The position numbers and the translations under genes are program-made. A stretch of DNA of 64,000 bases from Pilasporangium apinafurcum. Taxonomy: Eukaryota > Oomycota > Peronosporomycetes > Pythiales > Pythiaceae. Numbering within the stretch: position 1 is the first letter of the stretch; each line of letters starts with the position of its first letter. The DNA is taken from positions 240,088-304,087 of the forward strand of contig BCKE01000045.1 in assembly GCA_001600495.1 (NCBI GenBank), read 5' to 3'. Positions 1 through 64,000 of this stretch are shown here, piece after piece. The notes beneath the pieces were generated by a model. The model worked only from the letters and a program-made list of their open reading frames with translations. It was not told the DNA's origin and searched no databases.

Positions 1-150
1 AGTCTGAGCTCGAGTGGATCGTTTGACAAACAGCAGTCAACGGACTCGTACAAGACGACAACATCAGTGCCTGAAGAGTACACGTCATTTCTGGAGACAG
101 ATAGTGACGACGAATACTTAAGTGACGAAAGCGAGGGTGATTGGATTTGA
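1..150 (+). CDS. C-terminal end of an unidentified acidic protein (partial)
   Basis: The window opens inside a reading frame that runs from base 1 and stops with TGA at 148-150, giving 49 residues. The piece is rich in Ser, Thr, Asp and Glu and ends in an acidic tail (ETDSDDEYLSDESEGDWI). Acidic Ser-Asp-Glu clusters of this kind are typical casein-kinase-2 targets, but no domain is visible and the family cannot be named. The 5' part lies outside the window. Codon use looks normal and there is no downstream continuation, so I take it as a genuine 3' exon. It could also be a chance open frame, though the composition argues against that. Confidence 0.6.
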   Translation, partial: SLSSSGSFDKQQSTDSYKTTTSVPEEYTSFLETDSDDEYLSDESEGDWI

Positions 151-662
151 AAACAATACGCGTGAGTGAATGTGCTAGCGCGAAAGCAGCCTTATCGTGG
201 CTGCATTGGTACTGTTTTTTTCTTTTTTTTGGTGGTAGAACAGAGCAGATAGACTGACCGACTGAAGCTCGCCAGGGAGGAGCACTTCCAATCTTATTTC
301 CATCCCCGGACAGAAGACGAAGATTGATCTTATCCCTCTTTTGTACTAGTAAGTTTAATAATATGATAATCTGTTTAGAAGCACAAACCTCGAATCCTAA
401 ATTGTTTCAAAGTACGAGCGGTATGCCGTTCTCGGCAGAATTCACCTTAGAAGCTATTTATATGGGCGGATACAGGAGAACGCGCAATTGTTGCCAAAAA
501 TACTTGCGATAACATGACCAAACACATGTATTCTGATCAAATGATCATGCTCAAACTTTCATCTTGCACTAGCTCAATTACATCAGTGTCCAACTTTTCA
601 TTTTCATCATCGAGTTCAAAAACTTCAAACTTGGTATCTCTTGTCCTCAGCAGCACAACGAA
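151..662. other. Intergenic region, presumed promoter of the PKG-like kinase
   Basis: These 512 bases hold short open frames with no recognisable product. The first part (about 200-240) has a T-rich run, plausibly the 3' end signal of the preceding gene. A pyrimidine-rich tract with TCATTTTCATCATC around 598-611 lies about 50 bases before the kinase start codon and may be its initiator region, but it does not fit the oomycete initiator consensus well. I see no RNA gene here. Confidence 0.4.
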
Positions 663-3600
663 ATGGGTGCAGGTGCGTCGGCTGCGTCATCGCCACGGCC
701 CGAGCCCAATGCTATGGATAATGAGACACAGTTAGTACTCTTCACGATGATTCAACGCGAATACGAACAAATGCAGTACGAGGGACTATCTGATGAATTT
801 GTTTTTGAGCGAATGAAGCATGTACGCCAAGAATCATGACACTCTTCGAATCATACCTCAGGACTAATCCCGCTGCATTTGGTTTTCCTTTTCTTGTAGA
901 TTTGCCACACCACATACACCTTAGAGACCAATAAATCGGTGCAACTCACGACCTTCCGCCGTTCATCTGATTCTCACAGAAAAAAACGTGAAGTCGTTTA
1001 CTCCAAAGGCCTCGTACGTGTCTCACTTATCCGTCCGCATTCAGATCATCAGCTAACCAATCTCCGTGTTGATATTGTGCTAACATACAAACAGGACCCC
1101 GGTAGTAGCGCAGGCTTGATCCCCAAACGCCCATCAGAGTACAAGACGGCTCAGTGTACAATGCTGCTCAAGAGTGCCTTGCAGTCCGTGCTTTTCGCGG
1201 GATCTAGCGACGAAGAGCTGGATAAGGTACAATCAGAGACGACAATGTGATCTTAAGCAGTCTGTGCTTACGGGTGTCCACACTCTTGTCTGTTCTAGGT
1301 CCTGTTCGTGATGAATCGGCTTGTAGTCGAGGAAGGCAAGTTCGTTATCAAGCAAGGCGACACTGGTGATCAGTTCTACGTGGTTCAATCCGGAACTCTC
1401 GAAGTGATTGTCAACATGGCTGTTGTCGGTACACTTAGTGCCGGTGATCACTTCGGAGAGTTGGCGCTCATATATGATGGTAAGTCTTATAATTGACTTT
1501 TCACTTTTATTCGTCACATAAGCTAACCAAGGATTCCCCCTGGTACAACAGCTCCACGAGCGGCAACAGTTAAAGCGGTTACCAATGTGGTCATCTGGAC
1601 ACTTGATCGTGACGAATTCCGCATGGTATGCCGCAATATCTAAAGTGCCTTCTTGACTGAAAAATAAGCTTATCATTGTGACTTTGCAGATTCAAGCTAG
1701 ATCATCGAGCGATTCACTTGTAAAACGTGCAAAATGGCTGCGGCAAGTCGAAATCCTAGCCAGTCTTTCGCAGCGCCAATTAGCACTCCTTGCAGGTGTT
1801 CTACAACCTGTCACGTTCGATGATGGTGAAATGATTATTCAGCAGGGAGATGTCGGTGACACGTTCTACATCGTCGAAGAAGGCGCTGCTTCTTGTCGAA
1901 TTGATGGTAATGTGGAGGTGGTACGGTTATTCGTTCAGTCACACCATTGCTGACAGCTGTTCTTCCATAGGACTACGTATTCAACCGAAGGCGGGCCAAC
2001 CCGATGTATCAGAGGTAACATATTATTATAAATCAGCTCTTCACCCAAAAACATCTCATCATAGACTGTTGCTCTCCAATGGCAGGTTGCTCGTTTCGGT
2101 CCTGGTGACTATTTCGGCGAGATGGCGTTGCTGAGCGATATGCCTCGAAACGCCAGTATTTACGCTAAAGGACCTGTAAAGTGTCTAACTCTTGGACGCC
2201 AGGATTTCGACCTCATGCTTGGACCACTCACCGATGTACTCGATCGTAACAGTCGTATTCGGATCCTGCGCACATTCCCAATCTTTGCTAAGCGATCTAC
2301 GGAATCGCTTGAGTTCATTGTCTCTCAGTTGGAAATCAAGGCGTTCCACGACGGTCAATGCATCTTCCGCCAAGGAGATGTAGCAGTAGCCTTCTTTATT
2401 GTCAAATCGGGATGCGTAAAGGTTATCAAAAAGATTCCTGGCCCAGGACCAGGACAAACGCAAACCCAGGAGACGCTGCTTAAAGCCAACGACACATTTG
2501 GGAGCGAAATATTCGATGAAGTCGGACAATACTCTTCCACTGTCATTTCTTGTGGTCGATCACAATGCCAACGACTCAAGGTGTCCGCCCTAGATCGCTC
2601 AGGTTCACGTCAGTTCACCCAGGTATATACGTGTCCGATATCACCTCTTATCTGGAGATTGTTTCGCTCACATTATCCCATTGCTTATATCTCGCAGCGC
2701 ATCAGTATGCCGCAAAACAGACTTCAGAGGTTTTGTTCGTTATCTCTTGATGACATCCAATTCGTAAGTCTACAACATGCTGTCGTCAACTCTGTATTAT
2801 CTTCTTTCTCATCCTTCTTTTCTCTCACGCATATGTAGGAGGGTGTTCTCGGAGAAGGCTCTTTCGGAAAAGTTGTCATGGTTCACCCGTTTAAAAAGGG
2901 CGAGTCGGATAAGCCAATGGCGCTCAAGATCATGGCGAAATCCCACATTATCGAGTCGGATCAGCAGATTCAGGTTATGCGGGAAAAGGAAGCACTGATG
3001 TCATTGCCTCCACATCCGTTCATCGTCAACCTTTACGCAACTTATCAGGTACAGTGTTAATACACTCGTACAAACTGTTATTTGATGAGTCAGCAGCTCA
3101 ACAATATGCGTGCTTCGAATAGGACCAAAACAACTTGTACATGTTGATGGAGTTGATCCAAGGAGGAGAGTTCTTTACACTTCTCCACAACGAAGAGTTC
3201 ATTGAAACTGTTGACGAGTCGTCTGTTCGGTTCTATTCAGCCAACGCCGTGCTGGGTCTCCAACATATGCACCGATACGATTATGCATATCGTGATCTCA
3301 AACCCGAAAACTTGCTTATTACACGTGAGGGGTATCTCAAGTTCGTCGACTTCGGGTTTGCTAAGAAAATTCCGTTTACAGTCATCAATAGCGAGGGCGT
3401 CGAAGAACTCCATTCGCGAACGTACACACTTTGCGGCACACTCGAGTATTTGGCGCCAGAATTCGTGCTCAATACCGGACACGACCATGCCGTTGACTAT
3501 TGTAAGTTCACTGACCACAGATTCCATTTCAGTGTCATTGGTTTGAGTATAATACTGACACTGCGCTATGCTCGTATAGGGGCCCTGGGGATCTTAATCT

Positions 3601-4001
3601 ATGAGATGTTGGTTGGTTATACTCCGTTTGGCACAGGTGATGGGGACACAACGCAGCTCTTCCGGAACGTCGCGATGGTGCGAACTGGTGCCAATACTGT
3701 TGAATTTCCATTTCATTTGTTGGAAAATTGCGCGCATGCCTGCGATCTGGTTAAGCGCTTGCTTCAGGGTGATCCAGCGAAGCGCATCGGCGTGGGCATC
3801 AACGGTGACCAAGAAGTGCGCCAGCACCCTTGGTTCAGCAAAATCGAATGGGAAAAGCTCTATTCCATGTCACTGGAGCCGCCATACCTACCACCACTTA
3901 AAAGTGCGTACGATATCTCGCTCTTCGAAGGTGAGATTGGCAACCGCGCCAAGGACAAACCTTTCGATGGTGTCGGAGATGAGTTCTTTGTAGGCTTCTA
4001 A
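663..4001 (+). CDS. Cyclic-nucleotide-dependent protein kinase, PKG-like (AGC family)
   Basis: Twelve exons splice in phase: 663-821, 900-1013, 1095-1226, 1299-1479, 1552-1625, 1690-1906, 1971-2014, 2086-2622, 2698-2763, 2839-3048, 3123-3501, 3580-4001, giving 844 aa. The N terminus MGAGAS fits N-myristoylation, so membrane attachment is likely. Three cyclic-nucleotide-binding domains follow. The first ends in a phosphate-binding cassette FGELALIYDAPRAATV, the second in FGEMALLSDMPRNASI, and the third (FGSEIFDEVGQYSSTV) lacks the phosphate-binding Arg and is probably non-binding. The kinase domain has the glycine loop GEGSFGKV, catalytic Lys in ALKIMAK, YRDLKPENLL, DFG, and a PKA/PKG-type activation loop TYTLCGTLEYLAPE with the phosphorylatable Thr. 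The tail DEFFVGF resembles the AGC C-terminal motif. Regulatory and catalytic parts are fused, as in PKG rather than PKA. The ligand is uncertain, because the cassettes lack the Thr after Arg that favours cGMP. Confidence 0.93.
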
Positions 4002-4107
4002 GGTAGGATCACTGAACCTACTAAAGTATATAAACTGCCAGCATGCAGAGTAACGCCTTAGAAATACATATCTTTGCATATTGACTAGTTGTTCCCGCAA
4101 GCTTCCT

Positions 4108-5099
4108 TTAAACACTGGCGCTAGATGGCTCCATATTGTGGTCATGTTGTTGCTGACTCCTCCGATGGTGCTGTTGTCTCAGTCGAATACCCTTCAAACG
4201 GTGAACAATCTCGCGTTGCACTCGAAATGTTTCCTGTTGGATCTGAAAAATGGCTTCCAGCTGCTCACGTGGATCTGCAATGGGCTTTGATACTTGAGGT
4301 GCAAGTGTAGCTGATGACAAAGCAGCAGAAGAAGATGCAACGGGAGACGGTGTGACGCCACCATTCTCGGTGGTGAGCATGAGCAGCTGTTGTGGTTTCG
4401 GAGTGGGCCCGCGTCGAGTAGAAGAAAGACGATGGCGATGCGCATCCGAGATGAGTCCAGTCTGTTCACGCGTCTGGTCGATGATCTCAATCAGTTCGCG
4501 GATCCGCTCGTGTTCCTGAATCAGTTTGCGTTTCCTGTCATCAAATCATATGTTAGAATAAGCATGTTCACAGAAAATAACGCTCAATATTACCAAACAT
4601 ACGCAGGTGTGAGTGTAGTCTGCCGACGGATAGTCTCAACCGCGCTTTTCTTCTGCTGCTGCGTGTGCGTGCGGACGAACACCTCGCGCCGTCGGTTGCG
4701 GATGAGCTTGAGGAATTCTGGATACGCCAGCCGCGGCTCGTCTACCGCGCCGCCCTCTTTCAAAAATTGCAGATAGCTCTGATGCAGCAGGAACTGCGTT
4801 TCTGTCTTGTCCGGCAGTTTTCCATGCGTCTTCGCGTGATGCGCGTAGCGTTCCAGGCAGAGTAGTTGTAGTTGCTTACTGAAGTTCTTGCGTTTGAACC
4901 GCTGTGGACGAGAATGATGGTGATGGTGATGCGTGTGTGGCTGCGGATGATGCCCATGGTGCGGATGTGGATGGTCCGCGCGGGGCGGATTGGTGTCCTC
5001 ATACCCTAAATCTTCCTCCTCTACATGCACATCCAACGCTTTCCATGCAGCCAATGTGTCGTCCTCCTCCATTCTGGGGAATGAAGGTGTCGTTATCAT
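4108..5099 (-). CDS. Unknown protein with His-rich stretch
   Basis: Two exons (5099-4603 and 4534-4108 on the minus strand) join in phase across a 68-base intron to give 307 aa. The N-terminal quarter is acidic, then comes a histidine/proline-rich tract (about residues 42-65, including six His in a row) that might bind metal or be simple low-complexity sequence. A basic, helical block follows (FKRKNFSKQLQLLCLERYAH to RNRRREVFVRT, about residues 68-145), which looks conserved in style but which I cannot assign to a family. The second exon has a coiled-coil-like start (KRKLIQEHERIRELIEIIDQ) and a second helical stretch near the C terminus (QIQQETFRVQREIVHRLKGI), separated by Ser/Pro-rich sequence. 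An internal Met at residue 10 is an alternative start. The gene is convergent with the kinase (106 bases apart) and divergent from HIBCH. Nuclear location is possible from the basic block; function is unknown. Confidence 0.75.
4902..4975 (-). repeat. Low-complexity His/Pro codon tract
   Basis: A GATGGT/GATGCG-type simple repeat on the plus strand encodes the His-rich segment of the minus-strand protein (HPHPHHGHHPQPHTHHHHHH). Such tracts vary in length between strains through slippage. Confidence 0.6.
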
Positions 5100-5244
5100 A
5101 ACATGTTAGAAAAATGGCAGTGCGGATAGGGTTGAAATTCTAGTTTTTGCCAATCAAACACTGGAGGAGATCGTCCCACACATCCCATCCAGCCACACAT
5201 CCATCCGCGCAGTTCACAGGGTTCAATAGTAAAGTAGTGAAGAA
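5100..5244. promoter_or_regulatory. Short divergent promoter between His-rich protein gene and HIBCH
   Basis: Only 145 bases separate two start codons pointing in opposite directions, so both promoters and 5' leaders must sit here. A CCATTTTTC element lies a few bases before the minus-strand start. No TATA-like element stands out on the plus side. Confidence 0.5.
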
Positions 5245-6819
5245 ATGCAGCGAATCTTGGCCGCGCGCGTGCGGCTATTCCAGCGCCCCGTGCGGACCGC
5301 ACCCATCCACTTATCCTCCGTCCGCTCCGCGTCCACTTCCGTGCATGATGATTTCCCGGACATCGTTTATGGACAGGACACGGGGGTGCGCACGGTGACG
5401 TTCAACCGCCCTAAGGTGCTCAATGCGCTCACTCTACCGATGGTGCATCACCTCACCAAGCGCCTGCACAAGATCGAGAGCAACGACACCGTCAACGCTA
5501 TCGTGTTCCGCGGTGAGGGAGACAAGGCGTTCTGTGCTGGCGGCGATATCCGCTCGCTGTACGAGAACGGGAAGGATCCAGCCACCCGGCATCTGGTACA
5601 CCCATCATCATCCACACACACATATTAGAAGGGTCTACATTCTCTGATTTCCATTAATATTATGTAGGCTCTCGATTTCTTTCGCCATGAATACCGTCTC
5701 AACTATCTGTTGGCCACAACAGAGAAGCCGATCATTTCCTTCCTTAACGGTGTGACAATGGGCGGCGGCGTCGGCCTCTCCATGCACGGCAAGTTTGTGA
5801 TTGCGACTGAGAAGACGCTCTTCGCCATGCCAGAAACTGCCATCGGGTTCTTCCCTGATGTTGGTGCGTCCTACCTGCTGCCTCGATTGGGACGCCGCAT
5901 CATCGAAGGAGAAAACTACTCGTCGGATGTGCCCAAGTCCAGAGCACTTACTGGCCAAGGGGTACGTTGTTATTCACTTGGTGTCTAAAATGGAAGAGGT
6001 GAATATTCATTCTCTTTGGGTTTGTTTCTAGTTGGGCACGTACTTGGCACTGACAGGTGAGCGTGTCAAGGGGAAGGAAGTCATTGGTTTGGGCTTAGCG
6101 ACACACTACTTGCCATCCAACGAGTACGACACGCTCGTACACCACCTCACAGGACTGGAGTTTCAGGACTACATGACCCAGGAAGAACGCGACGAAATCA
6201 TCCACGAGACTCTGGAAGAGCTCGAGACGGATGAAGCGTTGCAGGAAATCGATCCGCGTAAGATAATGCCCACAAACAGCCGAACTGAATCACCATAATG
6301 GCTAATGCATCTTGTTATGTTGTGTCTCTAGAATACCTGGATACGGTGGAAGCTGTCTTTGGTGCGCAAAACGACGATGACACTCTGGAAGGCATCTACG
6401 AACGATTGAATGTACGCGTTGTTTTTACTGTTCGCAAGGTTTAATACCACAATGACGTGATATCTAATGTATTTTACTGTGTTAACTGCATGCAGAAACT
6501 CAACACGGAATGGGCGAAAGAAACGTTAGCGACGCTAAACAAGATGTCACCGTTGAGCTTGAAGGTGACCCTGGAACAAATGCGCCAGGGAGCATTCAAG
6601 ACATGCGCAGAGTGTTTCCAGATGGAGTACCGCATGGCCTCGCGGATGATGGAAAACCCAGATTTCTTTGAAGGCGTGCGCTCAGTGATCGTGGACAAGG
6701 ACCGTTCGCCCAAATGGGCAAAGCGCAACCCCAAGGAAGTCACGCGCGAGGAGGTCATGCATTTCTTTGAGCCGCTTGCGGAAGATCAAGAGTTAGTGCT
6801 GTATGCTTCTTCAGACTAA
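5245..6819 (+). CDS. HIBCH: 3-hydroxyisobutyryl-CoA hydrolase, mitochondrial
   Basis: Five exons (5245-5595, 5668-5961, 6032-6257, 6332-6411, 6496-6819) give 424 aa, close to the usual family length. The enzyme hydrolyses 3-hydroxyisobutyryl-CoA in valine breakdown. The first 35 residues are rich in Arg, Ser and Ala without acids ([15 protein letters not shown]), a mitochondrial targeting peptide. The crotonase fold is clear: [10 protein letters not shown], the oxyanion-hole loop [15 protein letters not shown], the second loop [15 protein letters not shown], and the hydrolase-type catalytic region [20 protein letters not shown] with the Glu and Asp expected for HIBCH rather than a plain enoyl-CoA hydratase. 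The C-terminal part ([17 protein letters not shown] and [13 protein letters not shown]) is the extra helical section typical of HIBCH. Plant-type homologues (CHY1) act in peroxisomes, but I see no C-terminal peroxisomal signal here; it ends YASSD. Confidence 0.93.
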
Positions 6820-7088
6820 GGACCATCGCGAAGCACGAGGACCAACCAGCAGCTACAATATCATAAAGCCAAAGAAAAACAGCGTCAAAGATCTTATTTG
6901 AACATGAGCGGCAAATGACTGCATTGGCAAGGTGATTCTATTTTGGCTTTTAGTGTGTGTGATATTTATAGGAAACGTGGCATGTGCCTTGAATTGGAGC
7001 TGATGTTGGTAATCATAAGCGCGAATTGAAGACGATCGGACTGCTCCTGTACATCAAACTGGCCCACTACCGCTATTAGATCGGGGCA

Positions 7089-10075
7089 GTGAATATGATG
7101 TCACCCGAGGGCTTCGGCCGCACGCACAAACGCCATGGCACGGACATCATTCGCGTCGCGCTTGAACGAAAAGGAGTCATTGGCTTCATCGACATTCACG
7201 AGACGATGACTTTGGTGGAAGCACGTGCACTAATCTGGGAAAATGTAGAAAATGCCCCGCAGGAATTTCAGTTCGTACTGGAAGATGGAGCGCCCGTGAG
7301 TGCTCGACAAGAAAACACGCAGAAGATCGCATACTTTTATCCGTGTGTCAAGATTCGCGAGTGTAGAAAGAATAGAATGATGGCATCTCCAAAATCTCCA
7401 GTGATGACGAATGATGGCACATTTGAGTATGAAGTCAATGGACGTGGGCCTAACAATGGCAGCATGTCCGAGAAAATATCGGTAGTCACGACATCAGGCG
7501 AAGAGTTTTCAGTGTGGGTTACCGAAGATTACACATTCCAACAATTGCGGCGGGATGCATCTCGTTACTGGAATCTCCCTGCCACACAAGTGGCATTAAC
7601 GGATGCTGACGGGTGTCTCTGGCCAGAGCAAGCTAAGATTCTCTCACTAATGAGTGTGGAAGCGTTGCTACAAAAGAAAATAGTGCTCGAATATAAGGTT
7701 GGAGCGCTGGGTGGCCACGGACCTACCACAATTACAAAGAAGAATAAAAAGCAGATTACGAGGCTGTCCCAAACCTCATCATCGATATGCCAATCTGGTA
7801 CAGCCACTCTTGGGTTGTCCAGCTTCAGATCGAAAACTGCAGCCTCTCCAACAGCAACAGAACAGGAAACTATCGCCAACCCCGTGGAGGAATTGTGGCG
7901 TATTTTCACGTTCTACTGTGTTAACGGAGATAGCCTCGAACTGGAGTGTATTAGAGCACACCAGTTTAACAAATTGTTGCGCGATTCGTGTGTGTTTAAC
8001 GGAAGTTTGACGCCTGCAATGGTCGATATTATCTATACCGCCGAGACAAAAGGCAAGCCGCAAGCGTCGGGTAAGATGAACTTTGATGAGTTTCTCAACG
8101 CACTGATGAAAATTGCCAGCGCAAGGCAGTACAAACCAAACAGCAGCAAACATTTGCGCGACAGTCAAGAGGAAGAAGCATTATTTCATAAACTCGTAAT
8201 GGGAAATATTTTACCGCGTGCGTCGCGCTGGCAGACTCAAACATGGGAAGAACACACCGAACGACTTCGCCAACCGGAAATCGTGACGTTCATCTCAAAA
8301 TTCCTGGATCCACTGGTGGAAATTTTCATGTTTTATGCCAAAAGCCATGTGCTTAACGCAACATCAGGGGTTAAAGAGTTTCATATGTCTTACTCGGATT
8401 ACCAGCGCTTCATCAATGACTTTTGCTTTGCGAATTTGCAAATATCAAGTGTGGAAGCCGCGCAAGTTTTCATGGCATCTTGCTCCAGTCCACGTTTGCA
8501 TACGGGTTTGCTTACATCTGGTGAGACTGACGCAGGCTCTACTCAGATCGACCCAGCCGATCCTAATGGACTTGAGTCTCCATTTTCTTTAAGCAGCACA
8601 GGAACTGCTGTCTCTGTGTCCATTCAGCGCGTACTTGAAAGTGTTGAAGGTATCGTGGCATACGCGTTTCCTCCCAATCAAGTCGGTCACATGTGTATGG
8701 GACTCTCAGCGTTTTTGGATGCATTGGGTCGTATCGGTATCACCGCCTTCTCCAAAACCAAGACTATCAAGACACTTCACTGCGTGAAGGCAGTTTTCCA
8801 TCATCTTAGTCGTGGACTTACGCGTTCACGAGTGCTGGAAATTCTTCAGAACCACGGCACGGCGTCTATCCATGCGACCAAATTCTACTCTGGCACCGTC
8901 GCATTCAATAACAAATTCCTCGATATGTGGCGCTATGAAGGCTCCCCAGACTACCTCACAGGTTGTATTGTCAATTTCCCCACACCATCAAAGGATAGTT
9001 CATCCATATTGGCGTGTGGAGGGAGAGGAAGCGCTAGTTCTGGCACTTCAGCCGGCGTGATGAGTAATGTTATTACCACATTTAACGCTAGCCTCTCGAA
9101 TCCACTTAGCTCACGCAGCCCGGGCCGTCGATCAGCTTCAGTTGCATCACTATTTGACGAACGCAGTTCACTCAGCGGAGCAGGGCGGGGACGGGAAGCA
9201 CTGGATCGACTCATGCGGAATGCCTTTCTTCGAAATACGATGCTTGCTGCGAACGATCGACAGCAGAAAGAAAATGCGACGCAACCGCCATCGACGGTAG
9301 TCATTCAAACAGCTAGTCCCAAATCATTGCTTTTGGAAGAGCCGGCGGAGATTATACAGGACAACATGGTCAAGACAATGGAGAAACCTAGTCGATCGGT
9401 GGCTGACCTGTCGATCTCATCATCCATTCTTGATGCACCACTTCACTCCTCTAGCATAGACACGATGGTTAGCACGTCTTCCTCCGATAAAACTGTCCAT
9501 AGCCCAGCCAAAGATGGCATTGTACCACCAGTGCTTTGTTCTACAAGTTCTGTGGAATCAGCAAGACAGTCACCACTCCAATCGCTCGCTATATGTAATA
9601 CTATCCCATCGCTCGACGAGAAGAGTATGTACGAAAGTATTTTGCTCAAAGGGGGAGTCTTTAAAAAATACGGTCAATGGGGAAATCCTCATCGTCGATA
9701 CGTCTGGTGCTCGAAGGATTTGAGCGTGCTCTATTGGCGGCCACTGAACAAAAAGAACATGCTAACTAAAGAGGGCATTCCTGTCGCGACGATGCTTGCC
9801 GTCTTGCCTGGGAACTCCAGTCGCACACGCTATGCGTTTATGAAACATCTGTCTGACGGTAAAATCGTCATTAGAACATACGAAGGCGACTAACTGTTGT
9901 GACTAACGTTTGATTTTGTACTTTTGTAGAAAAATCGATCAGCCGATGCTTTTCAGTCGTCGCTGAGGATCGACGACTGGATCTGGAAGCAGACTCGGAA
10001 GCCACACGTGAGCTCTGGATGAATGCACTTTTGTTCTTAAAACAAAATGCGCGTGCAAGAACATTAATCACGTAG
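7089..10075 (+). CDS. TPPP/p25-alpha-like domain protein with C-terminal PH domain
   Basis: One long exon (7089-9858) and a short last exon (9930-10075) give 971 aa. Splicing at GT 9859 matters: reading through stops after a few codons, whereas splicing completes a PH domain. The N-terminal ~200 residues contain two ubiquitin-like stretches (for example VVTTSGEEFSVWVTEDYTFQ). A helical domain at about residues 262-345 (VEELWRIFTFYCVNGDSLE to GKMNFDEFLNALMKIA) resembles the TPPP/p25-alpha fold, known for tubulin binding. A second, more divergent copy may lie at about 400-600 (LDPLVEIFMFYAKSH). A Ser-rich linker follows. The PH domain (about 852-965) begins GGVFKKYGQWGNPHRRYVW and ends with the typical Trp-containing helix (ATRELWMNALLFLKQ). 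I infer a membrane-to-microtubule adaptor, perhaps flagellar. Start choice is uncertain between Met1, Met3 and Met4. Confidence 0.8.
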
Positions 10076-10394
10076 AAAAGCATGACATTTCAAGCATGGT
10101 TCATGCTCAATCAATTGGAGTCACAAAGCAGTTCGAAGGATGCAGCCATGTTGTTCCGTTGGGATCATCGGAACCTGTAATAATTAATATTCACACGAAT
10201 CTGATCCCACTGGCGAACACTTGCAGTTGATATTTAAAACTGTTAAAATTAATATTGTACCTATCAAAAATCTGGGGCGATTACTGATCAAATCCGTCCA
10301 CCACCCCTACCCGCTACACTCATCCACAATTCCGAGGAGTTCATTTTCATTTTAGGATTTTCGGAAAAAAGCATCAAGAAAGCCACCAGCAGCC
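10076..10394. other. Intergenic region before aspartyl aminopeptidase
   Basis: These 319 bases are AT-rich (several AATATT and TTAAAA words around 10180-10260) and hold no credible gene. A tract TCATTTTCATTTT at 10341-10353, about 40 bases before the start codon, is a plausible transcription start region. Confidence 0.4.
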
Positions 10395-11947
10395 ATGGCC
10401 ACTAAGCTCTCGCTCTCACGCACAACGCCACAGACGGTTGGAGGTGCGTTGCTTTCGTCACATTTATTTATCACCGCGTTAATTTCCTCTCTGACACGTG
10501 TATAATGGTGTGCGTAGCGTTCCTCAGCTTCATCAACAAGAGTCCATCTCCTTTCCACGCCGTCCACGAAACGATCCAAGCGCTGTCTGCTGCAGGATTC
10601 AAAGCGCTCCGTGAAGACGAACCATGGAAGGACATCATCGCGCCCGGTGGCAAGTACTACGTCACCAGAAACCAGTCCGCCATCGTACGTATCTTTATCT
10701 GATCTCATCCCCTTCCTTGCTTTTACATTAAGTAATTGTGTTCGCTTCATGCATGTTGTTCAAAGATCGCATTCGCGGTGGGTGGAAAGTACAAGCACGG
10801 CAATGGTTTCCACATCATCGGTGCTCACACAGATAGCCCTTGCTTAAAGGTCAAGCCTATTTCGAACCTGGAATCCCAGGGCTGGCTGCAGGTCGGCGTG
10901 GAAACCTACGGAGGCGGGCTCTTTCACACGTGGTTTGACCGCGACTTGGGGCTCGCGGGCCGCGTTATCGTGCGTGAAAGCGATAACAGCTTTCGCTCCA
11001 AGTTGCTGCTAGTCAACAAGCCGATCATGCGCATCCCAACTCTGGCGATCCACTTGGACCGTGAGGTCAGCACGGCATTCACGTTCAACAAGGAAACGCA
11101 TCTCCGCCCGGTGATTGCAACGGCGGCTCGTGCTCAATTGGAAGCTACCGTTGACGGTGGTGACAAGGACAAACCCAAGTCCAAGCACTCATCGGTGTTG
11201 TTGCAGCTGATTGCAAAGGAACTGAACATCACGGTGGACCAGATTTGCGACTTTGAACTCTGTCTCTTTGACACGCAAGGCGCCAACGTCGGTGGGGCTT
11301 TGGACGAATTCATCTTCTCACCTCGTTTGGACAACCTTTGCTGCTCGTGGCTTGCGACCCAATCACTCATCAAATCCTTGGACAATCTAGACGACGACGA
11401 GAATGTGCGCGTGGTAGCGCTTTTTGACAACGAAGAAGTCGGCTCGGACTCGCTCATGGGCGCAGGTTCCAATTTTTTACAGTCCGTAGCAGAACGCATT
11501 GCGCAAGGGGAGTTGTGCGCGGTGGCCTCGCGCAAGAGCTTCCTCGTGTCTGCCGACATGGCGCATGGTGTGCACCCGAATTACTCGGAGAAGCACGAAG
11601 TGAACCACCGACCGGCACTGCATGCTGGGCCTGTGATTAAGTACAACGCCAACGAACGGTACGCGACCACGGGCGAATCTGCTTTCCTCATGAAGGAATT
11701 GGCGCGTCGCCACAACGTGCCGGTGCAAGAGTTCGTCGTGCGTCAAGACACTGGCTGCGGATCCACCATCGGGCCCATTCTGGCTACTAGCACGGGCATC
11801 CGCACGATTGATGTTGGTCTCGCGCAATTGAGTATGCATAGTATCCGTGAAATGTGCGGCACGGAAGATCTGGAGAAGGGCATCACGTGGTTTACTGCGT
11901 TCTTCTCGGAGTTTTCGTCGTTGGACAAGTGCTTGAAGAAAGATTGA
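10395..11947 (+). CDS. DNPEP: Aspartyl aminopeptidase (M18 metallopeptidase)
   Basis: Three exons (10395-10443, 10518-10684, 10766-11947) give 465 aa, the normal size for this cytosolic dodecameric enzyme, which removes N-terminal Asp or Glu from peptides using two metal ions. Visible family signatures are FLSFINKSPSPFHAV near the N terminus, the first metal-binding His in GAHTDSPCLKVKP, GGLFHTWFDRDLGLAGRV, the metal ligands in SPRLDNLCC and the catalytic/metal pair in FDNEEVGSDS, SADMAHGVHPNY, and GCGSTIGPI close to the C terminus. No targeting peptide is seen. The first exon carries only 16 codons, and the start was chosen because it places the conserved SPSPFHA motif at the usual distance. 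Nothing appears broken. Confidence 0.95.
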
Positions 11948-12136
11948 GAAATTGAGGCAGATGACATGATACGTATGACAAAGCGAGAATGCATACCTAG
12001 GTGTTATGAGGGAATGTGTGACCACTCTTTAAGATTGGACTTATATGACGAATATGAATGCAATTGCTCTTTTACGACACATGGATTTGGAACATCTTAC
12101 TGATTGTCTAGAGACACGAAGCGACTCTGTCTTTGT

Positions 12137-14041
12137 CTAAAGAGGAATGTTGCCATGCTTCTTCCACGGGTTTTCGAGTTTCTTCGTTTCAAGCACATCA
12201 AGGTCTTCGCAAATATGCAGGCGCGTTTTGTTGGGTTCAATGATGTCGTCCACGAAACCTCGTTGGGCAGCCACCTAGATAATGCAACAGCAAATCCATA
12301 GGTCAGTCAAGAACATTTTCCATAACCAGGAAGGTAACTAGTCGTCTTAATGCACGCACCATTGGATTGGCGAATTTACGTTCGTAATCAGCTGTGTTCT
12401 CTTCCACATTTTTGCCGTGGAAGATAATCTCCACTGCACCCTTAGCTCCCATCACAGCAATTTCAGCCGATGGCCACCTAACAAAACCACATTTTCAGTT
12501 CTCGCCTGCATCAACCAGCTCTATATAAATAAAATATCTCTTCTAACTTACGCATAGTTGATGTCACCACGCAAGTGCTTGGAACTCATCACGTCGTATG
12601 CACCACCATACGCCTTACGAGTGATAATAGTAATCTTTGGCACAGTCGCCTCAGCATACGCATACAAGAGCTTGGCGCCGTGACGAATAATACCCCCGTA
12701 CTCTTGGTCCACGCCAGGCAGGAAGCCAGGCACATCGACCAGCGTCACAATTGGAATGTTGAAAGCATCGCAAAAGCGGACAAAGCGAGCAGCTTTTACC
12801 GATGAGTTAATATCCAAACACCCAGCCAATTCCATCGGTTGGTTGGCGACAATGCCCACGACACGTCCTTCCATGCGTCCAAATCCAATGATCATGTTCT
12901 TGGCATAGTCAGGCATTATCTCGAAGAAATCAAAGGAGTCCACTAATTGGTGGATGATATCCTTCATGTTGTATGGCACATTCGGATCTGGAGGGACAAT
13001 GTTTTCCAGCGTCGGAACAGGACGATTACGGTCGTCATCCGACTTGCGCACAGGAGGTTTTTCTGCATATAAGTACAAAGTCAGTATATAATGAATAGGA
13101 ACTGCAATATGAAGCATTACGAACCTTTGTTGTTGAGTGGCAAAAAGTCAAAGAATCGGCGCATTTCGCGAATACCTTCGACGTCATTGTCAAACGCACA
13201 ATGCGCGACTCCCGATGTCTTGGTGTGCGTACCAGCGCCACCTAATTCTTCTTGCGTCACTTCCTCATTTGTCACAGTCTTGACAACGTCAGGACCGGTC
13301 ACGAACATGTAGGACGAATCGCGCGACATGAAAATATAGTCCGTCATGGCAGGGGAGTACACGGCACCACCAGCACATGGACCCATGACCATGGTCAATT
13401 GTGGGATCACACCGGAGGCCAACACATTCAACTGGAAGATGTCCGCATACCCCGCCAAAGACGCCACGCCTTCTTGTATACGAGCACCACCCGAGTCATT
13501 CAATCCGATGACGGGCGCACCCAGTTGCATGGCCATCTTCATGATCTTGACGATTTTTTCGGCGTACGTCTCTGAAAGACTACCACCAAACACCGTAAAA
13601 TCCTGACTAAACACAAACGCTAGACGTCCGTTGATCAACCCACGGCCAGTGATCACACCGTCGCCAGGAAAGTGCTGCTTGTCCATGCCAAAATCCGAAC
13701 AGCGATGCGACTTGAGCATGTCGTATTCGCGGAACGTGCCCTGGTCAAGCAGCAGTTCGATGCGTTCACGGGCAGTCAATTTCCCCTTAGCGTGCTGCTT
13801 TTCCACACGCTTGGCGCCACCGCCCTCGAGTGCCTGCTTGCGTGCATCCGAGAGTTCCTTCTGGAACGCGAGCTTGCGCGCCGCGGGCGTCACCGTCGCA
13901 GCAGAAAAATGACGTATCTGGAGCTACGAACGCGCAAGATACCGTTAGATACATAAATAGACATCAAAAGTGAGTGTACGTGAGTCATACAGCGCGCGAG
14001 GCGGGGCGGAGGAGTTTGTGCATGACAAGCGAGCGCGCCAT
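12137..14041 (-). CDS. PCCB: Propionyl-CoA carboxylase beta subunit, mitochondrial
   Basis: Five exons on the minus strand (14041-13991, 13923-13125, 13062-12552, 12477-12360, 12274-12137) give 538 aa, very near the length of animal PCCB. It is the carboxyltransferase half of the biotin enzyme that turns propionyl-CoA into methylmalonyl-CoA. The first exon encodes only a 17-residue presequence ([17 protein letters not shown]), continued by LQIRHFSAA, a good mitochondrial targeting and cleavage region. Carboxyltransferase features include [16 protein letters not shown], the acyl-CoA oxyanion loops [20 protein letters not shown] and [16 protein letters not shown], and in the C half VDVPGFLPG and [35 protein letters not shown] separates it from acetyl-CoA carboxylases. 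The biotin-carrying alpha subunit is not in this window. It is divergent from the giant gene and convergent with the peptidase. Confidence 0.96.
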
Positions 14042-14692
14042 ACTAATGATTCGTCCGAGCGCAATCTGAAAATGCGGACTGGGCGCGCAAGTTCAACCAG
14101 CGCGCTATTTATGGTCATCACGTGAAGCATGGTCAGATCACTAGAATGGGTTTTATACTCTGTCAAGCAGATTTTTACTGAAAATACTATTTATGTATGT
14201 GTTTTTCCAATAATCACTTCAACTACCGTATTGAACTTACGGGAAATTAGTTATTGAAATTGGGTTTTAGAGAAAAATACAATGTATAGGATTTAGCAAA
14301 GCTAAAACCCTGCTTATTGTTGAATGTGTTTTTTCAGGGGCCTAGCAATACCCGTGGGCATAAAAGCTGCGTCCATAAACAGGATCGCATCCTAGGTTTA
14401 GGCTCCCCACAGCCATTGATGCATTTTCCTAATATTCTATTGGTTAAAATTATTTTTTTGCTAATCAGTGGTTTAGATGAGCATTTGTGTTTGGCTGCTA
14501 ATCAATGAACTGAGCATAACTATTGGTTAAAAATAAGCGTTTATTTGATAGGCGTAAGCTGCATGGTGATTGGCTAAAAAGAGAACAGTTTATTGACATT
14601 CACTCCTGTCGTAAAGAATCTCAAAAGATGAAAAGGCACACGCCAAGGAGGAAGCAGCAGCTTTTCCGCTTTTATCAATCGATCGCGTCAGG
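14042..14692. promoter_or_regulatory. Divergent promoter between PCCB and the giant surface-protein gene
   Basis: This 651-base gap has no credible gene. Near PCCB is the initiator-like element described separately. On the other side, three ATTGG words (inverted CCAAT boxes) at 14439-14443, 14522-14526 and 14569-14573 each run into an A-rich stretch (TATTGGTTAAAA, TATTGGTTAAAAA, GATTGGCTAAAAA), with two CTAATCA words between the first two. CCAAT boxes bind NF-Y in eukaryotes. The cluster sits about 120-255 bases upstream of the giant gene start. The rest is AT-rich and featureless. Confidence 0.55.
14069..14084 (-). promoter_or_regulatory. Oomycete-type initiator element of PCCB
   Basis: Reading on the minus strand, GCCCAGTCCGCATTTT matches the published oomycete initiator consensus GCTCATTYYNCAWTTT at 14 of 16 positions. 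It lies 28 bases upstream of the PCCB start codon, where a transcription start is expected. Confidence 0.6.
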
Positions 14693-17600
14693 ATGACCAT
14701 CGCATCAATGCTACTGCTGCTAACATTGATAGTAGTGAGTATTACTGATGCGAGTGTCAACTGGAATCCATATGTGATCCTACGTCCGCGACACCTGGTA
14801 GCGTTGTATCCACTGGCAACAGACCAGAACGACTATGCGCCTTATGGCTCCAGTAGTGACGGCTACGGACAGCACGGTACAGGACGATACCTCTCAGTTG
14901 CTGCAAAAAAAGGCGTGTATGGCAGCCTCCCCATGGATAGACAGAGCGGAGTGGACCTGCCGCTGAATGTGCATGCAAGTATACTACCTCAACTCACCAT
15001 GGGGATGTGGTTAAACATTCCTGTTGGCACGGAAACGCAGACGGGGTAAGCAGTCTTCCTTCCATCTTTCTCGTTCACCACAAATCTTTTTGGGACAAGT
15101 AGATCTTTTTATCTCCGATGTGTTCAGATGTGTCATATCGCAAAACGGACTGACGATCGGCCGCTCGTTATGCATGGCAAATGGCAAATGGATTGTTTCC
15201 GGACATTTAACAGAGATTGCTGTTGAAAGTGATGTGTGGCTGTTTGTTGCAGTGATATATGATACATTGAATGCGTTTGTCGGTGTTTTCATGAATGGGG
15301 AATTGTTTACATCGTCTAAGGCTGTAGACAACGTTGCCAGTCCAACGATGGTACTTGGATCTACTGCCGAAACAGTCACTGGTTTCATAGGGAAGTTGAG
15401 GGACGTTTTTGTCTATGATGTGGCTCTGTCAACAGCTGAGCTAAGGTATTTGATGAAGACAGAGGTCGAAGAACTACCACTAGCTGTCGGAAGTTGGGGG
15501 TATGCATTTAAGCCGACGGCAGTAGATATGCTGTCATTGCTATCGATCCCACTTCCAAAGGACACTGAAATATTGCTTGAGTCAGCTACTCTGCTATTTT
15601 GGATTGCATTGAGTGATAGCTCCACGCTAGATGCAGATAAAAGTTCTTGTCTATGTCGTTTAGTAGGAACGGCTTCACTTGGAACGTTGTCTGTTGTAGC
15701 GTCATACGACCATCGCATCGGACAGACATTTTTTCGTATCATCCGCTCAAGAACTTCTAGAAGTGAAGATGATACACAGCATTTGTTTCCTGCTGCAATA
15801 CTTGAGATGAGAAGCGAGTGGCAGCAAGTAGCCGTGGTTTGGACAAAAGATTTTATTCGAGTATACGTTGAAAACGCATTCAAGGTACGTTGTCAGCGAG
15901 CGCACTAAATGAACTTCTACTGCAGGGTTAATCATATTTATACTTATCCAACTAGGTTGAGCTTCAACTAGATCTGTTGTGGCTGAATTCACTTGAGGTG
16001 ATCCAAATGGGATCTGGCGCTCTACCTTCGGATGAAGCATCGGAACTCAGCGTACGATTTGATGAGGTTTCACTCTGGTCGACAGCGCTTGATGTTCAGG
16101 AGCTACAGTCTCGCCGAAACCAACTTTCAGGATTGGAAGCAGGTCTCATTGGATATTGGAAATTTGATGATATGGACGAACAAAGTCTTCAAGTTTCAAA
16201 CAAGGCAGCAAAGTACAATACGGCTTTGGATGCAGAAATTCGCGTGGCAACATGCAATCCCCGCAACTCAATCGGTTCACTTTTTCTTGGAGTTTCAGGA
16301 ACCAGCGTTTCTGACCAAGTTGAAGTGAAAAGTGGCCATTATGCAATTATCCAGCTTCGAAGATTCTCAAAAGCGAAATGCATCTTGAGTCAATTTATAA
16401 TAATCAAAGAACCCGATCATGGTACGCTCTGGGAAGTGGCTGTAGGGAATGAACTGTCCACCAGTAGTACGAATGCAAACAAGGGAAGCCCGGTAACGAC
16501 GCTCACAGAGCTTAGTGGCCCATATATTTATTACGATACCCCCAGTGACGTAAATAGTGATGTGGTAACATCATTTCAATATGCATCAACATGTGATGGC
16601 ATCCGAGTGAGCAATATAGCGACAGTTACAATTCACATCAGCTTCACCCAGGTGCTCCCTAGACTGGGTTTGCTTGATCGCCTCGAATACAGCGTCGATA
16701 TGGTAAAGATCGATGATCCAGACGAGATCGAATACAACTCTGCATCTTTGTATTCTTTTCAACTGAGTGGTGGCAGATCTCCATCTGTTCACCTTTCTGA
16801 ACAAGTGACATCAGCATCAATTGAGCAACTGTACAACGGAGCAAATAGCAGCAGCGCAGTTGTTATTCAAGGAGGCGCAACAGCAAGCGAAATTAACACA
16901 ATTGCAAGTGGAATAGCTGTCGAAGTAAATACAGAAAACCCTCTCGAGGTACAACTTGACCTGCATGTTGACGACATAGTTTCACAATACACTTTCCAGC
17001 ATGTATTGGCATCAATTCCTGCAATTACCGATATACATCCGACGGATTTAACGGTAGATGGAGCTAAAATTGACGTCCATGGCCAGAATTTTGCCGAAAT
17101 ATCTGCTTGTATACTCAATGGAACGACTGTGGTTGATGCATGGGTCATTTCACAGACTCATCTGCAATGTGCAATCCCGAAGCAAGATCAAACTGGTCCA
17201 TTATCTCTAGCTATTTATCCAGTCGCATTCCCGAACAAGACAAGTAATCCAGTGAGTCTATCGATTCATCCATCTTTCAGCTTGTGGTCCGTCCAGCCGG
17301 AAAATCGGATTGTTCATATTGGATCTGAAGTAGTGATTTCAGGGGCACCAATGTTCAATTCTCACTCGACGCTGTGTCTGCTGTTAGGAATCGTCTATGT
17401 TGTGCCGCATCATTTCACAAGTAATTCAATCGCTTGTCGTATTCCTGCCATCCCCGTAGAGGAATCATCCTCTGTCACTATTATGGACATCTCGGTAACA
17501 CAGAATAACGCTACCTACGTATCAGTCGGTACATTTGAACTCAGAAGACGGCCAACAATACATCGGATCCATCCATCGAGTGCAGCTTTCTTGCCAATTC

Positions 17601-20600
17601 CGCTCGTGATTGACGTCTTCGGCAATAGTTTCTTCAATTCTTCCCATCTTTTATGCTCTATCAATGACCAAGAATCTGATGCAGTGTATGAATCAACTAC
17701 AAAAATGGCATGTGCGTTGCATATCCGCCCTGACATATCAAATTCAGTTGTATCAATTCGCGTTTCGGTCAATGGTATCGATTATTCTACTTTAGCTGGG
17801 ATGTTAAACATAGTGGAGGCACCATTTATTGATAGTTGCTCACCTTCAAACGGTCCAATCGCTGGTGGAACATTCATCGAAATTTATGGCGGGAAATTTT
17901 CCAATGCAGTCGCGTACAGCTGCCACACTGAAGAGTCCACTACAAATGCACTCTATGTCAGCGACAACGTGATACGCTGTCGAACACCAAGAGTGAACTT
18001 TACGGGTCCCACCCGTATCATCGTGCTTGTAGATGGCGTTGAAGTTCCAGAAATGTCGTTCATCTTTACCTATGCTAGGCTCCCTGTGATTTCACGAGTC
18101 TATCCAGAACTTGGACCATCAATGAAGGAAACAATGTTGACCATATCTGGGAGAGGATTTGACGCTCACCTCTCGCTGCGATGTGCGTTTGATATCGAGA
18201 AGAGGATGACTCGTCAGACAACAATAGCGACATTCATTGATCACTCCCTGGTGCAATGCTTGACCCCAAAGTTTTCTGAAATCGGAAAGGTCATTGTTCG
18301 AGTGTCCAATAATGACCAGGATTTTTCGGATTCGTCGGGAAGTGCTCAATACACCGTTCATGCTGATCCAATCCTTGAAACTCTGTCCATAATATCTGGC
18401 CCAATCATTGGTGGAACGAATGTTGACATTGTTGGCAGAAATTTTCTTACTACGCCAACTGTAGCATGCAAATTTGGTAATGCAACAACTCGCGCTACTT
18501 TTGTTTCACAGTCAAAAATTCGATGCACTGCTCCAGCGTACGACGTTAAAGCCGGAAACATGATGGTTGCTGTAAGAATCACATTGAATGGTTTTGATTT
18601 TGCTGAATCAAGCCTACTTTTTCGGTATTATCCGCCACCGATAATTGAAGCTATACATCCAAGTCTAGCTCCAGTGAATGCATCGACAGAACTTATGCTC
18701 TCAGGCAGCCATTTCACCTTGCAGGACGAAACTGCTCTCTGCCGCATTGGATTAATTGTTGTTAAAAGCTTCGTTATCAATTCCAGTCATATCACTTGTG
18801 CACCAATTGACCTGGATTTCCCTGTCGGTTTAGTGAATGTTAGCCTCTCTGTCAATGGGCATGACTTTACGCACAGCCTGATCAGTTTATTGATGCACAA
18901 CCCATTAGTCATATCCAAGATTGAACCTTCGTACGTTACACAACATTCAAATGTCTCGATTGCTGTGTATGGAAGAGAATTCCTTAGCACCAAGGAAATT
19001 GTATGCGCCTTTGGAGATTATGAGTCCCAAGCATTCGTCGTTTCTAAAGAACAGATCGCATGTGCACTTCCCGATTTGCCTGTTGGTGGGTATGAAGTTG
19101 GTGTTAGTCTCAACGGAATTCATTTCGTTTACTATGTGTCCCAGTTTTTTGTATATCAGATCCCAACGTTCGTTCATCTAACTCCAAGCTCAACAATCAG
19201 TAATGGAGATATGGACGTGTTCATTTTCGGCTCTGGATTTGAAGTTAATCAAACTGCTCTCTCGATAGCATGCATCTTTGGAAACGCTTATCCAGTACAA
19301 GCACATGTGGAAAATGACTCGTGCATTCGTTGTGTTGCACCATCAATTGGCTACATCAATGGCGAGTTGAGTGTTCCTGTGAATTTTCATGTTGGCGGAG
19401 TCGGTGTCGTAAATACGTCTATAAGGTTTCAGTATTTACCGACAATCATTTTCACTCGCATCCATCCCCATCACATTGTCGCCGGGAAGCGCAACGTTAT
19501 CATATTGGAAGGTTATCGCTTCTTTTTAAACACCAATTATACGATTCGCGTGGGCGATGTTGAGGTGATGTACATAAAGCCCCTCGATGACACAATGCTA
19601 ATGTGGGTGCTGGATGTCCCCAATACTGTACCTCAATCGACAATATTGCCAGTGTTATTATCGAGCAACAGTGCAGATTTCGTCAGCACTGAGAAACACT
19701 TAATGGTCACTAGTAACAATAACGTGAACATGATCATATCACCAAGTGAAGCGCCTACCAAAACCAACACGCAAGTAACGATTTGTGGAGGACAGATAAG
19801 CGCAAATGTCAAGTATATCTGTCAGCTAGAAGAAGATCCCAACCCGACTATACCAGCCAAGTACCTCAATAGAACATGTCTAATGTGCGGTATATTCACT
19901 CCTGCAACCGCTGGTAGAACAAATTTGCATCTCTTGCATGAATTGTCGCAGACCGTCGTGCATTCATTTCCGTTTGAACTTTTCGAAGCTCCAAAACTCT
20001 TGGCTTTATCGCCGAACCATTTACAGATGGGAGGAGAGCAGCATGACATTATGATATATGGTACCGGTTTTCAAGATAATATGACTTGGTGCGTGTTTGA
20101 CGAGGCATTCATAGCAGTTGCTACCGTTTACAATGCGACCAACGCAGTGTGCCCGTGGCGGAATTGGATTATGGATTCGGGCGAAGTAACAGTACGTGTT
20201 TCAAGCAACTTGGTTCATTTTTCAGAAACATCCTTGATATTGCGCGTGTTTCCGGCGATAGATGTGGTAAAAATCACGCCAAAGTTTATCTTTCAAGGTG
20301 AAGCAACAAACATTACCGTCCATGGCTTGAATTTTCAAGCAAATAAGACATTTTGTCATTTCAATACTGCGCAAACAGACACTGTTGTTCTTGCCATTGT
20401 GCGCTCCGAGACTGAAGTAATTTGTTGCCCCCATAATCTAAACTCTATGTTGGGAAAAGTTCAGATTACGTTGAGTACCAACGGCCAGGATCTGACAATG
20501 AACAAGATGATTTTTGAGGTGCTTCAAACACCACAGATCGTCAATGTTTATCCCCAAAGGGGTTCTACAGAAGGAAGCACTCAAGTATATGTTTCAGGGA

Positions 20601-23600
20601 CCGGATTTATAGATTTCGAACCGATATATTGCTTGTTCGGTGAAATTCCTGTGCTAGCTACTTTCTCCTCCCAAAGAATGGTGTCTTGTGTAGCTCCACC
20701 AATGACAAAAGAGCACCGATTAGCGCTTCGGCTCGCTATAAACTATGGAGGCAACAAACCCTACATAACGAACAGCATATCGTATTTCTATGTTGTTGGC
20801 CAAAGATTGGCGCGTGCTTCACCCAGATATGGGCCAGTGAAAGGAAATACCACTGTGACACTGTACGGCAGTGGGTTTACTGCGTCAGATGAAATTTGGT
20901 GTCAGTTTGGAGTTACAAGAGTCTATGCACATGTTCTCAACTCAACAGCGCTCAAATGCACATCGCCTCCAAGCCCTGTTGGGGCAGATGATGTTAATAT
21001 CCAGTGCTATATGGACAATGTGCGTATCCCATCCATGGAGATGTTTTTCGAGTATGTTTTACCGCCATACGTGTCACACATGACCCCCGAGATTGGATTC
21101 AGCGCCTCAACTACTTCGGTGGCAGTATATGGAAGAGATTTTTCGAAAGTATATCCCATCTACTGTCGGTTTGATAAATCGATCTCTGTCGCCAAGGTTG
21201 AATCCAGCACACTCGCGCATTGTGTGGTACCCCCTCATGCAAAGGGTGCTGTCAAAGCGGCAGTGCAATTAGGTAGAGCTTCGGGCGAAATTTTGACGGC
21301 AACGTTTGATTACATTGGTTCGTACTTCGGATGAAAATTTCTGCTGGCTTTGTACTGGTCTTCACATTCTACTAAATATGATTTGTCAATGTTTACAGAT
21401 GAACCAGTTCTCGAACAGATACACCCTCCACACGGGTCAGAGCAAGGCAATGTTAGAATACTGATTGTGGGCAAGACATTCCCGTCATCCGTGAGTTTTG
21501 GCTGCGTGTTCGAAGCTACTGATCAATCCATGAAAGCTGAAACGAGCGCGATTTGGGTGAATGAAAACGCGATCATGTGTTATACACCGCTATTCACTCC
21601 TGGTGATATCAACGTTCGGGTTCGGATCAGCGAGAGCATCACGACGGGACATATCCCGTTTACCTATACAGGTGAAATAAACCTGTTTCAGAAGCAATCT
21701 CTTTATTCCATGGCTTACAACGTCCAAATGTGTCTGTAGTGCGGCCACGAGTCTTTTCAATAACACCGAACAGTAGCATTGCTGGTCACACTCGCATCAG
21801 GATAGCAATATTTGGTGCAGGTTTTATCGACTCCCACTTGTTTCGCTGCAAATTTGGCTCTGTGAATGTGATTCCATTAAAAGTAGTTAGCTCTTCGCAC
21901 GTGATATGCGAATTGCCACCAATGAATACTCCAGCGATGCTTTCGGTGCAAATTTCCAACAACAATCAAGAGTTTACCAGTGACGATATTCAATTCAAGT
22001 TCTATCCATCCGTTCGTATCGAATTTGCTACACCAAGATCTGGTCCTATCGACGGTGCAACCACAATCACATTGTTTGGCAGCAATTTTCGGCCTGATGC
22101 CGATTTATCGTGCCACTTCATTGACACGAACGTTTCAGTCAAAGCGAAGTATGTCCATGAATCTGCATGTCAATGTATAGCACCACCAGCATCACGAAAA
22201 CAATCGTTTGACACGATGTTTGAGGTGACGGAAATGGGTCAGACCAGCATTCTCTTTCAAAGTTTATTTCTGTACAACTCGAATCCAGCCATCGTGTCTG
22301 TATTCCCACAAGTGAGTCTTGCGAGCGGTGGCACTGTCATGATAATTGAAAGGGAGCGGTTTAGTGATGCGGATTCACCACCACTGTTCTGCCAGTTTGG
22401 CTCAGTTCATTTTCAAGCGCCGTTGACGACTATGAACAGGACCCATTGTTCGTGCTTGACTCCCCCTCATCCTCCAGGGACAGTGAACCTTCGACTTTGT
22501 TACGATAGTCAACAATGCTCAAAAGTAGGCGAACCGTTTACTTTTATGAATTTTCCAATGGTTTACAATGTTGTTCCATCGGCCACGTACACGTCAGAAG
22601 CATCCGTGATCAGTCTAATTGGCGAGGGTTTCTTTAATTCTTCATCGCTTGTATGTAATTTTGACGATATGACGTCGCGCGCGCGATTTATTAATACGAC
22701 TGTGATAGAGTGCCCAGTCTACGATACGAAAACTGGTTGCCGAAACGTATCGCTTAGTGTCGATGATCAGCGAATTCCGTCTCGATTATTCACTTTTTGC
22801 TTCCGATCCAAGCTTTTTATCAACTCAATTCGGCCTACAAATGGACCAGCAAATGGTGGAACTCGGGTTCTTGTACACGGAGGTCCATTCTTTGCTTCAC
22901 GTCGATACTTGTGCGCGTTTGGAGATAAAACTGTTTCCACGACGTTTCTGTCAACGATGCAGATTCTTTGTATTTCTCCTCCTGGAACAGAACGCACTGT
23001 CTCCATTGATGTTCATGAGTGGGATGTAGATACAGATAATGGTTCCGAGCTGTTGTACACTTACCATCCATCGCCTAGTCTTGATCGCCTCGATCCTCCA
23101 AGAGGCTCAGAATCGGGCCAGTACCAAGTGCTCATTCAAGGCAGCAATTTTATTCAAAGTTCCGATTTGCGTTGTCGATTCGGTTTGTCAGATGTCGTAC
23201 CAGCAGAATGGGTATCGGAATTATCTATCGCATGCATGGCTCCGAAGCACTTGCCAGGATGGCTTGATGTCTATGTGACGAACAATTTGCAAGACTACTC
23301 AGCCAAGCCGCTGAGGTTCGAGTACGTCATGAACCCTATCGTGTCGTCATTCACTCCGGAACGAATTCCTGCAGGAGAAATTACCATGTTAGTGCTAACT
23401 GGTCATGAATTTCGAAATTCCACTGATCTGCGATGCATCATAGGCGACATTTTTGTCCCGGTAGAATTCGTATCAGAAGAGAAACTGCTATGTACACTTG
23501 AGTACGCAAGCAACGCAGAAGTTACTGTTGGTGTTGTGGATCTGTCCATGAGTATGAATCCCGTGTTTGCCCCAATGCGGCTTCGGTTCACGAAAGATTC

Positions 23601-26600
23601 CCAATGGATGATGTTTCCACACCTCGGATCAATCCGAGGTGATACACCCATCGAGTTTTCATGTCGATCAAACGAGTCGTTGTGGGATGGCAAGTATTCG
23701 TGTCGATTCTGTAACGCAATGGGTGTCTGCTCCGAAAACGTCCGTACTTATGTAATTGCACCCGACAGGCTTCGCTGTCAGTCGCCATCGTGGGTAGGCG
23801 ATGAATTGGATGGGACCATGGAGCTATTTCGCGTCAAGGAACCATCTCTAAAGCCAGTCGGTCAGTTTACATATCAATACTACAAGGAAGTGCAGTTGAA
23901 GCATTTGGATCCAAGTGTTGGATCTGTGGCGGGAGGAACTATCGTCACCATCGTGGGATCAAATTTTCATGCTTCACAAGCATTAAGTTGCGTTTTAGAT
24001 GGTGTAAACGTTGTCCAAGCTTCATTCGTGAACGACAACACAATTAGATGTACGATGCCGCCGTTGCCATCTAACTTGAGAACCGTTGACGTGTTCGTGA
24101 GTTTAAACGGTGTGGAGATTAGTGAATCAGCGCTTCAGTTTGTGTATAATGAGAATCCATCCTTGATGACCATTTTTCCGACCTCTGGACCCATCACGGA
24201 CACGACTATTGCGCGAGTGACGGGAGCAAACTTCGTAAGTACAACAAAAACCTCGTGCATATTTGGCTCACATAGGATCCCAGCAATTGTTTCAAGTGCA
24301 AATGAAGCCAATTGCATCATCCAGCCGACAATGTGGGCATCAATAGGTAGCGTAGCCGTTCGATTTTCGTCCAACGGCCAAGACATATCGGAGGACAGTT
24401 TGCTCTTTTTCTTTTATGCTTCGCCAATGTTCATAACATTACACCCTCGATCGGGCAGCGTACGAGGAGGAACTCATGTAAGGCTTCGATGGGATCAACA
24501 TAATCCAATTGACTGGGACTCCAGTGCACTTTGCAGTATCAATAGCATTATCGTGCAAGCCACCATAGATGCACCGGGTGAGATCAGCTGTGTAACACCT
24601 CCTTCGACCCCATCAACGCACGCCATGACTCGGATCAGCTTAAACGGTCAAAACTTTGTCGACGCGCCATCGTTTTGGTACTATATGGATCCAGTTATTA
24701 CGTCAATTCGTCCAAATCAATGTGCAGAAACAGCGAACGCGCCTGTGCATGTGGCAGGGGAAGATTTCCCACGAGTAGCGACGCTGTTGTGTATGTTTGG
24801 TACATCTACACCAACACCTGCGACGTGGATCTCAGATTCGTTAGTCATTTGTAGAGCTCCGACGCATGCTCCTGGGAAGGTGGACTTTGCGCTTTCTATC
24901 AATGGAGTGGATTTTATACTCACAACGCACACGTTCACTTTCAACTCGAGCGTGGGCTTCGGGAACTATTTTCCTACGTCGGGTCCAACAAGTGGCGGGA
25001 CAGTGGTGACCATTCCTGTGGAACTTGAAATTATCCAATGTCCACGTCTGTGGTGTCTTGTAGATGCACAGAAGGCAATGGCAACAGTATTGTCAGATTC
25101 CACACTGCAATGCCGGATGCCTCCACAGGATTCTGCAAGAGTTGTATCCATCTCCATTCAATGCATCGACGAGGTCGTTTCGACACTTTACCCAGCTTTC
25201 CACTTCTTTCTGCCGCCTATTATACGTGACGTGCATCCGCACGATATATCAATCGGCTCAACCTCTCACGTCACCGTTCTTGGTGATAACTTTTCCGCTA
25301 TACCCGTCATAATATGTCGTTTCGACGGTACTGTTGACGTTCATGCGTCCTTCGTGAGTGCAACGGAGGTACGATGTCCAGTTCCTGTGATCTCAAGACC
25401 GAAATTTCACTATGTACTCTTCGATCTTTCCGGGAACGGAATCGACTTCACGAGAAAGGGCGTAAAGTTACAAATTCTCCCTCCCCTCGCTGTTATCAGT
25501 ATGGCCCCAGTGCATGCTATCGTGGGTTATTCGTACGTCCTGTCATTACAAATATCCGAGTTTATGTACTCGGACTCTTTCCGATGTCGTGTGGGCGAGT
25601 CCTATACACTCAAAGCTGTTATGAAGTCGCGTACAGAACTAGAATGCCAAGTACCAGCGGTGTCAACACCAGGAGTGATGAAAGTATTTCTTTCAAGTAA
25701 TGGCGTGGATTTTATTGGTGGAGATGACCAATTGCGACTAAAGTATGATTCTCCGCCAACTGTCCGAAACCTGAGTCAAATGGGAGGTTCTTTATTTGGG
25801 GGAGAAGTGGTGATCGTTCATGGCCACGGATTTCATGAGGACAGCAACATGTCGTGTCTATTTGGCAGAGAAGAAGTAGCATCGAAGTTTTTGTCTTCAA
25901 TGGCTGTTTCTTGTGTAGCTCCGCCCTGGCGAAGAGTGTTTGATTGGAGTACAAACGCTAGCAGAACGGTTCCAATGCATCTTAGATTGTACACAGGCAC
26001 TGAACACGTCATCCTTCCGATCAATGATGATAAATTAAAGAAGCCACTTTATTGGACATATCACTATGAACCTATGGAACTATCTTATTCACCGACAACT
26101 ATCCTTGCGGGAGTTAGAACGACAATTACTATACATGGGCTAGACATCCAACTCAGTGCTTCTCCAGCCATCTTTCTTCGCGATACATCAAGTGACACAA
26201 CGTTACCGGAATCCATGGCGTCAATAACGATAGGCGAGGAAATCTGTGCAGCATCTGTGCTTATTGATAAACGCGGCAGGTATGAGATACAGGTCTTGGA
26301 CGCCGGCTATCCCCTTACGACAAAACAAGTCGCAATCGATGTCGTACCAAGAATTGCTGTGACGAGTATACGTCCGTCTGCAGGGCCTCTGCGTGGTCAA
26401 ACACTTGTTCATGTGATCGTTGATTCCCTGAATCCATTAGACGAATATCTAGTCTGTCTCTTTGGAGACGAAGTTGTGAACGCAGTTTCCGTGAATGCGT
26501 CGACTTTGTCGTGTAAATCACCTCCTGCTAGCAGCCCTGGTACTGTTGCGTTCGGGGTTGGCTTTCGTGATCACCTCGTTTACGTATGGGATTCAACTTT

Positions 26601-29600
26601 TGGGTATACCTTAAATGATGTCGTTACCTCAGTTGCTCCGACGACACTTTCGGCGTGGTCAAACGACAAGATACTGCTTCTTCATGGTGCAAATTTTTAC
26701 TCTAGAGAGGATGCGCGTCCAATGTGCCAGCTTGGCAACACGACTACACACGCCGTCGTTCATTCACCTACAACAGTGTCATGTGGTGTTCCTGCTGTGC
26801 CTCTAGGTGTCTATCCTGTGTCTGTAGCTTGCGATGGAATCAATTTCGCTCTCTCAGATCAATCAATTACCTTTATCGCGCCAATGCGAATAGATTCTAT
26901 TAGTCCAGCATTAGTCCCAATTATGAGAGGAATCACTATCAGTGTGCGTGGACAGGGATTTCTAATGGGCACATCTATCCAGTGTAACCTTGGAAGAGGG
27001 TCATACCTAGCTAACGCGGAGGTGCTATCTTCGACTCATATTCACTGCTTGACACCAATGATCTCCAATGTCCAAACTCTTCCATTGTCAGTCGTCTCAA
27101 ATGGATCAACGAGCAATGAACTGTTGCTGTCGTTTGAAGTACCGTTGCTTCTCCGATCTGTCCAACCTGCATTTGGATTTACACGTGGTGGACTAACACT
27201 CACGATCCAAGTGGAAAATGCCAAACATGGAGCGAAACTGTTTTGTAATTTTGATGAAGTTGGCGTGGAAGCAAGAGTCATATTATCCACTCAGGTAGAA
27301 TGTCTGACACCGGAGCACATTCCGGGTAGCGTAAAGCTCCGAATAAGTGGAGCCCAATCTTCTCCCGATGGCTTTGATCTATCATTCGAGTTTATTCCGA
27401 TTTTTACCATCGTGAGTGCCTTTCCGACCCGCGGTCCTACGGTTGGTGGTACGCAGGTTGTCTTTTCACTTTCACGAGAATTTGATGATTTCGCTGCGAC
27501 CCCTACTTGTGCATTTGGATCAATAGTGACCAAAGCAGTTATGCTGAGTAGAGATAAACTCGGTTGTCTCACTACGGCGGGAATTGGTGGCCAAAGTTTC
27601 GAAATGGGAGTATCGTTGAATGGAAAGGAGTTTGCTATGAGCGCCGAACCCTTTCGCTTTTATAATTTACAGCAAATGATTTCCATTGACCCAATTGTCA
27701 GCTCAGCTGGTAGCGAAATTATGATCCACATTGAAATGAACGACCTGGAGCTTCCTGCGAGCTACACATGTGCTTTTACGGCTGGCGACAGTCAAAATTA
27801 TTCAATAGCAAGGGTAGTATCTCCGCGTGTACTTCAATGTGCTGCTGTGTCTTTAGCAACCCCTTCTCGTGTTAAACTGAGCATCTGGCGAAATGAGCGC
27901 CAGTATTCGTCTAATGCCCTGAGCTATGAATTTATTGACCTGCCAGTGATTCACAAGGTGTCACCACTGCTTGTACCGGAATCAGGTGGAGTAACGATTC
28001 GTGTCGCTGGCGAAAAATTCCTTGTTCGCATCCCTGTTATGTGCCAACTCGGAGAGAACCACTTGATTCCATGTAGGGTGATAACGTCAACGCTATTGGA
28101 ATTTACATCTCCCGTGCTTCCCGTTGGCAACTACTCTTTGGCGATTTTGTGGAACAAGCAGGAGTTGATAGCCGCTCCTGTGCTGTTAATAGTGTATGAA
28201 GCCATCTCAATAACATCTATCTTCCCAACTTACGGTTTCAAATACACTGCCGCGGAGATCATAGTCCGTGGGTCCGGCTTTCGTCCAACGCAAGATTTGA
28301 TGTGTCGCTTTGGAATGCTCTTGGCAGCAGCTTCATACCGAAATCAAAATGAAATCGTTTGCAATTTGTCCCGAATTTTGCTTGAGGAAGGTAATACTGA
28401 TGTGCGTCAATCAGTATTGGCTGAAGTGAGTCTGGATGGTGATTCTTTCTTCAGTTCTCCGTCCGTACAATTTTCGTTTTATGATGCGCCACAGATTGAA
28501 TCCATTTACCCAGATTCGGGTAGCATGCAAGGTGGGACACCCGTTCATGTCAAAGGTAGATTTGATGCTGGGCTTGCCTATGTTTGTACGTTTGGGTGGT
28601 TATCAAGTAAAGCGACCCAGATAAATTCCTTCGAATTAGTATGTATTTCACCTTCGGTGGAATCCCCGCAGTATCTGGCATTTACTATCAGCACTGGAGG
28701 AGCTATGGCTGCACTCGAGTCAGCAATTTTCTTTAGATATCACATGCCTCCTCGTGTGAACACAGCATCACCTCAGATACTTCAATCACTTGGTGGTGAC
28801 GAAGTATTTATTTCCGGTGAAAATTTCTTATCTATAGACACCTTACTCTGTCAATTCGGTGGCCAAGATCTGATACATGCACGCTATATCTCCTCAGAGA
28901 CAGTCGTGTGTATTGCACCTCCCCATGCATCTGGGTATGTTACTCTCGAAGTGAGTGTAAATGGCGTAGATTTCACAACCAATCAAGTTCTGGTGTATTA
29001 CCAAGACACGGTCAATAACATCAATGTATCACCTCAAGTTGGCTCGGCGTCTGGCGGAACTAAAATCTATTTGCAACTCAGTACCAATCTCAATCCAAAC
29101 TATAACATCCACTGCATCTTTGTGCAGTCAAACGGAGACTTCAAAACACGTCCAAGCTACATTGTCAGTAACAAAAAGATTATGTGTCTCACGCCGCGTT
29201 GGACACCTGGTAGTGTTTCAGTAGGGATCCTAGTCGACGATCGCATCCGACTTCTCTCAGAAGTTCCTCTCAAATTAATTCGAGATCCCATCGTTCATGC
29301 GATCACACCAACACACGGTTCATTGGATGGCGGCACTGTTGTGACAATTTTAGTCGATAATTTAAATGTGGATACTGTCATGTGCAATTTCGGCGATATC
29401 CGCGTTACTCCGCAATTAGCATCAACAACCAGCATTGAATGCGTTACTCCTTCGTTATACACAATCAACCGCAATACTGTTGCAACAACCACTGTTGTCA
29501 TGCTTCGTCTTGATATAGAGCAAGTTATCTTCTCCAACAGCAGAGAATTTACATTCCATCCTCCTCTCGAGATACATAATATCGCGTTATGGCGTTTAAA

Positions 29601-32600
29601 TGCAGGAGAAGGATTCCATATGACAATCGTTGGCTCAAATTTCGTAAACACCTCGGAGCTATCCTGCCGAACCGAATCTTCTTTTTCTACCATACCAGCG
29701 ACTTTTGTCAATAGCTCAGCCATCCATTGTGTAGTACCAGAAGCGCGCAGTTTTCAAAAACGCCTTGGCATTAGTAACAATGGGCACGACTTCATTTTCC
29801 ATGATTTGCCGCCTCAGTATGATTTGGATGTTTACGTGGATGCAATTGACCCGGCTGTTGGATCAGTGCAAGGCGGCACAAAAGTAATTCTTCAGCTGTC
29901 GAATGCAATTTCATTACATGATGAACACGTGAGTACTTATTGTACCTTTGGAGAGAGCGAGACTCGTGCGATACTATTGAATGATAGCACTGCAAAGTGC
30001 ATGACGCCTGGAGTTCAGCATCCTTCAACTGTTCCGGTGTCATTTTTTTTTCGCTACAGAGACCTTGAAGAGAGAAATAAAGCCCAGATACGTTCATCGA
30101 TTGTTTTTGAGTATCAAGTCAGTCCAGTATTGTCGTCAATCTCACCCACACACGGAAATTCAGTTGAGCGAACGAAAGTGACCCTTTCAGGTACAGGATT
30201 CAGACAGAACATGGTCGCACGCTTTGGAACGGGATCAACGGCAGCCTTTGTAGAGACTCGGTACGTCTCTTCGATGCAGCTAGAAGTAGAAGTGCCAAAC
30301 CACCAAAGTGTGATCGATGGAGGGATTGTCAGCGTTGCAATCACAACCAATCGAATGGACTATAGTAACAGCCTGACGTTTTTCTACCGTCCACGAGCTG
30401 TCATACTTGCTGTTTCCCCGCGGGAGATACGTAGGATGGATTCAAAATCAAATGTCACGCTCATAGTAACCGGAAGAAACTTTGTTGAAACATCTAAAGA
30501 CACAATTGCGTGTAAAATTGGCAATGCTGCTTCTCAGATCGCGATCTGGATTTCATCAACTCAGCTCACTTGCCAGGCACCAAATCTATCGGCTGGTCAC
30601 TATAACGTCCAAATATCGTTTAATAACAAGGATTTTGTGGATGATGGTATCCAGGTGTTGTATCGTGAGTACTTTTCGGTGTACAGCATCACACCGCTAT
30701 TTGGTGCAATCTATGGTAACACGAAAGTGACGGTCCAAGGCTCCAACTTTGACGACATTGCGTCCTCGGACTTGGCGTGTTTCTTTGGTAATCAGACTTC
30801 AATGCTTCGAATGATCAATACCTCAACTGTGGAATGCGATAGTCCGGCGCAGGGAAAAGTTGGAGAGGTAGCATTTTACGTAGCACACAGAAAGTCTACA
30901 CAGCATGGGAACAAGGCAACACGATTGTTCTTTCGATACGTGAGAATGCCCGTGATAGAGAGTGTATCACCAGTCCTCATTTCCTCTACAGATGCGCCGT
31001 CTTTTCGCGTCTTTGGACGATATTTCTTGAGTTCCTCTTTACTGGTGTGTCGCTTTGGTGGGCGTTTGATTCCAGCTGTATATGTTTCCTCCTCTGTCAT
31101 CGAATGCAAATTGAACAAAGCCTCCGTCGTATGGCCCCTGGGTAGTATAAGTATTGAGGTTTCAAACAATGGAAAGGACTTTACCAACAGTGAGATCGAG
31201 CTTCTCATGCAAGTTCCTATCTCAGTGGTTCGAATGGAACCAATGAAGGGCCCAATTAATCAAGCCATTCCAGTAAAAATTTACGCTGAGAACCTATCTC
31301 CCTTGCAGAATTTGAGTTGTCGAGTTGGAGAATCTTTTAATGGAAAAGCCAAGTATCTTTCTGATGGATGGATTGAGTGTGTATTACCTGCATCTACTCG
31401 AATAGCAGTTGTGCAAGTCTCCATATCTGGAAATGGTGTCGACTATGTGACATCACCGTCGATGACATTCACATATGAAGATGCTGCTGTGGTTTATAGT
31501 ATTTATCCAGACAACGGCCCATTCCGTGGAGGAACAATGGTTACTATCACTGGGGAAGGATTTGATGAATTAGTGAATCTGTACTGTACTTTTGGTGCGT
31601 TGGTGGAACCTGCTCGGGTCTTGACTCAGTCACAGGGTGAATGTATTACACCACCACACATTTCTGATTCTCCAACAATTGTCAAAGTTGGAATTGTGAA
31701 GTATCATCCGCGACACGTGCCATTGGAAAGCATGGTTTATGATTCCTTTGAAGATTCGGATATCACGTTCATGTATGTACCACTGCCTGAAGTTCTCGGT
31801 ATTTTTCCCACTACTGGACCTGAAACAGGGCAGACAACTGTGCAAGTACAGTCAACAGGAATCACCGCATCGTCGAATGTGTGGTGTAAATTTGGTGCCG
31901 TTATCGTGAACGGTGAGCGTTCACTGGGAACAAATATGATGAGCTGCAAGTCTCCACCACTTCCGTTGGGCCAGATGTTCCTAGAAATTTCCACAAATGG
32001 ACAAGATTTCAGTGAATCTCTTCGCATATTTTATGTGAGCAGGCAAGCATCCATTGAAAAAGCCAATCCAACATATGGAACCTCGTCCGGTGGAACCACC
32101 GTCACAATCATAGGAAACGATTTTCCCAGCAATGATGGCAACCTCGAGTGCTCATTTGATGAGAACCGGGTACATGCAACTGTACTTTCATCTCAGCATC
32201 TGCAGTGTGTTTCTCCGCGTGGAGCGTCGCGCAATGAAACTCAGCGAGTAACGATCAGAGCACCATCGACTCAACACGAAATCCAGCAACTATCGATAGA
32301 TACTGACGTGGTGGATAGTCCAGAGATTCAAGTCTTGTCGACCAAAGGGTGGGGACAATCTTCCGAGATTCAAGAATTGCGAATTATGAATCCCGCTGCT
32401 TCAACTGCTACAACCGTTCAGATCACAACAAGTGCCAATTATCAACCGGAAGTCCAACTTCTTACCATCCAAAACTCGCCGCAAGTACCAGAAGTACAAA
32501 GAATCGCAACATCTGGTGATAGTATACTTTCAGGAACCTTCCAATTGACTGTTTTGGGTTTTGCAACGGGTTCGATCGCATTTGATGCAACTGAAGCAGC

Positions 32601-35600
32601 TCTAGCACAGGCATTAACAGATGCAACACTAGGCAATCATGCATTCTTGGTTTCCAGAACGATAACGTCAAGTAGTTTACAGACGTATACGTGGTATGTC
32701 ACATTTACATCGGATGTTGGCGAGCAATCGATGATTTCAGTTAAATCAAATGCCCTACTGGGGAATCACGCCACTGTCATGACGTCAAGAGTTCGTGCCG
32801 GCACGGTGTACGAGGCGCAGACGATATCACTCTATGGCCAGGCATTAAGTACCGCGATCGGCAGCGTAATTATCAGCTTTGAAGACGAGGAAATCGTAGT
32901 GGATATTCAGGCAGATCGTACACAGATGGAAACTGCGCTGTTAGCGATAAAAGCACTGAAGGATATTACTGTGACGTATTCAAATAGCATTATTGGGGGA
33001 GATACGCTCTACCAGTGGAATGTTTATTTTAATACGAGAGTTCAGCCTATCAGTCTGCTTCAAGTTTTGGTACCGATTGATGGAGTGAATGGCTTTGTTT
33101 CCCAATTGCAACGTGGAACTCAGCCGCTCCCCAACGGCTTCTTCACGCTGTCACTTGGCACTGAAACAACAGCGACACTTCCATGGGATGTTTCATCTCT
33201 AGATCTGAAAACGGCCCTAGAAGCATTAGTCGCCGTCAAAGTTGCCATTGTGGAGGAAGAAGAAACTGTTCAGATTCGACAATTCCGTCTAACCTTCCCT
33301 CCAAGTAATGGAGATCTACCATTGCTGGTGGCAAACTATCACTCAAGTAATGGACAGTTCGGCGATACGCAAAGTTCGTTGTCCTCTGGACTGGATGTAA
33401 TCACTACGGCAATAGCAGATGGCAATCCTCTTCGTGGTACCTTTCAGATTACTAGTGCTTCTACAGGTTTATTGACTTCCGTCGCTGTAAATGCCGATTG
33501 TGCAACGCTGATCAGCGTTGTTGGTGGCCAGGATTGTGCTATTCTTGGTGATGGACTGGCAGGAGAGCGCAAATGGACCATCCGCTTTGCTCCAGGATCT
33601 AGTGTTCCATACCCAATTGCGGCCTCCAAGACAGGAATGCTTGGTGCATCTCCCGACATCCAACTGGTTACCTTACCATTTGGAAACAAACCAGAGATTC
33701 AGCAGATAGCGCTTAGTCTCAGTCATGCGACTGAAGTGCATAGGATATACATTTCCGAACGAGGCAATACGTGGGAGATTCAGTCGATCTCTGTATTATT
33801 CGACAATCCATCCTTGACCGGAAATTTTCAAATTGGCCTTGGTTCCACTGCAACACCGTTATTGCGCGCAAATGCATCGGTTCATGAGGTATCCCATGGG
33901 ATCAAGCAAATATATAGTGAAGCAAACATTTCGGTCTCGCGGAGTGTCGTGTCTCAAACCTCCTACACAGGATACCGTTGGGATGTCACCTTCTATGGTG
34001 CTGGTGACATCCCAGATCTTCACATCCAATCTAATTTTACAGGCAGCAACGTTATCCAGCAAGTGGTGGAGACAAGGAAAGGATCAATCTGCGAGATTCA
34101 GAACGTTACTCTCGTGGCAGACGCCCCCAATTTTGCTGGATTGTTCCAGCTCTCGTACAAAGGAGTGAATACATCACCAATCCCCTTTGATAGTGATGCC
34201 ATCACCGTTCGAGATGCGCTACAGCAGCTGGTAACGATGGATTTGGTAAATGTGACGCTCGTTCGACCGAATTCGGAGGGAGGAAGCACTTGGATGGTGA
34301 CATTTCCCTTCCAAGCGGGTGATCTAGAATCACTCGCCGTTGTTGGCGTTGCGCTGTCACCTGATAGCGTCGCTTTTCCACGATTCCGTGTAACTGAAGT
34401 CACCAAAGGGAGAATTGTACCATTATCAGGTTTTTTTATCATCACTTATCAGAACCAGGAATCATCGTTGATCCCTATGAGTGCCTCGGCTGCCCAAATC
34501 CAGTCAGCGCTACAATCATTGACCGCTTTAAATTCTCAGACAATCCAGGTCTCAGGTCCAACCGTCGATTTCACTGGAGGAAGGGCGTGGAACGTTACTT
34601 TTGTCTCCTTGCCTGCGTTGGGTTTGCTTTCAGTCGATGTAGCATCAGTCAAAGGCGATCATCCTTTTGGAGTCACGGATCGGCTTCAACTCGGTACACA
34701 AGTGGAGGTGCAGCAGATTGCGACGATAAGCCCACGCGGAGGAACTCTGTCTGGCTCATTTTTCCTGGCGTATGGAGAGGACGAGACATCTGGGCTTCCA
34801 TTCAATTGCGCAGCGTCAGACATGGAATTGGCGCTCAATACTTTACCTTCGATCGGCTCTGTCAGTGTTACCCGGTCGTCTGGCGCCACCAGCACAGCGT
34901 TCGTTTGGCTGGTGACGTTTTCAGCACCACGTTTACATCCAGACCCTTATCTACTCTTCGCTGGTGGGGCACAAACGACGCTCCTGTCAACAACATCGGA
35001 TGCAACAATCAAAGTAACAGAGATAACTAAAGGCACACTGAGCGCTCTCTCCGGCAACTTCACAATCAAGCTCAATGGTGAAAGGGTTAAAGTTGCTTCT
35101 GATGCCACTGCGAGTGAGCTTCAGTTTCTACTTGGAAAGCTCCCTAATATCACCCGAGTGTCTGTTTCACGCTCCGCTGTTGGTGCACCTGCGTACCGAA
35201 TCTTTTCATGGCTAATAACGTTCTATAATAGTGGCAATGTGAACGAGATGGTTGTGGACATAGCCTCGCTGTCTTCGACGGGAAAAGTTGCAGCAATAAC
35301 GCAAACACTTCAGGATGGAGCTCTAATATGCTGTGCTGGGGATTTTTTTAAACTTTCCTTTGGGCCAGTCGATCAGCAATTGCCAGGAACGCTGAAAGTA
35401 GAGCAAAACTGGCCACTTGTGACATCCTCCGTTGACTTAACAGGTATCTTGGATCGCGGAGACATCGTTCATATTGGTGGACTAACGTTTTCAGTTGACT
35501 ATCTCCTCCCGTTTACTTCGTCCAGCGTCCCACTGAACGCATCCTATCCAGCGTCAAACAACGAAGCTACCATGGGATATCGCCAACCACGATCACAAAG

Positions 35601-38600
35601 CCTGCTACCCAGTAGTTCTGAAGACGATATTTTGGCCGCCATGGAAGTTCTAGTTCCCGATACACCACTCTCAGTGAGTCAAACTGAACGAGATCGGAAT
35701 GGCGATTCTGTATGGCAAATTACTTTTCATGCTGAGAATTCATGGGGATTGATACGAGCGGCTCCGTTGGCCCAGAGCACATTATTACAGACTACTGTGA
35801 AGAGAATTATGCCTCGAGAGCAAGGGGAAGTGCGAATGATTTATGTGAATGGAAGTGCGCCTATCACTGGCAATTTTTCGTTTTCGATCGATGGAGCGAC
35901 GTTTACATCGGTGCGTTGGAATGCATCAGCGAAGGAAATGAAAAATTTGCTGGAAAGCGAGGGTTATTACCAGAGCGTCCATGTGGAGAAAAGACGATTA
36001 GACCAAACCGCATACCCCTATGGTGATGGCTACGGCTGGATCGTAGAGTTCATCTCCGACGCCGCGACTGTCCGCCCACTGGTTTTCAATGTCGCTGGCA
36101 TTACTTCGGCTCTACGCAATGATCTGCAGGCAGGTTGGATCCTATTGCGACCTAGCACATCGTCAAAACTCGGCGGTTCGTTTCGTTTAAGTTATGCTGG
36201 TGCTCAGACTGGTGATATTGCGTACGATGTTAGCGCAAGTCAGTTGCAAAGTACAATTTCCAGTGCATTTACGGATCTACCTCCTGTCACTATAACTCGA
36301 TCCTCTAGTGATAGCAATGGTGGATACAACTGGTTTATCACATTTTACCCTAGCAGCGTTTCCCATAGACCGTACAAGCTCTTCGAAGTCATTACGGACA
36401 AGCTAACAGGGACAAAGGCGTCGGGGATGGTAATCTCACAAACTATCGGCTCAACGTTGTCAGGATCGTTTCGCTTACATCTTGGTGGTCGATACACACA
36501 AGATATCGCTATTACGACGACATCTGAGGAACTTGAGCAAGCTTTAGCGTCAATTATGCCGCATGGAGATGTAAAAGTACGCCCAATATCTAGCAAACCG
36601 CTGTCCTGGACTATCGAATTTTTGGGAATGGCTGGCGCTGTCGACTTGATAGAGTTTGATACACAGAAACTCAAGGGTTCAAATGTGCGTCTACTGACAA
36701 CTTGTTTGCAAAAAGGAACACGTTCGGATTTCGGGTCCATATCACTCGCGTTTAATGGTAATCGGACACCAGAGCTCCTGGTAAATTCATCTAAGGACAC
36801 TATTATGTGGGCGCTCGAAGAATCGACCACAGCAAAAGTCAATGATGTTGCAATTTCAACGTCCACACAAATGGTTGCTGGTCGATCGTTTACAATCCTG
36901 AAGTGGGATATCACCTTTAAAGTGTCAGCTACCATGATCTCACACTCAGAGTTGTGTGACTTACCTTTACTAGAAACAGATACTACGCATTCTTTGGGAT
37001 CGGAAGTCACTATCACAACTGAACGCATCTCGTCACCATGTGTGCCACTTAGGGTGTATGTCAATGGTCAGAATACAGCTATAGGGACCCTAAAGTATGC
37101 CTACATGGATGTACCTCACGTCGAATCATTGAGTCCATCGACGGGACCAACTACAGGTGGAACCAACATCACCATTTATGGAACGAATTTCATTGCTAGC
37201 CCACACCTTGTCTGCGCATTTGGGACTCATGACGTTAGTGCTGTTTTCGTCAGCTCTTCCCAAGTCTGGTGTCTGTCGGCACCATATCAACCATCAAGTG
37301 TGTTCATAACTGTGAAGACATTTACATCGGACCAGGCTCAGGAAAATATCGTTTCCGAAACACAAGCCATCTTTCAGTTTTATGAGCAGATTCTCTTGGA
37401 TTCATTCACTCCATCGCATGGACCACATACAGGAGCAACGATTTTGATGATCCATGGATCGGGTTTCCTCAAACTGGAATCATTGTCATGCAAGTTTATT
37501 ATTTCTACGCCTACTCATTTGGAGACGATTTCTATCATCGTGAAGGGACAATATCACAGTAACAACATGATCGACTGTCTCACACCATCCCTTGAACCGT
37601 TTTTGCAACCAGGTTCACATTGGTCATCCACGTCCTATGCTACTGCTCAGGTCAGCATTTCGAACAACGGGGTGGATTTTGTGTTCTTTCGCGATTTCTT
37701 TACGTTTGCTCCACGTATGGTATTAAGTACAATTCATCCGACATCAGGCCCAGCATCAGGAGGGACAACTGTCATGGCTCAAACCAAGGAACTAGCGATG
37801 TTTAACGTCACACAATGCAAATTTGGCGAAAGTTTGCCTGTTGTAGCGTATTGGGCGTCACAGGCAGCGATAACCTGTCAAAGTCCACCACACACGCCCA
37901 GACCAACAATCGTAGATGTCACGATCAATTCAAGTACTCTTGTCAACGAAATTCAGGAGATTTCCACGATGACGGCAGTATCTAATACCGCTATTGGCGG
38001 GTATTTCATAGTCCAGTACGATAATTATTCTACGAAACCAATCCCATTTGATGCTCCAAGCACAGGCACGCAGGGGGATTCCATGACAGAACTTCTCTCA
38101 GAGATCCCGGCGCTTACAGTTAAGTTTGTTTCTCGGACAGGACCAGATGCGCAACTCTGTTACTCTTGGGCTATCACATTCTCCAGATCCAGTGGCGACG
38201 TTGCCCCGTTGCGCGTCGATGACTCATTTCTCGTGGGTGAAGGTAGTTTTGTTGCAGTACGTACAATCCAAGATGGCCCCTCTGTGAAAATCCAGAATGA
38301 GATCCAGCAACTTCAGATCGTTCAGAACAAGCTTCAAAATCCTGTCGTATCTCTTCGTCTCCCACTGACTGCCTTAGTTAAAGAAGTTCAACGGATTCAA
38401 ATTAGTGCTTCGCAACCCATTTCCGGGGTGTATATCATCTCCTACCTGGGGTTTGTTTCACCCACCATTAGCTGGAACATCAACGAGGCGAATCTTGTCG
38501 AAGTACTCAATACTCTGCCAGCGGTAGGTGAAGTCGAAGTGAATCGATCACGCACCGTCAATGCCCATGGATACACATGGGACGTCACCTTCCACACACA

Positions 38601-41600
38601 AGTGGGCTTACGACCCTTGCTGGTGGCGACAGCGACCAATTTAGTCTCTACATCTGCCATAAGTGCAACAGTGACAAGGCTTAGCGCTGGGACAACACCT
38701 CTGAGTGGTACATTTTCGCTGAAACGAGTGGCAGCCGGGTATACATCTGGTTCACTCAGCTATGCCATCACGGCGGATGATCTATTCGTCGCGTTATCCA
38801 AAGACTTGCACATTTACCCAAATCAGGTGAAGAAGTATGTACTCTCCTCCGTGATTATTTGGAACGCTACCTTCTCAATTTTTGACAATTCTGGTGACGA
38901 TCTGTCCATCGCGAGCTCTACGATTGTTGGCAGTTCTGGTTTGGTATTAACCTACGATACTGCCAAAGGAAAACGAATGTCGGGAACATTTTCGCTCGGT
39001 TTGCTGAATCGTCGAACAACTGATATTGATGTATTTGCTACAGCAGCAAATGTACACCTAGCAATTAGTAATCTTGGACTCCCCGAGACCGCTTTGGTGC
39101 AAGTAACGAAGACAATTCTTCCTTATGGAGTGCAATTCTTGATCGCATTTGAGGACACAGCGGGTAATGTAAACGAATTCGCTGTGGATAGTAGCAAAGT
39201 CACTGGTACAGGATTGATGGTGACCCTCAGTACTCTTCAAGACGGCACATATGCTCCACTGGGAGGATCCTTCCAGCTGAGCACAAAAGCGGGAACAACA
39301 AATATTATCACCTACGCTCCTCCGATTCCAACACTGCAGACAGAGCTAGAAAAGCTCTTCTCGACGCCTATTTTGATGATTTCTATATCTTCACAAAGTA
39401 GTGGCTATCTATGGAGCATAACCTTTGATGGTGTCACTAATCCAGACTTATTGTCCAGTCTTTCGAGTGTTTCAAATATTACGGGGACTGGCGCCAACAT
39501 CTATATTGACGTGGTCGATAAAGGCATTGGAATGGCTGTACCTGTGGCTCTCAGTTCTAATGGGATAGACTTCACTGAGTCCACCCTCATGTATACATAT
39601 TTAAATCCGCTGGAAATCGTGTCGTTCAACCCCATATCCGGACCGATAGCAGGTGGTACACCCGTCCTGCTTACTTTACGTTTTAGTCTGCTATATGAAA
39701 CTATATATTGTCGCTTTGGAAAGCAAATCGTTGAAGGAAGCGCTGTCTCGACCACATTGATCAAATGCGTAACACCTAATGCTGATGTTGGACAAATCCC
39801 ATTAGACATCGGAATCAACGGAGTCGATTTTGACATGCATGCAGGCATGTTTATATACGATATAGACGAATCCACGAATCTTCGGCTGACTCCGTTGAGT
39901 GGTCCAACCGATGGAGGTACTCTCGTTTACATATTTGGTTTGGACTTCCACGGCGACCGTGGTTATACATGTTTGTTTGGCACAAAAATAGTAGTAGCCG
40001 AGGTCGCGAATATTACGCATCTTGGATGTCGAACCCCACGTGTCGAGTCTGCAGGACAAGTGGCAGTGAAGATATCGGATAACGACGGAGTTGATTATTC
40101 ATCATACAATCTTTCGTATAGATATGACGATCCTTTATATGTTACGAGTGTCTACCCGTTCAGCGGCGACATTGAAGGCGGTCAACTGATAAATGTCGTT
40201 GGGGGCAATTTCACAGCTGGCGCGGGGCAACTGCAATGTCGGTTTGGGGATACAATTGTCGATGCAACAGTTCATTCTTCGACAGCCGCTCAGTGCATAG
40301 CTCCGAAGCTGCAATCGATTCAAGATGTGCAAAGGGTTCAATTATCGACCGCCCGGTTGGTGCCGGAAATTCAACGGGTGACAATCTCTGCCGATGAACA
40401 TACCCCAACAATTCAAGAGATCAAAACGGTGGCGAACGCAGTGTTTCCAGAGATTCAGGAATTTGCCATCTACGGAGATGATGTATCGGAAGTACAGCAA
40501 GTGGAAATCAGGTCTCAAGCATACTCAGGAGAAGAGTTTTCGATCAAGACAGACATCCGACCACTAGTGAATGAAGTTCAAGCTGTTGAACTACACGCCA
40601 GTTCCTTCATTGGCGGTTCCTTTCGTCTCGTGATGGATGATCAGGAATCCGTTCCCTTAACGGCTTACGCCACCCGCTTTGAAGTAGAACGAGCACTGGA
40701 GGCCATGAGCAATGTTGGAGCAGTAATGGTGACGAAACCAACCGCCAATGGACTCTGGTCGTGCTTTTGGGAGATCGAATTCTTAGATCGTGCGGGGGAT
40801 TCGCCTATGCTTGTCATTAAAAACTTGACGCTGTCGGACTCGGGTTCAGGAGATTTAGAGTTCCGCGTGACAGAGGTTGTGAAAGGGAAAGGTCCAATCC
40901 TCTTCGGATCATTCCAGCTGGTGGTCGATGGAGAAACGACCGATTCCATTCCTTACCATGCCCAAGAAGAAGAGATGATGAACGTTCTCAGTCGTATCGA
41001 CAGCGGTGTTGCCTTAGTTACGCGTAATGGTCCATTTCTTAATCAGGCATATGAATGGATCGTATCGTTTCAGGGCATACCCGATCGGGTGCGATCTCTT
41101 GCCTCTATAGCTTCTGGACTAGCAGATGGCAATGGGAATGTGGCAATTGTGCTAAACTCACCTGGTGCAAAGGGTGAGCAGCAACAAATTGCAACATCGT
41201 TGACGAGTGGAACGTTTATCTGTCAGCTGCTGACGAATGTGTCGAGTCCGATTGCATTCGATGCATCGGCAATAGATGTACTGGCGGCATTCGATCCCGC
41301 AGCTTTCGGACAAATGAAAGTAACTGGGAGTGCTGGTGGGCCATGGACACTCGTGTTCACTGAATGGGCAGGAGATCTTCCGCTCCTTGATTGCGGTGTG
41401 CAGCAAACAGTACTGGAAATCACCGCAGGTACAGGTGTCGGACTATCAGGCGACTTTCGACTGGGTATTGGTAGTGAGTGGACCTCCTCATTGCACTTTG
41501 ACGCTACGGCAGCTGAAGTAAAAAGCGCGCTGGAGCATTTGTCGGCTGTGGATGACGTAACTGTTTACGCGAAAAGTACTAATGTGAACGGTGGAGGCGC

Positions 41601-44600
41601 CTGGTCCATTACCTTTCCGGGATATTTGGGTAATGTGCCGCTTCTTCTATCTGATATTGCAGAACTGGATGGGGAAATACCATCGGCCACTATCACAGAG
41701 ATTCAGAGGGGAAATGAAGTGAGTGGCCAGGTGTACTTTACTCTTCTAGACTCGCGCTCTGATCCTTTTCCGTTAGATGCATCATCGGCTAAAATTCAGA
41801 AAGCACTCTCAACATTGGACGGAATAAGCGGTGTTGATGCTGTGGTGGTATCGACATCCCGTTCGCTTCCGGCTGGTGGCTTTCTCTTGACCCTTACCTT
41901 TAGTAAATCAATGGGAAACATTCCACAACTAATATTGGGAACCGAAAGTGTCACTGGCGAAGGATTTACTATCGATCCACGAACAGTTCAAGAAGGGACA
42001 GATCCTATTGATGGATCTTTTGTTCTTGTCTACGAAGGAATACGAACACCCCCATTGCTGTGGAATGTCTCGGCAGAAGAAATGGCGATGACGCTACAGT
42101 TTATGCAGTCCATTCCCCATGACGGTATGCAAGTGACTCGAACAGGTCCAGATAATATCTCAGGCGGCATGACATGGATAGTGACGTTTCCATTCAATAT
42201 GCCAAATCCAAGTGAGTTGATCGATGTAATATTCGCGGACACTCTCAGAGGGATGAATGTTGATATGCAAGTGAATTTGCTATCACTAGAAACATCGTCA
42301 TTAGATGGGACTGTTCAGTTCAGTTACATGGGAAATATCATGGATGATATTAACGTTCGTGATGATGGAGAGATACTTCAACAAGCACTAAATGTGATCC
42401 TCGCAGCAAATTCAGTCATTGATGTCACTCACAGCTATGCCAACAATCTTGTGCAGTGGGATGTCACATTTCGCTCTCTATGGACAACGGTGATGGGAGT
42501 GTCATCGCCGCTAATTGAGGTAGCTTCTCAACAATTAACTGGGATAGGAGCAATGGTCCACATTGAACGTATTCAAGAGGCGCTACATGCTGAAATTCAA
42601 AGCGTGAGTATTTACACATCGTTCGTGCAATCTGTCGTGGCTTTTGATGTTTTCTGGAATCAAGTATGTGGTGCGTATACGGGTACGTCAGATTTGTCAG
42701 CTTCCGATTTTCAACAACTCCTGAAGACAATCCCAGGTCTAGATATCATAGATGTGGAGAGATATCCCTCGACTATTGGTACTGGTTACACATGGTTTAT
42801 CTTGTTTACACAGTCCTCTGCCAATCATCCATTAAGTATTCAACTAAGCAACGCAATACCAGCTGATTTGGTTGTTGAAATAGTCTCGTATCCGTCCACA
42901 GTTACGCCGCTATCGGGTTCATTTGTGCTGCAACTTGGTGAAGTGTGCTCTGAGCTGACGCTTGGAAACTATTGTAGGCCTGCCCGAACAGCGCAGATGA
43001 GCTTCAATGTCGATGCATACAACATGGAGCACGAGTTATCGCTTCTCCCGGGTCTCAGTGGTGTTTCCGTGGCTCAAACAATCGCTTATGCTTCCTGGAA
43101 ATATGAATGGCGAATTACATTCCCTTTCGCTTTTCAGCAAGTGGAACTCGTAATGATTGACAGCACAATGCTGGCTGGAAGCAATGTATTGGTTACAATA
43201 GATAGGGAACAAAAAGGAATAGATATTGATGGAGCCAAAGTGGCTGTGGAAGTCTCGTCAAATGGTCAAGACTTTTCATATAGCGGCGTGGTCTACCGTT
43301 ATGCACCAACACCAGATGTCTATGCATTGATTCCCAATCATGGGCCGCTGAAGGGAGGTACAGAGGTCGTTATCATTGGGATCCATTTTCTCAACGCATC
43401 GAGTCTGCGTTGTCAATTTGGAGATGCTGTGATCGCAGCTACGACGTTTCTAAATTCGACGCATTTGACATGTGTATCTCCTAGCGGCTTAGCACCAGGC
43501 AATGTTTACGTCGAAATTTCTAATCATGGGTTGTATGGCGACACCACGACCTTCACAAGTAGTAAGCGGATCTTCACGTACGACAAGGAATTGGTAATCA
43601 CGTCTATTTTTCCACCACTGGGACCTACGACCGGCAACTTCTCAGTGGTTCTCACTGCCGGCCAATTCCGAAAAACAGATGATGTTCGTTGCAAATTTGC
43701 TAAAGTTGCAGTACAGGCGCAGTGGGTGAGCTATGACGAGATTTTATGCGTGGCTCCACCGCACTCCCCTGGGGTATTTCAGCTTCAAGTAACTTTGAAT
43801 GGCCAAGATTACGAAGATGTTGGACTGCCATTCATATATTACCCAGAGCAGGGTATTCGTCGTATTGACCCAGTGTTTGGTCCGGCTGTGGTCGCTGGCA
43901 CAAAAGTGTTAGTGGAAGGTTATGGTTTCGTTAACACATCGCTGTTATCTTGTCGATTTGGGTATGTGGTCACACCAGGTGAGTTTATAAGCCCAACAAA
44001 AATGCGTTGTGTATCCCCACCACTGCCAAAGTACAGTGGTGGTCTACAACTCGCTCCGCTCTCAGAATATCGCAATATGTACCTCGACCCAACCCACGGA
44101 AGCGTCTACTTATTTCCAACCGCCCATTACTACCCATTATATTGGTCGCGTTTGCTTACAATTGAGGTTTCTAATAATCAACAGGAATTCTCGCTGAGCG
44201 GTGTGAACTTTTTGTACTATCAGGATGCAACGCTATTAGCTGTTTATCCTAAGAGAGCATACAATGTTCCGGAGCTGTCGCTGTTTGCGGAAGGTAATTA
44301 TTTTATCAATTCTTCCTCTCTGACTTGTCGTTTGGGGCTTCAGGTGTTTCGAGCGACGTTCATTTCGACTCGACTCTTGCTTTGTCCAGTGCAGTTTGCT
44401 TCGCCATACGAAAATTCGCGACGAGACACAGATGTTAACGTTGCACGACACGCGCTATTCGAAGTTTCCAACAACGGCGTAGATTTCACCAGTAGTCACA
44501 CAGTTTTTGAGTTTCTTGGCGCTTGTCCGACTGGGTATTATTGCCCTGAGGAACTATCTGGGCAGAAGCTTAAGTGTCCAAGAGGAGCATATTGCCCCGG

Positions 44601-47600
44601 CGAGGACAATCGCAATTTCACTCTCTGTCCTCGAGGCACTTACCAATCACTCAACGCTCAGGCTGCGTGCTTGCGCTGCCCCATTGGATACCACTGTCCA
44701 CATGAGGGGATGCACGTGCCGAGGATCTGTCCTGCTGGCTTTGTATGCGATCAAACAGGTATCGAAGACGTGCTGCCACCATGTCCAGAAGGCCATTTCT
44801 GTCTTGAGGGAACAGCAACCGCGTCAGTGACCTGTACACCCCAGAGTCGCACCGGTATCTTGATGGCGTCCATAAAAAAGAATAACCAACCGCCAACGAT
44901 TCGCCGACGCAGCCATCAGCAAGGTGGAAATTTCAGTATTGGTGCACGGAAGAGCGGCTGCTGGAGCAACGAAACCTCGGACTTTGGCTTACAGTTGAGC
45001 CAGCACACCAGTCGTTTTTGGATGGAGCTGCGCCAACTTCCACTCACACCAGAAACTATGTTCACACCCCTTCGCGGTCGATTTTGTTTGGATGACGCAT
45101 GCATAAAGCTTGTTGATGCCGATAATTTCCGGGCTCTGGATGAACATTTTGACTATTCATCAACCAATTTCGCGCTTCGTCGACCCATTCCATGCCCTAA
45201 AGGTAGTTACTGCCACCCAGGGACAGCAGGTAATGACTTGACGATGAAGAATTACTCGCAGCCCCAGCCGTGCTTTGAAAGCATGTACTGCCCAGAGGGA
45301 AGTGCAAACCCCAGAGGCTTCGGCGAGTGTGCAAAGGGGTTTTACTGCCCGTTTGGCGTTCGAATCGCTTGTCCAGCGGGAACATTTTGCCCAGAGACGG
45401 GTCTCACTGCACCGATGCCGTGTCGACCAGGCACGTTCAACGCCATGGTTGGACAAGTAAACTGCACCTCCTGCCCGGTGGGGTTCATTTGTCCTGGATA
45501 TAATCGGCTAGTACCGGCGCTCTGCCCAGCTGGGTACGCTTGCAGCAAATCAGGGCTCTCGTCACCGAATAGCCTCTGTCCAAAAGGATTCTACTGTCTG
45601 GCAGGCACAGCTACTGCTGATGCCTTCCGTAACGACACGCGACTGCGGCCGTACCCGTGCAAACCAGGCACATACTGCCTCAAAGGCGTTGTATCAGACG
45701 AGATTCGAATGGGTGACTACCGCTATCCGCAAAACTGTACCGCTGGATTCTACTGTGAGTTGGCATCGTTCTCAGCGACGGGATCGGGACTCTGTCCGCC
45801 AGGCTTCACCTGCCCAGCCGGGACCGCAGCTCCAATCCCTACTGACATCGGCACATATGCAGACCTGGAAGGCACAGTGTCTGCCGCAGAATGTGCCCCT
45901 GGGTATTACGCACCTACTATCGAGTCAACAAGCTGTGTGCCTTGCCCTCCTGGTACGAGCTGTGAGAATGACGGCACAGCCATTGCGAGTGTCTGCCTGC
46001 CTGGTACGTATCGCGGCTCGCTCTCCGCGGACGGTGTCTCTTGTCTCGCGTGTCCTCAAGGGACGTGGTCAAAGAACTGGGAGCTGCGCGGCGTGGACGA
46101 GTGCTGGAAATGTCCACCAGGAACCGTCTGTCCTGTAGACGGCATGACTTATCCATGCACATCAGACGACCTCCCGCATGTCTACGTTCCGCTGTCGGGC
46201 AATTTCTCCTACTCTGAGTGTCTGGAGAAGGGTGATGCGTATTTTTTCGGCGTGCTACTGGAGCCGTGGATCGACGAATTTGGTCGTGGGCCCCACTTTC
46301 TACCTTCACGCGATGGTCAATGCTACAAGAACACAAATCCACTCGGATCCGTGCTCTACCAGCGATTGGTGGACTATCATGGCCCACTCTACGAACTAGC
46401 GACAGGTATCCCGCATCAAGGATATGGTGATGTGGATCAGAACCCCGTACCCAATATGTTCATGCGCGGGTCCCTGACGATCGATCTCCCAGTCTCCCAG
46501 ATGTTTGATGCTGCGCGCAACTGTACCAAAGGATTTTTTCATCTTGGCCAGTGGTTCCCAGGTACTTGTGAGGCCGATATTTTCTGCATGTCTAGTACTA
46601 CTAGTTCTAGTAACAGTAGTTCATCAGGCGAAGTGGTAGCTCAAGCGCAAGCGTGTCCAGAAGGATATGTTTGCGACCAAGAAACGAATTCGTCCAGTGT
46701 CACGGACTATCTCTGTCCTGGAGGATACGTGTGTGCACCAGGCACAACACCGGATCTGAACCTCGAGGCTCCCCAGGGGCAATTGAAGCAGCTCTGCTCG
46801 GCGACGTTCTATTGTCCGGCAGGTACAGCCGAATCCCAAAAAGACGTCAATGCCTGTCCTGCGGGCTACTTCTGTCCGACTGGCACTGTAAATCCATATC
46901 TCGGAATGATGGCGAACGATGGCATGCGTCGTCGCATCACGGCGGAGGAGGCGAATCCGTTTCTGGATGTGAATTACACCAAGTACATTGGTGACGGCGA
47001 TATCCGTGTCGTGTCGGCCCATGACATGCGGTGCTTTAACGGTATTGATGACGATTTGCTGACAATTTACCATCGTGTTACACGTGAGAGCGACGGGCGC
47101 TCTGTGGTCATCAATCGCGCCATCGAAAATGACTTGAAGTGTGCTCGAGATCACAAATGGCGGCACGTATACCTCGCCCAGCGGAAAGACGAATGTGACT
47201 GTGTCGCGCAGGTCAAAGTTGTGCACAAGGTGTTTCAGCTCTGGAAATGCACGGTCGCACAGTCGGTACCTGCACTTACGGTGTACGATCCTAATCTCTA
47301 CGGATGGAAGGAAGTGCACAATTTGGTAAAGCAATGCGTCTTTCCATCCTCCTCTGCGGCCAACTCTGGTAAGACTGTCGTCAATCTTCAGACTCTTTTA
47401 AGTGGAGATGGTGTCGAATTTCAGATTGGATGGGAAGAATCCACAACGGTGTATACCTATGAAGAACTGAGTACCCTCGTGACCGCCAAATACGCAGCGC
47501 AAGCGAGTCTCATCCCTTCACAGACAGTCGACATTGATCCGTTTCTCTACAATCTACATCATGCGATCGAGATCATCGAACAATTCGGAGAGGAGACACC

Positions 47601-50600
47601 CGACTTTGTAGGATTTGCGATAGGATCAGACGGTAATGATGATGAAGACTTGTTGCGCCTAGACACGTGCGCGTGCGCTCGCATGCTGAAATGTCCCAAC
47701 GGTACAACGTCAGACGCCGGATCGGACGACATCTACGACTGTGTGAAGACGGGCTCTGAGATTCTCCAGCGCCTGACACCCATTCCGCAGACCTTTGAGC
47801 GGCTTATCAATGGATCCGATTACAAGGAGCTGTCAGGCATGGATGAGGGCATCGGCTCCATTATTCTGCAGCCATGGGAAGTAGCGGTGTTGACGATCAA
47901 CACGACGGAGCTCTCAGGCAATCTCACGTACAAGGACCACTACCAGATCTCGGTCTACACCAATTGTAAGCCATGTCCTCCGCGCTACCAGTGCGATCTC
48001 ACTAGCATTCCTCCGTCGTGTTCATATCCAGACAATGACGAGAACACCGCCACAGCACTCTACGATCAGTGCATGGAGGAAAAAAATGACGAAAATCTTT
48101 GCAATGCCATGCCCTATTACTGCGAACGAAGAACGTATGCAAAGCAAAATGCTGATGGTACCAACACCACAACATCTGTGGCAGGGTGCTGTTCTTGTGA
48201 ACGGCGGGAGATGCCGTACTACTTTGAAGATACTACAGCCGATCTGGGTTATCCCGACAATAAGCACGGATATCTCCAGTTTAGTATCGCTGCCGTTGAA
48301 CGTACAGAGCTGACCATTACAGTGGAGCTGCTCCATGGGCTGTATGTGAAGGATTTCGTGGAGGGATTCATACAAGATCGCTTCGATATCAACATTTTTA
48401 CACCATCACGAGCAGATTATTCGTCGTCAACTCCCTCGACCAACAGTTTTATCGCTGTGATGACCAAGTCAACGTACGATAGCCTGATGTTGCCACTGAA
48501 TCTGCCCGAATCAAGCCATCGAATCAACGGTACGCTCACGTACGAATACACAGTGGAAGAGCGAATTTTTATCGACAGAATGTCGGATATTATGGTCGGC
48601 GATCCATTGCTGCCAAGCAAACACGGGTTCATCCGCAACACGGAGCAAAACAGTATCGGAGGTGTAACGAATACCACGACCAACATCACAGTGGTGGCCC
48701 CAACTGAATACTTTGGTCTTTATCCAGTAGCAGATCCGCGCGATAACGTCCTGTACGCCGATACGTGGTGGACGCAGAAACTGGACGGCCTGGAATTTGT
48801 GGCTTTGCCGTACTTGCCATTCTTCTCCAACTGCCGAGGGTTTGACTCACACATATGGATCTCCAAACTGCTCGAATCGCACCCAGATTGTGAGTTTGTC
48901 ACGTATGAGGAAACGGTCGAAGTGGATCAGTACCCGTGGAACAAGAAGATGGTGCCCAATGCTGACAAGTGCATCATTAGCTACACCACAGAGACAACCT
49001 CATCAAGCGGAACGACAACTTACACGAGTGGCGAGCGCGGGGTCAGCCTCGCATGCACCTATGAAGAGAATCTAGAAGGTGGTGCTGAGAAAACGCGGTG
49101 GTATGAGGCGTCTACTGACACGGTGCTATTCTACATCACGCAAGATCCAGCATCGTCAGATGATTTCGTGGGGGACAGTACCAACAGCGAGCTCTGGGGA
49201 CGCACCGACACGATCAGCGCACTCATCGGCACGGATAAACTCGTACCTGTGACAGGTAAGGTTGTCCATTAATTTCTTTACTCATGATCTCTTGTTCACG
49301 AGGTTCTTCTTTTTCTCTAATTTGCTACGCAAGTCGGAGAGAGCGCTGGAGTCGAACTAGCGATGCCACAAGAGGTGTACCTCAATCTGACGTATTACCA
49401 AGTGACACCCGGAAAAAAGCGGCTCGTCCAAGCGACCGTAAATTTTGGGCAGCTCTGCACTGTGTCTCAGTCCACCGAAATTATTGCCAAAATGGCCAAG
49501 AAGAATATTGATCAATGTGCAATTACCAAGGATACAGGGACGCTAGCTTCGTCGGATTTCGTGCTGCTAGTCACATGGGAGCCACTGGATTGGTTTGAGT
49601 TGATGAATCTCTTTCAGTTCACGGTGGATGTCTACTTGATGTTCTTTATGCTCGTGGGACTTTTGAGCATCGTTCTGGCGGTACATCTGGATCGTGCTAG
49701 TTGGTCATATATCCGTATAAACCTTGCTAACACAGTGATTTCTTATTCTAATTGTTCTGTAGATGATCATCTGGATCATTAATCGCTTGTTCACCAAAAT
49801 GAAGAAGCCGCCAAAATTTCGCATGAAAATTTTGTTGAAGAACATCGCAGCACCGCCCTCCTTCGGTATCTTTCTCACGTGTCTCCCTATCGCAGTACTA
49901 TGTGCTGTGATCTACATTTGGTGGGAGGTTTTCGCCTCCAATAGTCCACTTACAAACCCCAATGCCATTTCCTTTGAGGGCATAGCTGGGGACTGGCTGG
50001 ATCAAATCTCACTGGACGTCGATCGGGTGCAAAAATACAAGAAAGGTCGTACTGGTGTGAGTCTTCTTGTTGTAGGTGTGTACCTCCTGTTGTTGGGCTC
50101 AGAATTGCTCATTCCTGAGACACTGGATCCACAAGTTGAAGACAATGCCTATAAAGAGATGGCTACAGGCCCAATTGATCCATTTGATGTGGAAGAAGAG
50201 AATGAAGAGAAGGAGGAAGATGAGTTTTGGGATCCGCGTGCCTGGAAAATTGCCAATTTACTACTCGTCACGCTCTGCTTCATGGCGTTTCTGCTGGTGA
50301 TTTGGGAAATATCATATTCTCCTGCATTCACCAGCAATATTTACGGGTTCCTCATCCTCTTCAAGCTGCTGAGGAACGTGTTAGAGATCGTCATCGAGAT
50401 TTTCTTGCATGAAAAACTGCTGGCCCTTCCTTTTGTCGTGGTATTATCTGCTACTGAGAGTATGATGGCGATGGGATCGGCGGACTTTATAGGCTTCACG
50501 TTTTTTTACTACGTGAATCTGAGCTTCGTGATCATGGAGCGCTTGTACTTCGCTCCACTCCTACGGCATCTGTGGGGTATGTGGCCCAAGTGGAAACTCA

Positions 50601-53122
50601 TATTGCACCGCAAATTTCGCAAGCGAAGACGACGCACGCGCGAACAGAAGGCGCTCGAGGAAGCCGAATGGCGACGCATTTGTGAACGAATCAACAACCA
50701 AGCGGCTGGAGTGGAATCTGTGCTGGAAGCTGTGGCAGGCTACAGCATCGTCTTCACTGAGCTGTTCTTGGCGCCGATTGTTCTGGCATTTCAGGTAGTT
50801 TTCAGCGACGACACGCAGATGCCCACGCTCTACGGCGTCAAGCAGACAGATTTGCTCTATTACGCGCTCTTTTCTCTCTTCATCATTCCCAGCAACTTGG
50901 TCATGGGTGTGTTCCAACTTAACACGATGGAGCTGGCACACGGTTGGAAGATTTATGAGTACATCTCGTACCAGAAGCATCGCTTTGCGACGCGTGACGA
51001 GCGTTGGCAGATGAAACAGAGTGCACGGGATGAGAGCATCCACCCGGCGTTCCAAAGTTTAGATCTGCTCTGTGTGTCGTCGCAATTCTACTTCCTCATC
51101 TCGCTCTACGCCATGGGCATTCTGCTCACCATGTTTGGCACGACGATTTTCTTACGACACAGCTACAGCATCTTCGGTGATCCACTCACTATCATCATTG
51201 GTATATGCATCTATGTGTTGGCACGGGCGGTACAGGAGGCATGTTTTCTCCTGGCCAACCGACTGGGTGTGTGGAAGCAGAAGCAGCTGGAGGGGACACT
51301 GGACGACGAGATCGCGGCCAAATTGGCGCTAGGCGCTGGGCGACAGAAAGATTTGGAACGCGAGCGGCTAGAGCTGCAGGCGCTCAATTCAGAGCGCTTT
51401 CGTCACCGATTCATGGATCGAAACCGACCATGGATTCTCCAACACTTGGTAGAACTCTTTACGCCACGGACACTCGCTGTCACGGGGGCGGACGGGCATC
51501 CCAATTCAGAATATGTGCGTGACATTTATCATGAACTCATGACTATGGGCGAAGGCAGACGGCTACAGGGCGATCGATCCGACATTTCGTCCGACTCTGA
51601 AGACGATCTAGAGAAAATGCGCCGCAGCTGGTCAAATGTACCCGTGGCGGGCACCTCCAAAGACCTGGCGCTCTATTGGCTTGTTCGGGCCAGGAAGCGT
51701 CGAACATTTGGGAAACTGGTCACAGGCATTATCGCCAACAACAAACAATCGATATGCGCAGCTTGTCAGAAGAGCGAAGACGGTGGCTACACAATGCATG
51801 TAGATCTGGCCAACGAGGACCAAACTGGCCAGGACCATAACGCCATCGACCGGCTTATCTACGGTTTCGAAGCGGAGTTTGGTGAGACGGAGATGGACCC
51901 GGATTTGTGGAAGGCATATTTTCGGAAACATGCTGTCTACATGACACTCTGTAACGTTTGTCTATCTGCTTTGCAGCAGAAACAACTGGTTCGGATCACG
52001 AAACATCTGCCTGTAGCCCAACGCGCTCTGCGCGATGACGAATTTTCATCAGATGAGGAGCAGGACGTGGCGTTTGAGCCGCTTGTAGTCGCTCGGACGT
52101 CTGTAGAAGGTCGAGTGATGTCCAAATGGCTCATCGCTGCCAGGAAGCGGCTTGGCGGTGTGTTTCCGCGAGAGAACGCACGCCATGAAATGGAGGTGTA
52201 TGCCAAGAAAATGCGCATGAAGAAAGCACGTAAGGGAAAAACGGCCCACGTGGACTCGGACGAAGAAGACCCATCGCTGCACTGGAAGTTGCAGCTCAAT
52301 GAGACGTCTCGTGCACTGGCGCTGCGATGGGTCTGGCAGGCGCGTGATACGCAATACGCCGTGTTTCGAGAGAAAGCGACGCAGCTGCGGGAGAAACTGG
52401 CGGCTATGTGCGATAAAATGCAAGAAGTCGAAGATTGGTACTACGGCAAGGAGCTCCGCCTGGATGGGGTTCGATTAATGGAGGAGGGAAAGGAACTCCA
52501 CGATGAACAGCTCCAGTACGACCAAGACATGGTGCAAAAGATCAATCAGACCGAGAGGGACGTTGAAGCGTTTGAAAAGGATAAACGCGATTCCACAGCC
52601 GTGGAGGTTGAGGCATTCCAGAAAATCTTGGAAAAGGAAAGCGAAGACGCACAGAAACATGTAGACACTCGAGAATTGGAGCTATTGGAGCTCTACAAAA
52701 ACAAAGAAGTAGAATTTGCCGCGATACAGAAGTCCGCGCGTGAGGAACAAAAGTTGACTACGGTGCTAGTGAATGAACATCGAGCTTATCTAGCAAAACT
52801 GGAAGAAGAGCGCACGGCTGAACTGAAGAAGCTTACAGATACAGCTAGTGAGAAGGAAAAGCAGAAGAAAGAAGCGTTCGAGCGAAAATTGGCACTCTCA
52901 GAGAGCGCAATTCAAAGTCGCAAAGCGTTAGCTCAGCACCGGATTTTGAGTATCCGAAAGGAAGCTATGAATGTACTTCGTCAACGAGAAAAAAGTTGGC
53001 AATCGCGTGTCGGAGGGTGGATGGAGAAAGCAGGCCGGAAGATTTCTGTGAAGGAGCAGGAGGACCTGGAGGCGAAGGCGAACGAGAAGAAACGACGTAA
53101 GCGGGTTCTGCTAGCACAGTAG
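14693..53122 (+). CDS. Giant multidomain surface protein (LamG, IPT/TIG array, GCC2/GCC3, multipass membrane)
   Basis: Seven exons (14693-15045, 15128-15884, 15956-21317, 21399-21671, 21740-49255, 49334-49680, 49763-53122) keep phase throughout and encode 12,655 residues, roughly 1.4 MDa before glycosylation. Order: signal peptide (MTIASMLLLLTLIVVSITDA), two LamG/concanavalin-like domains (to about residue 470), a cadherin/CSPG-like stretch, about 56 IPT/TIG domains (about 720-5750), the SGTF-module region with two TIG triplets inside it (about 5755-9410), four more TIG domains (about 9435-9838), about 26 GCC2/GCC3 cysteine motifs (about 9840-10640), a membrane-proximal ectodomain, about ten membrane segments (about 11510-11985) and a cytoplasmic tail ending in a coiled coil. 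N-glycosylation sequons are frequent. TIG and LamG domains are generally extracellular recognition or spacer folds, so I infer a very long cell-surface receptor or adhesin with a multipass anchor. The exact ligand and cell type are unknown. The first intron acceptor (15127) was chosen because it alone restores phase. Confidence 0.85.
14756..16260 (+). other. Two LamG/concanavalin-like domains of the giant protein
   Basis: The first copy spans exons 1 and 2 (LVALYPLATDQNDYAPYGSS, LTMGMWLNIPVGTE, KLRDVFVYDVALSTAELRYL). The second runs from ATLLFWIALSDSS to RFDEVSLWSTALDVQELQSR, then GLIGYWKFDD. The closing pattern V-x-V/L-W/Y-x-x-A-L-x-x-x-E-L/V is typical of the LamG/pentraxin-like superfamily. 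Both probably bind glycans or proteins at the distal tip of the molecule. Confidence 0.7.
17015..32250 (+). repeat. Array of about 56 IPT/TIG domains
   Basis: Consecutive units of about 90 residues share the pattern I-x-x-I-x-P-x-x-G-P-x-x-G-G-T-x-V-x-I-x-G-x-x-F, then a Cys pair in L-x-C-x-F-G and I-x-C-x-x-P, and end with V-x-V-S-x-N-G-x-D-F (clear examples: IYPDNGPFRGGTMVTITGEG and VYPQRGSTEGSTQVYVSGTG). I counted 56 starts by eye, 16 in exon 3, one in exon 4 and 39 in exon 5. Units are strongly diverged from one another and some have lost the GG-T loop or a Cys. TIG domains are immunoglobulin-like beta sandwiches; the paired Cys probably form a disulfide in each unit. Confidence 0.85.
32255..37090 (+). 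repeat. SGTF-module block A (about 14 copies) with leading EIQ strands
   Basis: After the TIG array a different module takes over. Each copy runs about 95-110 residues: SG-T/S/N-F-x-L, a strand ending I-x-F/Y-D/N, then A-x-x-L/V-x-x-A-L-x-x-L, V-x-V-x-R, G-x-x-W-x-V-T-F, G-x-L-x-V, and a closing V/L-x-x-G. Good copies include LSGTFQLTVLGFATGSIAFD and AGLFQLSYKGVNTSPIPFD. Copies are preceded by short strands such as EIQQLSI, EVQRIAT or EIQNVTL. The block opens with six or seven such strands in tandem (32270-32520). I do not recognise a named family for certain. Confidence 0.7.
37105..37930 (+). repeat. IPT/TIG triplet inside the SGTF region
   Basis: Three TIG domains begin at VESLSPSTGPTTGGTNITIY, LDSFTPSHGPHTGATILMIH and LSTIHPTSGPASGGTTVMAQ. 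They are closer to the canonical pattern than many in the long array. Confidence 0.75.
37940..39530 (+). repeat. SGTF-module block B (about 5 copies)
   Basis: Five copies follow the TIG triplet, starting from EIQEISTMTAVSN. Recognisable starts are IGGYFIVQYDNYSTKPIPFD, ISGVYIISYLG, LSGTFSLKRV, MSGTFSLGLLNRRTTDI and LGGSFQLSTKAG; the W-x-V/I-T-F core is present in most (YTWDVTF, YLWSITF). Confidence 0.7.
39600..40310 (+). repeat. Second IPT/TIG triplet inside the SGTF region
   Basis: Starts are IVSFNPISGPIAGGTPVLLT, LRLTPLSGPTDGGTLVYIFG and VTSVYPFSGDIEGGQLINVV. Each keeps the C-x-F-G and C-x-x-P cysteine pair. Confidence 0.75.
40315..43235 (+). repeat. SGTF-module block C (about 9 copies) with EIQ strand run
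   Basis: A run of short strands (VQRVQLS, EIQRVTIS, IQEIKTV, EIQEFAIY, EVQQVEIR, EVQAVELH) at about 40320-40600 leads into nine modules, for example IGGSFRLVMDDQESVPLTAY, LSGDFRLGIGSEWTSSLHFD, IDGSFVLVYEGIRTPPLLWN and LSGSFVLQLGEVCS. Core motifs such as GAWSITFPGYLGNVPLL and MTWIVTF are well kept. Confidence 0.7.
43300..44510 (+). repeat. Last four IPT/TIG domains
   Basis: Starts are YALIPNHGPLKGGTEVVIIG, ITSIFPPLGPTTGNFSVVLT, IRRIDPVFGPAVVAGTKVLV and LLAVYPKRAYNVPELSLFAE. The last is degenerate. They lead directly into the cysteine-rich region. Confidence 0.75.
44515..46915 (+). repeat. GCC2/GCC3-type cysteine-rich repeats, about 26 motifs
   Basis: The motif C-P-x-G-x-Y/F-C-x-x-G recurs about 26 times (CPTGYYCPEE, CPEGHFCLEGTAT, CPKGFYCLAGTAT, CPPGFTCPAGTAA, CPAGYFCPTGTVN). 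It matches the ephrin-receptor-like GCC2/GCC3 family. An insertion without cysteine motifs at about 44820-45190 interrupts the run, and a second spacer lies at about 46150-46640. Confidence 0.8.
46591..46628 (+). repeat. Short TAG/AGT simple repeat encoding a Ser tract
   Basis: A degenerate trinucleotide run rich in AGT and ACT encodes SSTTSSSNSSSSG inside the cysteine-rich region of the giant protein, probably a flexible loop. Confidence 0.6.
46916..49600 (+). other. Membrane-proximal ectodomain of the giant protein
   Basis: About 870 residues between the GCC repeats and the first membrane segment. The segment is not repetitive and looks conserved in style, with scattered cysteine pairs (ARMLKCPNG, CKPCPPRYQCDL, CCSCERREMPYYF) and a long beta-rich part (GYLQFSIAAVERTELTITVE). 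I recognise no family. Exon 5 ends inside it and exon 6 carries the last part. Confidence 0.5.
49600..51285 (+). other. Multipass membrane region of the giant protein
   Basis: Hydrophobic segments, in order: FMLVGLLSIVLAMIIWI (built across the exon 6/7 junction), FLTCLPIAVLCAVIYIWW, VSLLVVGVYLLLLG, LLLVTLCFMAFLLVIW, IYGFLILFKLLRNVLEIV, LPFVVVLSATESMMAMG with FIGFTFFYYVNLSFVIM, SIVFTELFLAPIVLAFQVVF, LLYYALFSLFIIPSNLVMG, FYFLISLYAMGILLTMFG and LTIIIGICIYVLARAV. That is about ten spans. Basic loops (RKFRKRRRRTREQKA) suggest cytoplasmic sides. I see no ion-channel selectivity motif and no GPCR or kinase signature. Confidence 0.75.
52380..53090 (+). other. Cytoplasmic coiled coil at the C terminus of the giant protein
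   Basis: The last 235 residues are highly charged, with heptad-like spacing (LREKLAAMCDKMQEVEDWYY, DMVQKINQTERDVEAFEKDK, AYLAKLEEERTAELKKL) and a basic end (KEQEDLEAKANEKKRRKR). They probably oligomerise or bind the cytoskeleton. Confidence 0.7.
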
Positions 53123-53213
53123 ATAGAGGTTTGGATTAACTAAAAGGAATAGCAAGGAAGTACGCACAATTTGCCGTGACACACCACTGTAGATTTCGTT
53201 TGTTGTGCAGTCA

Positions 53214-55224
53214 CTAACTCTTGGCCTTCGGGAGTCGAGTTGGGGAGCGTGGAAGCCAGATCTTTACCGAGAAATCCGCTGAGGCAGAAGCCAAGATGGG
53301 TTCTGTTGGATGGAAATCAACGCAGTATACACGGTCGTTGTGCGCATCAATCTTCTGAATCAGATACGGAGATGGGCGCGCATTTGGGTGCTTGATGCTG
53401 ACATCGTGCAGATATATCTTATTGTCCGCACTCCCAGTTGCCAAAAGCAATGTTTCCTGGGGAGTATCGGTTCGATCACTATGTGTAGCCACAAAGTAAG
53501 CACAACCAGCAAACCATAAAGCGAAGAATTACATGAAATAGTTTACCTATCTGCAAAATCTTCACCGTCAGCATCAGTGAGTTTGCGTTGCGCATGTCGA
53601 TTACTAGGCAACATCAACTTGTATTTGTAGCCCTCGCCACGGAAAAATGAACTTTTAATCGGCCAGTTCTTGTTTTTATGACCTGTCGTCAGTATTACAA
53701 CAAATCACATCACCAGCGCCAAAAGACTATGATTTTCTTTTGCTAGGAGCGTAATTACCTGTTACGAAAAATGATAACTGCATTTGATCTTGGCCATGAG
53801 AACTGCTAATCAATTTTGATCGGCGATCATAAACGCGTAAGATGTTGTCATAACTATTAGCAGCAAGAAACCGCCCATCTTCGTCTCCTCCACGTCCATC
53901 GACTGGTGGAGACGCGTGAATATGCGAGATTGCGTGATGTCCTGAATCGTTTAAACGTGAAATATCCTCAATGCACGACTCCATGCGAACATCCCACGTT
54001 TTGATCCATCCCTAATTGTGCACAAAGTATTTTTTTTAAAAATGCATTCCATTTTTTTTATAGCAGAGTGATGCATGTACCTTGCTGTCTCCTGTGATTA
54101 TGTATTGTCCGTCCGGAGAGACATATAGAGAATTCACCATCGCATCATTTTGCCACACCCTAGTGTACACAAAAAGACAAGGTCATGATAGCATCATCTT
54201 GGGTGCTGATTGCATTCATTTTTTCACATCGCACCTGGTACTATTAGCTCTGGAATCGACCATGTGGATACAATTTTTACTGGTGCCAAGGAAGTACTGA
54301 TTGTTATCTGTCGAGCATCACATCATTCAAGAGGTGTTTAACAAAAAATAATACTCAGCACATACCACGCTCGAGACGTGATCATTTCACCCTATTTCTC
54401 GCGTGTATGCAAAGTACAAACCTGCCATATTGAAGGAGACGCACTGCACGAGCCCCGAAACTTCTGTGCTGTTTATAAGTTGGTGCTTCTCGACATCCCA
54501 AAGCTTCACCGTGTGGTCGTATGACGCCGACACTAATGCGGAGCTGTCAATGGACCAGCTGACATCAATTACGAGCTGATTATGCTGCGCCAACGACGCC
54601 AGCTGCTGTTGATTGAATTTGGTAGTGACATCCCATAGTAGCACTTTGCAATCGAGCGATCCGGACGCCAACAAACGACCACAAGGCGAGAACTTGGCCG
54701 TGTAGACTGCCCCAGTGTGAGCGCGGAGCTCCGATTTCTGGAAGAGTACACGTCCGTCGTCGTCGTAATCGTCATTTTTGGCTCCATGAAGAGCATTAGT
54801 GTGCGCGACATAGTCAGAGGATTCGTCGGGGCTGAGCTTGGCGGTTGCAAGAAGATCTCCAATCTGGAACGGCTCTGCCGGCCGACTACTACTACTGTTG
54901 CTGCTAGCGGAGGAGTTCTGCACCGAATCCAATCTGTACACACACATACCACAAATAAGAGATTAGTACAACAAATATATACTGTAGTGGAAGAGAAGTA
55001 GGAAAATATACTTGAGGGTGAGTTCATAGACTGATCGCTTCAGGTCGTGGTTCTCACGCTCCAGTTTCTCGACACTCTGCTTCAGGAGCTTGTTCTCCTT
55101 CATAAGCGACTTTCATCAGACGCACTCACATCGTCAGTCTCTCATGTAGCATAGAGTGCAGAGGAAACATAGCCGCAGACCCACGAACCTCATACTGTGC
55201 ACGTAAGTGCGCCTCTGATGCCAT
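53214..55224 (-). CDS. WD40-repeat protein with N-terminal coiled coil
   Basis: Eight exons on the minus strand (55224-55189, 55109-55012, 54933-54381+ region ending at the donor after 54422, 54307-54235, 54159-54081, 54011-53759, 53682-53547, 53478-53214) join in phase. The first ~45 residues form a coiled coil (SLMKENKLLKQSVEKLEREN). WD repeats follow: LRAHTGAVYTAKFSPCGRLL to VLLWDV, IDVSWSIDSSALVSASYDHT to VKLWDV, NQYFLGTSKNCIHMVDSR, NSLYVSPDGQYIITGDSKG with IKTWDVR, FLAANSYDNILRVYDRR, then ETLLLATGSADNKIYLHDVS and HNDRVYCVDFHPTEPILASA with FSVKIW. About seven blades make one propeller. The ring is probably a protein-binding scaffold. The pairing of a coiled coil with one propeller recalls ATG16-type and corepressor-type proteins, but no diagnostic motif lets me choose. 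Confidence 0.82.
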
Positions 55225-55409
55225 GTTTCCCTCTTGACCAACACTCTTTTTATAAAAAGCGTTTCCACCAATACAGTGAATGCATTACAAAGTACGATTG
55301 GTTGATAACCGATTAGATGACCTACACTCTCGTACATTTATTTATTGATCTTTCATTCATTATGCATCCACTCAATCATTCGGCAAGAACACTTCAGAGA
55401 GAGAAAACA
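55225..55409. promoter_or_regulatory. Divergent promoter between WD40 gene and PdxT
   Basis: A 185-base gap between divergent start codons. On the minus strand a TATA-like run (TTTTTATAAAAAG, about 55247-55259) lies about 25-35 bases before the WD40 start codon. On the PdxT side only AT-rich sequence with repeated CATT words is seen. Confidence 0.45.
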
Positions 55410-56315
55410 ATGGCGGTAGTGAATATTGGAGTCTTGGCGCTGCAAGGCGCTTTTGAGGAGCATATTGACATACTCAATGGAATAAAGCTTACGGGCGCTG
55501 ACGGAAAACCCATTAGTGTACACGCGTTTGCGATTCGTCTTCCGGCGCAAGTGGAAGACGCAGATGCGTTGGTGCTACCTGGTGGAGAAAGCACTACGAT
55601 CGGCAAAGTAGCAACGCGCTGGGGACTGGTGCGTAGTATACTAGCTGCCAATGGGCTATCCGCTTGTGATAGCACACGTACTTAATTACATACTGTAGAT
55701 TGACCCATTGAAGAAGTGGGTGGCGGACCAAAAACCAATCTGGGGCACCTGCGCTGGGATGATCATGTTGGCACAATCTGCGAAGCACGCAGAAGAGGTA
55801 ATGAATTGAATGGAAACTCTTCTCTTGTTTATCTATTTGATGAAGAAATACTGATGTGATTCTTTCGTGAATGGTAATACTGGGTTGCTAGGGCGGACAG
55901 ACACTGATTGGGGGATTGGACGTGGAAGTATCGCGAAATTTCTTTGGAGCCCAAGTACGCAGCTTCGAGATGGCCGTAGATGGACCTCCGGGATACAGCA
56001 CCGAGCCATTCAACGCCGTCTTCATCCGTGCACCCGCGATTATCTCTGTTGGAGAATCCATTGAAGTGCTCACGCGCATTCACAACGCCACGCCAGCAGA
56101 CGGCTCTGATCCTGCCGATGTTATCATCGCTGCTCGAAAGGTAATTTCCGTGCATAATGCTGATGGCGTCTATGTGATAGATGATGACTGAATGTATCGT
56201 TTATGAAATTACACAGAATAACATTCTCGTGACTGCTTTCCATCCAGAGCTCACTGGTGATTCACGTTGGCATCAGTACTTCGTGGAGTCCTTTGTACTA
56301 CCGCGATTGTCGTAA
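55410..56315 (+). CDS. PDX2 (pdxT): Pyridoxal 5'-phosphate synthase glutaminase subunit
   Basis: Four exons (55410-55628, 55699-55797, 55892-56140, 56217-56315), all with phase-0 junctions, give 221 aa, the normal family size. The protein is a class-I glutamine amidotransferase that supplies ammonia to the Pdx1/PdxS synthase in vitamin B6 synthesis. Key features are [15 protein letters not shown] at the N terminus, LPGGESTTI, the nucleophilic Cys in [31 protein letters not shown], and the catalytic His-Glu in TAFHPELT. All triad residues are present. The synthase partner gene is not in this window. No transit peptide is seen, so it is probably cytosolic. Confidence 0.95.
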
Positions 56316-56481
56316 AGACGTACAGAGGAACGCCAACCATGTGGAGAAAGTTTTCATATGTAAGCGATGTAATCAATAGAACACACGAACGTCGCGATCA
56401 AATGCAGCCAACGAACTATATTCTAGTGAAAGTCATAGAGAAAAGGGAGACAAGATTGTGGCCGTCATATACAGGACCAAC

Positions 56482-58972
56482 TCAGCTCTGGACGGCATCC
56501 AGAGCGACACTCGAGTAGAACTTGACATCGGCATCTGTATCGTTCACTAGGTCAGTAAGGCAGGGTCTACACAAAAAAATATAAACAGGTAAGATCATCC
56601 CTATTTGGATAAAGGATACGCTGGGACATGTCAGCTTCACCCACCTGACTTGCGCTGCAACCACGGACGCGTCCGTGAATTTACACAATTGCGCTAAGGT
56701 CATCGACGCCACAAATCTAACATTTGGGATCTTGTCGCGGGCTCCTCGAATCGCCAACGACATCATCGCTCCTAACAATTCGGTCGATGCCTTTTCGCAT
56801 GCGAGTTGCTTGATTGCGTGTAGAACATTCACACGCTCCTGGTAAATAATCGACCGTTCGAAGATTTGCAACAAGCGTGGCATCACGTTGTGAAGAATGT
56901 AGTCGCTCCCGACCGATTCAAGCAGCTGTGGCAAAATTTTGGTAGCACTCAATCGAACTTCGCCAACCATATCCGTGAAAGCGCTCATATAGATTTCCAG
57001 CAAATGCTCCTGGAAGTACTGGTTTCCCTATAGTAACCCAAAATTGCAGGGTAACGTAAATAACCTTGCTAAAGCAATACACAAAACCAATTCTGCCTGC
57101 ACACACTCACCAAACTACCGGCTAAAGACGGAATTGAGAGAATCACAGCTTCGCGGACGCGCCATTGCAGATCTCGAGCAAGATCTGCGATAGCAGGTAG
57201 CAATACACCTTCAAACGATGACATCCATTGAGCCAACAGCTCCATCCGCTTTAGAATGTTCAGTCGAACATCGACCACTTCGTCACGCAGGAAAAGCAAC
57301 AGCAATGGTGCTAGTGTTTGCTTGGATGTAGCTTCCCCAAGTTTTGGTGCCAGCTCCATGCAAGCAATCGACACAGCAGCTACACCATCAACATACAAAT
57401 GAGTTTCTTATAAAATCCCCAAGTAGATAAGACTGTGCCATTGACTCACTTCGAACATTTGGCGCGGTATCCTGAGACAGGGTCGAAAGCAGTGGCAGAA
57501 TTTCACTCATAAAAAGTTCATTCTTCACGATTGAGATGTAACCCGATAAATTCTTCGCAGATGCAGCTCGAACCTCCGCTTCGGCATCCTATCACAACAA
57601 ATAATTGCATTTGAGCATAAAATATTTGTTGGGTGTTGAATATTCTCTCACCTGCAAGAGATTGGTAAAACAATGAAGCAATTCAGATTCCGTGATCTGC
57701 GATCCCATCGCCTTGGATAGCTGAAATAGTAAAATAAAGCGCAGCGATCGTGAGTTGAGAGACGATAGGAAATGTTTCGTTAAAAAATCAGTATGCACTC
57801 ACAGGAAAGAAATCTTTGGCGATACTGAAGCGGACGCGCCATGATCTGTCTTCCACTGACGAGCGCACCACTGGAAGCACGTGTTGCGTGTTTTCCTCAG
57901 GTGTGAGCAACGCACCGATAGTGGCAGAATTTTCAATCGCAAGCAGTCGCACACTGTCCTGGTCATCCGTAGTAAGCGCGCGGAAGAGTGGCACAATCAA
58001 ACTAGGGATGTGTTCTTTTTCCACGACAGTTGCAAATTTCTATAGTTCAAGATGAATGGCAGGCGTGTAAGTTCATCTATAGTTGTTGAATTTCTATCAA
58101 AACTCAGTGACAACGTACCCCAATATTCGACGCAGCGGCACGTCGAACCATCGGAGTATCATCATTGCACAGCACTTGGAACAGACTAAGCATCCACATT
58201 CAAATCAATAATTAGTCCGTTCCAAGATTATACTATGCCATAGGACAACTTACTCGCGAAGTTCCTTTCTACGAGCCGCATCCGTGACTTTCTTATACAC
58301 CACAGCGAACAGAGAGCACGCAGAGACACGCGATGTGAACCAATCCCCTTCCGAAAGACGCTTTAAAAGAGGCACCAGCATATCTCCCACGTTGGGCAAT
58401 ACGTCAGCCACTTTTTGCAAAGATTCCACTGCCTATGTGATTCATACGGCAAACATATCAGCAAAAGAGCGATCACTATGTCAAATAAAGCAATTGAACC
58501 AATTTACCCGGTCTCTCACGACGGTTTCTTCTACGCCAGCAAGAACTTCCAGCGGTTCTACCAATACACCTGCATGTTCAGGTCCTCCAACCAGATCAAT
58601 AAATCCTCCCAATTCTTCGGCTAGCGCCACCAGCACTTCATCTTCATCCTCGGTCGCTTCTGAATCCATTATTAAACCGCACAAGATCAAAAATCAGTCA
58701 AAAATCCAACCAAGCAGCGATACAGTCCATACCATGAAGAAAGGGGACGAGTTCGCCACGTGTGCGATCTACGCCGAGCGCCTGTGCGACGGTACGCAGA
58801 CGACGCATAGCCTTGATGCGTGTTTCCACTTCATCGCTCTTGAGTTCCTCCGTCAAGAGAGCGAGGGGATGCACTTCGTCCTCTAAAAAAGACGCACACA
58901 TACACACAAATATGAAGCGTGAGTCAATAGAAGAGAGAGAGATCGGTGTAGAGGGAGGGAAGACGTACCCAT
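56482..58972 (-). CDS. PPP2R1A: Protein phosphatase 2A scaffold subunit A (HEAT repeats)
   Basis: Eleven exons on the minus strand (58972-58969, 58882-58733, 58659-58508, 58432-58254, 58185-58119, 58039-57803, 57720-57652, 57588-57450, 57379-57111, 57027-56645, 56566-56482) give 577 aa, close to the 589 aa of animal PR65. It is the scaffold joining the PP2A catalytic subunit to regulatory B subunits. HEAT repeats run end to end, with family landmarks [112 protein letters not shown] and a C terminus [19 protein letters not shown]. The first coding exon holds only ATGG; the Glu at position 2 is split across the first intron. That model puts [14 protein letters not shown] at the N terminus as expected for the family. 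Confidence 0.95.
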
Positions 58973-59195
58973 CTCTATTTCACTCGACCGTCGGTCCCTC
59001 TCGTGCGATGGTCGTTCGCCTCTCGCGCCTTCTTTCTTTCTCTCAGAAAAAGACAGTTCCCCTCACCCTCTCAATCCCCCAATTGGTTACAAATCACTTT
59101 GGTGGTATTTGTAACACCGTTAAATGTGGCACGAAGGTTGCGCCAAGTCGCATAGCTGTAAGAGTATTGTTAAGTGGGACATCATTTGTGGAAAC
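58973..59195. promoter_or_regulatory. Divergent promoter between PP2A-A and the UPF0652 gene
   Basis: A 223-base gap between divergent starts. It holds pyrimidine-rich stretches on the plus strand (about 59020-59080) and an ATTGG (inverted CCAAT) in CAATTGGTTAC near 59080. No TATA box is clear. Confidence 0.4.
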
Positions 59196-61088
59196 ATGAC
59201 GGTGGCGATGACAATGCTGATGTGCGTGGAATGTGAGGACACAGAGGCAGGTGTGCGGTGTGAAGAGTGTGAGGACGTCTACTGCATACTCTGCTACGAC
59301 GCGCAGCACCGCGCTGGTACGCGACGGAGACACACTCGGACCCCACTATCAACCACTGATACCTCCACGAACGGTCAAAACAAAACCGCCGCCACTCAGC
59401 AACCTCCAACACCACCAGTAGCAACTTCTATAGCTCCAGTGCAATTAGAGAAATCTTCTCCTCCTCCAGGTCCTGTTTTGGATGTTGTACAGCCGTTGCC
59501 TGTGGCTTCTGGTCGTGATGACAAAGAGGAAGAGGATACTGAAGACCCTAGCACCTCCGACAGTGATGAAAACGATGATGAGGAGAACATGCTTGTCAGT
59601 GATGAAGAAACCGCGTTCGGCCGCGCAGCTGCATTCGTACCCATGCGTCTCACCGAGGAAGAGCGATCGCTCTTCAATTTGCTGGACGCATCGCTGAATG
59701 TGAGCGAGTACACAGACAAAGTGGACGTGCTTTCTTACCGATCACAGGACAAGCGTGTGGTTTACGAGCTGAAGGAAATCTTTAGTGTGCTGTCGGGGAT
59801 GATGGTTGCAAACGACTTTCGTAAGGGTAAGCGCCTTGTATTAGAGAAAGCCTTCGGCGATAACGAGGAATTCTTTCGCCAAGTGTTCGAGATCGGTCGA
59901 CGATACAAGATCATGAATCCAGGTGCTACATTCTTAATGATGATGAGCTGAATGTACTATATTGCTGGCATTCTAAGGAACTGTTACTGTATAGAGCGCA
60001 TGCGGAACAACTACGGCAAAATGATTTATTTGCTACAGGACGCCAATCTCCGAGAGATCCGGAATTACTTAGGCTTCTCGTGTGTCGCGCCGATCAAGAC
60101 CGTTCATTCGTTTCTCAAAGAGCGTCATGCTCTGAATCTCTTGCGTGACAAGCGTTGTGTGGCGGCCACCTCTGTCCTTGGTTATTTTTCTGGTGTGGAT
60201 GATGACTCTGCTGCGGCACTCGAAGCGTTCTCCCGCGAAAAGCAACGTGCCATTGAGGAATTGGTACGAGATTATGCATCTGCTTCCATCTCAGCCGAGG
60301 ATATTCAGCTCTGTTTGGCTTCCATCTCTGATAGCCAGAGCTACCTGGTGTCTAATCGATCACCAATCACGAAAATGATCGCGTACCTCGAGGAATTTTT
60401 CAACCCAGCTAAGGCAGAACCAAATTTCGGTCTCGAGATCCGTGCAGGGAAAAATGGTGCTCGCTTGAGTCACAGCCACGCGAGTCAATTTGAGTATGTA
60501 ATGCAGTCGCTACTGCTGTGGAAGAACATAACAACGGCCATGCTGCGATTATGGTGGGTGGTCGAAGAAGATCTTCTTGGTGGTAACATGTACCGCCTTC
60601 GTGACACGGGTCAGGGACTGAACCGCGTGCAGCATGCACCGAAGACGTCGCATCTCGTGCATTCCATTCTCTATCAAACGCAAAAGCAACGTGCGCGGTG
60701 GGTAGGCTCATCGGTCGTTCACCTTGGCGATCATAATGTTCCGAACGCACTGATGTTCATCGACAAGTACACGCAAATCTCACGGATCCTGAGCCCCATC
60801 GTCAACACAATCCACGAAATTCCAGCGCTGGCATCTCATCCAAATACGATGACCTACATTAATGACACCTTTGGTGGCGCAACTGCACTGCAGAAGACCA
60901 TTCTCTGTGACTTCTTCAAGCATGGATTTGATGGTAGTGGTGCTGATAACTTCTTCGATGCGGGCTCATGCATTGATGGGCGCTTGACGAGTGCGTGGAA
61001 CTGGTGCTCGAAAATAGAAAAGAAAAACTTTTTTCATGTCTTCCTCATGGCAGGCTTTGTAGGTTTTGATGGGCATTTTGAAAAATAA
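59196..61088 (+). CDS. UPF0652 (DUF2009) family protein with B-box-like zinc finger
   Basis: Two exons (59196-59922 and 59995-61088) splice across a 72-base intron to give 606 aa. Reading through the intron would stop early and split the conserved core. The N terminus carries a B-box-like zinc finger (MCVECEDTEAGVRCEECEDV then YCILCYDAQHR). A low-complexity, Pro/Thr then acidic linker follows (about residues 55-145). The long DUF2009 core is clear: LLDASLNVSEYTDKVDVLSY, KEIFSVLSGMMVANDFRKGK, NEEFFRQVFEIGRRYKIMNP, NYGKMIYLLQDANLREIRNY, VHLGDHNVPNALMFIDKYTQ and LQKTILCDFFKHGFDGSGAD near the C terminus. The family is found in plants, amoebae and other eukaryotes and has no established biochemical role that I know of. 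An upstream in-frame ATG at 59124 would add 24 residues without family character, so I prefer 59196. Confidence 0.9.
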
Positions 61089-61489
61089 CGATGATCCGTA
61101 CGTATCCTTTCCATTTGTCTAGTATATATCGTTTGTATGAGGACCCAAAACGTCCATTTCAAGTGTTCTTTTAGCCATTTCCAGCACACACATCGACCAA
61201 AATGCATTGGTGTTAGCCGTGACATTTCTCACTCTCATAATCAAAAGTCAAATGGCGAAAGAGAGGAAAGTAATTATCTCCTCTGATCTTCTCGTCAAAC
61301 AACCTACCATCGCTTGCTCCGAAGCTCTCGTTGGTGGTGACAAGGACAACTAAAACAACCCATGGACAGCAAATTCATTCGACCGAGTTTAGTTGTGAAC
61401 AGAAGCTAATGAATGATACTGTTGCGGCACAGAACCTTCCGCTGATTGAAAATGTGATAGATTAGCTTCTAGCTGCTGCTGAGCCCACG
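61089..61489. other. Intergenic sequence, no gene seen
   Basis: About 400 bases with only short, interrupted frames. No RNA gene, repeat or promoter motif stands out. Confidence 0.5.
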
Positions 61490-61723
61490 ATGTACCCTGA
61501 CATGCAGTTACATAGTCACCATATAGACATTCTGGACAAATATGAATGCAAACTGAAAACACTCATAAGCAAACAGGACACGGAAGCATGGAAATCCCGA
61601 CTGCGAGGTAATGCAATCATGGAGAATGTCGCTGAGAAGTTGAGCGAGGGTGTTGTGAGAATCACTCCAATTGAAGGGCAATTGGAAGAAGTCATGCGAG
61701 CGACAAATCAGCCAATGATATGA
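61490..61723 (+). CDS. Small orphan reading frame, possibly an exon or relic
   Basis: A 77-residue frame (start MYPDMQLHSHHIDILDKYEC, then LSEGVVRITPIEGQLEEVMR) has protein-like composition: charged, amphipathic and without low complexity. No splice partners are obvious, upstream frames are full of stops, and I recognise no family. It may be a fragment of a decayed gene or a short unannotated gene. Confidence 0.3.
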   Translation: MYPDMQLHSHHIDILDKYECKLKTLISKQDTEAWKSRLRGNAIMENVAEKLSEGVVRITPIEGQLEEVMRATNQPMI

Positions 61724-61819
61724 GGTAGGTTTGGCTATTGTCACGACACTGACTGTGTATTAAACCATCGAAATGCAACTGAAAATATATATCCAAGATC
61801 CGGAATAAAGTTGAAGCGA

Positions 61820-62161
61820 TTAGGAAAATGTCAAAAGTGTTTCTGAAGTTTGACAAAAGAAACACCGACGATACATCGGTACTCGCACGAGAGGCGAAGA
61901 CTCATTAAGATCCATGTAGATACACTCCCGCCTATCAATAGAGCTATTGTTTTTTTTCCTGTAATAGAGATAACACTTGGAATCTAAGAAGTCATCATGG
62001 TGTATGGTACTATAGAATCGTATCAACTTGCCTTTATCAAGTACTTCTGTTTCGTAAATGTATGGACCTAGAATATACATGCACTCTTCCATTAGACGAA
62101 AGATACCTCTGACAATTGCGTGTTTACTAGCCAGGACGCACACTTTGCTTAAAAAACTCAT
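61820..62161 (-). pseudogene. Possible relic of a regulatory or lipid-binding-type protein
   Basis: A 113-residue frame on the minus strand contains stretches such as RGIFRLMEECMYILGPYIYE and RECIYMDLNESSPLVRVPMY that read like real coding sequence. The style recalls oomycete FYVE/START-type proteins, but that is an impression and not an alignment. There is no upstream exon that I can join, so it is probably a remnant. Confidence 0.25.
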
Positions 62162-62791
62162 ATAGCATGTAAACTTCCGCTCAGATGTCTGCTCTGCGAT
62201 CTCTAGCAGTTTGATGAATCACTTAATGCTTTACGTATATTTGAACACTATTCCGTTTGGTTGAAACAGCCCGTACCTTGGACGGTCATCGCACTGTTTG
62301 CGACGGTCAAGAAGCGGGAGATTTCGATATAGCTGTCGGCTTTATTGGTTCCATAAATACAAACAGGGCGATCAGGTTTTGAACTCGCAACGGTTATCGA
62401 AGCCTGGATAGCAAAAGTGAATCGCGGAGGAAGCAAATGATGAGGGATATGGAGGAAGTGGATGTATAGCACTGGTGAAGGTCGTTCTGGACATTGCAGA
62501 TATTGAGCAAACAAACACACGAAAGAAATTCCTATAGTTCTCGCCACACGGGATCGTACACCGGTTAAAGTGAATTACAGCTCTCAATTGCCCTTGACCG
62601 TTATAAAATCATGCCAGCACATGAAACTAGAGGCAGATTCTAGTGCACTGTGTTGACCGTACAAACTTCAAAACCTGAAAGAGATAAAACAACTATAAAT
62701 CCAAGCTATAAACCCTTCAAATCCGATATTGTTATTTTATTAATACTTTTGATAATTTCATGGTATATTTTATCCAAGTCATTCTCTTTCC

Positions 62792-63004
62792 TCACCTATC
62801 CTCACTAAAATTTCTCAAATCATCGTCATATATCAGCATTATAGCTTCTTCGTCGTTGATGTTACGATACTTTTCCTCATATGCTAGGATCTTTTTCCAT
62901 GCATCAATCCAGATGCTTGAGTTTGATACTTTTTCACGCTCGACTCCAGATCTCGGAAGAACTTTCTGGTTGCGTTCATATACTATATCGCGTATAGTAG
63001 TCAC
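62792..63004 (-). CDS. Small orphan reading frame next to the transposase-like relic
   Basis: Seventy residues, charged and helical (RDIVYERNQKVLPRSGVERE, IWIDAWKKILAYEEKYRNI). It overlaps the end of the helix-turn-helix frame by four bases in another frame and may be part of the same decayed element. No family recognised. Confidence 0.25.
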   Translation of the reverse strand: MTTIRDIVYERNQKVLPRSGVEREKVSNSSIWIDAWKKILAYEEKYRNINDEEAIMLIYDDDLRNFSEDR

Positions 63005-63345
63005 AGCAAATGCAGAATAGGAGAGTGGAGTTTTTCTCGAGATGACGATTCAGCAGAGAAAGTGGGGTTGTGCTGACGACTCCCCTGCGCGATAACACAT
63101 GCAACTGTGCTTTGAGAGACACTCATGCACTCAGCTACACGTTGCCGCACTTTTCGTTGCGTTCCTGAACGTCCTTCGTCCTTTTCCCTCACGAAGTAGT
63201 GATGGGAGCCCACAATCATCATTTTCTCTGCTGCCGATAGCTCATGTTTGATCTTTGGTAACTTCTCCTTTTTTTGGCCGTTTATTCGCAAATACACACT
63301 GTTCAAAAGCTCTCTATCTCCTCTTTTCATTGATGTACTCTGCAA
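63001..63345 (-). pseudogene. Transposase-like helix-turn-helix fragment
   Basis: The 114-residue frame holds a basic N terminus, then LSAAEKMMIVGSHHYFVREK and a helix-turn-helix of the kind found at the start of Tc1/mariner or DDE_3 transposases (RQRVAECMSVSQSTVACVI). The catalytic DDE domain that should follow is absent; the frame stops within about 35 residues and the next frame has no DDE motif. I therefore read it as a truncated relic. Terminal inverted repeats were not found by eye. An unrelated DNA-binding protein exon is possible. Confidence 0.4.
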
Positions 63346-64000
63346 AGTGCTTTACCAGTTGAGGCTTTTGTAAATTGCGTCAACAAAAACAATTCATATA
63401 CCGTGTACGATCCCATGTGGTGAGGACTAATAATAACAATTTCTTCTATCGTCTTGAATAAACTTGCCCGAGCATTGATCGCCTGTTCCAATAAGGAGAC
63501 AGATTGTCAACACGATGTTAATACACATAGATGCATTGACGAAGTCATGATAGACTCCACACACCTCACTTGATGGCCAATCTGCTGGCGACGCAAGGTA
63601 TCCTGTAACACATCCCTGACCTCATACCCAAGGGACGAGCGTAGCGTCAGCATGTGCCTGGTCTTGTGTTTGAGGTCAGCCAATCATTACATATTTTCAT
63701 TTTAATATGTTAAGAGGGAAAATAGTTAGAAATGCATGGTTACATACTATACATATATAAAGGAAGAAATATCAAATCAGTTGAAGAAAAAGATAGGCAT
63801 GCATACAAGGAAGCTTAGATGTAGTGTTGGTGAACAAAGTCCTCAGTCTAATTTACTTTTCAAGTTGCCACATCCACTCACTAACGTCCTTAAACTTCCC
63901 ATCTTCCACCAATCAGAACTCATACAACCTATTTTCATTCAATCACCGACTCAGAAACCATGTAAATGTTACATTTCAAGTGCTCCATATCGTCTACCGA
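63346..64000. other. Gene-free AT-rich end of window with one short inverted repeat
   Basis: No credible gene. CTGACCTCA at 63616-63624 and TGAGGTCAG at 63671-63679 form a 9-base inverted repeat around a 46-base loop. The last 250 bases have no visible signal. Confidence 0.4.

Follow-up and report, generated by a model that had tools for sequence, protein, structure and literature searches.

A giant predicted surface protein of the oomycete Pilasporangium apinafurcum with arrays of a phage CTE-like domain in its TIG stalk

Introduction

Fibrocystin and fibrocystin-L (PKHD1 and PKHD1L1) have a signal peptide, a long TIG array, and a single-span membrane anchor, and the PKHD1 family is defined by G8 and PbH1 domains together with the TIG array. 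Plexin and Met receptors have a handful of IPT domains, and kinase or plexin cytosolic parts. TIG giants and GCC2/GCC3 multipass proteins are each already known, and CTE domains are known separately. The name CTE stands for the extra domains of the distal tail protein of mycobacteriophage Bxb1 in the available text of PMC13252515. In the accessible part of PMC13033339, glycan binding is shown for the Ig-like domains of phage Douge and not for CTE, while the corresponding part of PMC10635136 describes one relative among the Patience-like phages whose minor capsid protein is without a domain present in Patience. As far as the available text of PMC10901506 goes, Tetrahymena MTA/MTB carry a variable ectodomain and a cysteine-rich domain in addition to five multipass helices. 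Mastigoneme proteins of Phytophthora have a signal peptide, three to four EGF-like domains, and no membrane span, according to the available portion of PMC12223298.

In this study, a stretch of 64,000 nucleotides from Pilasporangium apinafurcum (contig BCKE01000045.1, positions 240,088 to 304,087; hereafter, the window) was analysed. A sequence-only reading of the window had proposed a single gene for a 12,655-residue multipass surface protein and knew of no characterised protein with the same combination of domains. This is in line with the literature: among the open-licence papers listed, none describes, judging by its title or the opening of its abstract, a protein uniting TIG, CTE, LamG, and GCC2/GCC3 domains with a multipass base, and no such protein was among the matches listed from the available parts of a membrane proteome of Phytophthora zoospores, a survey of oomycete flagellar genes, and a calpain review covering LamG and oomycetes. 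As far as searched, what is new is the union of a TIG giant, a GCC2/GCC3 multipass protein, and CTE domains, and the nesting of CTE arrays in TIG loops.

Results

Seven exons on the forward strand of the window (14693-15045, 15128-15884, 15956-21317, 21399-21671, 21740-49255, 49334-49680, and 49763-53122), when spliced and translated, give a frame of 12,655 residues without any internal stop (37,968 coding nucleotides, that is, 12,655 codons plus the stop codon). All coordinates below refer to this strand. The six introns are 68-82 nucleotides in length and each is of the GT-AG type. Exon 4 is in phase 1 at both ends and codes for one TIG domain, and the frame of exon 5 is open over 9,198 codons (21676-49272), a length without a stop that excludes a chance origin. 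A weak match to the oomycete INR core-promoter pattern (TCACTCC at 14600..14606, for the pattern YCAYTYY given in the available text of PMC3599244) lies 93 nucleotides 5′ of the ATG. No DNA tandem repeat was found at the default score, and one weak 40-nucleotide repeat pair is the sole repeat seen at the DNA level. Thus, repeats are unlikely to have been collapsed or expanded during assembly, and recent repeat expansion or an assembly artefact was dropped as an explanation. It is very probable that the locus is a single gene whose product has the predicted order of signal peptide, LamG, TIG, second module, GCC2/GCC3, membrane spans, and tail; both the gene and the order were borne out by the analysis. 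The DNA upstream of the giant gene encodes a p25-alpha protein as well as kinase and cyclic-nucleotide domains.

The N-terminus begins with a hydropathy peak at residues 1-19, agreeing with a signal peptide from residue 1 to about 20 (14693..14752, including the start codon). Two Laminin_G_3 stretches follow, as had been proposed (54.4 bits combined, E 2.1e-14 for the whole N-terminus). The first LamG (residues 100-223; 14990..15443) spans intron 1: exon 2 alone matches profile positions 72-150 with 41.4 bits by Pfam, while the spliced exons 1 and 2 match positions 18-150 over the junction at residue 118, and intron 1 is supported by this extension of the match. The second (approximately residues 265-445, limits set by eye; 15567..16180) spans intron 2. 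The N-terminal 722 residues had no match at E<=0.1 among PDB sequences. Laminin G domains have been implicated in adhesion in the available text of PMC10762896.

TIG (PF01833) is above the Pfam cut-off in four pieces (E 5.4e-268, 1.3e-106, 1.5e-82, and 2.1e-10, the last of which is exon 4), located in exons 3, 4, and 5. An HMM built from the protein itself found 63 TIG copies, and three further degenerate copies were read by eye in gaps of the HMM map, reproducing the earlier estimate of about 66. The main stalk (residues 723-5776; 17012..32322) holds 53 copies by HMM plus the three degenerate ones. Further along are three copies at 37108..37974 and three at 39604..40416, the third copy of each group (37711-37974 in the former) being split by an array of the second module, and the last four copies at 43306..44526, one of which has a 38-residue insert at the same loop as the arrays. 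The TIG/IPT fold is shared with the stalks of plexin and Met receptors, since 480 residues of the stalk as a query matched 5lsp (E 7e-8) and 5l7n (E 8.7e-6) in the PDB. The signal peptide, the long TIG array, and the membrane anchor are shared with the fibrocystins, which have several times fewer TIG copies. The CTE arrays and the LamG domains, in contrast, belong to the giant protein, and neither G8 nor PbH1 was found at E<=1 by Pfam in exons 2-7.

The second module, which the earlier reading had left unnamed, is about 94 residues in length, and its copies are 18-34% identical to a reference copy. A self-built HMM found 25 copies (24 near full-length and one partial), and three extra degenerate copies were seen by eye in gaps of the map, giving the roughly 28 copies that had been counted before. 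They form three arrays: array 1 (residues 5777-7348; 32323..37038) with E[IV]Q strands and 12 copies by HMM and two by eye, array 2 (residues 7664-8178; 37984..39528) with four by HMM and one by eye, and array 3 (residues 8475-9409; 40417..43221) with eight copies and one partial. Pfam gave no significant entry for the 24 copies, and NCBIfam matched no entry over a seven-module stretch. POTRA and eight other Pfam families (E 0.026-0.31), as well as the FTP propeptide (E 0.13), were taken as chance.

It was revealed that the module is almost certainly homologous to the CTE domain of the capsid and tail proteins of Bxb1. A profile of 24 copies matched the 'tail tip cage' protein gp23 of Bxb1 among PDB sequences with E 9e-26 in three stretches, and the Bxb1 major capsid protein with E 2.7e-5. 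Bxb1 gp19 (E 0.074) and Patience gp22 (E 0.13) were weaker and stood among chance-level matches; RNA-binding proteins in the same search (E 0.11, 0.14, and weaker) were taken as chance. The AlphaFold model of the module (pLDDT 86.6) has a mixed alpha/beta fold, and an Ig-like identity was dropped. When this model was compared with the PDB by Foldseek, ranks 1 to 12 were all Bxb1 or Patience chains, ranks 1 to 5 with probability 1.00, although each single match is modest because the best E is 3.6e-3 and none reached 0.001. Among predicted viral proteins, the best match was unnamed (E 3.8e-4), followed by a minor tail protein of phage Sheen (E 1.2e-3), both with a TM score of 0.69; among the named matches at probability 1.00 are tail proteins, both minor and major, from phages of Mycobacterium, Microbacterium, and Corynebacterium, as well as a tail fibre protein from an uncultured Caudovirales phage. 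The tail sheath and major tail families of PHROGs each matched 7 of the 24 copies at E<=1 (best E 2.8e-5 and 8.2e-5).

The HMM of 24 copies was also compared with 570 stop-to-stop ORFs from four phage stretches. The matches were SWU2 (E 9.3e-38), Sheen (9.6e-37), Bxb1 gp23 (3e-28), the Skog tail sheath (3.1e-14), the Bxb1 capsid protein (8.7e-8), and Bxb1 gp19 (2.4e-4), and the next one had an E of 0.44, with worse values after it. In SWU2 and Sheen, the best domain covers profile positions 2-93, and in Skog it covers 2-86. In each tail-tip protein, the first two copies align with no more than the first half of the profile. In a profile-profile comparison with hhalign, the module and the phage CTE aligned over 82 columns with a probability of 99.0%, E 3.2e-18, and 33% identity, whereas TIG controls gave 0.1% and 0.2%; selection of the eleven phage rows relied in part on the module profile, and this tilts the comparison towards a match. 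The PDB and Foldseek results stand apart from that selection. By tblastn at E<=0.01, the module arrays matched 15 phage records (best E 2e-7), a second array query matched 108 (E 4e-3 to 1e-2 among the matches listed), and a phage query matched 672, 649 of them from Mycobacterium phages, while 2,987 residues of the TIG stalk matched none. Bacterial relatives of the module were sought by exact-peptide and tblastn scans, which have little sensitivity at 20-30% identity: the profile consensus gave 594 pattern matches in genome contigs, none confirmed, and plasmids gave none. A seven-module query against viral contigs had no match.

In summary, gp14 (major capsid), gp19 (major tail), and gp23 (tail-tip cage) of Bxb1 and their relatives in SWU2, Sheen, and Skog resemble the module in profile and fold, and the gp23-type proteins share with the giant protein the tandem arrangement of copies and a preceding E[VIS]Q strand as well. 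On the other hand, the phage proteins examined have one to three CTE copies and are found on virions. The giant protein has about 28, in arrays of about 5, 9, and 14, of which the first two clearly and the largest probably are nested in TIG domains, and is encoded by an intron-containing gene for a secreted-type, membrane-anchored eukaryotic protein, not a virion protein.

All nine modules of the tail-tip proteins, which come from three mutually related phage proteins, have E[VS]Q-x-hydrophobic 13 residues N-terminal to the core glycine. In the giant protein, the same pattern lies 14-16 residues before the core glycine at seven places in the arrays, and its one match outside the arrays, at residue 416, has a spacing of 17. 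E[IV]Q occurs 21 times, 18 of them within the arrays (shuffled mean 1.1, maximum 6 in 1,000 shuffles). The strand is missing from 3 of the 12 phage copies examined, those of the Skog tail sheath, the Bxb1 capsid protein, and Bxb1 gp19, where by eye a different hydrophobic stretch replaces it. Thus, the giant protein shares the strand with the tail-tip subset and it is not a defining feature of CTE; the idea that it is general to phage CTE domains was dropped, being contradicted by all three copies from outside the tail tip. By eye, where one module copy directly follows another, the last strand of the earlier copy appears to take the place of the E[IV]Q strand.

How are the arrays joined to the stalk? 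Ahead of each array stand the N-terminal two thirds of a TIG domain, and each array stops just before what appear to be the missing last strands of that domain. These orphan C-terminal strands lie at 39529..39603 for the second split TIG (17.9 bits, TIG HMM positions 65-89) and at 43222..43305 for the third (20.0 bits, positions 64-89). Probable orphan strands of the first split TIG lie at residues 7349-7371 (37039..37107; positions 66-87); alone they reach only 5.7 bits (E 0.91), a score attained by none of 917 control windows from the arrays (best 5.0). The N-terminal part of each split TIG was then joined to its orphan and scored with an HMM built without the three split copies, against 917 control windows per array. 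For array 2, the join scored 77.7 bits, compared with 57.0 for the native continuation and 59.4 for the best control, and for array 3, 76.9 bits compared with 52.7 and 59.5. For array 1, the join scored 65.8 bits against 60.1 for the native continuation, into which the N-terminal part also aligns onward, and one of the 917 controls was higher (66.1). Orphans 2 and 3 are interchangeable and score equally well when swapped, which is expected of repeats that share one fold. By these predicted domain boundaries, arrays 2 and 3 are clearly inserted in a loop of a TIG domain and array 1 is probably inside a split TIG; an equal clarity for all three was weakened by the joining score of array 1. TIG HMM position 64 has the most inserted residues, 115 in 21 of the 63 copies (split copies included), with one insert of 38 residues; position 41 has 56 residues in 24 copies. 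Thus, the arrays occupy the most insertion-tolerant loop of the stalk, an arrangement that the earlier reading had not recognised. Since both ends of an array lie inside one Ig-like domain and hence close together, the arrays would form side loops and would not lengthen the stalk.

After the stalk comes a cysteine-rich region of the GCC2/GCC3 (Ephrin_rec_like) type (residues 9844-10900; 44524..47694), which Pfam found in five stretches with a whole-protein score of 22.8, just under the cut-off of 23.1. One CxxG-type motif pattern occurs 32 times in residues 9841-11100 and 7 times in residues 1-9840, and a second pattern 18 and 3 times. The earlier reading had placed about 26 motifs here; the region was confirmed, while the count is 32 or 18 depending on the pattern. 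The region shares its repeats with Chlamydomonas Mst1 (E 3.1e-8, best stretch 7e-5), a likeness of the repeat class only, with about 110 residues aligned in the best stretch. Mst1 was not matched among PDB sequences by the membrane region, the module profile, the 480-residue stalk piece, or the N-terminal 722 residues.

The membrane domain (residues 11510-12031; 49600..51247, with intron 6 at 49681-49762) has 10-11 spans: ten groups of hydropathy peaks were found past residue 11,505, as many as had been expected, and an eleventh near 11,779-11,800 by eye. Searches of Pfam, NCBIfam, and PDB sequences gave nothing significant for this domain; in exon 7, no Pfam family was above the cut-off for the membrane region, the best PDB sequence had an E of 1.2, and no profile of a polycystin or other named channel domain was matched in Pfam or PDB sequences. 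One scan of viral contigs and one of genome contigs confirmed no relatives. A single-sequence structure model was unusable (pLDDT 45.7). Thus, the proposed channel- or receptor-like identity of the base found no backing in these libraries; a channel family outside them is possible. The charged tail (residues 12032-12655 and the stop codon; 51248..53122), presumably cytosolic, has 18.3% KR and 17.8% DE in residues 12061-12655 and no Pfam family above the cut-off.

N-glycosylation sequons number 21 between the GCC2/GCC3 region and the membrane domain (shuffled, 10.8 +/- 3.1), 52 in the first TIG block (39.9 +/- 5.7), 15 in array 1 (11.8 +/- 3.0), and 2 in the tail (1.4 +/- 1.1). The pattern of sequons and charge fits a predicted topology with the arm outside and the tail inside, although the N-terminal 720 residues, including the LamG region, have one sequon only. 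Of the multipass surface protein envisaged earlier, the secreted-type N-terminus, the long modular arm, the multipass base, and the charged C-terminal tail are therefore present in the sequence.

Discussion

Could the likeness to phage domains be a convergence on a small alpha/beta fold? The modules are short and diverged and the single Foldseek matches are modest, which would suit convergence. However, the near full-length profile alignment, at 33% identity, shows a common pattern (G-x-F, T-x-x-I, A-S/T, A-L). In the tail-tip proteins, the additional E[VI]Q strand also stands at nearly equal spacing, and convergence appears extremely improbable. The locus might also hold at least two transcription units or isoforms, such as one for the TIG/CTE arm and another, beginning within exon 5, for a cysteine-rich multi-span protein. 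It was found that the GC content at fourfold sites is 0.416 up to a point near residue 10,321 (interval 10,079-10,344), inside exon 5, and 0.597 beyond it. The log-likelihood ratio of this change is 60, whereas 300 shuffles gave at most 8.9, and in steps of 150 residues the rise is gradual, starting at about 9,900. For comparison, the value is 0.48-0.68 in five neighbouring gene pieces and 0.36-0.48 in introns and flanks. The silent sites of the arm thus resemble non-coding DNA and those of the C-terminal part resemble the neighbouring gene pieces, and the two ends of the protein may differ in history. These zones may stem from relaxed selection on codons in so large an ectodomain, or from the joining of pieces that differ in origin. 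Separate units are nevertheless quite unlikely. An open frame of 9,198 codons runs through the change, which falls within the GCC2/GCC3 region rather than at a boundary of domains, and residues 6,552 to 11,510 contain no hydropathy peak that would suit a new signal peptide.

The protein might instead be a structural component of hairs on the flagellum or cell surface, for example, a mastigoneme-like filament or the anchor of one, and itself have no adhesive binding. The Mst1 match of the GCC2/GCC3 region and the p25-alpha, cyclic-nucleotide, and kinase domains encoded upstream speak for this role, as does, at a level that is not significant (E 0.28), the match of the module profile to 9ufe, a tubular mastigoneme chain. 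GCC2/GCC3 repeats are, however, widespread among protist surface proteins, and I consider a hair role unlikely. The giant protein also differs from the Phytophthora mastigoneme proteins, as Pfam found no EGF family in it and 10-11 spans are present. A mating or self-recognition receptor, in line with the mating role suggested by the earlier reading, is much less likely still: Tetrahymena MTA/MTB likewise combine a variable ectodomain with a cysteine-rich domain next to multipass helices, but the likeness, compared from descriptions, is in layout only, with 10-11 spans here and five helices there.

I slightly favour, over these, a giant membrane-anchored arm for adhesion or contact sensing with CTE side loops as the explanation of the whole locus, while the adhesive or sensing role taken by itself is tentative. 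One gene would produce a surface arm with lectin-like LamG heads at its N-terminus. The TIG stalk would supply reach and elasticity, with an extended length estimated at a few hundred nanometres, and the CTE arrays, judging from the nesting geometry, would protrude sideways from it as loops. The LamG heads and the CTE loops may bind surface ligands, probably glycans, in a multivalent manner. Below the stalk, the cysteine-rich region would form a collar above the multi-span base, which, together with the charged tail, might relay contact or tension to the cell interior.

As for the origin of the module, a domain of tailed-phage virions may have been captured by a eukaryotic lineage, directly or via a bacterial host. 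It would then have increased to about 28 copies and come to form side branches in the TIG loops, for multivalent binding to the surface of a partner. This scenario is doubtful. Similar repeats occur in algal and other protist proteins, so the module may be widely distributed in eukaryotes, and an old shared module is likelier than a recent capture from a phage. If the capture is true, the domain would do for the cell what may be its job on the virion, namely multivalent surface binding.

In either case, a building block of virus particles is tied to a eukaryotic surface protein, and an evolutionary question is raised: did the domain pass from phage to eukaryote, or is it a wide and ancient module? 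The vague notion of a giant flexible arm becomes a testable design, a stalk with side loops made of a defined and expressible domain. Since the structure of the module has been solved on phage particles, the link lets phage structures inform eukaryotic giants, and the reverse.

Within exon 5 of the giant gene, the GC content at silent sites increases from 0.416 to 0.597 near residue 10,321 of the product (44694-49254), in the cysteine-rich GCC2/GCC3 region that follows the last TIG domain. The silent-site GC of the arm resembles non-coding composition, while that of the C-terminal part resembles that of the neighbouring genes. An open frame of 257 amino acids (46624-47397, minus strand) lies antisense to the GCC2/GCC3 region and probably arose by chance.

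In the arm, it was found that arrays 1 and 3 of the phage-type CTE module begin with several E[IV]Q or D-V-Q strands in succession (32278-32520). These strands are spaced by 13-15 or 28 residues without a CTE core between them, and they may form a small beta-solenoid-like collar. At the other end of the protein, the predicted cytosolic tail carries one CxxC pair at residue 12,201 and another at residue 12,266 (51755-51961). The two pairs look like a zinc site and stand among three W-L-x-x-A-R-like motifs recognized by eye.

I also found an upstream reading frame of 22 codons (14628-14696), starting 65 nt 5′ of the main ATG of the giant gene. Its TGA stop codon overlaps with this ATG (ATGA), and the short frame might serve translational control.

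Downstream, a putative WD40-like gene with introns (minus strand) and then the start of a PdxT-type glutaminase-like gene (plus strand) were recognized by eye within 53200-55500. Upstream, adjoining frames (2065-3998) encode cyclic-nucleotide-binding and protein-kinase domains and probably belong to a single cyclic-nucleotide-dependent kinase gene. A 937-residue open frame (7080-9890) contains a p25-alpha (TPPP-like) domain, whose family is frequently linked to microtubules and cilia.
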